Shown piece by piece: positions 1 to 64,000 of a stretch of DNA of 64,000 bases (positions are counted from its first letter, which is position 1; the number at the start of each line of letters is the position of its first letter). The stretch lies in assembly GCA_946699065.1 (NCBI GenBank), contig CAMPDV010001777.1, forward strand, positions 1-64,000. Direction: 5' to 3'. Origin of the DNA: Loxodes magnus. Its lineage: Eukaryota; Ciliophora; Karyorelictea; Loxodida; Loxodidae. The notes beneath the pieces are model-generated. The model did no database searches. It had not been told where the DNA came from and saw only the letters and a program-made list of their open reading frames with translations. A program made the translations under genes and the position numbers.

Positions 1-1770
1 ATACTCTTTTTAAGCTTTTACATTTATTTGATCAAATTCTAAAATAATACGTTTATTATTTCCCGCTTTATTTTAATTATTTTTTTAGTTCTAAGTTTAC
101 TCACCTTTTACTTCTTATGGTACCGCTTTAATTGCGATTTCAGATAATATTTCAAGTTGATTATATGTTCTTCAGAAAAAGGATAAAAAAATATAAGAAT
201 TTTGATTATCTTAAGTATGAAGTTGCATTTAAAATCTAAGAATCTTATGATTTATTCAAGAGCTTAATCTTTGTATTCAATCCTTATTATTACCTTAATA
301 AATGTTTAATTCATATTCCTTGAATTTACTAACTAGTTAGCAAAATCTCTTTAATTATAATCTTCTAGTATCTTAGTGATGTTATTAAATTTTTCTGACT
401 AAATATCTTAAATATATATTATTGTGAGGGTTATTATAGATTAAAATATCCCTAGATTTATAGTAGACTATGATTTACTTCTAGCTATTTGAATTTAAAA
501 TAAAAATAATATCTAAGTTATAATTATTGCTTTGAAGATTTATTAGCTTAAGTATTTTTCTCAAAGACTATTTTTAAATTAATTAGTTATTAAGATTCTT
601 AGGCAAGACTCTAATTCATATTTTATCAGTTATTAACTAGGTTATTAAAATAGCATCTAGGTTTATCTAAGTAAAATATTTACTTTTAGGTATAATTATT
701 ACTTTTCCTGATTTAGATTTAATATCAATTTTTAAATAAGTTATTAAAGATAACAAATAGAAAAGATTGCATTTCTTTATGCATTTGTGATTAAGATTCT
801 AAAATTTAAGATGATGCTTAGTATATTAATTTAAATTATTTAATCATATAATAGTTTCTCTACATTGATTCCTAACTTTCTCCTATATTAATTTCTTTAT
901 TTTTAGTTTCTAAAATCTCATATTACTTTGCTTTTTCTATTTAATTAACTTTTACCTTCTCCTTCTTATTTTTTATTAATCTTTTTTTCTTTAAAGTTAA
1001 TTATAAGTTAACTAGTTATTATTTTTTGGCTTTTTTTGGTTTAATCTAAGTAAGAAAAATTAATAAAATGTTTTTTTTCTTAAAAGTCTTTTTTTTGGTT
1101 TGCTCATAAAAAAAATCAAAGAATTTATTTGATGAAATCAAGTCTCAACCTTTATGAATTAAGTAGGTTTCTCGTTTTTTGTTACAGACTTATTATAAAT
1201 TTACAGAAATTTGACTTAGCTAATTATTTATCTTGCTTCTACCTTTGATATATTTTTTATGTATAATTCTAGTAACTGGATAATACCCAAGCTCTATTTT
1301 ATTTTTAATTCTTCTTTTTTTCAACAACTAAATGTTATTTTATTGAAAAATAACTCGGTAAAAGGATTTTAAAAGTATAGGCAGGATATTTTTAATACTC
1401 ATAAGAGTTTTATTAAAGTTTTGAATATTCGATCAAGATTCTTAAAATAATAAATTACTAAATATTCCAACCTTTAAGCACGAAACTTGAATCTATCTTC
1501 TTAGATATCTTCATTGTTTATAGATTTCTAACTACTTTAGTATTATTCCACTTGGTATCAACTAAAAAAATTAATTAAATTTAATTGTAAATCTAAGTGG
1601 CTTTCACTTTGACTAGCCACAATGTTCTCTAATTACTAGTAATGTTTTCTAAGATAACACTAAAATTTCTAAAAATCTAAAGATCCACAGCATCTCTTAC
1701 TATAAATAAAAGGAATTATTTATTAAATTAAAGTGCTTAATTTTAAAAATTGGGCATCTAAATATAAATT
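1..1770. other. No recognisable gene
   Basis: This is T-rich, AT-rich sequence with no domain, RNA gene or repeat copy that I can recognise. All frames are open under the inferred code, so open reading length says nothing here. Confidence 0.4.
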
Positions 1771-1779
1771 ATCCGAATA

Positions 1780-2000
1780 ACTATTAACTATCATTAAGTA
1801 ACCTTATGATACCTAACTAAAACTGTAGCAACAAAGCCACTTTTAAAATCTTAAATCAACTACTTATTTACAAGGTATAGAGCATTCGTTTATAACCTCT
1901 AAACATATTTTAAAGTACGGTCTCCAAGCATACTATAGACTGTACGCACATAATTAGACTTTTCTTAGAAACTAAGAGCTTCAATCCTTTATTTGCTTTC
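1780..2000 (+). repeat. Diverged direct repeat R1, copy 1
   Basis: About 220 bp resembles 52165-52390 in the same orientation. Shared blocks include acaaggtatagagcattc (here) against acaaggtatagaacattc, then ataacctcta and tagactgta at matching spacing. Each copy lies a few hundred bases upstream of a coding-like tract (2.07 kb and 52.98 kb). R1 could therefore be a duplicated promoter or 5' region, but the downstream proteins do not obviously match. The similarity was judged by eye and contains indels. Confidence 0.6.
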
Positions 2001-2069
2001 TTAAAATTAAAAGTATTTCCCTATGATAAAGGATGAGTAGGTTTGATTTCCATTCATAAAAATGATACA

Positions 2070-2900
2070 TTCAAATTTAAATCGACTGAGAGATTGATAG
2101 AAGAGTAAGATTTATACCTTATCAGGAATTATTACATAAGATAATAGAAGCAAGAAAAGGAAAGGAAAAGAAGGCATTATTAAAGAATAGTATTATCCAT
2201 CAAAGGGCAATGGACTAGTAATAAAAATCAGAATCTTAGTTATTAGTGAGGATATTAAAACTCTATGCTGTAATTCAAAAGTTTAAAAATCTCTAGTAGC
2301 ATCTAGTTAGATAAGAAAGATATTCCTTATAATGATCACTGAGCCTAATTTACTAGCCAATTAAGAGATTGAAATTTGATAAAATCAAGCGACATAATAC
2401 TCTTCGGCTTATATTCTTGCAAACCTAAAAAATATCTTTATGAGCACGAAATTGGAAACTAACTATTAGCAATTTGAAGAGTTATAGCTTGAGTCCAACT
2501 AAAATAATGATCTGCTTATTTTGATTTTTGATTAGATTATATTAAAATACCAGTAGGCATAAATCAGTTCTAATTTCAGGCTGGAAAATATAGAGTATCT
2601 AATATAAAATGAAGATAAACGCCATCTCAATAAAAAAAGGAGATTATTGACTGGATCTAATATGCTTATAATCTTTATACACAGAAATAATGATTATGTA
2701 ATAAAGAAAAAATTAATCAGAATGACGCTTACTTGAAGCCCTCATTTTAGTAACTAGCAAATGAAAAACAGTTCTGCTTAAGAATATTTCATCAATACAC
2801 TTACTAGTAAAAGATAAGCAGGATGTTAATAATGAAGCTTAAAGCTTTAAGTAACTTTGGTAATTTCAAATTTAGCTTAAGTATGAAATAAAAAAAATTA
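2070..2900 (+). pseudogene. Unidentified protein-coding relic, frameshifted
   Basis: Read with TAA/TAG as Gln and TGA as Trp, this tract gives protein-like sequence in successive frames. Around 2.31-2.39 kb it reads LDKKDIPYNDHWAQF, with TGA as Trp. Around 2.40-2.45 kb comes LFGLYSCKPKKYLYEHEI. From about 2.45 kb an acidic, Gln-rich stretch begins with LETNYQQFEELQLE. The frame changes in short A-rich runs, which suggests a decayed gene or homopolymer errors in the assembly. I do not recognise the family. It may belong with the tract at 3.39-4.32 kb, because both are on the plus strand and similar in character. Confidence 0.35.
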
Positions 2901-3390
2901 TATGCTTGAATTAGGTGAGAGGAAGCTATTTTATTTTTTATTATATATATTACTCAATCTTCATCTTTCTTAGCATATTAAGCTTAAAATAATAAATTGC
3001 TAATTTAAAATAAGAGAAATAAAACTCTATGATTATACAACACTTTTTATCTTTGCCAATTTCTTATCTTTATTATCTTAAACTTGCCTTTCTTTTCTAT
3101 TTTATTTTTATTCTGTATTAACTTACCTTTCTCTGATCTTTTTCTATCTGTAATATTATTGAAAAAGACTTGTTAATGAAATGTAAATACACCTCTGATT
3201 ATGATTTTTGGATTAGTATTTTTTAACCTTCAAATTGTTTCCAAGTTAAATTCTCCTATAAAAATCCTTAATCCTGTACTTTAGATGTCTAATTATTTGC
3301 CAATTATACATTGACAATAAGACTCGACTGAATATTCTAGGTTTTCGATTTAATTTCTCTTAGAATACTCAAACGAAATTTTTTTATAAT

Positions 3391-4320
3391 CTTCTTCCTT
3401 TAGATCCAAATCCTAGAAACTTATTCGGATATAATGAACGAAACGATGGTCAAGAATTAGATGCTTAATCTCTGAAAATTATTAGCATGCTGTTGTGTTC
3501 TTACTTTAGTAATAGTCGAGACTAGGATGAAATTTAGCCTTACAGAGTATAAATTCGAAGCTTTTTAGTAGAAAATGAACAGAGTCTTGTAGCCATTAAG
3601 TCTTTACTCCGATCTACTCTTTAAAGCCTAACTAACCAATATAATAAGAAGCGAAGAAGCTAAGTGGTGATCGGAATCATCATGACTTGCTTAAACAAAG
3701 GATTGACATGATACGAGATAGAAGAAACGAGTTGCTAAGTACAGAAATTAAGGCTTATTCTAGCATACTTATTTTTATATCATAAAGGATGGAGATCTTG
3801 TAAATAAAGAAGCAGATATGCTGATAAAAGCTTCAACTTAACTTCTCTTACTAGTATAGAAAGAAAAATTCTTGCATTTATAAATATTAGATTGGATGTA
3901 ATTGATAGCTTGAAAGAGAGAAGCTATGAAGATATCAAATTAGCTAGTAAGATTAATTTAAATCAATTTAATGCCTATAACAGTAAATAAGAGGCTAAAG
4001 ATAATTAGAAAGATAAGAAATGAAAGTCGAATGCTTCAGCAAAGTTAATCTTGAAAGGCCTTATGAACTATGCTATAAATTATGCAGTCTATATGAAAAT
4101 AAAAAAGTATTTACTTAAAGCTATTTGGCTACAAGATTTTTGAAACCTTATATGGCATTCCTACTTTATAGAGATAGCCAAAAACTCTGAGGTCAGCTAA
4201 CTAACAAGAGCTTAATTGTAGAAAATGATTATGATATATAAAGCTAGAAGAATAGAATAAAATCTTAAAATCTTAACAGCAGACATATACTCATAGTGGT
4301 AAAATTAGAGAAAGTAAGAA
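3391..4320 (+). pseudogene. Unidentified protein-coding relic, at least one frameshift
   Basis: A coherent frame starts with DPNPRNLFGYNERNDGQ and runs for about 200 residues through FLVENEQSLVAIKSLL and a helix-rich stretch containing SIERKILAFINIRLDVI. It then shifts by one base in the A-run near 4.02 kb (aagaaatg). The next frame reads VNLERPYELCYKLC and then YMAFLLYRDSQKLW, with TGA as the final Trp. The composition is that of a globular helical protein, but I recognise no domain. Gln comes mainly from TAA/TAG. The single-base shift fits either gene decay or a sequencing error in a homopolymer. Coding character weakens beyond ~4.3 kb. Confidence 0.45.
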
Positions 4321-6730
4321 CCTCATTGTTGTATTAAAATCGGAAGTAGTAGATAAAGAAATTTTTGATTAAATAAGGCAAAAAAGAGATGAAAAGAAAG
4401 GATATAAAGCAATTGGTGGACTAAGAATAAAAATGAAAGCTTTTATTGCTCAAAATTAATTAAATAAATATCAAGAGAAAGCTGAATATTCAAAAATATA
4501 GGCGGATTAGATAAATTTGAAATACAGTTAATTTAATAAGAGCATAATATAGATAATAATGCTGGGGCTAGTTTCAAGCTTGAAGAATCTAGTTATAAAA
4601 TTTTTAAATTCCTTATTCCTAAAGACAATAATTAGATAAAGGATATTTATAAAGTTTAAATATAAATTATAAAAATAACACACATATCTTTAGTTAAAGG
4701 ATTAACTATCCAATCTGTATAAAAATTAATTAAATACTTGAAAGCTATTTATAAATATTTAAATTCACTAATGTTGCTAAAATTAAATTCAGTAGGTAGT
4801 TAAAAGAATTCAACGAAGAAAAGTATTATGAGATAATGGAAAACCGATATCCTTTGTATAGGTGTTAATAAGTTTAGATTTTACTTGGATTGAAGAAGTA
4901 AGGATAACCTAACATATTTAAGAATCAATTACATCTTAAATATTTATTAAATCTGCTTACTTTCTAGTTAAACTACTCTCATATTAAATACCACAATCTT
5001 CTATCCTAAGCATATCAAAAGTAGCTGTTTCTCCTTATATTGAGTATCTATAAAAATCAAATTCTTACTAGTTCATAAGCTTTCAGGCCAAATGCATCAA
5101 TTTATTAAATTCTTCAGAAGTATTTTTATCTCTCTTATACGATTTTGAATGAAAATTGACTCATTAAGCATCTCAGCTTTAAGATACTAATCAAATTACA
5201 GTCTAAGTTTCCCATAATCTTAACTAAGCTTACTTTTTTAATTATTTTAGTACTAAAGATTGGCATAAAAAATTAGATGGAAGAGCTTATTTTATTTATG
5301 AAAGAAGAGTTTAAATTACTTATCTAGAAAAAAAGAAATCATTTTCTTTTAAAATATTAGAACCAATAGAGGCTTATACTATAAACTGCCATCTGTAGTT
5401 GCTTTATTTTTGGAACATATCTGTAAACTAAACCTCAATTGCTAGTAAAATAAATCTTTCTTTGTTGAGCTTGAAATTTTTAGCAAGACATATCTATATT
5501 TAGGAATTTAGATAAATAAGGAAAGATTAGGAACTATTAATGTAATATGATTAAATGAAGTTCTTTATGCTGCTGTCTAATTAGAGGTTTTAGTTTTACT
5601 GATTGAAAGATTATAAATAAAAGAAGACTTTAATGATTTATCTTACTTTGTCAGTGCTATTAGCTTCTGTTTTATAAATATAAGCAAAATCCTAAATACT
5701 TTAAAAGAACTTTAGATGCCAAATAAGAAAGCTCGGACATTTGCGGTAGATACAGCTATTGAGCGTTAAAAACTGTCATTCTTATACTTGTTTTTACTGA
5801 TGAAAAAATGGGACTAGAAAAGCATTATAAAGTATTAAAAATACTTGAAGTTAATTTGGTACAATAAAGATGATAAGTACTAATGTGGATAGAGCTCTAA
5901 AAATATTAAAGGTACAAGTAATTAAAAAAGCAGGTGGTACTTTAATTTAAGTAATAAGTAACAATAATTAATTTCTCTAAAGTCTAAATTGTTTGCTTAA
6001 CTTAATCATTTAAACTAATTACTTCAATGCTAGCATTTAATAACCATATCTTGAAATACAGCATAATATCTAAAAAGATATTAATCTAGCTAGTTGCTTT
6101 TCTAAACAGATGCTAAACTATTAATAGCATACTAAGTTGTAACTATATTAATGTTTTCTTTTGAGTTGGATTTAATAATTAAGCAATGTTAATAGGATAT
6201 TTATCTTTTAAATTTAAGCAATATAATAAAAGTAAAGGAGAGAAAGAAGAATCTTTATTCACATATAGTTTCAGTCTTCACTCCATCTATTTCGAAGGTT
6301 ATGCATCCTAAATTTCAATGATTAGATTAAAATTTTATGTAGCATCTAAGTAAATTTTAGTACTACTGATCGATTTGGAATTTATTCTCCAAAGATAGAA
6401 AATTAGACTAACTATGAAGACTTAATATCAAAGTATATTCTAAAAAATTCTAAAAAGTACGAGATAAGCCAAAAAGCTCAAAATGTGAGTCAAATGAAGA
6501 AAATGTTGAAAGAAAATAATAAAGAGATAGGTATAAATTTTTGTCAGCATACCTATAATATCTTATCTAGCCACTAAAGGAAATAATTAATATAAAGGTG
6601 AAGATTATTAAAAGAAGCTATTTATTATATAGAATCTATTATTTTTAAGACAATACTTAAATACAGAAATAAGAGGATTATAATTTATCTTTTATTTACT
6701 ATTAATATCCTTCAAATAAAAGGAAGATTT
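4320..6730. other. Weakly coding-like AT-rich stretch
   Basis: Short protein-like runs appear on the plus strand, but no frame can be followed with confidence and no domain is recognisable. It may be the decayed 3' part of the preceding gene. Confidence 0.25.
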
Positions 6731-6739
6731 AGTTTATTT

Positions 6740-8060
6740 AAAAATGTAAGTCACTTAATTTGAAAAATCCAAAGAAAATTATGAGGATAATAAAATGAAG
6801 CCAAGAATACTAGAATGTGAGACTGTGCAATGCTAAAAGTGCTTGTAGTCTATATTGGACATATTAAAGATATTAAATTGCTCTGTTCATAATCAAATTA
6901 CTACATAATCAAATGAAAAACTGGGTGTTACGAATTTATAAGCTTCCAACGGTAAAAGAAGTATAAGACATAAAATAAATCGAAAAAGATAGTAAGAACC
7001 GGAATCTAAATCATCTGAGCTAATGTTAAAATCGTAACCTTCCTAATACTCTAATATGTGTATAGGATAAATAATTTCTGTGTAAATCTTGTATATAATA
7101 AATCAGTGGTAGAGATCATTAAGTACTAACAATAGAAGAGGAATAAATCTAAGTAAGAAGAATTAAAATTGTAGCTAATGCCATAATAAGAAAAAATGTA
7201 ACTGCATCTAAAAAGAACGAATCGCAACTAAATTTAAACTTAACTTAATGTCGAGGTGATTGATTTGAGAAATATGCTAATTCAGCCGTAAGAAAATATC
7301 ATCAAAAACTTAGTTAAGATAATAAAAAGCATTTTAAACAAAATTTTAACCAAAAAACTAGATTAATAGTAAAAAGCTTTAACTAATAAGCTATAAATTA
7401 AAGATCTGTAAAAATAGTTTAATTAAGATAGTAGATTATTAGGTATAAAAATAAAAAATATCATACTAGAACAGTTATTTAATAATCATATTAATTGGAG
7501 TTAGATATAGGCAAGAGAATTTTTAATAAAATTTACCAGATTTACTAATTCAAGAGCTTTATGAAAGAGAAATTTTTAAGAAGTTAAGTGAGAGAATAAT
7601 TAGATAAAAGAAAGCGAAAGAGGAGTAGTAATAATAACTAAGTAGATAGATTAACAAGTAAATAAAGATAATCTTAAACTTTAAAAGCAATTAGAAGAAA
7701 ATTAGAATAAATCTATTAACAAGAAAAAGAGAAACGATATTAAAAAAATAGAGTTGAAGATCTTAATTAAGAAATAAGTAACTATAAGATATCAGCTTAA
7801 ATTTAAAATATTTAAGTTAATAATTATATTTGAAATCTACAAAAGTAGTTAGAAGAAAATTAGAATGAATAGTTTAGGAAGAAAGGGATAAATAAGATTA
7901 AAGCGATAGATTCGATGAAATTACAAAATAAGTAAAAAGTTTTGAGTATTCGATTTAAAAATAAAATATCAAATTAAGAAATTTAAAAAAGAGAATGCAA
8001 TTTAAGAATAAGTATCAAAAGAAAAGACATAGTAAACTGTTAATTAGAGAAAAAAATTGA
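6740..8060 (+). pseudogene. Decayed relative of the B-box/coiled-coil gene at 13.2 kb
   Basis: From ~6.80 kb one frame reads LECETVQCQKCLQ, spacer, then LNCSVHNQITTQ. This aligns with LECECVLCEGCLK and FECRKHNIITQ in the intact protein at 13245. Another frame (~7.03-7.15 kb) gives a B-box-like block, LPNTLICVQDKQFLCKSC, followed by DHQVLTIEEE. Further on comes a highly charged coiled coil (for example LPDLLIQELYEREIFKKLSE and, in another frame, LEQIYQQEKEKRYQ). The order of zinc cluster, B-box and coiled coil matches the intact gene. No Kelch part is seen before 8.1 kb. At least two frameshifts break it, so I call it a pseudogene, with assembly error as the alternative. Confidence 0.6.
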
Positions 8061-9019
8061 AATTAAGATTGATCTACTCCCATTTGAAGATTTTACCTGT
8101 TTCTTAACTTTACCTTCTCATATCTGCATTATAAATTACCTTTAAAAATTAATAAGGAACATTAGTAAAGACTTACTGATAAATTAATGAATGTCTTCTT
8201 TTGATTTCTTTATCTTTTTTAATTTTTAGTGATATGAAATAGTGTCTGCTAGAACCAAGCAATTGAAAAGGTCTGAAAAATACCATTACAAACATATTTT
8301 ATATCCTTACATTTTTAAAGTATCTTTACCAAAACTCCTCAATTTATTAATCTCTATTACTTTCCCTTTCAGCTTCCTTTTCTCTAAGATGGTGCGAATT
8401 CTTCGATCTCATAGGAATTACAACAAAATCTATTTTATCCATGTTCATAAAATTACAAGCTCAGATATCAAATTTATTAAGTATTGTAGCCAGCGCCTTT
8501 CCTTGTCTGAGAAAGCTACAATAGGGCATATATCTATTAAATTTTACCTTATTTCTTAGAAAAATTCTTCTTTATACATCTCAACTTAGGATTCTAAATT
8601 TTTTAGAGGAGAAACATCTCTTCTTTTAGTTGGTTTTAAGAAATACCCAATAATCTTTACTTTTATATCTTTTCAAATCCTTTGATGCTTTTGAAACCTG
8701 ACTTGCCATACACCTTACTCCGTGATATTATTCATACTTTTCCGAGTTAGTATACTAAGCTAAATTTCTCTTCTTCTATTATTCTTTTGATACTCTAGAA
8801 TGGTAGATAAAATAGATTTAAGGTTTATTTATAAATAGCAAAGAGTTTAATTTAAACTAGTTAGAATAAAAGAGAATCATATTATGTCTCCTTTAAAAAG
8901 AGCTAATAAAGTAAGGAATAGAAACAGCTGATAAGCATTTGCATGATTAAAGATAAACTTCTAAAAATCTAGCCTCGCTTGTTGTATAGTGTATCTCTTC
9001 TTTTATATTAGGAGGTGCT

Positions 9020-9225
9020 TTACAAAGCAAAGCTATTATAAGTGGAATTTTTAGATAAAGAAGAAGATTTAGAAAACTAGTTTAAGTAAAGTGCTGAAGA
9101 GAATTTCAAAATGGCTTTTTCATTAGATATTTTATCTTTTTTAGTTGATTGATTTAAATTATAGAGAGGTCTAATGCCAAAATTGCTTAAGTCTGTCATA
9201 TTAGCTTCAGTCTAATAATTAAACA
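9020..9225 (+). pseudogene. Unidentified coding fragment
   Basis: A continuous frame reads AKLLQVEFLDKEEDLENQF and later MAFSLDILSFLVDWFKLQRG, with TGA as Trp. Its amphipathic and acidic pattern is unlike random AT-rich translation. It ends just before the 28S rRNA fragment. I do not recognise the family. Upstream sequence to 8.6 kb has weak coding character. Confidence 0.35.
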
Positions 9226-9270
9226 TAATATTAATTATTTAAAAAATCAACTCTAGATATCAAAAAAGAA

Positions 9271-9480
9271 ACCCCAGAGGGCATAGTATAAGCACCCGCA
9301 TCTCTCGACTTCCATTTTCAGGGCTAATCCATTCGGTAGGTGAGCTGTTACACACTCTTTTGAGGATTCCGACTTCCATAACCATCATCCTACTGTCTAA
9401 ATGGACTAAAACCTTTCTTGCAGACAGGTTCTAGTAGTTTGCTGTAGATATAGTCCTAACCATTAAAAACTGCCAATCTT
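9271..9480 (-). rRNA. 28S rRNA gene fragment
   Basis: The reverse complement contains long matches to a conserved eukaryotic large-subunit rRNA core: GGAAGTCGGAATCC, then GTGTGTAACAGCTCACC, then TAGCCCTGAAAATGGA, in the usual order and spacing. Similarity is clear over about 9271-9400 (plus-strand coordinates) and vague beyond that to ~9480. Only about 150-200 bases of a >3 kb gene are present and the flanks are unrelated. It is therefore a dispersed fragment and not a working rRNA gene. Base substitutions such as ACCTACCGAATGGATT point to decay. Confidence 0.85.
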
Positions 9481-11830
9481 ATAATAATTTATATCTAATG
9501 AAAGACTATGATCTGGAAAACTCCCCAAAGTGTATCATAAAGAACCTTAGAAGAATAATTAAAACTGAGTATAAGTGCAATTGTTATTAATACCACCAAA
9601 AATAATAATTATACAAGTATCTATAAAATCGGTACTATCTAAGTATAAACCGGTAGTAATTAAATAAATTTAAGCTAGAAGTACTTTCTTAGTTTAATTA
9701 TACAAAGTTAACTTTTTTTATAAGGCATATAATAATCACAGCATCATATTTTTAAGTAACTATCTAATCTAACTATTGTTTATAATAAAGAATATCAAAT
9801 CAGTAATTTTATTAATAGTCTAGTTGTCAAAAGTAACAGATAGACTGAGATTTATAAATGAGATAATATTATTATAGAGTATTTTTTAATTTAAGCAATA
9901 AAGGCTAATAAAGATACAGTTAAAGTTAAAATTATATTTATTAACAATTAGTTTTAGATTTTCTTTTCTTCCATTCGAAGATTATACATTTTAGCAAAGG
10001 TAAAAAAGGTTGATTATCTTAATACTTTATTAATATCCTTCATATCTTCTTATCTACCCCTTTTCATAAACCCTCTAATGGATCTAAAATTTCCTTTATT
10101 TCAAACAAGAATTTTATTGATGTTTATTTAGCAAGTTGGCATTTTTACAATTGATTATGAGCTAAAGTATCAGATAATTGGGTGCTAATGCTTTATTTAT
10201 TTTACAGATGTTTGATTACTATGGGATATTTTTATATATAAAATCTAATTTCTATTTGTCAGCTTTACTTTACTATTTGGCTGCTTTATTGCTTCTAACT
10301 TTTTTTGTAAAATGCTTTTGAACGTTTTATTTATAAAGCTACCCTCTAAAGCCTTCAAATCTGGTGTCTTTTATTTTATTTGCAAGTGACTTCTGATTCT
10401 TTTATTAGATAAAATAAAATAATATTCTGAAGTATTTTCGTTAGCTTTAAGATTCATTAATAGTTTATGAAGTAGATATTAAATTATCACAAGGTTCTTT
10501 TTGGTTAATATGATTATCAATTTTATATCGAAAAACTATTATATCTAGTACATCGCATTATGGTAAAAAGTGGAGTTATTTGCTTTAATATTATCTAATA
10601 TTTAACTGAAAATCTGATATTCGCTTTGCAAAACTAGTAAAAATTTATTAAATCTTCTATTTTAATCCACTTTTATGTTTATGACCTTCAGATTTTGTGT
10701 ACTAGCCGATCAGAAAATAATTCAAGACTTTGAAGGTTTTATTTACTGATGAATGTTTCTCTTATCCAGTTATCTAATAAAAGATATTATAACAAATTTA
10801 CTTAATAAAGATTCTAATGCCGCTTTTTTATCTCCTTAGGGTATTTTTTTATCTAATTTAGGTTACAAGAAATAAACAATGAGAATTTATAGTTATTGTT
10901 CTTTTAAACATTTTTTCTCCTTATTTTCCTTGTTCTTTATAACTTAATCTTCTTTCCAATAAAAATTATTTTCCTTTCTTTTTGTCTTACTGGATACAAA
11001 CTTTTAATCTATAATTCTAGAAGATTAAATTATTACCTAATAACTCAGAATTTATTTCACACAGCTTTTTTTAATTTAAACCTTCTTTCACTACTTCTAA
11101 TTCTTAAATTTTTAGCTTTAAAGCAATAAATAATTATTGCTTATTGATGAATGATACATATTACACTTCGAACTCCATTTATTCTTCTTCTTAGCTATAA
11201 GATGCTTTTTTGGCTTTTAGTTGGCTCCTTTTGTACATTTTCATGTCTACCACTATGTGCTTGTTCGAATTTTTAAAATTAGTGTTTTAACTCTTATCAC
11301 ACAAAACGCAGAGCAATCCAATCTTCAGTGCTTCATACTTAATACATCAAAATGTTTACCGCAGGCATCACACTTAACTGATTACATTTGCTTACTTAAA
11401 ATATATTAGAAGTAGTTATCGAACCACTTTGTATGTACTCGATTAGTCTCAAATCTAAATTTTTTTAATTATGCTGAGTATATGAAACCACTGAAATGAA
11501 GCTACAATAGTTAAGCTATTATACATTATAGTTCTAAATATATCACACTACTATTAAGCTTGATCTTACACTTATTTTAATGTCCTTCTAATTATTTTGT
11601 TTTACAAAGTTTGTATAGCTCATAATAAAGATATTTCGCTATAATTTTCTTCCATTTTATTATAGATTTTAAAAGGAATTATTTGTATCTTAATTAACTA
11701 AGTAACTAACAAAGCTAATAAAGAGTATTTTACATAGCTTATATTAGTTTAGTAGCTTATTAAAGATATATTTGTTAACTTTTCTTCTTTAGATAAAAAT
11801 AAAATTTTAGAAGTTTAGAAAGAATATGAA
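9481..11830. other. No recognisable gene
   Basis: AT-rich sequence, more T-rich after ~10 kb. I see no domain, RNA gene or repeat copy. Short minus-strand protein-like stretches are possible but not supportable. Confidence 0.3.
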
Positions 11831-11839
11831 AAAAGACTT

Positions 11840-12520
11840 AGGTTGCTGGATTGTAGATGCAGTGTTAGTAAAAAGACTTAAAACGACTAAAAAATATGGA
11901 ATTTTCAATTTTGCAAGTACAAGATCACTACATAAAGACCAATCGAGATGTTATAGATCATATATTTAGCAATCTAATAGGAATAATTACTTAATCTTTA
12001 GGAAATATGCTAGCATCATCGTTTAAAAATTCTCCTTGTTATTGAGCTAGAATTTAGTCTTTTTATAGAAGTTAGTTAGTATAATTAAGTATAGTATCTC
12101 AATTTGATATATAGTATTATGATATTAGATTATGAGCTTAGATAAAAGAAAAAGGAGAGTAGATTTTTCATAAAAGACATTCCGCTTTTTTAAAGGAGCT
12201 GCTATTATAAATATAAATATTAAGATACAAGCTTGTTGAAACAATTAAATACTCTTAGATGCCCTTTAATTCATTTAAAGGCCTTGAGGATTTCACCAAG
12301 AGTAGCAAGAAAACTTTAAAATCAGTCAAATTCTTAGGAGAGTCATGTATGCACGTAGACTTTTGCGATTATAGAAGATAGTCCTGAGATAAAACCACCA
12401 TAGTTACATAAGTAGAAGTTTATAAGATGTATGAGATGCTTTGCTTTTATTAGGAAAATTAAAAGATAAAACTGTTCTTAGCTGAGAGGACTTAGATATA
12501 ATTTTATTAATAGAAATAAA
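11840..12520 (+). pseudogene. Unidentified coding-like tract
   Basis: One plus-strand frame gives protein-like sequence such as FCKYKITTQRPIEMLQIIYL and MILDYELRQKKKESRFFIKD. An overlapping frame gives MPFNSFKGLEDFTKSSKK and CMHVDFCDYRRQSWDK from ~12.26 kb. A frameshift between the two is likely. A transposase was considered, but no DDE-type catalytic pattern can be fixed. Function unknown. Confidence 0.35.
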
Positions 12521-13244
12521 AAAAATAAAATGAAAAGTTTTCCACCTACAAAAATAGTTAATGTTGTGATTAAGAAATAAACTCTCACGCAGAAGATCGA
12601 ATTTAATAGGTAGTTAATCTGCTAGGTTAAAACATTAAAATTCATAATAACTAAATAAGGTGTTACTAATTAAGAAAATTAAGGATACTAATTTAATGGC
12701 TGAGCTCTAAGATCATTCCATTCTTTAACACCTCTTATCTGTCTTTTTTATTTTTTAAATTACTAAAAGCTCTCAAATATCTTTCTTGCTACTTTGCTTC
12801 ACATAAGAAAGTACAATAATTAAATATATCTTCAAGTTTATCCATCTGATATATTAAAGAGTGTATGTTATATTTTTAAGCGTTTATTCTAGCTTAGAAA
12901 GTACTGCTAAATCCCTTTTATAGATTAGTCTAATTGGATATTTCTATTGTTCACTAATCTTATTAAATACTAATCTTCTAAAATCACTAAGATATAGTAA
13001 AACCACTTAACTATCTATTATTGTTCTAAGCATATCTCACTATTTTTAAATTCTTCTTACTCTTCTTTTAATCTGCTTCAATATGCCTATTTGGAAACTT
13101 CTTGCATAAATACTAGAATTTTAAAAGCAAGTATTAGATATATCTAAACTAATAAATAGCCTATTATAGCTAATTAAGCTACTTTTATTTAACTTCATTC
13201 AGTGAAGAACATTAATCTTATTTTAGTTTTAAGATAAATATAAA

Positions 13245-15926
13245 ATGTCAGCTGCTAAGTGTGAATTATGTGAAGGGGAGCTCGACGAAGAGTTCAAAAG
13301 ACCTGGGAAGTTGGAATGCGAATGTGTTCTCTGTGAAGGATGTTTGAAAGGCATTTTTAAGATTTAATAAAAGTTTGAATGTAGAAAGCACAACATCATT
13401 ACACAAAAGCCTATTGAATAATTGGAAAAGGTTGCCTCACAAAATAAAGAAGAGTAGGATTAAATACTATCTAATATATGCTAAGTTCATAAGTAACCTC
13501 TAACTTTATATTGCCTTTAGGATAGTTTAAGGATATGTGAAGCATGTCAATAAGATTAACATAAGAATCATTAAAGTGATAGATTAAAAGAGATAATTCC
13601 TATTATGTAAGGGCAAATATAAATGACTTTGAGTAGCATAAAAGAGAGGTTGGATAATTATATAAATACCTTAGATTATTGACAAAAGTCATCAAATGGA
13701 TTTCAAGTGATAAATAGAGATAAGATGCTAGAATTCTATATTGATATCAAGAGAAATACTAAACAATTGTGTGAGAAGGCATCAGTAAGAGCATATGAGG
13801 AAAATGAGAAGAGTATATTGAAAATAGAATAAAGTTAAGCTGATTGTTTTGAAATAAATCAGTAAATAGAGAATATAAGATAAATGTAATAGGATACATT
13901 AAAATAATGTGAAATAAAGAAGAGTGAGGTAGAGAGATTAGAAGTATAAATACGAGAAAAGTAAATAAAGGATTAATAAAAATATTAATAGGTATAAGAG
14001 AAGTTGAGGATAAGTAATATGTAAAGCTAAGTTAAGGAATATATAATGAATGAGAGTTATATAAGAAAAATATAAGAAGAGAATGATAGATAGAGAGTAT
14101 AAATATAATCATTTTAAAGAACTATACAATATTTATAATAGGAGTTATAAATATAAGTGAGAAAATATGAAAGCAAAGAATATATCTAAACATTATTAAA
14201 TTAAATAAGAGAGCTTGAACTTACGAAAAAGGATTTGAAAGTTTAAAATGATCAACTTAAAAAGACAATAAAGGATCAAGATGAGGAGAGAGAAAAAGCA
14301 CTTTATCAAAAGGATATTATCATGAAATAAAAGGAATCGGAATTGAAAAATCATAAAGAAAATTTTGAGATATAGGAAAAGAAATTGAATGAAATAATAT
14401 ATAGAACATCAATGGAGAATATAGAGTTTAAGGATAGAACAGGATAGGATAGGATAAGAGAATTAGAGTAAGGTAATGAAAAGAAGAATTAAGTGAATCG
14501 ATAGTAAAAAGATGTGTATAAGGTGATTAAAAGGAGTAAGCCAAGAGATTTTGAAACTAAGTTTGATAGTATAGGGAAGGACAATAGTCATATAAGCGAA
14601 TAGATGAATCAATTAAAAAAATTAGAAAAGTAATTAGAGTAGGAGAGGAGTGAGTGATAAAAGAATAAATAATAAGCTGAAAATGAAAATAAGTTTCTCG
14701 AGAAATAGGTAAATTAACTATAACAAAAAATATAATGTTTAGAAAAAGAGAAAAGCGAGTAGATAAGAATACTAATAAATGAAAGAGAGAAAGCTTGAAA
14801 ATCAAAGAAAGAGCTAGAGAAGGATAATAAATTAATTTAAAAATCTTTATAAGAGACTTAAGACAATTTATTCAGGATGAATGAATATAGTAAGTGAATA
14901 ATGAAAATGGGTTAACTTATTGATTATGATTAATGGAAATAGCTAATATAAAAAAATAAGGATAAAAGTGAGAATAAATAATAAGGTGTAAAGTATACGT
15001 TATATAGGAGAGTGTTCTATGGTACAAATAAGATCTAGACTTGTTAGATAGATAGTATTAATAATTCATATTATTACGATACTGTATTTAATATGACACC
15101 TATATATAATAATTGATCTTCGACATATTAGATAAATGATGATCTATTAATATAGGTGGGTGGATTTTAAACCAATACATATCTTAATAACATTCTATAA
15201 ATCAGCATTAATAGCAGAGTTAAAAAAACTAACAATTCTGATATTCAAAAATCAGCAAATTTAATCTAGCCAAGAGCAGTAACATAAATGGGGTACGACA
15301 ATGACAATTTAGTGTATATCATAGGAGGAAAGAACCCAAAATCATGATCTGAACTATCTCATCCTTACTTCAATCTCTATAATTAAAGTGAGGTTTATAA
15401 TATAAGAACAAATACAACAAAATAGTTAGTTAGCTACTAAGATTATATAGCAAATAATGGAATATGAGTATAAAATTAAAAAGTATGAATAATAGGTGGA
15501 ACATTACAGAATCAAAATAGAGCTAATTTTTTTGAATCAACAAATAAAATATCATCATATGATATCGCGTAAAATGAATGGAAATAGCATATTTTATAAT
15601 TACCTTAACCAGCAGAATAGTTAGTAAGTAATTATGTGAATGAGAATGAGTAAGTATATTTATGGGACAATGGTAATTATCTCAAATAAACATATCTATG
15701 TGACTAAAAGGTAATAATAAAAGATGGGTAATAATATCCATATATATCTAATTGCAAGTCTGTTTTCTGATATAATGGAATTTATTAAAATAATAGGATT
15801 TGAATGTGAAGTAATTACTATACTTACTAAGAGAATGTGATATATACATATGACATAAGGGCAGTAGCAAATAATATTAATAAGGAAAGAATGTGGTGCT
15901 CTTTATAATTGAGTAAGAGCAAGTGA
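13245..15926 (+). CDS. Zinc-finger/B-box, coiled-coil, Kelch-repeat protein
   Basis: This is an 893-codon frame from ATG 13245 to TGA 15924-15926, with no indel needed. Residues ~6-50 carry a Cys-rich module (KCELCEGELDEEF, LECECVLCEGC, FECRKH) resembling a divergent RING-type cluster. Residues ~82-115 form a B-box: CQVHKQPLTLYC, ICEACQQDQHKNH. A long Gln/Glu/Lys-rich coiled coil occupies residues ~150-580. The C-terminal ~300 residues contain Kelch-like units (VYIIGG; KVWIIGG; NEWKQH). Gln is mostly TAA/TAG. About eleven in-frame TGA codons sit at Trp-like sites, including KVWIIGG, beside four TGG. This is the architecture of cytoplasmic TRIM/Kelch-like scaffold or ubiquitin-ligase proteins; the exact role is unknown. 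The stop is chosen because the last Kelch-like segment ends there and AT-rich, non-protein-like sequence follows. A paralogous relic lies at 6.7-8.1 kb. Confidence 0.85.
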
Positions 15927-15959
15927 GAGGAGCGAATAAGTAAAAAAAACAGAATAAAT

Positions 15960-17000
15960 ATACTTAATTTGATTTTTATAAAACACATTAAAATAATTAA
16001 AATAGAAAACTAAGGAAAGTTATTAAATCTATGTAAATATTATATTTATTAATAGCTTTTGCCTTAAAATATATTTAAGTAAGTTAAACATGATATTTAT
16101 AATTAAATAATAATACAATATAGTAAGAAAATAATGAGGAAAGAGAAATAAGTGAGTAAAAAAGAAATATGAATATAAATATTTAAAAAAATTAGGAAAA
16201 ATATTAATTAAAAAAATCAATTTATAAAGGTTAGTCAAGATGGAAGTCAAAAAACTTTTTTTAAATAAATGTGGAAAGAAAGATAGAAAAATTTAAAATA
16301 ATTATAAGCATTTGCTTAAATGTGAATTTATAATTAAAACTTTAGAAAATAGAAAAAGATTCATGTCTGAGGAGAATATAAAGAAAATAATATAAGTATA
16401 ATTCTACAGAATATAAGAATAAAAATAGATAATAATAGTTAAAAAAAACATAAATTAAAAAAGAAGTAAAAATAGTATTAATTAAAAAAATGGAGAAGTA
16501 AAAGTTTTAATTGAAAAGAATGAGATGTTGAGAGTAAGGCTATAAAGAAGTTAAATATTAACATAATTTGGAAGAATTAAAATAAAATAGAAAAAGGGAA
16601 GAAAATAAAAATAATATATTTAAAAAAGGAAAAAATAAAATAATTAGTAAAAATATATGAAAAGAGCGAGAAGGTAAGAGGAAGTAAGTAAAAATTATGA
16701 CTCAAAAAAAGGATAAAAAAGTAAATAAATAAAAAAATAAAAAAAAAATAAAAAATGATTAAAAAAAGAAAGAACGTAAAAAATTATAAAGAAGACTAAA
16801 AAGAGGGTGAAAGAGAGTGGAAGAAAAAGAAGAAAGATGTTTGAGTTAGTAAAAATTAAATGAAGTAACAGAGTTTAAAATGAGAAAGAAAAAATAAAGA
16901 TTTGAAGTAAATATAAACAATAAAAATAAGAGAGGATATGAGTAATAAGAAAAAACACTTAAAAGTAATTGTAAATAGGTAAATAAATAAATTATTAAGA
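15960..17000. other. A-rich, purine-biased low-complexity DNA
   Basis: The plus strand is strongly biased to A and G, with runs of AAAAT/AAAAG. Translation gives only Lys/Asn/Ile-rich sequence. It follows the end of the Kelch gene and precedes the retroelement nest. No gene or motif is recognisable. Confidence 0.6.
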
Positions 17001-17011
17001 AAAATGATTAT

Positions 17012-17044
17012 AGAGTGCGTAGAACCTCATTGGCGTGCAGCTCT
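17012..17044 (+). repeat. Head hairpin of the SINE-like family, copy 1
   Basis: A diverged copy of a ~34-bp imperfect palindrome that begins AGAG(T/C)(G/A)CG and ends GTGC(G)AGCTCT, preceded by TGATTAT. The stem can form five outer pairs (AGAGC-type with GCTCT) and short inner stems around small bulges. Other copies are at 17872, 19169, 24643 and 45998. Confidence 0.7.
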
Positions 17045-17229
17045 TTCAATATTAATATTTAATATAAAGAGAAATGTTCTCATGTTTCTTGTTAAAAATC
17101 TAGAAGTCCAATGAGTCATGTCATTTTCTCCAAATGGGGAATCTACTTATTAAAGATTATTCTCGAATCTTGAATAAAATGTTCCAGTCTTCTTGAATAA
17201 GGTCCAAATAGAATTAGTTATTAAGTTAT

Positions 17230-17410
17230 TAATTAGAAGGCCCGTCAGTCAAACTTTCATACTGCTAGAGAGAACCCTCGGGGTAAGTTAGGCATGTTTC
17301 AACGGAGCTTATCCACCCTTCCCTGTGGTGGCATCTAGTGCGAGATTATTCGCAATGCAGTATACACTGTACCAGATTACCACTAGTTCTCTGACCCCAG
17401 CCATCATCTA
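17230..17410 (-). mobile_element. LINE N-terminal coding fragment
   Basis: The minus-strand frame reads TRCHHREGWISS, then YPEGSLQQYESLTDG. This matches RCHHGQGWKNS and LFEGSRQSEGLTDG in the N-terminal part of the LINE ORF at 21817. The proteins match better than the DNA, which supports the frame. The fragment is directly followed (plus-strand sense) by the SINE-like copy starting at 17437. It is a truncated relic. Confidence 0.65.
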
Positions 17411-17436
17411 TTTTATATTATATATTTTTTATTAAA

Positions 17437-17925
17437 TAGTTGTTCGAAGGTGAGCAACAAGGTCATCTTCATCAAAGATTGGGGAAGTTAAATACCCATA
17501 ATCGATTTTATGTCTTCCTCTGCTTTGGTTTTGCCTCGAGATATAAGATTCTTAGACCTTCGGCACTGGCTTAGTTTAGCTATAATTCTGGAACGAAAAA
17601 GAAATAATATTGCGAGCTTCATCAGAGGTGGGGAATTAAGTACCCACAATTGACACATGTCGTCCTCAGCTTTGGTGATGCAATGAGACACAATCTTGCC
17701 ATGTCCTTGGACCTCCAACAAGTATTAAAGATTACGAGTATTCTTAAATTATATCAGTATTAAACATTTTTATCAGTACTGAATAATTATACCAGTATTG
17801 AACAAGGTCTACCAGTATCTGATAATTTTATCAGTAACAAACATTCTTGTCAGTATGAAACATTTTTTTAAAGAGCTGCGCACCAATGAGAGTGCTACGC
17901 GCTCTATAATCAAATTTATTTATTT
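17437..17925 (-). mobile_element. SINE-like dimeric repeat, copy 1
   Basis: About 490 bp, inverted with respect to the copy at 24620-25131 and parallel to the one at 45543-46045. In the element's own sense (minus strand here) the order is head hairpin, T/A-rich spacer with repeated CAGTA/TACTG words, then two related ~110-bp units. Each unit contains a Lys-Ala-Glu-Asp/Glu-type codon run and TTATGGGTACTTAA. The end is GAACAACTA. One unit can be read as KAEDDMCQLWVLKFPTSDEA, vaguely RRM-like. This copy lacks the terminal TGGCGGT found in the other two and has a one-base deletion in the reading frame. Confidence 0.75.
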
Positions 17926-18915
17926 ATTATAAAAAATGAGAAAAATGTGATCGTTTTTTTTGCAGAGTCATACTATCGAAGATTTTGAGGACCATAAAAT
18001 TAAAAAACGAGATTAAGAGTAAAAAGGGAAATAAAGAAATGTTGAAAACTAAAAGAATTAAGAACATATTAAAGAAATCAAAAAATATTAGAATAAGCTA
18101 GAGATAGTTAATAGTTTAGCTTAGATTTTACAATTTTCTATACTTTCTGAAAATTGATTATACTATCTCATAAATGCTGCTATCACCTCTTTTAATTACA
18201 GTTAAAATCTTAATTCCATTCTTTTTAAATTATCAATATTAAATAAATAAGTTTAAGCAGTCATTATATACTACTTGTTAAAACAGTTGCCGAACATCAA
18301 TCTATCATTATTATCATTATTTACATCTTAAATTTTAGTCATCATATAGAATCTGCCTCTTAAACCATTATTAAAAGAATTGAGTCACAGACTTATTTTA
18401 TAAAGGTAACGATAATATATTTTTTATTTTAAGTCAGTAAAAAGCGAAAACAGATAGATGTAAAATATATTGAGACATTGGATAAAAGGAGATAAGCGAG
18501 TAACTTAGTTATGTCTTCATCTTAAAATTTTTTAAGTATAGTAAATTTCTAAAAATAAAGCTTTTAATAAGAGTATGATATAAAACAAGATAGATCTAAG
18601 TTATCCTTTAGTACATCGTTAATCAAAATAATATACCAGTTAGATACACTTTTGTAAGCCGAACAATTGAATATCTGATAAATAACCTGAATACTGAAAT
18701 AGATAAGCATCGTAAGATATAACGAAATAGTATATTGATTAGTATCTATGATTAATAAGAAAAAGCATTCTATCGTAAGATATATATCGAGAATAAGAAC
18801 TTACTACAAAAATAAAGTAATATATAGCTAAATGAATATAAAATAATTAGGATATCATAAATAAAATTATGCTTTTATTCTAAATAAATAAGTTATATTC
18901 TTTATTATATATATT
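17926..18915. other. No recognisable gene
   Basis: AT-rich sequence between a SINE-like copy and a short ORF fragment. I see no domain or repeat match in it. Confidence 0.35.
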
Positions 18916-18919
18916 TTAA

Positions 18920-19155
18920 ATAGGGAGGAGAAATCTTCCAACTGAGATTAACTTAATCAATAGTACCAGGAAGTACTTCAGGAGCGACAAACTTAGCAAG
19001 AATCAAACTGGAGGCATTGAGTAACAGTTGTTTAAAGATGCCGGATGAATAGGTCTCTTGGGGTATCACTCCAACAATCCCTATTAGAAGACAGAATTCC
19101 AATTGAGTGAAGCACTGGAGGAAACTTACAAGGAGAAATTTTATTAACTTTAAAT
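18920..19155 (+). pseudogene. Short unidentified ORF fragment, retroelement-associated
   Basis: A relatively GC-rich island. Its frame reads GRRNLPTEINLINSTRKYF, then FKDAGWIGLLGYHSNNPY (TGA as the first Trp), then EFQLSEALEETYKEKF. The other frames give far less protein-like sequence. It abuts a head hairpin of the SINE-like family (19169), so it may be the body of another element carrying the same head. Family unknown. Confidence 0.5.
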
Positions 19156-19168
19156 AAAATCAATTTAA

Positions 19169-19202
19169 AGAGCTGCGCATCATCAAGAGTGTTTCGCACT
19201 CT
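19169..19202 (-). repeat. Head hairpin of the SINE-like family, copy 3
   Basis: A diverged copy of the palindrome: AGAGCTGCGCAT, loop, then a CGCACTCT side, followed by ATAATTGAGTTTACTTAT. Here it is joined to a different body (the 18.9 kb ORF fragment) instead of the dimer, so the head is modular. Confidence 0.65.
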
Positions 19203-19367
19203 ATAATTGAGTTTACTTATTTATAACTAAAAAAAAGGCAATATTTTATTGGTGCTAGTGTAATTAAAATAGAAATATAACACTTTTTTAATGAATTAAT
19301 TTGTATATTAATCAAAGAACACCTTTATAAGTTTATAGTTTTATTATATTCGTTAGTAAATATAGAA

Positions 19368-20285
19368 ATGAAAGATCAATAATCAATTTTTACTAAACTC
19401 CAAGAGAGGAGAAACTGAAAGGATATAACAAGCTACAACATAGGCCTGGTAGTAGAAACGCTTCAAGCCTACCTACAAGCACCACGCAACACAACTAGAC
19501 ACCCCATCGACCGCTGAAAAGCATAAGAAGAAGCAATAAAAAATGATCTCAATTAGTCAATTGAAACCCTTGAATCAACCACAAAAATCGATTTAAGAAT
19601 AATTATGGTTGAGTTGTAGCAGATAGTATATAATTTCTAGCTAAAAGCTGACCTGAATAAGCAGCTATCAATCAAAAGCCTGTAAAAATCCATTTTCATA
19701 GAGAAGACATTAGTCGGTGATCAAGTCACTTAAATCAGAACTTGCTTCTCTTAAAGAGGAGCTGAAGATAGCCAAGAAGTACATTTGGAAACAAACCTAA
19801 AAAGGAAAAGATGCAAAACAAGGAATTTAAGTTTAATTAGTCTAAATAAGCTCCAGTGTTTTTGATGGAGCTAGAACAATCACACATCTCCTAAACTTTT
19901 TTTCAGCAAATTCCCCTTATCAAAATTAAGCTCAGAAAAAGCCATAAGAAAATGCTACATCTGCTGAAAAACTATGCACTTCTACCGAAATTGTTAAGAA
20001 TTTGAAAGGAGTTTGAAGTAATACTGAAGTAAGATAAACTGGCAAGAACGAAGTAAGTAACAGATGCAAATAATTTACAATAGAATGTATTGCAATCCAT
20101 ATGGGAAGATCTACAAAAGAAAGCTATTGGAAACTGAACCAAGAGTACTAATGATAAATATCTTTCTATGAAGAAGAGAACCATCATAGCTTCAAAGATG
20201 GCTTATCCACCTGGCTGGAGTCCCAGCAAAATCCTCTTGTCTTAGGCTGAAATATCCATAAAAGCATTCCAAACTTGATAATTTA
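19368..20285 (+). pseudogene. ORF1-type zinc-knuckle element H
   Basis: ATG 19368 opens a frame reading MKDQQSIFTKLQERRNWKD and PIDRWKAQEEAIKNDL, with TGA as both Trp. A coiled coil follows (SLKSELASLKEELKIAKK, after a shift). Near 19.95 kb comes a perfect CX2CX4HX4C zinc knuckle, CYICWKTMHFYRNC, whose Trp is TGA. The C-terminal motif YCNPYGKIYKRKLL follows. This is the layout of LINE ORF1 or gag-like RNA-binding proteins. At least two single-base shifts separate the modules, one in the A-run before CYIC. A GGCTGGAGTCCCAGC hairpin and an AATTATTAATT-type tail end the element. No convincing target-site duplication was found. Confidence 0.75.
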
Positions 20286-20289
20286 ATTA

Positions 20290-21075
20290 TTAATTATTCA
20301 TTAACATAAGTTACCATTATAACTAATAAATAAGTAATTTAAGCATTTAATTTAAGATAGCCATAAAGAAGATTAATATATATTGTAGAGTCAATATTAG
20401 TATTAATGGTAGCTAAATTATGTAAGTTATTGAAAGGGAGAGATAAGGATTAATTAGTTAGAAGGAGATTTAATTTATATGGATATTTTGATTTAACTAA
20501 TTAGGCTCAAATAAGTTAATGGTATAATAAATCCTTAGTATGCCATAGTAGCCAAATTTTATTATAATGTTCTGTAATTTTCTATTAATGAAAATGAGTA
20601 AGAAATGAATATTCTCACTTTAGGACTATTCTGATTAATCCGTTTAGTAATTTCCTTAAATTGATAATGTTTAAAACTAATAGCAGTCACTTTAATATCC
20701 CAGCTCAACTTTGACAGTTAAAGCAAAGAGCTCTTTAGATAGTAATTTAAATCACATTTATCTCTAAGAGAGCTAGTCTGATTTAAGCAGTTTGAAATCA
20801 TTTGCTTTCCATAGTTACATATATTATAAAGCTTTTTTGTGTGATGAAATAATCTTAGCTTTTTAATTCAAACGATTTAGCTCTATTTTAAATTATTCCA
20901 TTAGATAATTTGTCTCTCTTTAGTATATAAAATAGATAAATTATCTATTAAATTTATGCTTGTAAAACTTGACCTTAAGAGATTAACCTTCTTTTAAGTT
21001 CTAATAAAGAATGCTATTTATAGCTATTTCTAGTCTTCTATATTAAAAAGGAAGGAAGTTTGAGCCAATTATTAT
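20290..21075. other. No recognisable gene
   Basis: AT-rich spacer between two ORF1-type inserts. Nothing in it is recognisable. Confidence 0.35.
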
Positions 21076-21082
21076 ATATAAA

Positions 21083-21783
21083 ATGGGAAATTACTTGAAA
21101 AAATATCTTCTCAAAAGGAATCATCTTAGTCAAGCTACCATTAATAAAATATACTTTAAGAACTCAAAGTTATTCAATTAGAAAATTTTAAACTTTTAGA
21201 ACTGTACAAGAACTTGAAAGAAAAATTGAACGACTGATGATTAACTCATAAGAAAAAAAATTGTAAATAAATAGCTAGGAATTATCAGGATAGAATAATT
21301 AGAAACAAAATTTAATCAATTCGCAGAATTAACTGAAAGCATATTACTGCAAAAAATGGAGATGAATGATCCAATGGATGTAGAGCAACAGCCTACAACA
21401 AATTATATTCCCTATTGGAAAATAATGAGATGTTGATACTGCAAGCGACCGGGGTACAAAGTTAGAAGCTGCTTCCAATTCTAATAAAAATAAAAGAAAA
21501 CAGTAGAAAACTATAGGAAAAATACTTTCAGAATCTTTTGCAATCGAGACGGTAAACTTTATAGGAAAAAGATACTCCAGCTAAACAAAGTAGCTTCAAA
21601 CATATAGCATGCAATTAACGAATTTAATAAGAAATGAACGGGAATCAATCTATCAGAAACTCTCAGAAAAAATAGATTAAAAATCCTTAGAACATATGAT
21701 AAACAAGATCCAAGCAAATATGAAGTCTCTTTTATTTAACTTTAAGCTTTGAATTATGATTAACCAAATAAAGGTGAAATCAC
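21083..21783 (+). CDS. ORF1-type zinc-knuckle element A, copy 1
   Basis: Starts at ATG 21083 (MGNYLKK; the sister copy at 49629 starts MENFLSS). A Leu/Lys-rich coiled coil precedes FNQFAELTESILLQK and DPMDVEQQPTTNYIP. Then comes a zinc-knuckle-like CWYCKRPGYKVRSC, in which the usual His is Tyr and Trp is TGA. Next are RIFCNRDGKLYRKKILQLN and LSETLRKNRLKILRTY. Near the end, AATAAAGGTGAAATCACG is followed by an AATT repeat tail. No in-frame stop is evident before the tail. The early coiled coil looks better in another frame, so one N-terminal frameshift is likely. The inferred role is RNA binding for retrotransposition. The LINE ORF starts 34 bp downstream. Confidence 0.75.
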
Positions 21784-22057
21784 GTAAATTAATTAATTAA
21801 TTAATTTATAAAAAATATGGATGACGACTACTGTTGGTAGGACTTTCAATCAAGATGTCACCATGGATAAGGATGGAAGAACTCTAAAGAGAGATAACCT
21901 AAATTATTTGAGGGTTCTCGCTAGAGTGAAGGTTTGACTGACGGTGGACTCTCTATCCAGAATTCCTAGTTCCAGTCCATATCACTGCCTTTTTTACGCC
22001 GACCAAAAGGCAGTAGATTTAAGATGAAGAAGAAATAACTTAGAGGAGTTCCTTTAT

Positions 22058-22074
22058 TATTTAGATTTTTTAAT
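22058..22074. repeat. Target-site duplication, left copy
   Basis: TATTTAGATTTTTTAAT is repeated exactly at 23051-23067, flanking the minus-strand ORF1-type element. Removing the insert and one copy restores the LINE reading frame. Confidence 0.9.
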
Positions 22075-23050
22075 ATTAATTTTAAATAATTAAGTTTGAC
22101 AATTTTCGAGGATTTTCACCTCTTCATGCCGATTCCAGATTGCTCCGGGATTAAAAAAAGGTTTATAGGTCTCTACTCCTCTCCCACCCATTCGTTCTTG
22201 TTGTCTCTAACTATGTCTTCAGTTCAGCAAAGGTTACTTCCTATAAATATTTCCAAGCTAGTTCATGAATAGTCTCTCTCTAATTTTCCTTTGTTATAGT
22301 TGTCTCATTTTCTTTTGCTACGCTTGCTGCTTTCTCTATTTTCTCCAATAGTGGCTCTTAAAGTTTAGGAATTATTCCCATCTTCTTCATAGGTGTTTCT
22401 CTGAATTACAGTAGTAGCAATTTTTAACCACTTTGATTGGGTTAGCCTTCTTCTTCTTGTCAATTTCCTCTATCAGCATTGGATCGCCTCTTTGCTCATT
22501 AAGTTTCATTTGCTGTTGCAACTTCTCTTCTATTTCTCCAAGCTTGTTGCCCAGCTCCGTCTGTTTCTATTGCTAATTTTAGGATTAGCAGTTCTGACTC
22601 TGTGATATGTTCCAAAATGCATTTAATTCCCTTTCTTAGGACATAAATCTTGACTCGATTTCCTCTTGCTTGTTCAGATTCTCCATTAGCCTGTCATTGT
22701 CCTTCTTTAGTCTCTTAACCTCTTCCTGAAGGTTTAGTACAACTTGGATGAGCTGTTCCATGCTCATCTGGCCAGAAGGATTAAATCCGACACCTCCTGG
22801 TGTAAACCAGACTTTGCCTACTTTCTAGGCTTCTCTAGTGAAGTTGGTGTTTCAGTATGCTTGCTTTTCTGAGCCTTCTTCTGTTCTTCTTGTTAAATTC
22901 CAGGTTGTTAAGGTTGTTAATATTAAGAAAAAGGTTAAAGTTGTGAAGAAGACGACATCCAAGAAGTGGTTTCCTGCTTCCTCCCTTCCTTTTTAGCTTA
23001 GGAAGAGGTGGTATAGAAGCCTTTCTCGAATCCTTCAACCATTTTATTTA
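22075..23050 (-). mobile_element. ORF1-type zinc-knuckle element, inserted in the LINE
   Basis: A 976-bp element on the minus strand. ATG is at 23042, 8 bases from its 5' end. The protein begins MVEGFEKGF, matching MAEGLRKGF of the intact copy at 41123. A coiled coil follows (LIQVVLNLQEEVKRLKKDN). The zinc knuckle CYYCNSEKHLWRRW has Trp (TGG) where the last Cys should be, and one Trp from TGA. The C-terminus includes YKPFFNPGAIWNRHEE. One frameshift lies near 22.83 kb, before VGFNPSGQMSMEQL. The 3' end carries a GAGG/CCTC hairpin and an AATATTAAA-type tail. Perfect 17-bp target-site duplications mark it as a retrotransposition product younger than the LINE. Confidence 0.9.
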
Positions 23051-23067
23051 TATTTAGATTTTTTAAT
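23051..23067. repeat. Target-site duplication, right copy
   Basis: Exact repeat of the 17 bases at 22058-22074; it bounds the 5' end of the minus-strand insert. Confidence 0.9.
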
Positions 23068-24619
23068 TAAATTCATAACAAGCACATTAACGGAGACGTC
23101 ACATTAGTATATTATATCAATTTGAAATATGATGGTTTCCATGCTTTAGCAGGCATCTGTATCTTGACTAAAGATAAACTTTACACTACTAAATAATTTA
23201 AGTAGAAGGTGGAGAGACCTTGCTCAGATTTTGCACAATAAAGCTTGCGTTATACTTTTAACTATCTGCTACTTACATGTCAACAACATGAAAACAGATA
23301 TGAAATATGAAGTTTAAGGCATTCTCAATGGAATAACCTCTACGTTTCCCTATAATGCTCATATCTTCCTTGCTGATTTCAATACACTACACAAAAAATT
23401 TGGTAACAATCTTCTTAATAATTACTATTATAATACACAACTAAAACAGTTTATATTATATAATAACTTGTAGATTATCAATAACCCAGATAATACATTC
23501 ATTCATAGAACTAATAATTAATATTACTGAAACGACTATATATTGGTAATCCAACACTTGAATAATGAATAATTCAATAATTTCTAGGTCCACTATGATC
23601 AATTAATCACGGATCAAATTCCTATATCTGTGACTCTAGTTTATAATGCAACCACAAATGTTCCAAAATGACAATCAATACTCTAATAAATAGATAAGCA
23701 ACTTAATCCAATGGATAGATAAAATTACTAAAATAAGTTTTAAGGAAGTTTTTCTTGCTTTTTGACTGTAGATTAAGACAACTTAGACTTATAATATAAT
23801 TTCATCATCAACTTACTCTAAAATAGTGCAATGAACAATTTAGAAGTAGTCAAATAAAATACTAATTACAATAAACTCACTTGGGATATCACTATGAAAT
23901 GCATAGTTGAGAAAAGAGCAAATTAGAAGTACAAGAAACTGCTATTTAAGAAAGAAAAAATCAATCAAGTGGTGACAGAAGCTCATTCTATAGCTAGAAA
24001 ACTTAGAAACAAATATATATAATCTTATTGGAAGTTGAAAAAGCTTCAGCCTAAAGACAAGTTTCTCAAACTCAATGGGAACCAGCAAATGATGTTCTTT
24101 TAAGCGAAAAATACTATCAACCCTAAAATAAAGAATTAAATGAATTTTAACAAAGAACTCTAGGACATTTTTATTGATAGTTGAGAAACTTTTGTACTTA
24201 ACAAGCACATAAATATTACATAGAAGCAATTTGAATTCAGTAAACGATAAATAGATCTCATTTATAAAGATTCTTAACTTATCAATTATCCATCTTCTCA
24301 CTAACATATTCTTAACGTCAAAACAGCTGGGCTTGATGAATAAAGAGTGAACTCCTCAAGTATACTGGAGAAGAGGTACAAAAAACAAGGCAATGTTTTA
24401 CCAATAATATGTTAAGACTCTAAAGAATTCCATAAAAGTTAAATACCTCCATCATCATCCCTATTTTTAAGAAAGGTATAACTAAACTAGATATTTAGAT
24501 AAATAACTTTTATATTTAATTATATGATTACTACCTAAGTTTTTTTAATTTTAATTAAAATAAGATATTTCATTTTATTGGTATTAGAATTTTTTATATT
24601 CATAATAAAATTTATAATA

Positions 24620-25131
24620 AATAAATAAATAAATTTGATTATAGAGCACGTAGCACTCTCGTTGGTGCGCAGCTCTTTAAAAAAAAATGTTTCATACTGA
24701 CAAGAATATTTGTTACTGATAAAATTATCAGATACTGGTGGACCTTGTTCAATACTGGTATAATTATTCAGTACTGATAAAAATGTTCAATACTGATATA
24801 ATTTTAGAATACTCGTAATCTTTAATACTTGCTGGAGGTCCAAGGACATGGCAGGATTGTGTCTCATTGCATCACCAAGGCAGAGGACGACATGTGTCAA
24901 TTATGGGTACTTAAATTCCCCACCTCTGATGAAGCTCGCAATATTATTTCTTTTTCGTTCCAGAATTAAAAATAAACGAAACCAAGTCAAGCCAATATCG
25001 AAGGTCTAAGAATCTTATGTCTCGAGGCCAAACCAAAGCAGAGGAAGACATAAAGTCGATTATGGGTACTTAACTTCCCCAACCTCTGATGAAGATGACC
25101 TTGTTGTTCACCTTCGAACAACTATGGCGGT
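24620..25131 (+). mobile_element. SINE-like dimeric repeat, copy 2
   Basis: Most complete copy in sense orientation. It has a TTTGATTATAGAG lead, the head hairpin at 24643-24676, a spacer of CAGTA-type words, two related ~110-bp units, and the end AACAACTATGGCGGT followed by a TTAAAAATATATAATAAT tail. The first unit reads EVQGHGRIVSHCITKAEDD then MCQLWVLKFPTSDEA. Most differences among the three copies inside this stretch are synonymous (AAG/AAA, GAC/GAT, GCA/GCT, TTA/TTG). That hints the element once encoded a peptide. It forms the right arm of an inverted pair with 17437-17925. Confidence 0.8.
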
Positions 25132-25249
25132 TTTAAAAATATATAATAATATGATATTAAAATTAAAATTTTACATCATGAGGTATATCAACCATTCTGG
25201 AAGATAGTAGTTTCAGCTTTCTGCAGTTTAATAAAAATGTATAAGACAT

Positions 25250-25440
25250 ACTATTTTTTCGAAATTTGAAACCTGGATTTTTTCAGATTTCTTTTCCTCT
25301 TTTTACATGTCTTGGTCGTTATCGCTTCTTTCTTGATTTTTTAAATTTTATTGTTAAGTTTCAACACGTTCAATTCAATCATGATTCTTCTTATTTCTTC
25401 TCTTTTACTCTTGAGTCCCTTTATTCCTTTGTTCGGCACA
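25250..25440 (-). pseudogene. Lys-rich coiled-coil coding fragment
   Basis: The minus strand reads KREEIRRIMIELNVLKLNNK and then a basic stretch containing CKKRKRNLKKS. This pattern suits a coiled coil with a basic tail, as in ORF1 proteins, but no zinc knuckle is visible. The plus-strand 92-codon ORF here (25266-25544) is a shadow. Confidence 0.35.
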
Positions 25441-25559
25441 ATAAAAATTTATTATATGGTTATTTTCTTCTTAAATATTCTAAATTATTAAAATTAATAA
25501 AAATAGATATAAATTTATATTTTTATTATTGGTTTTTATTTTAAAATATAAATATTTAT

Positions 25560-28120
25560 TTTTGCTATTAGAATTATTACGCAATAACTTTAATAATGCT
25601 ATTTAATTATTGCTATAGTTTTATAATATTTGCTGTAATTATATTTTAGTATTTAAAAAATTAAAATCCTTTTTAATAAATATAATTTACATTTTTTAAG
25701 TAAGTAATATATAAACTATTCATTCTTTGGTTAAAATGTAAAGAATATTTATATTACTTTAATTTAATGCTTTTTAATCTTCTTTTTATACTTTAATTTG
25801 TTTTAAAATATTACTATTTTTTTCAAAATTTTCATTCAAAAAAATTATTATAACTCAAATTAACTTTCGATTTTTCTCTTTTCTGGTATTTTAATTTAAA
25901 AAAATGAAATAAAAAAGTGAGAATATAATAATATAATTATATTATCTGAAAAACTAAAATTAGATTTAATTATAAAATAATTTTATTTATTTATAGCAAT
26001 AATAAAATATTTTATTATTGTAGTGTCATACTTGTTTGGTTTATCACATATTAGAGTTTACAAATTTTCCTTATCAGAAATTTTCAATTTTATATTCATC
26101 TATTCATCTTGCGTTTCTGGGTTGTAGATCATTATAAATTGCTTTTTTCTCATATAATACTTAGAAATCAAAACTTGTTAACATAATAATTAGATATATT
26201 AAAAAACTAAAAGACAAAGATATATTTAAGAAATTAAATTATATTTTATAATTTTATTATAAGAAATAAGAAAATTGTTTTAATTGCAAAACTAATATCT
26301 TAATTAAAAGTTTAATCTGTATATTCTTCAAAAATTCAGCAGCTAATTTATTAATTAATCTTAAAAACCATAATGCTAAAATTTAAAAATATCAATATTA
26401 TATGTAAATAACTAGAAAAATTATATTTTTATAAAAAAGATTTAAAAATTATGAGAATTAAAAAAAAGTAGTCAAGTTTAATATTTAGAAAACAAATTTT
26501 TAATTAGAAATATATAACTTAATTATTATTTTAATTATTTATCTATTTTATATTGTCTGTATGTTTCTTAATATAAAAGAATATATACGAACTTTTTAAC
26601 TAATTGATTTTAACTTTCATTTTAAATAAAAAATTCTTAAAAAAATAGCAACTAATTTATTTAAAAATGTTATATGAATATTAAAATTCATTTTATTCAA
26701 CATAAAAAAATATTAAAAAAATTGAAAAAATATAAAGATAGATTTCGATGCAAACAGAAAATGAAATCTGATATTATTGAGTTAACCAGATGTTACTATT
26801 GATAAGGTAATAAGCATATTTAATATAAAGAATTTTCATTTGCACTTCAAATTAACTTTCTAAAACTCAAAGAAAAAATTAATAATTCAAAAGTTAATAA
26901 ATATTTGTTCTAAAATCTAGAAATATTAAATTTAGAATCTCAAATAAAATCAAAGTAGCATTATTGCTCCTTTAGATCTAAAAATAAGAAAATAAATAAT
27001 TATTTTATTAATAAAGCTAAAAATAATAATTAAAATAAATTATGTCTATTAAATAAAATTTACCTTTGGATAAGGATTTTCTTTTTTATATTCAAAAGAA
27101 ACTAGAATTTTTTTTTCTTTATTGCCTTTTTTTAACAACATTAGTCAGTTTAGAAGGTAATGCGTCGGAAGATACAAAATAATATTAATCTATTTTAGGA
27201 GAATGATATCCAACTTTTTACGAGGTTTTTTCTCGGAAGTGAGAAAATAAGATTAAAAGAGGAAATTAGATGTAATAGGTCTTTTTATGGATTACAAATA
27301 TTAAAATCTCTTACTTGATGATACTTTAATCTTAAAAATCGAAAATTAACTAAAAACTGAAGAATTTTTAAAATTGTACAAAAAAATTTTTAATATAAAA
27401 ACGCGTTTAAAATATTTGAATTTTTTCATGCATCTTATTTCATCCTACTTCATCTTCTGAAAAAGAATTCTTATTACAAAAAATAAAAAATTTTAAAAAA
27501 AAATAATTAAGATACAAATACCTAAAATTTATGGCAGACTTACTAAAAATACCAAAATGGAAAATATGGATATAATTATAAAATTACTTTCCTATATATC
27601 TTAAATTTTCTTTATTAATAAGAGTTTTCAAATGTTATTTACTATTAAATTATTTTTATTATAAAATTAAAAAATAGAAAATTAAATCAAAAGCAAAAAT
27701 TATTAGAATAAAAGAAGTTTTAATCTAAAATATATTTAAATTTTTATTAATTTAATTAAATACCAAAAGAGTATAATGTAATGGTATTTAGTATATTGCT
27801 AAGTATTCATTATATTTAAAAAAATTTAAATTCCAATTTATTATAAATTCATAATACTAAAATATAGAAAATATACGTATATAAAAATTTTATTAGACAT
27901 AAAAATTGAATTAAAAGAAAAAATTAAAAAACAATTTTTATCTAGTATAAATCAAAATTAAATTTTATATATATTTATTTAATTAAATTTGATAATATCT
28001 TTTAGCATACACAAAATTTACTTATACTCATAAATTTCTTATTTATATATTTCCATTAATTTATTAGCATATACTTAAATAAGAAAAATTGTTTGAAAAT
28101 TTATTTAAGTCGCTTACTAA
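25560..28120. other. No recognisable gene
   Basis: Very AT-rich DNA with long A and T runs. I see no domain or element end in it. Confidence 0.45.
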
Positions 28121-28129
28121 TTTATTCGA

Positions 28130-28335
28130 ATTTTTTATGAATTTTCTTCCAAAGCTACAATCTTGAGTTCAGTATTTTGATAATGTGTATGCTCTTGAAA
28201 ATTTCAATATATCTAGCATGACCTGTTAGAAATTTAAATCCTTTTAGAAAGATAAAATCTTCCAGTTTAGATAATGCATCTTCTAGGTCCACTTTATGAC
28301 TTATAAATTTTCTGATTGTGATTAGAAGTTAATTT
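28130..28335 (-). pseudogene. Unidentified coding fragment
   Basis: A minus-strand frame reads SHKVDLEDALSKLEDFIFLK, then FLTGHARYIEIFKSIHI. It stands out from its very AT-rich surroundings by base composition and regular residue pattern. No family is recognised. It is possibly the body of an old short ORF element. Confidence 0.4.
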
Positions 28336-28789
28336 TTTAAATATATTTTCAATGGTCTATTTATTACTTTGATTACAAAATTATAAATCTAATACTCTTT
28401 ATATGTCTAATTTTTATTCCTTTTGTTAATAAGTTATTAAAAAAAAAATTTAGATTTTCATACTAAGAGAAAGCAATCAAGTAATCTTAATTTTTCATAT
28501 TATTTTCTATTTTAATTTTAATCTCTTCTTCTTGTATATAGTTTAACTGTTTTTTTATGATTTTTTGATTTAAATACTAAAGTATTAGATAAATTAACTT
28601 TCATAAATTTAAAATAGTTAACAAATATAATTAGCATTTATTTTGACTTTAAGTAAAAGATATAAAATTTACAGAATTAGCTATTTTTTTATCTCCAAAT
28701 ATAATATAAATTTTAAGAATTAGAAACTAAAATTATGATATTAAGACTTCTTCTATTAAACATATAACTTCATTTATTTAAGTTTTAAA

Positions 28790-29030
28790 ATTTCATATTG
28801 AGATAAAGTGGGCCCTTAGAATATCTTTATGGAAAAATTTAGAAAATAATTTTTCTGTTGCATTCGACCCAAATAGGAGAAAGTATTTAACTCTCAATAA
28901 TGTTAAAGCTTACTAACGGAAGAAGTTGGATCTCTCAGAAGATAATTTAATTAGAACATAAGGAACATTTTTAAATCTCGGATTGTATTTGTGGATTGGA
29001 AATCACATAAAAATCCTAATAAATTGTTTT
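28790..29030 (+). pseudogene. Unidentified coding fragment
   Basis: A plus-strand frame reads FSVAFDPNRRKYLTLNNV, then KKLDLSEDNLIRTQ and FLNLGLYLWIGNHIK. There is no in-frame TGA. Flanks are very AT-rich. Size and setting resemble the small ORF inserts at 33.0 and 34.1 kb, but no hairpin or tail is obvious. Family unknown. Confidence 0.45.
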
Positions 29031-29039
29031 TTAAGTTTA

Positions 29040-29950
29040 TTAAAATTTTTGCTGACTTTAATTTTAAATTAGTAAAGCTTAAATTCCTTAATAATTTTAA
29101 AAATAAGTAGCATTACAAAGATAAAAAGTAAAAATTTACAAATGTACAAATTTACAAATTAAAACAATTTTAAAATCAAGAAACGAAAAAAGGAATAAAA
29201 TTCTCTTAATTGAATAATATAAAAAAAAATGTAGAGTTAAAAGAAAAGATAAGAAAATATTTTTTTTATAAAAACTTATAGAAGAATAAATATAAAGCTA
29301 TAAGAAAGAAAAAATTTTGAAAATTAAAAAATTAAAAGAGGTAACGAAATATTATAATTGCAAGTAATTTAGTTTTAATTACAATATATTGTTGAAAAAA
29401 TTGATTTCATAAGTAAATATATTCTTTTATAAAGTTGTAAAAAATATATATCAAAGATAGAAAATCCGTCTATTTGATGAACATAATAAAACTTACTAAC
29501 TTATTATAAGATATCGTAAATATGTTTTTAAAAAGATTCAAAAGAAAAATATTTTAATTTAAAAAACAAAAAACATAAATTTTTTAAATAAAATTTATTT
29601 AATAAAAAAATCAAATCAATTCAAAGTAAAAAAACTCTAAAATAATCTAGAATTTATAATTTTAAATATCTCAAAACTAAGTGAAATATATCTTTTCTTT
29701 CTTTTAATAATTTTTAAGATTCAAGACTAATTTCAGCTAAAAGTTTAGAAGTTTCTTAAAAAATTAAGAAAGTATTAACGATTTTATAATTACAAATTCT
29801 TCATTTATCCTATATTTATTTTTATTAGAATATATTGTTTAAATAATTACAATTATTAATTTTTGTTATTAAAAATTAATTTTAAAAGTATATCAACTAA
29901 TTTAAATTGTTAATTTAAATTTATTTCCTTGAAGAAAATAAAAAAAATTA
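29040..29950. other. No recognisable gene
   Basis: Very AT-rich spacer without recognisable content. Confidence 0.45.
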
Positions 29951-29959
29951 GCAAAAATT

Positions 29960-30655
29960 CAAAGACTTAAATTAACGAATCAATTCTCTAACCTATACTA
30001 TACAACAAATATTAAATGAAAATAAATAATTAAAAACTGAAATTAATGCAAAGACTTCAATATCGCGAGTTAATTAAGAACTGAAAAACGAGCAAAAAAT
30101 AGAAAAAATTAATGAACTAAGCAGCTATGTATAACTCATTTCCCATTACTGTCCTAATAACGATCCTATAGCAATTGAAGAACAGAATGCAAAAGCTCTT
30201 TCAAAACAAATACAGTTCTAAAACTTTGAAAACGACAAAAAATATCTAAAAATAGATTGTGACTCAAAGTTCGTAGAACAAGACGTTTATACTGTTAGAA
30301 GATTGGGCATATTTTTAGAAGAAACAATAATTAAATACCTAAAAGATATGAAATAATATAACTAAATCATATTGCTCTCAAGAAGGAAAAATCTAAAAGA
30401 AAAATATTTACAGTGGAGATTAATTACTATTAGATAGTAAATGCTAAAAAAAGAAGAAAAAAATGTTTGTGCTAAAATGAGATTGAGGCAAGATTCCTGT
30501 GATAAGAATGTTAAAATTGTGCAAGCCGTTACGCAACAGAAGAAGTGAACTCTAAAGAAAACTGCAATTATTCTATGATCGCATGAAAAAATCCTATCAT
30601 CTCATAAAACAACTTATAAAAATATCAGTGTTAAACCCAACAATAGAAATATCAC
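29960..30655 (+). pseudogene. ORF1-like element C with zinc-binding remnants
   Basis: The first frame gives a coiled coil (SLTYTIQQILNENKQLKTE, then KNEQKIEKINELSSY) and DPIAIEEQNAKALSKQ. A second frame from ~30.28 kb reads LYCQKIGHIFRRN, a likely zinc-knuckle remnant without its first and last Cys. It continues to KKCLCQNEIEARFLWQECQNC, a further Cys cluster in which TGA is the Trp. The order of coiled coil, acidic MDVEQ-like block and knuckle follows the other ORF1-type copies. The extra CXC...CXXC cluster is not seen in them. It is broken by at least one frameshift, and element ends are not defined. Confidence 0.55.
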
Positions 30656-30659
30656 TTTA

Positions 30660-31755
30660 ATTATCTTAACTAAAATTATTTTTATTTAAATTTATTATTT
30701 TCTTTGAGAATTTTTTACTTTTATATTGATAGATATACACCTTAACAATAAATATTTAAAATTACATTAATTCGATTTAATTATATAGAAATTCATTCTC
30801 GCTATTTTAAACTTTATTATTTTCACATGCAGATATTAAATATAAATAAGATAGACACTTTTATTAATTTTAACTCAAAATATTTTTTTAGTTATACATA
30901 AAATTATTATATAAGTTTTTATCAAATTGGCTATAAATTATTTATTATCTTACTTTCTTTTTGTTTTTATTAATTATTTTATTCTATTAATTTGTAATTT
31001 TATATAAATATTATAAAATTTGAAACATCTTTAAGTATGATTTTTTATCAATAAAGTAACTTTATGTTTCTAGATAGTAATATTTATAGATTTTTCTAAT
31101 TTTTATGCGAAATCATCTAGCAACTTTAAAAGTTTCAAAATCATTAAAAAATAGTGAAAAAGCTTGAACATTTCAAACAATTAATAAAAATTAAATGTAT
31201 TTGCATAACTAATCTTATAACTTAAAGATTCTTAACGATCATTAAATTTAAATTTTATTAGAAGAAATATTTATTTTTACTTCTTTTTGATATTTTACAT
31301 TAAAAGAAGATGAAAATATTTCTTAAATGTTGTGAAAATAAAAATAAATTATTAAAATAAAAATTATTTTTAAACTTAAACTTATTTCCAAACTATATAA
31401 TTTTCTATTAAAATACTTTGATTTAAATATTCATTTATATTGAAAATTTCTTTTAGATATTTTAGAAAATTTTCAGTAATTTATTTAGTGTAGTTTAGAG
31501 TTATTCATTTCTAACTACTTTTTTAATAGCAAAAATATAGAATTAAGAATAATTTTTTTGCTAAATCTTAATTTTTTCTAAAATTTCTTTGATATTATAG
31601 AGTATTTTATGCTTTCTTTGCTTAAATGCTCTTAAAGATAGTTGAATATAATCAATTAAAGGAAGTAACATTTATTAATTGAATTTATTTTACAGAACAA
31701 TTGTTAAAAGATTCAAATATTTTATTATTACTGATATATTCTTATAATTTTCATT
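30660..31755. other. No recognisable gene
   Basis: Very AT-rich spacer between two inserts. Nothing recognisable. Confidence 0.45.
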
Positions 31756-31759
31756 TTTA

Positions 31760-31773
31760 TAATGCAATATCTT
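31760..31773. repeat. Target-site duplication of element B1, left copy
   Basis: TAATGCAATATCTT is repeated exactly at 32621-32634, directly after the ATT tail of the element between them. Confidence 0.8.
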
Positions 31774-32620
31774 GAATAATCACTTTCAAAAAAATGGATT
31801 AATCTCTTCGACTCTCAAAGAATTAACTTAAAAACCTAAAGAGAAAAGCGGCAAAAAAAATTTAGAAAAAACAATAGCAACGAGAGGAGTCAAGTTCGTC
31901 ATCAGAAGGTAAAGTATTGGTAGGATCTATAGAGATAAGATAACCTAAGAACGAATCTGATCAAAAACTTTAAATTTAACTAGATCAAATGTAAAAATTA
32001 ATTTCAAAGTATGAAGAAATAGCTTATAACTAAGGAGAAAAAATAAGGGAATTAATGAATAGCATAGAGGATTAAAACAACGAATTATTAATACTCAGAA
32101 GACAGCTCATTCAAAGCAATTTGATAACGGAAGAACAACTCTGAACTTAGTCACAATAAAACTTTAAATATGACACGAAAATGGAAATAGAAAAAATACC
32201 AATAGAATTAAAAACAGAATTGAATCCAGAAAAAGAAATGATTGCTACAAGTTTCATTAAAAGACTATAAAATATAGAAAATAAATTATCATAAAAAAGA
32301 ATGAAATAAAGACAATAATACAACTTTGTTGATGTTGCAAATCAAATCAACATATTTTAAAAAACTGTTGATAATGAAAGAAAATAAACGAATAAGAGCA
32401 GAAAAGAACATGGAGACAACTCAATAAACTATGAATAACTCCAACAGGGATCTACAAATAAAAGCTTTTTGCAAGACCACTTGAACGGTTACAGTGGTAA
32501 CCTTCCACTTAATAAAAAGGTCGTGGATCACACCCACGTTAAAAAAACTGTCCGCAGGAACTGGTTGCAATTCCAGAGAATGCAAAACTCTACTAACTTT
32601 AAGTATATTATTATTATTAT
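31774..32620 (+). mobile_element. ORF1-only element B, copy 1
   Basis: An 847-bp insert bounded by a 14-bp target-site duplication. ATG 31794 follows a 20-base leader. The frame is unbroken to the tail: MDQSLRLSKNQLKNLKRK, a Ser/Glu-rich patch, and a coiled coil (LISKYEEIAYNQGEKIRELM, NNELLILRRQLIQSN). Then come ELNPEKEMIATSF and a basic C-terminus. One in-frame TGA (32142-32144) reads as Trp. The zinc knuckle found at the matching place in copy B2 is absent. The last ~100 bases form two possible hairpins (CGTGG/CCACG and CTGG/CCAG) before AAGTATATTATTATT. There is no TGA stop before the tail. The inferred role is an RNA-binding coiled-coil protein mobilised by a LINE in trans. Confidence 0.85.
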
Positions 32621-32634
32621 TAATGCAATATCTT
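32621..32634. repeat. Target-site duplication of element B1, right copy
   Basis: Exact repeat of the 14 bases at 31760-31773. Confidence 0.8.
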
Positions 32635-32639
32635 ATAAT

Positions 32640-32985
32640 CTTTAAAATATAAGTTATCATCATTAAAAAATTATCTTTATAACCTTTATTTTCTAATAGG
32701 AATTAATAAGAAAAGAAAAATTTAAATAAGTTATTGATGATATTTAAAAATTAAATAATTAATAATTACTTTATAAAGATGCAACATTCTTAATAAGATA
32801 TAATACAAAATGCTAAATAATAATAAATAAGCATTGCAATTAATCTCTTAAAATATATTAAATATTTATTTATTTCTTAATTTAATATTATATATAAAAA
32901 GGATAGTTATTTTTATTTAATGTTGGAAAATAAAGAATTTTAATTATTACTGTTATCTTTTTAAAGCTTATTACTGTATATAATT
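32640..32985. other. No recognisable gene
   Basis: AT-rich spacer between two inserts. Nothing recognisable. Confidence 0.45.
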
Positions 32986-32991
32986 TAAAAT

Positions 32992-33353
32992 ATGAATGGT
33001 GAGTCTTAGTCTCTAGCTTGAGACTCAATATCAGAAAAAGCGAGTCTTATTCTGTAGTCCGCGCCTCAGAAGCTCTCTTATTCAGTATGCCGTCAACTTG
33101 GATAGGAGCTTGGTGGAAAGCAAGGCATAGTGAGGCAAAAATAAACTAAGATTTTTAACTATAGAAGATACTTAAGACTGATTTCTGTACTAGAATGAGA
33201 ATTCCTTAAGCATTTCAACTCCGGCCTTAGACAGAATCACAAGAATAGAGAGAAGAAATTTTCACATTTGTGAATTAAAACAAGGAGAAAAGAGTATCAA
33301 GACTATTTTATTAAAACATTAATCCGTGGATAGCCTATAATGGCAGACCCACG
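32992..33353 (+). CDS. Small ORF insert ending in the CGTGG/CCACG hairpin
   Basis: A GC-richer island with a frame of ~120 codons from ATG 32992. It reads MNGESQSLAWDSISEKASL, then LSYSVCRQLGQELGGKQG, LEWEFLKHFNSGLRQN and HLWIKTRRKEYQDYF. Three TGA codons supply the Trp residues. The frame runs to a hairpin, CGTGG at 33325-33329 with CCACG at 33349-33353, followed by an AATT repeat tail. CCACGTTAA is shared with the ends of elements A2 and B1. No stop lies before the tail. There is no zinc knuckle and the family is unknown. It is inferred to be another short retroelement. No target-site duplication was found. Confidence 0.65.
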
Positions 33354-33359
33354 TTAATT

Positions 33360-34060
33360 AATTAATTTTTTATTTATAGCATTAAATTTCCACGAAAAAA
33401 TAATATAATGCAATTGTTGGTTAATTTTAACTAGAAATATTTAAAAACTGTTATTATAATTATCAACATTTTAAATTTTAGATTTATATATTATATTGTT
33501 TTAAATATTTTATCTTATATTTAACAAAAATAATAAATTAGCATTTTTAATGGTTAATAGAAAATTATTTATTAAAGCTTTATGAAATTTAATTTAAAGC
33601 ATAATCTTATTAATAATCTTCAAATATATACTTTTTTAAATTACTTAACTTTCTAAATAAGTACTATTATTACAAAAATTATGCAATAGCATAAATTTTA
33701 TAAAATTAAATCCAATAGCAAACAGTTTAAATATAAGCATTTTATTTTATTAAATACAACTAATTATAAATTAGAAAGCAGATTTATGATCTTTAATAAA
33801 TTTAAAAATGAAAAATATAAATTATTTAGGCTAATATCAACAAAATTTATCATATTAAAGTAACTTTTTTTGTATCTCTCATATGAATGCAGATAAGAAA
33901 TCTATTATTTAGAATTTTTTATGCTTAATGTTTTAAGTTTAAAAATTATGTAATTTTTAATTCTAATTTTATAAAATTAATTTGTAATTGATTAAAAAAA
34001 TTTAGAAAATCTCTCTTTTCTTATAGTAAATTTATTTATTTTAACATATAATTAAAAGAA
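33360..34060. other. No recognisable gene
   Basis: AT-rich spacer between two short inserts. Nothing recognisable. Confidence 0.45.
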
Positions 34061-34064
34061 AGAC

Positions 34065-34335
34065 ATGAGTAAAATTTTGAACTATTAATTATACCTCCAA
34101 TCCCTAGGAAGAACCCTAATTGGATTTAATATCTTGAAGGGAACGCATCTGGAAATTATTAAGTTTTAGTAGGGGCTTGAAATCTATGATCATAGATTAT
34201 GCATTCAATACACATGGTGGTCTCTGTTTGCAGAAAGAATCAGCAGAATATTCTCGTTATATCAGTAAAAAGGTTGTTAAGTGTATTACTCACGGCGAAA
34301 GTTAGACTGTCCTTAATCTCTAAAAAATAATAATA
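34065..34335 (+). CDS. Small ORF element D, copy 1
   Basis: ATG 34065 starts a frame of about 90 codons: MSKILNYQLYL, LKGTHLEIIKFQQGLEIYD, CIQYTWWSLFAERISRIF, VYYSRRKLDCPQSL. It then runs into an AATAATAAT tail. It resembles the minus-strand insert at 47871-48178 at both DNA and protein level. The shared DNA includes GTAGGGGCTTGAA, and the protein match is KGT, GLE/GLK and a Trp-Ser/Asn-Ser-Leu block. It may end at a TAA 10 bases before the tail, or read through. Family unknown, no zinc knuckle. Confidence 0.65.
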
Positions 34336-34339
34336 AATT

Positions 34340-35390
34340 AATTTAAATAAAATATTAAAAACTGTGAAAAATTGGTTGGATAACTTAAATTGCTTCATCT
34401 GATTAATTGCTCTAATTTCTTAAAATTTTGTTTTATTATTTGTAATAGGTAAAGTTATTGCTTTTAAAAATTATTTAACTCCTTCTAATGAAATTTCATA
34501 TTTAATTTATAAATCGCAATTTCAAATTTTGAAAAAGTGAAAAGTATAGATTAATTTTATTTTGTAGCTATTATTAGAAATTTCCTATCAAAAATATATA
34601 AAATTTCAATTTTAGGATATCTTTTTAAATTGTTTCTTCTTTAGTATTTTTTCAGCAATTATTTTATATTTGTATAGAATTATAGATTTCAAATTGTTAT
34701 AACATATTTATCTTGATACAGTTAACTTTTTAAAAAATTAATCTTTTAGTTCTATCACATCTAGTATTGATAATTAGTAAAGTCTACATTATTTAATTTT
34801 TTAATCTTTTATGATTTGCTTTTTTTAAGACAGTGTATTAACGACTAACTAACTATCAATAATTTAATATGAATTACTACAGTAATTATTTTTATGTAAT
34901 TCTTATAAAAATTTACTAAATTTATTTTAAGTAACTTATTTAAAGTCTATTTGTATAGAAAAAAGTATATTTGTTAATCTAAATTTTATTACACAACTAT
35001 TCATTTCATTTATTTTTCTAAATTTTATTATAAGAAGTAATAAATCCTTTATATTAAAAAACATTTTTACTATTTTAATTATTATTTATTTTGCTTTATA
35101 AACACAAAACATTTCTTCTTACCTAAAAAATATTGTAGATAGTTTTTATTTCAAATTATTAAAATTAGAGTATTAAAATTATAGTTATTATTGTTTGATT
35201 TTTATAATATAAAGAAGCTATTTTATAATATTGTTTATTATTAGAAAAGTTTACTATTTTCTTAAATTTATAATTTTAAAATTTCTATATTAATGCTTAA
35301 AGATATAATAATTAGTATAATAGTAAAGAAAATATTTTGCTCATTTAGTTTTTTAATTAATTAATGAAATTTAACCTCTCATTTTATGCT
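34340..35390. other. No recognisable gene
   Basis: Very AT-rich DNA with no recognisable content. Confidence 0.45.
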
Positions 35391-35394
35391 AAAA

Positions 35395-35990
35395 AACTGA
35401 GAGAGATCTATCTAAATTATTGTTAAAGGCAAAGTTCCTCTTAGCGTTGCCAGCTTCTTGAGTATCTTTTCCCTGTAGAATCATTTCTTAGAGTAATATA
35501 TTTTGGTTAGTCTCTCGCATAATTCTCTTGATTTTTTTGCTTTAAAATTTTTGAACACTAAACTCTGTCTTATTAGGTGATTCGTCTACTTACAGTAATA
35601 ACATCTTTTGAGAACTCGTTTTTATCTTGGCTATTGTTCTTTAGGTTTTTTTACAATAAGGAAAGGAGAGTATTGCGATAGGTTCAACTTCCATCTTGTT
35701 CAGATGAATCTAAGGTTGAAGTTGAAGTTGAAGTTGGAAATTAACTGTCACTCCAGGAAACTCCACTTAGGATTCTTTCAGCTTGGTGATCTCTTCCTTG
35801 AGATAATAAATAGTAGATATGTGATTTTTGAGGTATATATACTTTATTAAAAAGTCCTATCAGAAAATTACCCTAGAAGACAATAAAATGTTCTAGCTAG
35901 CCTTTATTAATTACTGTAAAGTACTCGTCTTTTATATTACTCAACTATTTCGACACAATATTATCTTAAATATAAATAAATAAAAAATGC
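35395..35990 (-). pseudogene. ORF1-type zinc-knuckle element, decayed
   Basis: On the minus strand a frame possibly starting at ATG ~35989 leads to LKEEITKLKESQVEF, a QLQLQLQ run and NKMEVEPIAI. This is the coiled-coil and acidic block of the ORF1 family. After a shift comes RCYYCKQTNHLIRQS, a zinc knuckle whose last Cys is Ser. A stretch KIYYSKKWFYREKILKKL then resembles the basic C-terminal motif of the other copies. Frameshifts and the lost Cys mark it as dead. No clear tail is visible at the 35.39 kb end. The plus-strand 80-codon ORF at 35608 is a shadow. Confidence 0.65.
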
Positions 35991-35999
35991 CAAACATAT

Positions 36000-38270
36000 A
36001 AAGATTCAAGATAGTCAATTTTGAATGACGATATCGAAATTCTTAGAAGTAAAAACATTTTAGAAGGAATTTTAAGCTTAAAAAGTTAAAATTAAAATAA
36101 ATATTAAAAAATTAAGCTCAGTTTTTGATCCTATGTAACAAAATTTTTCTAAATTTTTGGCTCCACATAGTTTTTTAATTGTACTTTTTGATGTTAGTTT
36201 ACTCAATAATATTTCTAAAGAATTTTTGTTCTAATTTTTTTCAGATTTATGGTATAATTCTTAATAATTATAACTGATAATTTTAGGCATATTATAAAAC
36301 TTTATCTTTATTTTACAGGATTGTATAAAATTCTGGTATTATTCCTGTATTTTTCAGCTTTTAATTATTATTAAGATATCTAAGAAAGTAAATTTCAAAT
36401 ATTCTTTTTTAAACTGAAATCAGCAAAACTTAAATTAACTAATTTTCTATGTTTAAGTTTTTCTATTAAAAGTCAATTTTATTTTTTTAATATTTTTTTC
36501 ATTAATTATAAATAAATATTAATATAAATTTTTACATCAAAAATATAACTAAAACTTAAAAAGCATTTTCTTTATTAGTTATCTTTTATAGTCTAATACT
36601 TCTTTATATAATTAGTATACTTATCAAATATTTATAGCAACTTAAATAAAACTTATATGCTTTTTATAGTCAAAAAAATCAATTTATTATCTGTTTTCTA
36701 TAATTTTCTTATTTTTATGATGATTATAAAAAATAAAATTCAAATTTTTTAATACTCTTTTTATTTCCATTTTAATATCCATTTTATTATAAACTATTTT
36801 TTTAAATTTAATTTTCATTTATTTTAATTCAAGCAATTATAATATTTTAATATATTTCTTAAGAAAAAGTAATTTAAAAAATAAATAAATATTGAAGCAT
36901 CAATTAATACTTTTGCTAATAAAAAATGTTATACATTTTTAATGCAATTTTTATGTTACAATCTTTTATTTTCAGGACCCTTAAAATTATATTGATTTTT
37001 TTAAGTTAAATTTACATCCAATTGAAATTAACTTTTTTTTAAGCGTTTTAGTATTTTATTATTTTCGTTATTGTATTTTTCTAATCAATTATAGGTATTA
37101 AATTTTTAATTTAATTAATGCTTATTTAATTCTTATCAATCTTTACTTCTTAGAGTTAATTAATTTACCAGCAATTTTAACTAAAATTTTGATTAATTAA
37201 AAAAAGTTTATTTAAAAGAAATTCCTTCAAAAATATATTAGTTTATATAAAATTATATAACTTTTTGCTTTCAAATATCTTTTCTCATCTATTTTACTTT
37301 TCATTTAGCTTATTATATATACATATGTTACTACAGACTAATTTGAAAATTTAGTTTATAATAATTATAACTCTTTAAATATAGAATAAACTTTTTGAAA
37401 TATAGTTTAATTTTTCTATTTTTAATAATCTTAAACATATTCTTAAAGTTATATAAAGAAATTTATTTACTTAATAGCAGTTTGTAAAAACCATATTTGA
37501 TATGTAATTTTTAGCTATTTTATTATTTATATACTTTTATTTCTGATATTTTTTCATTAGTCAGCATGAAAATTATTATATTTGAAAAACTTGTCTTATT
37601 TCTTTTTTAAATTACTCTAAAACAAATGAATCTTAGAAATAAATTATAAAGAAAATTTTAGAATCTAGAATAAAATCAGATTTTAAAAATACAAATACAA
37701 GGAAAATATTTAGTTCTTTGTCTCTTTTTGGTTGCGTATAAAATTTAAAAATATCATTTCTAAAGTTTTAAATGAAAAGCTCTTTTCAATAGTGCTTCTA
37801 AAAATTTTATTATTAGAAGTAAAAAATGTATTTATTAAGTGAAACTACAGTAAAAAGAGTAACAATAATTTAAATTATTAAAGCATTATTATATATTTTA
37901 AATGTATTATGTTGCTTTATTCTTTTTTTATAATTATATTGTTTTTAGTAAAAATAAACTTTCTCTAATTTATGAGTATTAACTATAAATTATTAATATC
38001 TAAATACAATTATTTTAAAGTATTCTGATAGTATTTATAATTTATTAATTATTTATCATCTATTAAGTTTAGATTTATTCTTAACTAAATTATCATTATT
38101 ACCACATTATATTGCAATTATAATCATCATATCAAATCATTATGCTCTTATTATCGTCATTTCATTATCTTATAGAAAAAACTTTATAGCATTTTATAAG
38201 CTAATTTATGTTTTATAAAGAAAGATTAAAAACATAGTAACATAGTTAGTCTAGTAAAAAAGAACTTAGC
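36000..38270. other. No recognisable gene
   Basis: Very AT-rich DNA with no recognisable domain, element end or RNA gene. Confidence 0.5.
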
Positions 38271-38287
38271 TAACTTAGTTCGGCAAT

Positions 38288-38505
38288 ATGATGAAGTTAA
38301 TAGTGTGAAATGTGTTCGGGTAAAATGATTGCGAGGATCGAAAAGTCTGGGATAAATAAATCGTACAACTTTAATTTTAAGGTGATAATTCGAAGCGTTA
38401 AGTTAAATTTGAATTAAGCTACAAGATTTAAGATAAGACTTGAAAACTACCAAACCTTGTATCTGTATTTTCCTAAACTAAAGGACTCCTTAGGATTTAA
38501 TAATC
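38288..38505 (+). CDS. Small unidentified ORF island
   Basis: A GC-richer patch in AT-rich surroundings. From ATG 38288 one frame reads MMKLIVWNVFGQNDCEDRK, then VQLQFQGDNSKRQVKFELSY and DKTWKLPNL, using TGA as Trp twice. A second frame also looks protein-like (MIARIEKSGINKSYNFNFKV), so the true frame is uncertain. It is comparable in size to the inserts at 33.0 and 34.1 kb. Family unknown. Confidence 0.4.
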
Positions 38506-38559
38506 AACCATCCTTTTTTTTAATATTAGCTTATTAAATGTACCCAGTGCTTTACTCTT

Positions 38560-39885
38560 TTTAGGTTAATTAAATCTTGAAATTAGAGGTTCTTCCTATA
38601 GACTAATATGTTGGTTAAATGTTTAAAAAATAATGAAAAATGGTTTATTTAAATAAAGTTATAAATGATTTCAGAATGTTTTATAATAATATAGCTTTAA
38701 ACATATATATCTGTTATTTATATTTGATTAGAATATATTTTGGTAATGCTTCTATATTCTTATTATTGATTAGTTGTTTAAATAATTCTTTATTATAATA
38801 TCTGCTTTTTCTGTATTTATTATATTTACTATTAGAAATAAGAAAAGTAAAATTAAAAATATTTGAGTATTTTGATTTATATATTAGCTAATCTAGCTTA
38901 TATCTTACTAATAGTTTTATCTATATATGGAAAATAAACTTTTAATTTTTAGACTATATTCTGTAGTGTCTATTTTTAATATTTCTATTTTAATTATTTT
39001 AGTTCTTATGACAATTTTGACTAAAGTTGAAAATTTATAAAATAAATGTTGTTAATTTAAATAATGTAAAAAAGCAAAAGTTTGAAGATAGAATGATGGA
39101 AAAGAATAAGATTTTGTAATAGTTTGATATTAAATAAACTTTAAATATTTAATATTAATTTAAAATAATTTATATTATTTTATTATTAATCACGAGATCA
39201 AATGTACATTTTTTATTAGTCTCTAATTTGCTTTATAGTCTATTATTTTGAAGTGAAAATCTTTAGTTTATTAAATATTTATGGGCTAAAATCCCTTTCG
39301 TTTAAAATTAATTACTACTATAAATACTAATTTATTTTTATTTGTTTTGTGTCCTATTAACCTTCTTCCTATTTCGGATGCTTGAGAAATCTTTCTAAAT
39401 TTTTAATATCATCATATTGTAAAGAGTTTCAAATCTAAATTAAGATACTTAAAATATTCAAGAAACATATTTTAAAACAATTTCTGAAAAATAAATATTA
39501 TACTTAACATAATCAGTTTGCTTAGTATTACCACTTTCTTTTATTTTATCCATTTTTAATTAATCGAATTCTGATTTAATAAGAATCAATCATAATTTTA
39601 TATAATTCCTTCAAATCTATAAAATAACTTGTTCAAAAGCAGAGTTTAAAAAATAATATTATATTGATTATATAACTAAAAATAGTAATTTCTTTTACTA
39701 TAGTTAAATTTATATAATATTTAATTATTTATTTCTTTTATATTAAGTTTATATTACTTTTATTAAGAATATACTTCACCCTTTCTTCTAAAGATCTCCA
39801 ATTTTTATACATTTGTATTTTAAACAATCCTATTTTTTATTTAAATTATCTTTAATAAAACAATATTTAAATATTACCATCTTAT
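38560..39885. other. No recognisable gene
   Basis: Very AT-rich spacer. Nothing recognisable. Confidence 0.45.
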
Positions 39886-39891
39886 GAAAAA

Positions 39892-40670
39892 ATACCTAAT
39901 CTAATTATCTCTTTAAGAATTTACTTAGAAACTTAAGAGGAAAAACGATTCAAGAAATGGACAAAAACCAATAGAAATATGAGGAATCAAGATCTCAACA
40001 GAAGGTATAGGAACCTAAGAGATAGGGAAATCTTAAAATTAAATTGACCAAAAAATTCTAAAATTTACTAGACTGAATACAAAAACTAATCTAAAATATG
40101 AAGAAATAATTACAATTAAGAGTAAAAAATCAGAGAATTAGTGAACATATTGACGACTAAAATAATGAGTTATTAATACTACGTCGTCAGCTAATCTAAA
40201 ATAACTTAGTTTCAGAACAGTCTCTTTATGAGCAATCACAACTGATAGTTTTCAATTAAAAAGACGTGATTATAAAAAGAGACTTAATTAAATTAATCGA
40301 TTAAGTAGAAACTAGAAGGAAAAAATGATATTAATTTACAAAAGAGAACAGACAAATTGGAATGAAAGTGCTTTATGAAACAAATCCAGAAAAATATTCC
40401 AAAAACTGCTGATACTGCTATTTAATTAATCATGTTTTACGGCAATGCTGTTCCTGAAAATAACTTTTTTTGTTAAAAGAATAATTAAGAACATGATAGA
40501 TGATGAACAAACTCTGAATAACTGAAAATAGAGTTTTTAAATAGAAAATTTAATTAAGAAATGAAGAAAATTATGAACAGTAACCTAACTCATATAAAAA
40601 AAGGCTTTCCACTTCAAAAAAATTATAGCAGGTATCTGGTTGAAAGCCTAAAGAAAGCTAAACTTAAATT
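39892..40670 (+). pseudogene. ORF1-type element B, copy 2, with zinc knuckle
   Basis: Aligns with B1 from its first codon, which is ATA here instead of ATG. It keeps the coiled coil (NNELLILRRQLIQNN-like) and the NPEK block. It then has a zinc knuckle absent from B1: CWYCYLINHVLRQC, a good CX2CX4HX4C whose Trp is TGA. About eight in-frame TGA codons occur, fewer of them at obvious Trp sites than in B1, so some may be decay. The end carries CTGG-rich sequence and AAGTATATTATAATTATATTAT. The lost start codon and lack of target-site duplications suggest an old copy. Confidence 0.7.
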
Positions 40671-40715
40671 TTTAAGTATATTATAATTATATTATATTAT
40701 ATTATATTATCAATT
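40671..40715. repeat. ATT/TATAT microsatellite tail of element B2
   Basis: TATTA repeats directly follow the B2 body. They correspond to the ATT tails of B1 and of the 41.1 kb element. Confidence 0.7.
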
Positions 40716-40719
40716 ATAT

Positions 40720-41095
40720 TAAAAATAGAAAGCAAATCTTGTTACAATCGCATAATTTTAAATTATTAAATTTGTATTTATTTTACTAAAAATTAGCTTT
40801 TAGTCTAAAATATTTCTCCAATATACAATAGTCTTTAATTTATATAATTTTAAACTTTTTAAAATTAATAGAGTAATCTATAAATGATTTTAGTAAATAG
40901 ATATTAAAAGCAATAATGGTTATAAAGCTTAAGTTTAATAATTAAATAAATTAGTCTCTAGACTATTATTATAACTAATTTTTTATAAAGCTGCAAATAT
41001 AAAAAATATTGAATAAAAGCAATTTTTATTTAAATATCTTTGTATAGAATTTATTTAAATTCTATTTTACTTAAATTTGAATATTATAATTACTT
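40720..41095. other. No recognisable gene
   Basis: AT-rich spacer between two elements. Nothing recognisable. Confidence 0.45.
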
Positions 41096-41097
41096 AT

Positions 41098-41115
41098 TTA
41101 TAAGTATATCTAGTA
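41098..41115. repeat. Target-site duplication of the intact ORF1 element, left copy
   Basis: TTATAAGTATATCTAGTA is repeated exactly at 41948-41965. The element's A-run and ATG follow immediately. Confidence 0.9.
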
Positions 41116-41947
41116 AAAAAAAATGGCAGAAGGTCTCAGGAAGGGTTTTTTTCCAGCTCCATAGAAAAAGGAAAAAAAACCAGAGACTTCTAATTCTTCT
41201 CCTACCACGTCTTCTTTAATAATATAATAATTTTCTTAGGCTCTTTAACCCCCAAATTTAGAAAAATAAAGATAATCTTAAATTGAATAAGAAATTAAAT
41301 CAACAGAAACTGACTAAAGCAAGCGAGACTTTTTACTCCCATAGCCACGATCAAGCAACTACATGAAAAGTGGTAACTAAAAAATAATGTAGAAATAGAA
41401 AAATGATGAATAGCTAATAATAGAATAACTTATGAAATCTATCCGTAACCTATAAGAAGAAGTTTAAATACTAAAGAAAGAAAACCAAAAATTACTATAG
41501 AAAAGTTAAAACAATGAAGAAAGATTAATGAAACAGGAAATCGAAGTGAAACTTTTGGGAGAAAAAAGAATTTAACCTTAAACTTTAGCTGAAAATAAAA
41601 TGGAACTAGAATACACAAAACCCTTAGAGATAACTCCTCCCAGAAGGATCGTCAAGCTGTGCTACCTGTGCAAATCAAAATTCCACACATACAAGAGATG
41701 CAAGATATATTTGGATAAACAGAGAAGAAACAGTGAAGAGATTTGGAGAGAACTTTCAAGAATTTATGTAGACAAGGATGGAAGAATATTTAGAAGGAGG
41801 CTTTTTCAAGGGAGTGCCAGAACTCCAAAAAAACTGGGAGTCCCGAACTTTTATTTTAAACCTCAAGGAACGAACTCTGGAGGTATGTATTGAAGGGGTT
41901 TAAAATCCCCGGAGATACGAACATTTTAATTTAGTATATTATTATTA
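41116..41947 (+). mobile_element. Complete ORF1-only retroelement
   Basis: An ~830-bp unit from an A-run before the ATG to an ATTATTATTA tail, flanked by an 18-bp target-site duplication. It holds only the ORF1-type gene. The 3' untranslated part has a GGGG/CCCC hairpin just after the TGA. At the same place the copy at 22075-23050 has GAGG/CCTC, a compensatory difference. The perfect duplication and open frame mark it as the youngest insertion seen here. Confidence 0.9.
41123..41893 (+). CDS. Intact ORF1-type zinc-knuckle protein
   Basis: 256 codons plus TGA at 41891-41893, with no indel. Gln is mostly TAA/TAG and no TGA is internal. MAEGLRKGFFPAPQKKEKK opens a Pro/Ser/Gln-rich N-terminus. 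Residues ~105-150 form a coiled coil (SIRNLQEEVQILKKENQK). MELEYTKPLEITPP precedes the zinc knuckle CYLCKSKFHTYKRC (CX2CX4HX4C, residues ~181-194). IYVDKDGRIFRRRLFQ then carries the basic motif shared by the family. It resembles the nucleic-acid chaperone ORF1 proteins of LINEs, and the inferred role is binding the element RNA. There is no endonuclease or RT in the element, so movement would need LINE enzymes in trans. The ATG lies only 8 bases from the insertion boundary. Confidence 0.9.
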
Positions 41948-41965
41948 TTATAAGTATATCTAGTA
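41948..41965. repeat. Target-site duplication of the intact ORF1 element, right copy
   Basis: Exact repeat of the 18 bases at 41098-41115. Its first bases overlap the ATT tail, so the true duplication may be 15-18 bp. Confidence 0.9.
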
Positions 41966-41969
41966 TTGT

Positions 41970-43470
41970 AAAAATTATACTTAATTATCCGTTATAAATA
42001 AATTTGAAGTCTTATTTTTATAAATTTAAATTAAGGCTTTTCACTTATTTAAATTAAAGATTTAAATAATTTGTTCTATTATTTATTTTGCTTTGCAATT
42101 TTATTTCCTTTAATGATGATTTTAAAGTTCTCTAATTTTTAAATAAATTTAAAAAATATAAATTGTTTATTTTTAACATACGTAACCTAATCTCCATTAA
42201 CTATCTGTTTATAATTTTTAATGATGATTTTACAAATTAAAATTCCTATAATTTAGAGATTTTGTAAATGTTTAATAATTTTAAATGTAGAATATAAATT
42301 AGTGTCTAAAATATAACTAATTTTGATTTAATTAATTTAAAATAAGTATATAATATTTTATACTTATCTAAAATACCTAAATTATTTTCAATCTACAACA
42401 GTTTATATAATTTATTCTCATTTAATGAAATAAGATATTTGACTAAGCCAATTCAATATTAAAAATTATTTAGATTTGGGTGTAGTTCATAAATATATCT
42501 AAACATTTACTTCAGCTTAGTGTTTTTCTTTAAATAAATCTAAATTTATGTAAATGTTTATAAATTTGAACTTTTAAAGATTTTATGACATCACTTCTTA
42601 AATATTCTATGACAGTAAAATTTAAAATTTTAGTCTCTTTAAATTTTAAACCTTATTTACTATTATAGAGAATATTAACTTACAAAAGTAAGATAATTAA
42701 TAATATTTCAATATTTTTACTTTTCCTACTTTAAATAAAACAGATTAAAAAGTAAAATGGATTAAGTAATTAAATAGCGTAATAGCATAATATACAGATG
42801 AATATCACTAAAAACTTTCATATAAATCAATAAATATTTACTAGCTAAATTTTATTAGGTATTTATTTAATTATAATCCTTTTATATACATTAATGCTAC
42901 TTAACTATCTATTTTTATCAAATCTATAGATTTTTTCAACTAAATTCAGTATTAATCAAATAAGAAAATTATATGTATACTTTAAAACGAATGCTTCATT
43001 TTATTTTTATAATCACCCTATTATGGATGTTTATTACAAATTAAATAATTATACAAATATTAAATAATCGCTAAAATAATCCAAATGTAAACATTTTATA
43101 AAATTAGAAAGAAAATGCTTCAGAACCATCTATAATTAATCTGAATTATCACTTACAAATATAACTATTAATATCCTACTTATAAAGTAAATAGCAATAA
43201 CTAAACGCATCCAAACAAAAAGTTAATTAATTAGTTAAAATTTAATTAGAAATATTTTAAGCTTCTTTAGAACTAATGCTTATTAGAAAAAATAAATACT
43301 TATAGTAATTCAAAATTTAGGCAGATGTTTCAAAATTGTTTAATTATATTTTATTTATAATCTTAAATAAATTCAGGTAACGCCATTTTCTTTTTTTCAA
43401 GAACCAATCAAATCTTATTTAAATTTAAAATTAAGCCTCAATTTAAAATAAACAGTAAAAATAAGTTTCA
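41970..43470. other. No recognisable gene
   Basis: Very AT-rich spacer. Nothing recognisable. Confidence 0.45.
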
Positions 43471-43479
43471 AATAGTCAG

Positions 43480-43830
43480 AAAATTCAAGTTAAATAAAGG
43501 AATGGGAATAAGAGTTCAAAAGAAGAATAAAATGCTACGTGTACAGTAAACGGTTCTGATGAAATAATGTAACTAAATAAAAGCATTTTGAGAAAAAAAA
43601 GATATTTATAAAATTTTATTAAGAATATATCCAACATAAAGCGGTAGATCTATAAAAAAAAATTATATAATTCAAATTTTAATCCTTGGAAAAAGAATAT
43701 CTATGATCTCTACAAGCAGAACATTAAAAGATGGGGCGATAATGAAATGCTACACTGCCTACCTAAGCCTAGTAGGATTTTTAACCAAATAAATGGAGAC
43801 AAGCTGATAGAATAGATCAGATAATTATCT
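43480..43830 (+). pseudogene. ORF1-like relic beside the LINE 3' end
   Basis: A plus-strand frame contains IKCYVYSKRFWW, which could be a zinc knuckle that lost its second Cys and His. IFIKFYQEYIQHKAVDL follows. Another frame then reads NPWKKNIYDLYKQNIKRWGD, LHCLPKPSRIFNQ and NGDKLIEQI. It is a weak match to the ORF1-type family and clearly broken. Confidence 0.4.
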
Positions 43831-45542
43831 ACTAACATTTTTTTTAAAATCCTTTAACTTTTTTTATTTGATATCTGTTCCAATGTCAGGAATTTTTTAA
43901 GTAGTTTTTCCTATTCTTAAATCCTTTCGAGAGCTAATCTGAGTATTTTTTCTGCTCTTTCTTTACATTTAAAAGACTAAATTTCTCTTTCATATTAATA
44001 ATTCTTATTTAAATTTACTAAAAATGTCTATACTATATTATTTATAGTAATAAAAAAGTTTGAATTTTGGAACTCTTTCTCAACTTTTCTACTCTTGTAT
44101 TAAATTTAATTCTAAATCATTTTTTACAGTTAATGTGTTGATTTATTTCCCTTTTTTTAAATAGAAGTTCTTTTTCAAGCTAATCTTTTTACTCAATGAT
44201 TTCTATTCTTCTTCTGAGCAGTTTTTTATGAAAAATCTTGATTCTAAGGTCAATTTTTTTGAGCTACTGAATACTTATAAAGTTCTCATTTAAATATTTT
44301 TGGTTATAGGTTAAGAGATTTAATAAATCATAATTTTTAAAGTCTTTAAATTCTTCAATTAACTCTTTCAAGACCTCACATGTTGGAATATGTCTAAAAG
44401 TATCAAGGTCTCCGCAAGAACATGTTTCAAAGCTTTAAATGTTATAATACCTTTACAGTAAATCATATTAGAAGTTATAGGAAAATGTTATAAGCTTATA
44501 AATCGATACAATTTCTCTTACCATATAAGATTAGAGCAAGTGTAGATTGGGAATTATGAGGTGTTATTGTCAATTTAATTTACATATAAGTATGCTGTAG
44601 GCATTAAGTTCATTCTTATTATTGAATCTAAACAAAATGTTTGTCTTATTTTATTTCAAACTACTCGTAGGAATTCTTTGCTTTCTTTAACATCCAAATA
44701 ATCAAATTAAAAATGCAGGGAAAGTTTCTATAATTTTTTTAAATAATTAAGATTACTATTTTTTGTTTTATTATAGAGAAAAGCTATATCAGACTTAGGA
44801 TTTGTTTCTTTTTCTTCAAGTAATTTGAGATAAAATTTAAAGTATCTCATGGATATATAATATTCAAATGGATGTCAATTCAAATCTATGAAGCAAAATT
44901 CGTTAAAAGAGGATCTAGGACTCTTAAATGCATATCTTGATACTTTTCTCTGACTAATATTTATATCTTTTTTGATTTTCTTTATTTCTTTTAGAATAGC
45001 TCATGGTATTATTTCCGATCCATATTCAACTTTCGATAATATAAAAGATTGAAAGATTTATTTAAAATTTTAAGGCGAAATATTTCTATATTTTGCAAGT
45101 TATAGCAAAGTTCCATTCACACACTTTCTATACTTTCGGCAAATTTCATAAAAATGAATTTTGTAATTTATAGTTCATTAAAATTAAATCCTAAATATGT
45201 AACATTTTTGACTTTTTTATAATGTTATTATTCAAAGTAATATTAAAATTGTAATCATTCTATTTTTAATTCTTCTTAAGAAAACATATATATTCACATT
45301 TTTCTGTATTAATTGATAGTTATACTCAACTAAACACTTTTTAAACACCTTTTATTAAAGAATTCATATTATCTTCATTTAAATCAATAACAAATCTTTA
45401 GCCCATGCTTTAGTTACAAAATAACAGTTCAAAATTTTAAATATAATCTAATACCAATATCATAGAAAATTATAGCAAGTACTGGTCCATGTGAACTTCT
45501 TTAGAATACACCATTGTTATATTATATATATTAATTTTTAAT

Positions 45543-46045
45543 ACCGCCATAGTTGTTCGAAGGTGAACAACAAGGTCATCTTCATCAGAGGTTGGGGAAG
45601 TTAAGTACCCATAATCGACTTTATGTCTTCCTCTGCTTTGGTTTGGTCTCGAGAAATAAGATTCTTAGACCTTCGACGTTGGCTTGACTTGGTTTCGTTT
45701 ATTTTTAATACTGGAACTAAAAAGAAATAATATTGCGAGCTTCATCAGAGGTGGGGAATTTAAGTACCCATAATTGACACATATCGTCCTCTGCTTTGGT
45801 GATGCAATGAGACATAATCCTGCCATGTCCTTGGACCTCCAGCAAGTATTAAAGATTACGAGTATTCTAAAATTATATCAGTATTGAACATTTTTATCAG
45901 TACTGAATAATTATACCAGTATTGAACAAGGTCCACCAGTATCTGATAATTTTATCAGTAATAAACATTCTTGTCAGTATGAAACATTTTTTTTTAAAGA
46001 GCTGCGCACCAACGAGAGTGCTACGCGCTCTATAATCAAATTTAT
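45543..46045 (-). mobile_element. SINE-like dimeric repeat, copy 3, inside the LINE RT
   Basis: About 503 bp starting ACCGCCATAGTTG on the plus strand and ending at the TTTATTTA beyond the head hairpin (45998-46031). It is nearly identical to the copy at 24620-25131 read in reverse. It interrupts the RT between its palm motifs, so it is younger than the LINE. Flanks are microsatellite-like (TTATATTATATATATTAA) and no target-site duplication could be defined. Confidence 0.85.
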
Positions 46046-47853
46046 TTATAACATTCTTGATAATTTTCCATCTGATAGAAATATAACATCTAGATCTTTA
46101 TGAAATTATTTAATATTATTTATTAGTGCTAAAGGTATTTTAATTCTTCTTAAATGATCAAAAAATAGACGTCTATCAATATTATCAAGCATCTTTTCAA
46201 CATCAATAAGAGTAGAGAGCTAATGCTTCTTCTTTCCTAATCTTCTATACAAATCATTAATTGATTATAAGGTTCATATTTAGTGCAAAGTTTATCTTCT
46301 CTTCAGAAATCCCTAATTGTGAAGGATGTATAATCTTTCATTATTCAATATATTCATATAATCTTTAAGTAAGCTTTTTATCATATATTTTAAGGATGAT
46401 GTTTATAAGTAAAAAAATTCTCCAATTTCTTCAATCACTTTTTGATCCCTTTTTGTAAATAGGAGGATTATTATTTGCTTAAGTTCATTCGGATTTTTTT
46501 GATTTCTTAGCATGTTATTTATAAATTTCAAAAGCACAAAATAAAAATCTTTATTAACATATTTACCGAGTTCTATTTTAATGCCATCAGCTCCATTTTA
46601 TTTGTTATTTCCTAATTTCTTTATAATTGTTCAAATTTCATTTAAATGAAATAGATCGAACTCTTGTCTATATATAGGTACCTGCTCTTATAAGAAATCA
46701 CAATTTCTATAAATATTATCAATTTTTTAATTACACTTTCATATTTCTTCCTCATCAATGTTTTTGTGCTTATTAAGAACATTATTTTCCTAATTGTATA
46801 TGAAATTTGAAAACCCTTCTGAATCCAAATACATATTATTTCTCTTTCTTGGATTCAAAAACTTTTTGTTTACTTAAATATTTTAGTAGGAGATTCATTC
46901 ATTTATTCTCTATTTTTTTGGCTTATTTTCACTTGTATTTCCAGTAATTACTTTTTATCTTTTAATAAGCCAACTTCAAAACTATCTAGTTTACCCTTCC
47001 TTATTATTCTAAAGCTTGCTGATAAGCTATTTTTGCTTATTTTGCTGCGTTAAAACTCTTAATAATATTTATTGGAAGTAAATTAAAGTTATTATTCTAT
47101 GTAACTTATCCTAAGATTTAATCTGCATTATTAATGAGTAAATGTCTTATAAAATAGTATTATTAATCTATATTATTTTAATCAATTATATCAAAATTAA
47201 TCAAGCATCATTCAAATAAGACTTTATATTTAGATCTAATTTCTAAATTTTAAAGTTTATTAATCTTAAAATTTATTCTAGGAGTTAGAATTGGTACGTT
47301 TCTATTAATATTTTAGATAAGTAAGTTAAACAGTATAGAAAAGTGATCTGTATCAAGTCAAGTGTTATGTAAAATTTAAAATAGTGTAATCTAATTAATG
47401 TTAATATGATAATTGACTATATCATAATCTTTGCAATAAATTTTATGGTTTACTCTACTTCTAAAAACAACAAATCATGTAGCATTAACTATTTATAAAT
47501 CATATTCTTTAATAAAATTATTTAATCTTTAAGCGTTATTTTATTAATTTTATGAATTATTACTCCCATACTCTTACAAAAGAGCATAAAAGTCTCCCAA
47601 TAGCATAAGGGCTTAATCTCCTACTTCATTAAGGATATGTTCTAAGTTTTAATATGATTAGTCTTTGACAGATAAAGTTTTTTCCTCTGTTGGCAAATAA
47701 TATGTTGCTAAATAAATGTTATTAACTTTAATTACTAAGAAACGACTATTTTAATCGCCAAAGTCAATTTCAATTTGTCTCTAATCAAGTTCTTCTTTAA
47801 CAATAAAGCAAACTCTGCTGATCTTTAGGATTATTCACAACTTTTAAAATATT

Positions 47854-47870
47854 TTCTATATCCTTAAATT
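47854..47870. repeat. Target-site duplication of element D2, left copy
   Basis: TTCTATATCCTTAAATT is repeated exactly at 48179-48195. Confidence 0.9.
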
Positions 47871-48178
47871 AATTAATTTTAGCTTAAAGAGTTTTGGACT
47901 GCAACTTCTTGTAGTTTAACGACCCCAACACTCCCTTCATGGGATAATGGGGATATCCTGTTGCTTTCGAAATGCAGCGGCCAGGGAGTTCCATCGCTAT
48001 GGGCAGCCAGGCTTCAAGCCCCTACCAGAAGTGGATAATCAAAAGGAAGGCGTTCCCTTGCAAAGGTTGACTTTGATCAGGGACTTTCTCAGCGACAGGA
48101 AAGGAACTTGTTCCTAGCCATAAATCCAGAAAGTATGATTCAGAAGGTCAATCTCAGCTCCCACCATCTTTTTAATTA
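47871..48178 (-). mobile_element. Small ORF element D, copy 2, inside the LINE endonuclease
   Basis: A 308-bp GC-rich insert with perfect 17-bp target-site duplications. Its minus-strand ORF starts at ATG 48167, 11 bases inside the boundary: MVGAEIDLLNHTFWIYGQE, FLSLRKSLIKVNLCKGTPS, GRGLKPGCPQRWNSLAAAF, PIIPWRECWGRQ, SPKLFKLKLI. Trp comes from TGG and TGA. No TGA stop lies before the AATTAATT tail. It aligns with copy D1 at 34065. Removing the insert and one repeat joins KFKDIENILKVV of the LINE. It is the shortest mobile unit here, and its protein family is unknown. Confidence 0.85.
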
Positions 48179-48195
48179 TTCTATATCCTTAAATT
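48179..48195. repeat. Target-site duplication of element D2, right copy
   Basis: Exact repeat of the 17 bases at 47854-47870. Confidence 0.9.
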
Positions 48196-48499
48196 TATAT
48201 TGGAATGAAGTCTTAATATTATCAAGTTTCATTAATTAAAAATATATATTCTTTATTATAGAGTAAATTATTTAATACTTAATTATTTTATTTAGATTTA
48301 ATTCATATTGCAACGAGCTATTTTTAATTAATTTGCTTCTGCTCCTCCTTTTCAGTCCTGGGTCACAAAAGTAAAGAACATTTTAATTATTGTGAATTTA
48401 AATATGGAGTAACTTTGGAGCTTAGATTATTGAATTTCTATTACAAATAATAATAAATAAAGTTAATGCATCAGATTGCTATGTTAGTTTTTAATCTAT

Positions 48500-49250
48500 T
48501 TTAATTTTTACTTAATTTCGTTCAATTGTGGCCTAATTTAATTTACTAGATAATGTAATAAATCTAGTTTCAACTTAAGCAAAGAGATTTTGATTTTGTC
48601 ATTTTTTCGTTCTTATAAATTAAATAAATTTTTAATTTTTAAAGTTATTTCTTTTAATTATTTCTTCAACATCAACTTAAAATAATTAGTTATGTTACAT
48701 AAATTTCAATTTACTTTTACTTAATTATGCATCTTACTAACTTCTTTAACAATTTATATTGATTCTACTGAATTTTAATCAATAATGAGATTTAATTATT
48801 TTTTATTATAAAATTTGAAATGTCTACACTGTAGCTTTGTTTTTATTCATAAAGTTGACTAAATTAAACCATCTGAGTAGCAGTGTCTTATTTTAAAGAT
48901 TTTTAAATTAATTAAATCTTTGATTTTGTTTTGTCTTTCTAGAGCTATGATATCTCTACATAAGCATCTAGTTTTAGTTCGCATTAATGTTCATAATATT
49001 TTACTAATTAAATAAGTTTGAATATCAGAATATTCTTTAAAAATCTCTGTTAATTATTTTGCATAGAAAATTGCTATATTTTAGATATCATTTTCTTTCT
49101 ATGTTAATGTATTTTAAATTTTAAGTTCGTTTTCTTGTATTTGTTCTTAGCAAATAGTAATTAAGTGATGTTTCTTCAATATTTAAGCATCAAATTCTTA
49201 TCTAATTTCTTAAATTTAGTTTTTATAATAGCAACATTGAAAAAGAATGC
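48500..49250 (-). pseudogene. LINE 5' ORF1-like coiled-coil region
   Basis: The minus-strand frame gives FYAKQLTEIFKEYSDIQTYL, then TRCLCRDIIALERQNKIKD and HCYSDGLIQSTLWIKTKLQC, with TGA as Trp. A long Lys/Leu/Gln coiled coil follows (LLKLKLDLLHYL, QLNEIKQKLKQIKN). It lies directly upstream of the endonuclease on the same strand. The position and coiled coil suit a LINE ORF1 or an N-terminal extension of ORF2. The CLC...HC...QC cysteines may bind zinc, but this is not the CX2CX4HX4C knuckle of the short elements. Confidence 0.55.
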
Positions 49251-49628
49251 TAAAAAAAATAATTTATAAATTACTCAGATTTATGTTAAAGCTAAGTGGA
49301 TGAAACTAAAAATATATAAAAAAAGTAATATTTAAATAGATTTAATATAAAATACAAAGAGTAACACTAGTTACATCATGCCATATTACATTTTTTATTT
49401 TTGCATTCATTTTTAATTTAATTTAATTAATAATTTTAGCTTATAAATATAGTTATCATATATTTTTTAATAACACTAAATTTTAAATATATCTTCTTTA
49501 TTTATTTTTTCTATTTTTATTCTTATTTACTATTCTAATAGAAATAATAGTATAAAGAATTAAAATTAAATCATAGAAATTAGATACTTTTAATTAATAT
49601 TTTTTATTATATAAAAAAAGAGAAAAAA

Positions 49629-50270
49629 ATGGAAAATTTCTTGTCATCAGTCTTTTCTTAAAAGGTTTCATCTTAATCAAGAAACGAATATTAAAAAATA
49701 CTTTAAGAACTCAGAGTCATGTAACAAAAAAATTTAAACTTATTAAGACAAGTATAAGAACTAGAAAATAAAACCGAATTTCTGATGATCAATGTGTAAG
49801 ATAAAAAAATTGGAAATAAATAAGAAGAAAATGTTAAAATAGAATAATCAGAACCTAAATTCAATCAATTCGCAGAATTGACGGGAAGCATACTCCTATC
49901 AAAGCTTTTGATGAATGATCTAATGGACGTAGAATAGCATATCCCAATAACTTATATTCCCTAACGGAAAATTATGAGAATCTACTGCAATTTTGAAGGA
50001 AAACTTTATAGAAGAAAATACTCCAACTAAATAGAGAAGCTCCGCATATTTAACATGCATTTAATGAGTTCAATAAGAAATGAATGGGAATATACCTATC
50101 GGAAACCATTAGAAAAAATAAATTGAAAATCATGAGGACTTATGTTAGACTTGACCCAGACAAATCGAAATTTCTTTTTATTAACAAAAAATTATTAATT
50201 CGTGGAAAACCAAATAAAGGTGACTCCACGTTAATCAATTTTTATTATTATATTATTATAAAATTTTACT
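49629..50270 (+). pseudogene. ORF1-type element A, copy 2, zinc knuckle deleted
   Basis: ATG 49629 starts MENFLSSVFSQKVSS, then a coiled coil (ILQELRVMQQKNLNLLRQVQ), FNQFAELTGSILLSK and MDVEQHIPITYIP. Relative to copy A1 an in-frame 99-bp stretch is missing, including the whole zinc knuckle. The junction lies at TGCAA, which occurs at both ends of the lost segment in A1. A one-base loss near 50.01 kb shifts the frame before LSETIRKNKLKIMRTY. The 3' end has CGTGG (50201-50205) pairing with CCACG (50226-50230), then TTAATCAA and an ATT-rich tail. Trp of KKWMG is TGA. Confidence 0.75.
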
Positions 50271-50279
50271 TTAGTAAAA

Positions 50280-50630
50280 TGAAAAAATGAAAAATTAGTT
50301 GTATTATTAAAGCAAAATTGATGAAATCCATCCATCAAATAAATTAAAAATTACACATATTATATTCATCATCATGTAAAATTATTTATTTAATATTCAT
50401 TTTAGATTAAAAATCTTCATGCTAAAAAAATTAAGTTTAATCTATTTTTAATCTAATAATATTATAGATTAAGCAATACTCAAAGATATAATTAAGAGAC
50501 TAAATGATTTATCATTTCTATGACATATATTTAGTTTTATCTTTAATATATAAAGCAAAAAAATCGTAAAACCACATTTACATAAATTCAAGTACATATG
50601 AATAAAATATTTGCTCGGTCGTAAAAATTA
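50280..50630. other. No recognisable gene
   Basis: AT-rich spacer between element A2 and a LINE 5' fragment. Nothing recognisable. Confidence 0.4.
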
Positions 50631-50639
50631 TTATAAAGA

Positions 50640-51090
50640 AATAACTTAAGCCAGATCAGGATTGGGCATGTCAATATAAATGGAATAGCAAATAAATTTT
50701 ATTTAATTGAAGTATTTATAAGAGAAAATAGTTTTGGCATTTTTTATTTTTTAAACTTTTACGTTCAATTATTGAATAAATTCCTAAAATTTAATTAAAA
50801 TAAAATACTAAAGAAAGCTAAAATAGGTCTTTTGAAGTATTTATTAAATATATTTTATTCTAAGAATTTTTTGTTGGATATCTAGTAAATAAAAGGTGTA
50901 ATAAGAATGCTAATTATATCAATGAAAATCTTTAAGATGATACTTTGCTAGATCTATTAAGTACAAGGTGTCAAATCAATCGAAAGATAATATTTTTGAC
51001 AACATTATTCTTAAAATTTTAACAATCACAAGTAAATCACTTTATCTGCTTATCATGAGCACTTTTTCAACTTCTGCTATATTAACCATT
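50640..51090 (+). mobile_element. LINE endonuclease N-terminal fragment
   Basis: The plus-strand frame reads IRIGHVNINGIANKFYLIEV, the canonical start of an APE-type LINE endonuclease (the Asn of NINGI is an active-site residue). Decaying sequence follows, with SFEVFIKYILF and VGYLVNKRCNKNANYINE in a shifted frame. No GDF or SDH block follows before the 18S rRNA fragment at 51.3 kb. It is a truncated third LINE. Confidence 0.65.
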
Positions 51091-51299
51091 TCTGCCCCAA
51101 ATTAGACGTTATAGCAAAAAATCATCCAAATAAGCAACTCATTACATTTCATATACAAGCTAACTATTCTATTTCAAAATCTAGACTCACTTCAGCTTTT
51201 GTCTTAATCATTATGTGAGCCATTTATTTAAATTCTGATGGGATTACAATCAAAAACAACCTTATTTCATATATACTATATTTTTTAAAGACTTCTAGA

Positions 51300-51630
51300 A
51301 CAAAATTGGAGGACTTACTCTCCAGTGGACTATCGCTAACGTTTTTACGTTGTGATCATTCCAATCACCGAGACGAAGCCCGGTGTCGTTATTTTTTGTC
51401 ACTATCTCTCTCAGTCAAGATTAGGTAATTTGTGCGCCTACTGCCTCCTTAGACGTGGTAGCAGTCTCTCAGACTTCCTCTCCAGAATCGAGCTCTAATT
51501 CTCTGTTATCCGTTACTGCCATGGTAGTCCAATACACTGCAATCGAAAGCTGATAGGGCAGAGACTTGAATGACCTGCCATATTTCTCAGCATGATTCTA
51601 GTGAATTAAAATTCCCACACGGACGATATC
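51300..51630 (-). rRNA. 18S rRNA gene fragment
   Basis: The reverse complement follows the 5' third of eukaryotic small-subunit rRNA in order: TCTGCCCTATCAGCTTTCGA, then GGACTACCATGGCAGTAACG, GAGAATTAGAGCTCGATTC, AGACTGCTACCACGTC, GGCAGTAGGCGCACAAATT and GGTGATTGGAATGA. About 300 bases are present with several substitutions at normally invariant sites. The flanks are unrelated AT-rich DNA. It is a dispersed pseudogene fragment, not a functional gene. Confidence 0.9.
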
Positions 51631-51639
51631 TAATAAATA

Positions 51640-52160
51640 TTTTGCATGCTTTATATCTTTAAATTAATTATCCTTTTTATAATTATCTATAGTGTAATGA
51701 GCTACCTAATTTATTATTACTATTTCAGTCAATCAAATATAATAACACTAATCCTTTTTAAATCATTACCATTATTATTTTAAATCACTAACATATGCTC
51801 AAAACGCTATTATTCAGTAATGAAACATTCTACATTCACTCATTATTTTGACACTAGATTCACCACTATTATTCGCATATCAAATAAATGTTTTCTGTAG
51901 TTCTTAATTTTATCTGCTGAAGAATTCCAGACTATCTCTAACTTCCCCTGCTGAGAAGAATTTTCCTCTAGAAGCTAAATTTTAAAACTATAAATGCTGA
52001 TTTGTTAGTTATTTCTTTTTCTTTCCTTACTGAATTGCTATTTATTACTTTACTCTTCTATAATCTAAATCTCTTCAAACTGCATACATATTCCCAATTT
52101 TGGTTCAACAACATTTCCTCAATAATTAGTTCTTTAAACCTTAACTAACTTAACTGCTTT
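51640..52160. other. No recognisable gene
   Basis: AT-rich sequence between the 18S fragment and repeat R1. Nothing recognisable. Confidence 0.4.
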
Positions 52161-52164
52161 TAAT

Positions 52165-52390
52165 CAAAGTAATAGCTACCTCATTCTTATGATACCTTAC
52201 TAAACTTTAACGATTAAATCATTTTAAAAATCTTAGCTGCAAATACTTAATCACAAGGTATAGAACATTCTATTATAACCTCTAGACACATTTAAAGTTC
52301 CAGTCTCAATGATTACCTTAGACTGTATTAATATAGCTAGGCTTCTCTTATAAACTCAGAACTTTAATGTTTTGTTTGTTTTTTTCTAAG
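52165..52390 (+). repeat. Diverged direct repeat R1, copy 2
   Basis: Matches 1780-2000 in the same orientation over ~220 bp with indels (acaaggtatagaacattc, ataacctctagacac, tagactgta). The two copies are 50 kb apart. Confidence 0.6.
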
Positions 52391-52979
52391 AAATATATAG
52401 GAATAGCTATAATAATGGTATAACTTAACCTTATTTAGTAAAATATAAAGAATAAAGAAGATAGTAGATAATAAAGCTTAGGATAATAAAGAGACTATTT
52501 TTAATAAAGGATTATATAATAACTATTAGCTTTTCTTTATTACCAATAACTAGTTACTACTTATATATTAGATACTATACTTCTATTATCTTTAATTCTA
52601 TTAAGCTAATTAATATATTAGTCTTATCTAAATTTCTTAAACTTAAAATTTAACTGTGATAATGTTGTTGTAGTTATATGATATATTATTGTTAGAGTCT
52701 CCTTTTTATATACAAGTAATATAATCTGCTTTAGTTATAAATCTAATGCCTTTAAATGTCTATTTTATTACTCTTATTAGTGTTGTTTTTTCATCTAAAA
52801 CAGATATTTCTCTGCCAGTCATCTGATGCTATTTATGTTCTAGTTATATACTAGCAATAGATAAAGTTATCTATCATGTCCAATCATTTTCCTTTATTTA
52901 TACTTATGATATATTTAATATCTTAAAGTGATATTAGTTAATTTAAAATTTGCTTGTAAAGTCTTGTAATAAAAGTTCT

Positions 52980-54620
52980 TAAGATATAGTAACTGGATTA
53001 AAGGTCTATCGGCATAGAAGATAGAGCGAAGAAGGAGCTAAAATAGTATAAAGAAAAGCAATCTTGTAAAGCCAGCAAGAAGCTGAATAAACTAGTATTA
53101 GATTGGGTTTGGATAAGCGCAAGTGGATAATGATAACTAGGAAATGTGTCTGATTATATAAGAAACTGAGCTATATTTTGATTTAACTTAGTTGAGAAAT
53201 ATTATTGATTAAAATGCTGCTTCGGCTTAAGATTTGAGTAGCTGAACTAATCATATCAATGTATTTGGTAAATTTAAACTTCAAGTTTGCAGGTTTTAAC
53301 CAAGCAACACTGGCAATTGATAAAAATTTTAAAGTAATTAAATCTGGAAATTTAGACAAGAATTATATGAAAGGTAAAGATAAAGCTTAATAGAATGCAA
53401 AGCTCGATTTAGAGATAAATTTAAAAGGGAATTAGCTGGTAATGAAAGTGTAAAAGTGAAGTTAATACTGTAAAGCTGAGGGTAGAAAATGAGATCTTAG
53501 AACTTATCGTTAGCAAACTGTATAAAAAAATTACATCACTAAAATTGAACGCTCTATAACAAGCATTTACTCTTTCTTATGTCTATTCTTAACTTCTAGA
53601 AATGTGCTACAAATAATAATATACTGAGATCTTTTCAATGAAGAAGATTAGTATCTAGTAGAGGTAAAATCTCACCAAGTAATTAACTTCAGTAATATTT
53701 AGAAAAGCAGCTCAAGAGATAGATAAGGAAGACTTATAGCGATAAATTATCAAGAAGTAACTTTTCAAAGTTAATAGTCTTACCGATTCCATTAGCTTTA
53801 AATTTAAATATTATTAATCCTAAGAAACTTAAAAAAGCAACAATCATCAAAGTACTTTTATCTTAAAGTTGTTCGATTATATAGCTAGTAATTATTATTT
53901 TAGATTTATAGAGTAGCAGTCTACAGTAGCTCAATAGTCTCTCAATTGAGTTTGCATTCCAATCCTATAAAAAGAGAGTTTGAAGGAACATTCAACTTAG
54001 CGATAATATGGATTCACTTCAGAAGATCAACTAGAATACTAATCTTAACAGAAGCAGATATAGAAGAATTACCCCCACCACTTTAAAAAAGTTAGCTTAT
54101 AAAGAAAAGATAATTTGCTTGAGATAATTGGATATTCTAATAATATAGAATGTGGCTATATTGACAGGAAATACTCTAAATTTTATCTTTAGAAGGGACA
54201 GAAAATAAGGTCTAGCTGTAGTTTTATTGCTTCTGACAAAAATTACTTTAAGAAAAACTGATTTAGAAGCTTAAATCACCCAGATTATTTAGAGCTAAAG
54301 CATAAAATTAGAAGAAAGACTAAGTAAAAAAACAGGGTTATTTGCATTAATATCTTAAAAGGATATAAAAAGGACTAAACCTTATATAAACCTGCTTTAT
54401 AAAAGATAAAGAAAATTATAAAAGTTTAAGGATGTAATTAATAAGAAGTTCATCTAAAAAAGATTAGACTCAATGAAAACATCAATAGTTTATGGATATA
54501 AATGTTTAGCAAATGCAATTTGATAGTTAAAGACTAAAGGTTTAGAATAAAGAGTTGAATAGTTGTATGATAACTGAATAAAAATGTATTTTTTAGTTTA
54601 GACTTATGTTAATAATTTTA
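52980..54620 (+). pseudogene. Unidentified coding relic G, copy 1
   Basis: Plus-strand frames give FKFAGFNQATLAIDKNFKVI, then LEINLKGNQLVMKVQ and SQLLEMCYKQQYTEIFSMKK. Around 54.12 kb they give DNLLEIIGYSNNIECGYI and later KIRSSCSFIASDKNYF. Gln is largely TAA/TAG. The tract from ~53.45 to 54.36 kb is duplicated in diverged form at 56.6-57.56 kb. Function unknown; no membrane segment or catalytic motif stands out. Several frame changes suggest a pseudogene. Confidence 0.5.
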
Positions 54621-54624
54621 AATT

Positions 54625-56590
54625 TAAAGATGTTATTAGTAAAGATTTATCTTCTCTCTATATAATTTTTAAGATGATAATTTTGAAATAGATTTGAATC
54701 ATAAACTATTATATGTTTAGCAAAATGTAAAAAAGGGAAATATTTTGGTATGGCTGGTAAGATAATGGTAATATTTGAAATTAGATTAGAATGATGAAAT
54801 ATAGTAATTAACTTAAAGCTACTCTATTGATTTAAATAATATCTTATCTTTTTGTATTTTATTCTTTGGTAATTATTAGTTATTAATTTAGATTTAAGGT
54901 AGCACTTAGGTATTTTAATAAGGTTTGAATGATGATTGATTAGTGTTATTTGAATAAGAAGCAGAGAGGTATAATAATAAAGATGGTTTAGTTAAATTAA
55001 TAAATAACTACTTAATAAAGGGTTGATATTCCTTTCTCTCTTTAAATTAATCTCTCTGAATTCTATAATTTAAATATTTGGCTCTAATCTGCTTAATCTT
55101 GTGTAGCTTAATTTCTTAAATAAGATTTAAAGTTGTTGTTCTGTAATTGAGCATTTTAGTTTTTCAGCTGTAAGTTTGAGTCTGTTTAGAAGAAATTAGA
55201 CTTAATTTGTATGTTGACTTAAAGGTTTGTTGTAAGGTAAATCTGATTGAATAAATAGTTAGGATTTAGATAGATAGTAAGTATGTATTGATGATTAGTA
55301 CTTTAGGTTTGTATATGATTAAGCCTGATTATTGATATGATGCTATATGGTGTTTTAGAATGGTATATTTAATTTAGAATTAACTACTAGACAATTTAAC
55401 TAAAACCTTTATTTTCATATAAGTTTAAGTTTATTATTCTAATGTATAAATAGCTCTTTTAGTAATTATGCTTGCTACACATCAACTACAGAGCTAACTT
55501 ATTATACCATATCTTCCATAAACCTATCCACAATCTTATGGCCTTCTAAGTTTTTACTTTTAAATTCAAAAAATAAAATGCAACAATTTTCCCTACTATT
55601 ATACTTATGAAATATATAGGAATAAATTATCATTTATGAAATATACCTATGGCTAACATAGATACAAAATCATAATAACCTTAATCAAATCCATAAAAGC
55701 TAAAACTAATTCATTATTTCAATTAACACTACATAAGTAGTTAAGATAACACAACTAAAACACAAACAAAAAACCATTATTTAGTAGTAAGTACAACTAT
55801 TTATCAAAATCAATCCCATACATTTCAAAAGTCCTAGTAGAGACGCTTTAATTTAATAGTCATTCAAAAAATTAACATAATTGCTCATAATTAAGCTTAA
55901 GATTATTAAAACACTAATTTTAATCTAAGGCTTACACTATACTAATTCATTTCTCTTTTTTAATCAACATCAACTAGTTATATAGATATCATTATCTAAT
56001 CTTATTGCCTTCAATTCTCCTTTTTAATAACTCAATATTCTAAACTATTATATTCATTCCTAACTAAATAATACATAGTCTTCCTATACCAATATTATCT
56101 CTTTAATCATCATCAGCTTAAGTCATCAATCATCATACCACTCCTTATTCTCGCTTCAGTTTAACATACTCCTTATCAGTCATCTGCTAATTGTCATAAC
56201 CATATCCATCATACTCATTCATACTACTATATCATACTATCTTTAATATCTTTAAAATTCTATTCTAGTTTCAACTTTTAGCCAATCCTTTAAAAAATCC
56301 ATCATAACCTTAAAAACCAAGCTACAATTAAAGCTTCTACAAATATAAAGTCTTCATTTAAGCTAGTCACTAGATTAGGTGCAAATGTAGATAATCATAA
56401 TTACCAATAATATAACAAACTGTCACTACATTTAAAGGGATATTCTAAATTCAACATATCCAAACTATAACTATCACTAACCAACCCCATTCCACTCTCA
56501 ACCATTTCATATCATCTAATCCTTTAAATATCAAACCTAAACTATTTACTATCTCCACTCTTATATTCACATTATATCAAACCTAAATTA
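54625..56590. other. No recognisable gene
   Basis: AT-rich DNA between the two G relics. The second half is A/C-rich on the plus strand. No domain is recognisable. Confidence 0.35.
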
Positions 56591-56599
56591 TTTAACAGA

Positions 56600-57560
56600 G
56601 ACTAAAAGCTAGACACAAAGGGAAAAAGCGAAGCTAAAACAGAAAGCTGAAGGAGAAAATTAAATCTTAGGATTTATTGATAATAGACTGTACCAGAAGC
56701 TGAATCCACAAAATTAAGACTCTTCAACATAGTTTTGTTTATTCATATAACTACTTCTTACCTGCTCTAGAAATGTGTTGCAACTAATTATCTACTGAGG
56801 TCTTTTAAAGAAGAACATTAGTCCCTAATCAGGAGAAAGCAATATCAAGTAATTAAAATAGTAAGACTAAAACAATCAGATAAGCAGTGCAAACGAATAG
56901 CTTAAGAAGACTTAAAGAATAGCTCTGATCTATAAAGAAGTAGCTTTTCTAAGCTATTTGTCTTACCAACTTCATTATTTTAAAAATTTTTATTTTATTT
57001 AATACTAAGAAACATAAATAATTCCAATTATCCAATTTCTTTAAACCTAAAATTCCTCTATCACATAATTAGTGAAAACTACTTTAGATTTATACAATAT
57101 TAGTCTAATAGTAACTTAATAATTATATAACTTAGTTCTGCTTTTATCCTATAAAAGATAATTTTATGCAATCCTCAGCTTATTCATTAAAGGCTTACTA
57201 TATAAGATTGCTTCAAACTTTATCTTAAAAACAACTTATAATAGATGCCCTATCCCTTCAAAAACAGTTTATTTAGAAGAAAAGACAATTGTCTTTACTA
57301 TAATTGGATATAGCAATAACACAGAATGGACCTAAATGGTCAGTCAAAGATTACTAGCCTTCTTTAAACGAGAGATAAAAGTAAGATCTTGCAGTAAGTT
57401 AACCTCACCTCAAAGACAAAGTCACTAAAAATGGAACCAAAAGCTTGTATCACCCAGATAGTTCAGATCCAGGAGTATAAGACTAGAGATAGACTAAGAA
57501 AAAAAGCAGGCTGGAGAACATTTACATTTTTAATAGTTTAAAAAGGATAAATACCTCATG
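56600..57560 (+). pseudogene. Unidentified coding relic G, copy 2
   Basis: Diverged duplicate of 53.45-54.36 kb. Shared DNA includes CTAGAAATGTG and the following ATTATCTACTGAGGTCTTTT-like block. Shared protein includes LEMC...STEVF and IIGYSNNTEW against IIGYSNNIEC. Frameshifts are frequent. The conserved peptide IIGYSNN in both copies supports that this was coding. Confidence 0.5.
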
Positions 57561-57564
57561 CAAC

Positions 57565-58290
57565 AACTTAAGCTTAAGAAGCCAAAGAAAAACAGATAAT
57601 ATAATGATCTTATTTTTATTCCTAAATTGCTAGTTTCAATAACTTCTTTCCCTATTAACTATTTCTTTCTCATAATTTCTTCTGAAATTCCTTTCTACTA
57701 ATTAATTTTTCTTCAATAATTCAAAACTTCATATCTTGCTTCTTACTAAAATAATCTTTTTATTCAAATTGCACTATCCACCTATGCCCAGCTTTTGTTC
57801 TTCTTTTATAATAAAAATAGAGGTATTTGGAGTTTAATTTTTTATATCTTAGATAGTTTACATTTTATTGAAGAAACTTTAAGATTTATATTTGAGCATA
57901 ACCAAAACAAAAGATTTAATTTATCTTCGCTTGATAGGTTTTCTAATTTGATTCTACGTCTAAAAGTAATAAAATTTTACAAATAGAACTAAATGTTGGT
58001 ATAACACCTTCTTATTACAAATAAAGGTAAAACTTAGATATTAATATGATATCATGTTTGATTAGTATCTTTAAGTCCTTAAAGATTGACTTTAAATAAA
58101 ATAAGAAAGTATCTTCTGATATGTAAGATATATTCTTATCAATCTATAAAGTTTATAAGATTTAAGATTTTTATTATTCTTCAGTATGATATTTTAAATA
58201 AGATAAGGCTTATATTTAAATTATTATTTAATTGTTTAGATATTTAGCTTATGCTTTTTACTATTTTGATGATTTCCTAAATTTACTAAT
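57565..58290. other. No recognisable gene
   Basis: AT-rich sequence. The plus-strand 63-codon ORF at 57795 has no recognisable content. Confidence 0.35.
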
Positions 58291-58299
58291 CTTTTATTT

Positions 58300-59660
58300 C
58301 AAAATTTAAAATTCTTAATTATTAAACTTTTTGTATTTCTTTAGTAAGGCTTTTACTTTACATTTTTATCCATTCCATTTCTTATTAAAATTTAGATATT
58401 CTTTAGTATAAGTAATCTCCTTTCATTTTGTCTATCACTTTATTAGTAATCTTAAATATCTGCAAGATTCAAGCTTTTGATTCAATTTTCTCAGTAAGTT
58501 TATCATCTAGAGTAGTTAAAGCTACAACTCTATTTTATTCTTTCTCTTCTCTTAATGAAAATCTATGTGCTTTTTCTTAGCATTTAGAGTCACTCGCAAT
58601 TTATCATATCTTACTGCTAACAAGTTTCTTTATTTATCTTTAAGAACAACTTTTCAATAACTCTTGATTGTTTCAGATTAATATAAAATAATATCTTCTT
58701 GAGATATCTATTTAATAGCTAAGCTTATAGTGTTAGAAGTGGTAATTTTATAATATCATTATTAGCTAAAAGTAGATTAATATTATAAAAAGTAATTTTC
58801 AATAGTTATTAGATTCAATTATTCAAAGCTAAAAATTAATTAGATATTTTATGCTTTTTAAGTTTCTTAATATTAAATTATATATTCATCTATAAGTAAT
58901 TTAACTATTGCCAAAGCTTTCTGTCAACTACTTCTTTAACATTAGATCTTTTATTTACTTTTATCTTTAACAAACTTATTCTTACCCAAGTTTGCCTTAT
59001 GTTTTCTTAAAACTATTTAGAAATTATCACCTTAACAATTCATTTTTCAAGTCTCAGCATTTTCATTTTTTCTTAACTTTTTCCCTTTCAATAGTAGCTT
59101 ACAGATACCAAATAGCTTAATCTCTTAATTAACAGTCTATTTTGATTTAATGTCTGACTTTAATATCTTTTTATTCTAATTCTTTCCTTTTATGCGACTT
59201 TAAATGTTTCCTTCTTCAATACTTTACAAATAATACTTTAAACTAGCATTTAACTTAATACTTTCTTACACAGCTTTATAGATAGTTAGTTAAGTTCAGC
59301 TTAAGTTACAGGCTTCTATTATATTTACTCTATTTAACATACCAATTCAAGTACAAAACAAACTCAACATACCATTAGTACCAATAAAGGCTTAATATCT
59401 TTAAATTATTGTAGGAAGTGCTCCTAACTTAATAACAGGCTTGCTAATTATCAATCTTTTCTCACCGATAATATTCATTTCCCTTAAGTAATTAACCTTC
59501 AAATTTCAATCCTTTAAAAAACTTTACTCCATTACCATTTTTCTTAATTGAAATACCGTTTTTAACTAAGTTTATCAGTCAATTTATTTTAAGCTCAAAT
59601 CTTACTATATCCCTTTTATGATCTAGCAATTTCCCTAGTTAGCCAAATTCTCTATATTAA
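58300..59660 (-). pseudogene. Unidentified minus-strand coding relic
   Basis: Minus-strand frames give KLGALPTIIQRYQAFIGTNG and, in another frame, GNGVKFFKGLKFEGQLLKG near 59.4-59.6 kb. Near 58.5-58.6 kb they give LRVTLNAKKKHIDFHQEK. TGA reads as Trp in several. The frame changes repeatedly and no family is recognised. Confidence 0.35.
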
Positions 59661-59669
59661 CTTTTTTTG

Positions 59670-62600
59670 TATATCAAACAGACATCTTATCTGGATACTT
59701 TCTTTGAGTTATATCCTTCTACTTCCCTTCTACGAACTTCAATTTTGATAATTTCCTACTTTTATTTCCGTTTTAATTGTTTGTATTATTTACCAATCTC
59801 CTTTAGTTTAAATATTTTTTCTTTTATCATACATTTTAATATTAGGTTAAGCAATTATTTTTAATCTCTTTCAATTAAGCTCTGTAAAGAATAGCTTCAA
59901 ACATATTTTTCAGTTTCATAGTTTAGCATTCTTCTTATAATCTCTCTTAAGTTCTTAAAATAAATTAATTTTAGTCTATTATTGCTTTGCTTTTTATATA
60001 GTCTTATTTTGGTCTTTTACATAATGAAATTTATCATAGCAACATAATTATAAAGTTAATTTATATAAATCTTCGTTCTTTTTTCAGAAATAGTGTTATT
60101 CTTTTATCGTTAGTCTCAGTGACTTCTATCTCTATGAGTTAATAATTTAACTTTCTCATTGACATATATTTCAGCTAACTGATACTAGTTTAAAAGTTTA
60201 ACTCTGTTAGTCTTCTAAATAAGCTGTATCAGCAGCTTCTCTTTTCTTCTACTCTCTCAACTTTTAATTAATTTTCTTTTTAGTCTAAAATTTAGGTAGT
60301 TTCAGTTACAACTTTAGCATCACAGAGTATCTAGGTCTAAGCGAAGAAATTTGGAGAGTAAAATTTTAAAAAGGGAAAATAGGAAACTTAATTTATTGTT
60401 TAGTATCTAATTCCTAAATCTATTACACTTCAATAATTATAAATCTGTTTTATCTTAGATATTATTAATCTTTATACCTTCTTACTCACAATCATCACAT
60501 AAATTAGTTATTAAAATTCCTTTTAGCTTCACTCTAATGTGAATAGATATCTTTTGTCATGTTAGACTAGCTCTTATTCATTTATAGCTTTTTTAATACT
60601 AAGAGTTTTAGTTCTTGATAAATCTTCTTTTATTCATTTTTTAAACTTAAGAATTTAGAGAGTTTAGCTGTATTTTTATTGGCTACAGTCTTAATTTGCT
60701 AGTTCTTTTTTATAAGTATTAAATTCAAATCTTCTGCTTTTTTCTTATCTTTTCAAGGTTATATTATTCTAATAGGTATTTTTCCTTTCCAAGTTAATCT
60801 AAACCCTTTTATTTTAAAATTCACCTAATTATCCTTTATCTCTAGTTTATTATTATAAATTCTAAAGTTTATTTGGACGCTCCCAGTTTTTAATTAATTT
60901 GCTAAGTAAGTTTATCGTCTGAAGTGTAATAAGCCTGAAAACCCTATTTCATACTTTGTCTCTTTTCTAAATATAGATAGGCAAGTTTTGTCTTAACATA
61001 TAGAGTTTAGCCTATCTGCTATAACTAGTGATTTAACTTTACTTTCTAAGTTTATTCTCCAAACTGCAATATAGAGTTTTTTATTTCTTATTTTCAGCTT
61101 AGCTTTAATATCCTTTTTTTAGTTACTATTAGATTTAAGTTCCAACAATTATACTTTAGTTTATAGCTATAATAGCAGGTATTAGGAAAGGAGAAATAAC
61201 TAATACTTGGAATAAAAATTAGCTTTAGGTTAGTTAAACTTGGTAATTATCTTCCAGTGGTGTTCGAAATGCTATATAGAGCAAACTTGTAATGCTATCT
61301 ATTATTCATAAATCATATTATTCTATAACAATAAAAGGTAGAAGTAAGATACTAGATTTAATAAACTGTTCTGAAAAAGGCTTTTGCTATGACTCATAAT
61401 TAATTTAAAAGCTAAGATATAAAGTAATCTCTTAGATAATAATTATTAATTTTAGCAAACCAGTAAGTATATAACTTATAAACTAAAGATTAAACTCATT
61501 TCTTTAAATCATTCTTTAAATCTATTTTTACAACACTATTCAATTATATTATAATACTAGTATTCAGTTATTTACCAAAATCTATTTACTACTATCTCAT
61601 TATTATTTCCTATCTATATTCTTTCTCTTACTACCTCAGCTTCTATAAACATTCATCTTTTACAATCAACATCCAGTCAATGCTACCATAAATATGCCTT
61701 TCTCTTTTATTATCTTTCCTTCTGAGCTATCTGCTTCATATCTATTAATAACATCCTTGGCTTATGCTATAACAGACTATGTTGGCTGCTTAGTCTAATT
61801 ACTAATTATACTTCTTTGGTATCTTTAATATCTAAGACTTTTACTAATAAACATTTACTAGTTTACTTATTAATGAAAAGATCTAACTTAACCATATGAT
61901 AAAATAGTTAAAATAACTAAAATAAGATTAAGAAAAGAACTAGACCAACCAGATTAAAAATAGAGTCAAGTAAACTATTTCTTTCATGCTAATCATAATT
62001 ACCCAATTTACCTAAACTATTTTCCAGATATTCAATTTAAATAACTTAAATTAAGCTTAGAGATATAAAGTGAACCTTATGAGAAGATACTGAACTAAAT
62101 ATATATACTAGTGCAAACTTAAAGTACTGTTATCGCATATGCTGACCGATAGTTAAAGTCTCTAAAATAATTATTTAATTAAGATAAAATTTCTACTTGT
62201 TTATTAGCTAGCTAAAGAGAAATCAGGTTAATATTGCTATATATTACGACTATTTTAATAAAAATTGTTTAGGAAATATCAAATAATAACTACTTCTATA
62301 ATGTTGTTTCACTTTATAGACCTTTTACTTTTAAGACTTTTATAAGATTAAGTTTCTCAGTATTTTCTATTTAAATCTAATTATTTTTCTTTTTAATTTC
62401 CTAGTTAAGTTAATAAATTGGGCATTCATTTCTTGACTCTATAGTCTAATGCATGCTTCTATATCTCTTTTTTTTATTTTTAATTATATTATGACATTAG
62501 AGTGTTCGATGGCTTTATTTCTGCCCAAATATAAGTTTAAGAATGCACTAGTTGAAGCAATATTCAATCTTAGAGATATTTAGCATTAGTATATATAATT

Positions 62601-63180
62601 GACTAGATATCTATCAAAGGTCTTTAACATCACAAGGAAACTTAAGTTCTTTTAAAACAAAAAGTAATTGGCCTAATAACTTGGTGAATGTATTAAATTA
62701 ATATAGATATCTTTTGATTTTTTAGGATTCTTTATTTTAGTTACTTAAATTATTCTAATTTTTATAATGTTAATACTTAAGATACTTATCATTTAGATAG
62801 TTAGCTCTTCAATAATACAGCTCTTAGCTTGATACTTATATAACCCTATTAGCTAAACTAGAAATATAGGGGATTCAATATTACTCTTTTATAGAAGCAT
62901 GCTTAATGATATATCTCTATTACTTGATTAGTCTAAAGTTCTTCTCTTAATAACTAGAAAGCTTTAAATCCCTATCTATTTTATCTTTTACCTTTAAACT
63001 TGTAAAATAGTAAGTTACTTAAATCTTACTATAGTTAGCATTTTATATGCTACAGCTTTAGTATCATTCATACCTAATTTTTTATAATAGCTTGTCTTTT
63101 GTTACTATACCAATGGTTATTCTTTTCTATTTAACTAGCTTTAATTAATCATATTCATTTTAAATCAGAGATAATAAAAA
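59670..63180. other. No recognisable gene
   Basis: AT-rich sequence, T-rich at first. Weak protein-like stretches occur but none can be supported. The short standard-code ORFs at 59667 and 63236 look like chance openings. Confidence 0.3.
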
Positions 63181-63239
63181 GAAAAGGGATTAAAAGAGAA
63201 GGAAAATAAATCAAGAGAGTCAGAGTGCTAATGATCTAT

Positions 63240-63490
63240 AAGTAGAAAATGCGTGAATAATCCTTAATTATAGGAATAGGACATGGATAAGGTAGATAAA
63301 TATAAGCAATTGAAGTACTAGAAGCAGAAAAATTTGGAGGGTAATATAAAAGAATAATCCTATAAGAAAGAAATTGTAGTAATAGTAAATCTAAATCTAA
63401 TAAAAGAGAAATAACAAAATGCATTATTAGCTAGTTTAATGATAAGAGAGATTATTTATTTCAGAAATACTTTAATATATAAGATAATTC
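63240..63490 (+). pseudogene. Unidentified coding fragment
   Basis: A plus-strand frame reads SLIIGIGHGQGRQIQAIEVL, then EAEKFGGQYKRIILQERN and KREITKCIISQF. The glycine-rich start and charged helices look protein-like, but no family can be named. Boundaries are unclear. Confidence 0.35.
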
Positions 63491-64000
63491 TAACTAGCGA
63501 TTGAGTCAGATTATTTAATAGGCTATACCAAGATTTAGTCTAGGTAATTGAATAAATGTGCTTATTTAAAGAACTGTTTCAGTATAAGAAAGATTATCAG
63601 AACCAATATTTAAAGACGTTTGACTACTTTTGTCTCAGACTTGTAAGCTAAATTGCAAGCGATACATCAACTATTGAAAGTAGAATATGTAATCAAATTA
63701 GAATAGGTTAGAATAACCAGTTTTTCCTACTATAGAAAAACTATTCCTTAGGATATTTAGCATCAAAAGTACTATTGGATTCTTAAACTAATTCTTTACA
63801 ATATTTTGGTAATTTAAATAGGAAAGGTATAATATAAGAACGTAATTTAAGCTGGCGATATCTAAGAGTCTAAGAAGTTTCATAACAAGGTTTAACATTA
63901 AGCCTCACATAAATACTAGAATCTGCTATATTTCTTAAAGAAAGAAGTATATAAAGATGCTTAATAAGTATACCCAAAATCTAGATTAAGAAAGGTAGAG

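Follow-up and report, generated by a model that had tools for sequence, protein, structure and literature searches.

Short ORF1-only elements, probably mobilised by LINE enzymes, in a 64-kb stretch of Loxodes magnus DNA

SINEs are non-coding elements with a pol III promoter, and ORF1, which many LINEs require, is often dispensable for their SINE parasites. HAL1 (half-L1) derives from L1, whose type of element combines an ORF1 of coiled coil, RRM and CTD with a poly(A) tail. In the sections cited here, HAL1 is described as a non-autonomous mammalian element that codes for ORF1 only, and its long-retained coding capacity is taken to mean that ORF1p is needed in cis and ORF2p in trans (PMC5753468, PMC3627910). 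TRE5-A.2 of Dictyostelium discoideum is presented in the corresponding section as a natural derivative without any ORF2 that is mobilised by the ORF2 of TRE5-A.1 in trans (PMC5391098), and Tt.REP of Tetrahymena thermophila as a ciliate non-LTR element with a zinc-finger ORF1 and an EN/RT ORF2 (PMC6564038). For Loxodes magnus, the LINE-family section of a published study lists the complete 5-6 kb families rnd-1_family-27 and -19 with PF14529 and RVT_1, and ORF1-only elements are absent from that section (PMC11441545).

Here we analysed a window of 64,000 nucleotides of Loxodes magnus DNA containing non-LTR-type units of 0.6-1.0 kb with little beyond one gene each. The units resemble HAL1 in being non-autonomous and ORF1-only. 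Instead of an L1-type ORF1 and a poly(A) tail, they have a CCHC protein (coiled coil, CCHC knuckle and hairpin; Pfam matched no RRM in u41, u40 or u22m) and, in u41 and u32, an AT-rich (TTA)n tail; they also form several deeply diverged families, and no parent LINE was found, C97 being the one full LINE inspected. TRE5-A.2 shares with them the lack of ORF2 and, as far as can be inferred for the units, mobilisation in trans, but is one derivative of one known LINE, found near tRNA genes. Compared by description, Tt.REP is autonomous, with two ORFs and a conserved 54-bp tail; the rnd-1_family-27 and -19 LINEs are likewise autonomous and probably reside in the same genome as the units. Like SINEs, the units are short, non-autonomous and probably LINE-dependent, but u41 differs from these non-coding elements in encoding a protein under selection. 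The description of such elements as unusual in an earlier note on this DNA holds, although HAL1 and TRE5-A.2 show that they are not unprecedented.

Leave-one-out profiles recovered six of the seven units named in the earlier note, together with a unit at 35.4 kb, at 24.7-45.0 bits against a null maximum of 12.0. The seventh, at 49.6 kb, lay outside the profile set and scored 13-23 bits in five of seven runs (6.1 bits without u41 in the profile, 8.6 without u21); its DNA identity of 74-77% to the 21.1-kb unit establishes it, and all seven are real. The intact element u41 (41116-41947, plus strand, 832 bp) contains an ORF of 256 aa (41123-41893) with a knuckle at 41660-41701. The 847-bp u32 (31774-32620, plus) has its knuckle at 32327-32368, and the 976-bp u22m (22075-23050, minus) lies within the endonuclease coding region of a LINE relic, LINE A; each carries a single frameshift by eye. 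The 618-bp u49 (49613-50230, plus), whose ends are identical in other copies, belongs to the subfamily of u21 (21085-21798, plus). The ends of u21 are approximate, as are those of u40 (39880-40690, plus; a single frame once TGA is W, with a knuckle at 40407-40448) and the degraded u19 (19366-20290, plus; knuckle 19953-19994). Frameshifts persist in u19, u21, u22m, u32 and u49. Three further units had been suspected. The degraded C-terminal part u35m (35451-35760, minus; 27.1 bits, null maximum 8.4) is confirmed by profile, and the degraded u43p (43366-43822, plus), below profile detection at 4.3 bits, by 75% identity across 476 bp with a unit at another assembly locus, L060 (E=7e-84). The third, u30 (30277-30474, plus), is a weak, possibly degraded unit known from its profile score of 9-15 bits in six of seven leave-one-out runs (null maximum 12). 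None of 229 candidates in a protein database search reached E<=1.

The unit ORF1 is made up of a coiled coil, an acidic block, usually a CCHC knuckle, a short helix and a beta-hairpin with a basic face. A structure model predicts a helix at residues 82-148 (pLDDT 90-94 over residues 91-140), followed by the knuckle, a helix at 194-212 and a hairpin at 214-224. The long helix and knuckle region of the model, along with exact knuckles in four units, are in keeping with LINE ORF1 proteins, pointing to a coiled coil plus a putative nucleic-acid-binding domain. No CCHC match from Pfam exceeded the cut-off, and Foldseek returned nothing significant. The CX2CX4HX4C pattern, earlier said to be usual, is exact in those four units and, by eye, missing from u49 and degenerate in three others: Y replaces the H in u21, and the last C has become W in u22m and S in u35m.

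Each unit consists of a short A/T-rich leader, ORF1, a 3' end with a small predicted hairpin in some units, and an AT-rich tail. Significant target-site duplications, exact over 14-18 bp or matching at 20/23 positions, flank four of the nine window units tested: u41 (41098-41115 and 41948-41965; 18/18, 0 of 1400 random pairs as good), u32 (31760-31773 and 32621-32634; 14/14, 0 of 1405), u22m (22058-22074 and 23051-23067; 17/17, 1 of 1394) and u49 (49590-49612 and 50231-50253; 20/23, 3 of 1388). The u21 duplication was not significant (350 of 1399 random pairs as good), and u40, u19, u35m and u43p had no significant one. In a 200-kb sample, five of seven testable units were without a significant duplication. 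Two minus-strand units outside the window with the architecture of the window units, at L059 (831 bp, 15-bp repeat) and L060 (840 bp, 17-bp repeat; located within a LINE), are taken as supporting evidence only, because tandem arrays inflate the repeat null of this sample (95th percentile 162). The u41 element has a GGGG..CCCC hairpin and a (TTA)n tail, and the tail sequence of u32 is TTTAAGTATATTATTATTATTAT. Common 3' tails exceeded chance for u41/u32, u32/u40 and u49/u21 (1 of 400 random each), and among six units examined, the folding z-scores of the tail hairpins fell below -2 for u41 and u49 alone.

A first look across the whole assembly returned 1383 (u41), 2751 (u32), 5436 (u22m) and 2380 (u49) candidates, and the 40 scored per family were all full or near full length; u41, u32, u22m and u49 are discrete insertions in many copies. 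The best 40 of the 1383 u41 candidates represent 34 distinct sites, the other six copies being duplicates or alleles. An 832-bp copy was present at 34/34 sites and an exact 10-18 bp duplication at 33/34 (absent at L038), whereas 4.3% of mismatched flank pairs reached 10. The best 40 of 2751 genomic u32 copies are 99-100% identical and the best 40 of 5436 u22m copies 93-100%; some copies are very recent. As only the 40 candidates closest to u41 were retrieved out of 1383, its diversity is underestimated. The 1.5-kb flanks of eight u41 copies gave no EN or RT match with profiles derived from two window LINE relics, which other LINE families may escape. Copies that begin shortly before the ATG and hold one ORF would also be expected of processed pseudogenes of a host CCHC-protein gene family. 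This origin is improbable: u41 copies have no poly(A) and finish in (TTA)n of varying length behind a fixed 3' sequence, full-length copies are numerous in each family, and several diverged families have their own distinct ends.

The earlier statement that endonuclease and RT are lacking is right for the units themselves but not for the region, where ORF1-only units are nested inside relics of LINE ORF2. LINE A (21970-24606, plus) comprises an endonuclease (PF14529, E=0.0012, below the curated cut-off) and the start of an RT; its start and RT part were assigned by eye. LINE B (44117-48342, minus; 5' limit set by a weak match, E=0.001) comprises ORF2 endonuclease, RT and C-terminal part and is split by a 550-bp repeat. 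Its pieces had no Pfam RVT_1 match at E<=10, and the RT reading comes from motif order by eye and PDB 8c8j (E=0.056, the sole match at E<=10). The Pfam scan covered three frames of plus 17-47 kb and minus 37-52 kb and one frame of minus 17-32 kb; its only other result besides PF14529, a sub-cut-off QueF match, was taken as chance. Two further resemblances were set aside: an ORF1 C-terminus ('DKDGR' motif) shared by LINE A was seen by eye only and scored 0.7 profile bits, within the null, and a 3' tail common to LINE B and u22m was unconvincing (20 of 400 random as good).

With ORF2 relics near several units, and with u21 and a plus-strand unit at L060 directly upstream of same-strand ORF2 pieces, the units might be ordinary LINE fragments, that is, decayed ORF1 regions. 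The earlier note held that its view would fall if each unit were a piece of a longer LINE. Duplications fix the ends of u22m, u32, u41 and u49, for which the fragment reading is refuted, and the ends at the 34 genomic u41 sites are identical throughout; for the units at large it is scarcely credible. In addition, u22m breaks LINE A, and the LINE flanks share a reading frame across the empty site, a weak argument since this code leaves all frames open; the L060-type unit recurs in L069 at 95% identity over 879 bp with no ORF2 by eye in the next 383 bp read. One unit in L069 lies close to a tRNA-like gene, read by eye.

The units may alternatively be internally deleted derivatives of particular LINEs, with parental ORF1 and ends kept and with several origins; repeated origins are known for HAL1, according to the section cited (PMC5753468). 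We consider this possible but doubtful. The genome has 3403 RVT_1 candidates. One full LINE, C97, was inspected in part. Its start resembles the 5' end of u41 with an alignment score of 36 and that of u22m with a score of 34 (0 of 300 random in each case), and its ORF1 region contains a CX2CX4HX4C knuckle by eye. However, its start is unlike the 5' ends of u32, u49 and u21, where 107-293 of 300 random comparisons did as well, and its 3' end, with another hairpin and (ATTT)n, is unlike those of u41, u22m, u32 and u49 (83-138 of 300). The unit profile also misses the C97 ORF1 region and the L061 region upstream of the endonuclease (best score 0.3), and Pfam had no match at E<=1 in the 5' regions of either; the unit families themselves share only about 19-38% identity across their conserved domain. 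On whether a full LINE carries the same ORF1, as the earlier note had asked, C97 appears to have a different one, with resemblance to u41 and u22m confined to the 5' part.

Purifying selection on ORF1-only copies, which the earlier note had named as support, is shown for u41 by coding polymorphism at the 34 sites (13 synonymous and 11 non-synonymous on 160/608 sites, pN/pS 0.22, P=3.3e-4) and for the u21/u49 pair by a dN/dS of 0.24-0.25 (third-position excess P=0.005). Evidence from u32/u40 and u41/u22m is weaker because sites are saturated and the alignment protein-guided; an N-terminal codon comparison of u41 and u22m was discarded, the assumed frame not being the best one. At least one multiplying family, u41, keeps its ORF1 under selection among young copies.

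We favour, with good confidence, the view that the units form several ORF1-only families of retroelements, deeply diverged and non-autonomous, whose mobilisation relies on a LINE ORF2 acting in trans. Because some copies are very recent, ORF1 is under selection and no copying enzyme is their own, the units probably borrow that of a LINE; of this earlier proposal, the ORF1-only insertions with duplications are observed and the enzyme use itself inferred. The units have discrete ends, duplications and a tail, their multiplication is recent, and ORF1 evolves under purifying selection. In the cycle proposed for them, the unit mRNA would be translated into ORF1 protein, which would bind mainly its own template RNA (cis preference), and the RNP would be copied into new sites by LINE ORF2 endonuclease and RT in trans, leaving target-site duplications. 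More tentatively, the units could be an old self-standing protein-coding satellite superfamily that has been ORF1-only throughout the divergence of its families (about 19-38% identity in the conserved domain), without re-derivation from living LINEs, each family's own ORF1 serving in cis as a passport to the enzymes of LINEs and knuckle-less units of the u49 type being second-layer parasites. The u49 family appears to have lost the knuckle and yet spread. Several multiplying ORF1-only families offer a natural experiment on why an element carries its own ORF1 while renting ORF2, and their deep divergence, the knuckle-less spread and the very young copies make ORF1 cis preference directly testable.

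The genetic code of the window is of karyorelict type, with TAA and TAG for Q and TGA for W. Its translation with TAA/TAG=Q alone contains one exact CX2CX4HX4C match; adding TGA=W gives four, at 19953, 32327, 40407 and 41660, and all four fall within named units (simulated windows, 2 in 40). Code table 6 alone, with TGA not sense, was rejected because a B-box and kelch protein is one frame reading across internal TGA codons and most RVT_1 frames genome-wide contain about eight. TGA stood opposite TGA or TGG at 5/10 positions in an ORF1-pair alignment that treated TGA as unknown, but at 0/6 in the LINE A/B endonuclease pair. Tetrahymena germline DNA, suggested by 19-mer repeats that resemble Tlr termini, was rejected as a reading: TGA is a sense codon in this DNA, and the repeat has its 3' end in common with a LINE.

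The earlier note had read at least seven stretches of the window as ORF1-only elements, each encoding one small protein with neither endonuclease nor RT. Four exact CX2CX4HX4C knuckles occur in the 64 kb (six frames, TAA/TAG as glutamine and TGA as tryptophan), against two in 40 simulated windows, and all four fall within these named units. Leave-one-out profiles recovered u19, u21 (21085..21798, plus strand), u22m (22075..23050, minus), u32 (31774..32620, plus), u35m, u40 and u41 (41116..41947, plus) at 24.7-45.0 bits, with a null maximum of 12.0 over five simulated windows per profile. All seven named units were thus retrieved, six by profile and u49 (49613..50230, plus) by DNA likeness to u21 (74-77% identity in three blocks). 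Among the further units thought probable, those at 35.4 kb (u35m, by profile) and 43.5 kb (u43p, by a DNA match of 75% identity across 476 bp to a unit in L060, elsewhere in the assembly) held up, and that at 30 kb (u30) gave a weak signal. GC content is 26-38% in the units versus 17-19% in four flanks.

A genetic code of this type is used by karyorelicts (PMC11441545). A TRIM-like protein at 13245-15935 (plus; B-box E=2.3e-8, kelch E=1.4e-9, coiled coil by eye) runs in one frame through internal TGA codons and is therefore good evidence that TGA encodes tryptophan. The assembly (705.7 Mb, 7843 contigs; the window is C1777:1-64000) contains 3403 RVT_1 candidates; all 150 that were scored exceeded the cut-off, and since most of these matches hold about 8 TGA, 4 TAG and 8 TAA internally, they support the full assignment. 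When TGA was treated as unknown in alignment, it stood opposite TGA or TGG at 5 of the 10 positions compared between ORF1s and at 0 of the 6 compared between the endonucleases of the two LINE relics.

Four units are insertions flanked by direct repeats: u22m (17/17, equalled by 1 of 1394 random window pairs), u32 (14/14, 0 of 1405), u41 (18/18, 0 of 1400) and u49 (20/23, 3 of 1388). The same test gave no significant flanking repeat for u21, u40, u19, u43p or u35m. u22m is located within the endonuclease part of LINE A (21970..24606, plus), which with LINE B (44117..48342, minus) makes at least two LINE ORF2 relics in the window. Joining the LINE A flanks without u22m and one repeat copy gives a single frame into the endonuclease motif, a result that is supporting only, as every frame is open in this code. 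Ten profile hits in 200 kb drawn non-randomly from four large contigs were checked for repeats (three lay at edges); one unit each in L060 and L059 (both minus) has 17-bp and 15-bp repeats, respectively, around inserts of 840 and 831 bp starting just before an ATG, and five of the ten have no repeat above 12 bp.

The units are young and numerous. Assembly searches gave 1383 first-look candidates for u41, 2751 for u32, 5436 for u22m and 2380 for u49, which are not confirmed copies and include alleles. The 40 closest were scored for each, alleles again included. Those of u41 begin at base 1-3, end at 832 and are about 100% identical; those of u32 are 99-100% identical and nearly full length; those of u22m have 93-100% identity and cover all or nearly all of the unit, with one short piece besides; and those of u49, 97-100% identical, begin at base 1 or 2 and end at 618. 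The u41 set (39 fetched sequences and the window copy) comprises 34 distinct sites and six duplicates or alleles. Length is 832 bp at 34/34 sites, and 33 of them are bounded by exact direct repeats 10-18 bp long, the exception being L038; 4.3% of mismatched flanks reach 10 bp. Where the duplication was found, 0-17 bases, mostly A/T, separate it from AAAAAATG, and the (TTA)n tail varies in length among copies. The ORF1 profile had nine hits above 12 bits in the 200-kb sample (null maximum 11.7, one simulation), on the order of 3e4 copies only if the sample were representative, a figure we do not claim. Near-identical copies of u49, u32 and u41 also lie, on the opposite strand, in a second contig (C922) that is probably the other haplotype.

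Purifying selection on ORF1-only copies, proposed in the earlier note as a check, is borne out for u41 and for the u21/u49 pair. Among the 34 u41 copies, 160 synonymous sites carry 13 variants and 608 non-synonymous sites carry 11 (pN/pS 0.22, P=3.3e-4). For u21/u49, dN/dS is 0.24-0.25 and mismatches at the three codon positions number 28, 30 and 49 (P=0.005); the DNA blocks were identified independently of frame, the C-terminal one was extended by 54 bp, and u49 has two parts in different frames. The u32/u40 and u41/u22m pairs are saturated at synonymous sites. The u41 protein was modelled from 8 sequences (mean pLDDT 70.6, pTM 0.34). The model shows a helix spanning 82-148 (pLDDT 90-94 at 91-140), the knuckle region, a second helix at 194-212 and the basic motif on short strands 214-216 and 222-224; against the PDB it had no significant match, with Lin28A zinc knuckles among the weak hits. 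In the window, u49 has no knuckle, yet its 40 scored copies start and stop at the same points as it does; an ORF1 element may still be multiplying without one.

LINE A matches PF14529 at E=0.0012, below the curated cut-off. The LINE A and LINE B endonucleases match each other (E=2.3e-13, default statistics) and a LINE at L061 (E=2e-18 and 5e-21, low-complexity filter off). A full LINE on contig C97, read as two pieces, has an RT above cut-off and, by eye, a knuckle in its ORF1 region, which has no match to the unit profile. Its 5' part, from a start that we chose and that may differ from the true 5' end, resembles u41 and u22m (0 of 300 random sequences as good, each) and shows no likeness to u32, u49 or u21. 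Its 3' end, a hairpin and (ATTT)n, is unlike those of u41, u22m, u32 and u49. Each of the pairs u41/u32, u32/u40 and u49/u21 shares a tail (1 of 400 random as good, each).

HAL1 and TRE5-A.2 are likewise ORF1-only (PMC5753468, PMC3627910, PMC5391098). Our literature search found no report of karyorelict ORF1-only elements, and they go unmentioned in section 11 of PMC11441545. New here are the scale, how deeply the families have diverged, and their lasting coding capacity when they are so far without a matching LINE.

A 550-bp repeat with 19-mer tandem repeats lies at 17436-17928 (plus), 24607-25156 (minus) and 45518-46067 (plus), with 95% identity between two copies, and is present in both ORF2 relics. 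Its last 60 bp or so match the C97 LINE 3' end at 95-97%; the element is SINE-like, and its tail is of the LINE type. Just downstream of u49, 50520-50999 (plus) encodes a peptide that by eye resembles an L061-like LINE endonuclease start (SQIRIGHVNINGIANKF), with no tblastn match at E<=1e-3. A small-subunit rRNA fragment (RF01960, E=1.6e-44) lies at 51300-51800 (minus) inside the repeat-rich region. On contigs C5131 and C20, RVT_1 matches are evenly spaced, often by 2532 bases, a pattern that points to a tandem array containing an RT.
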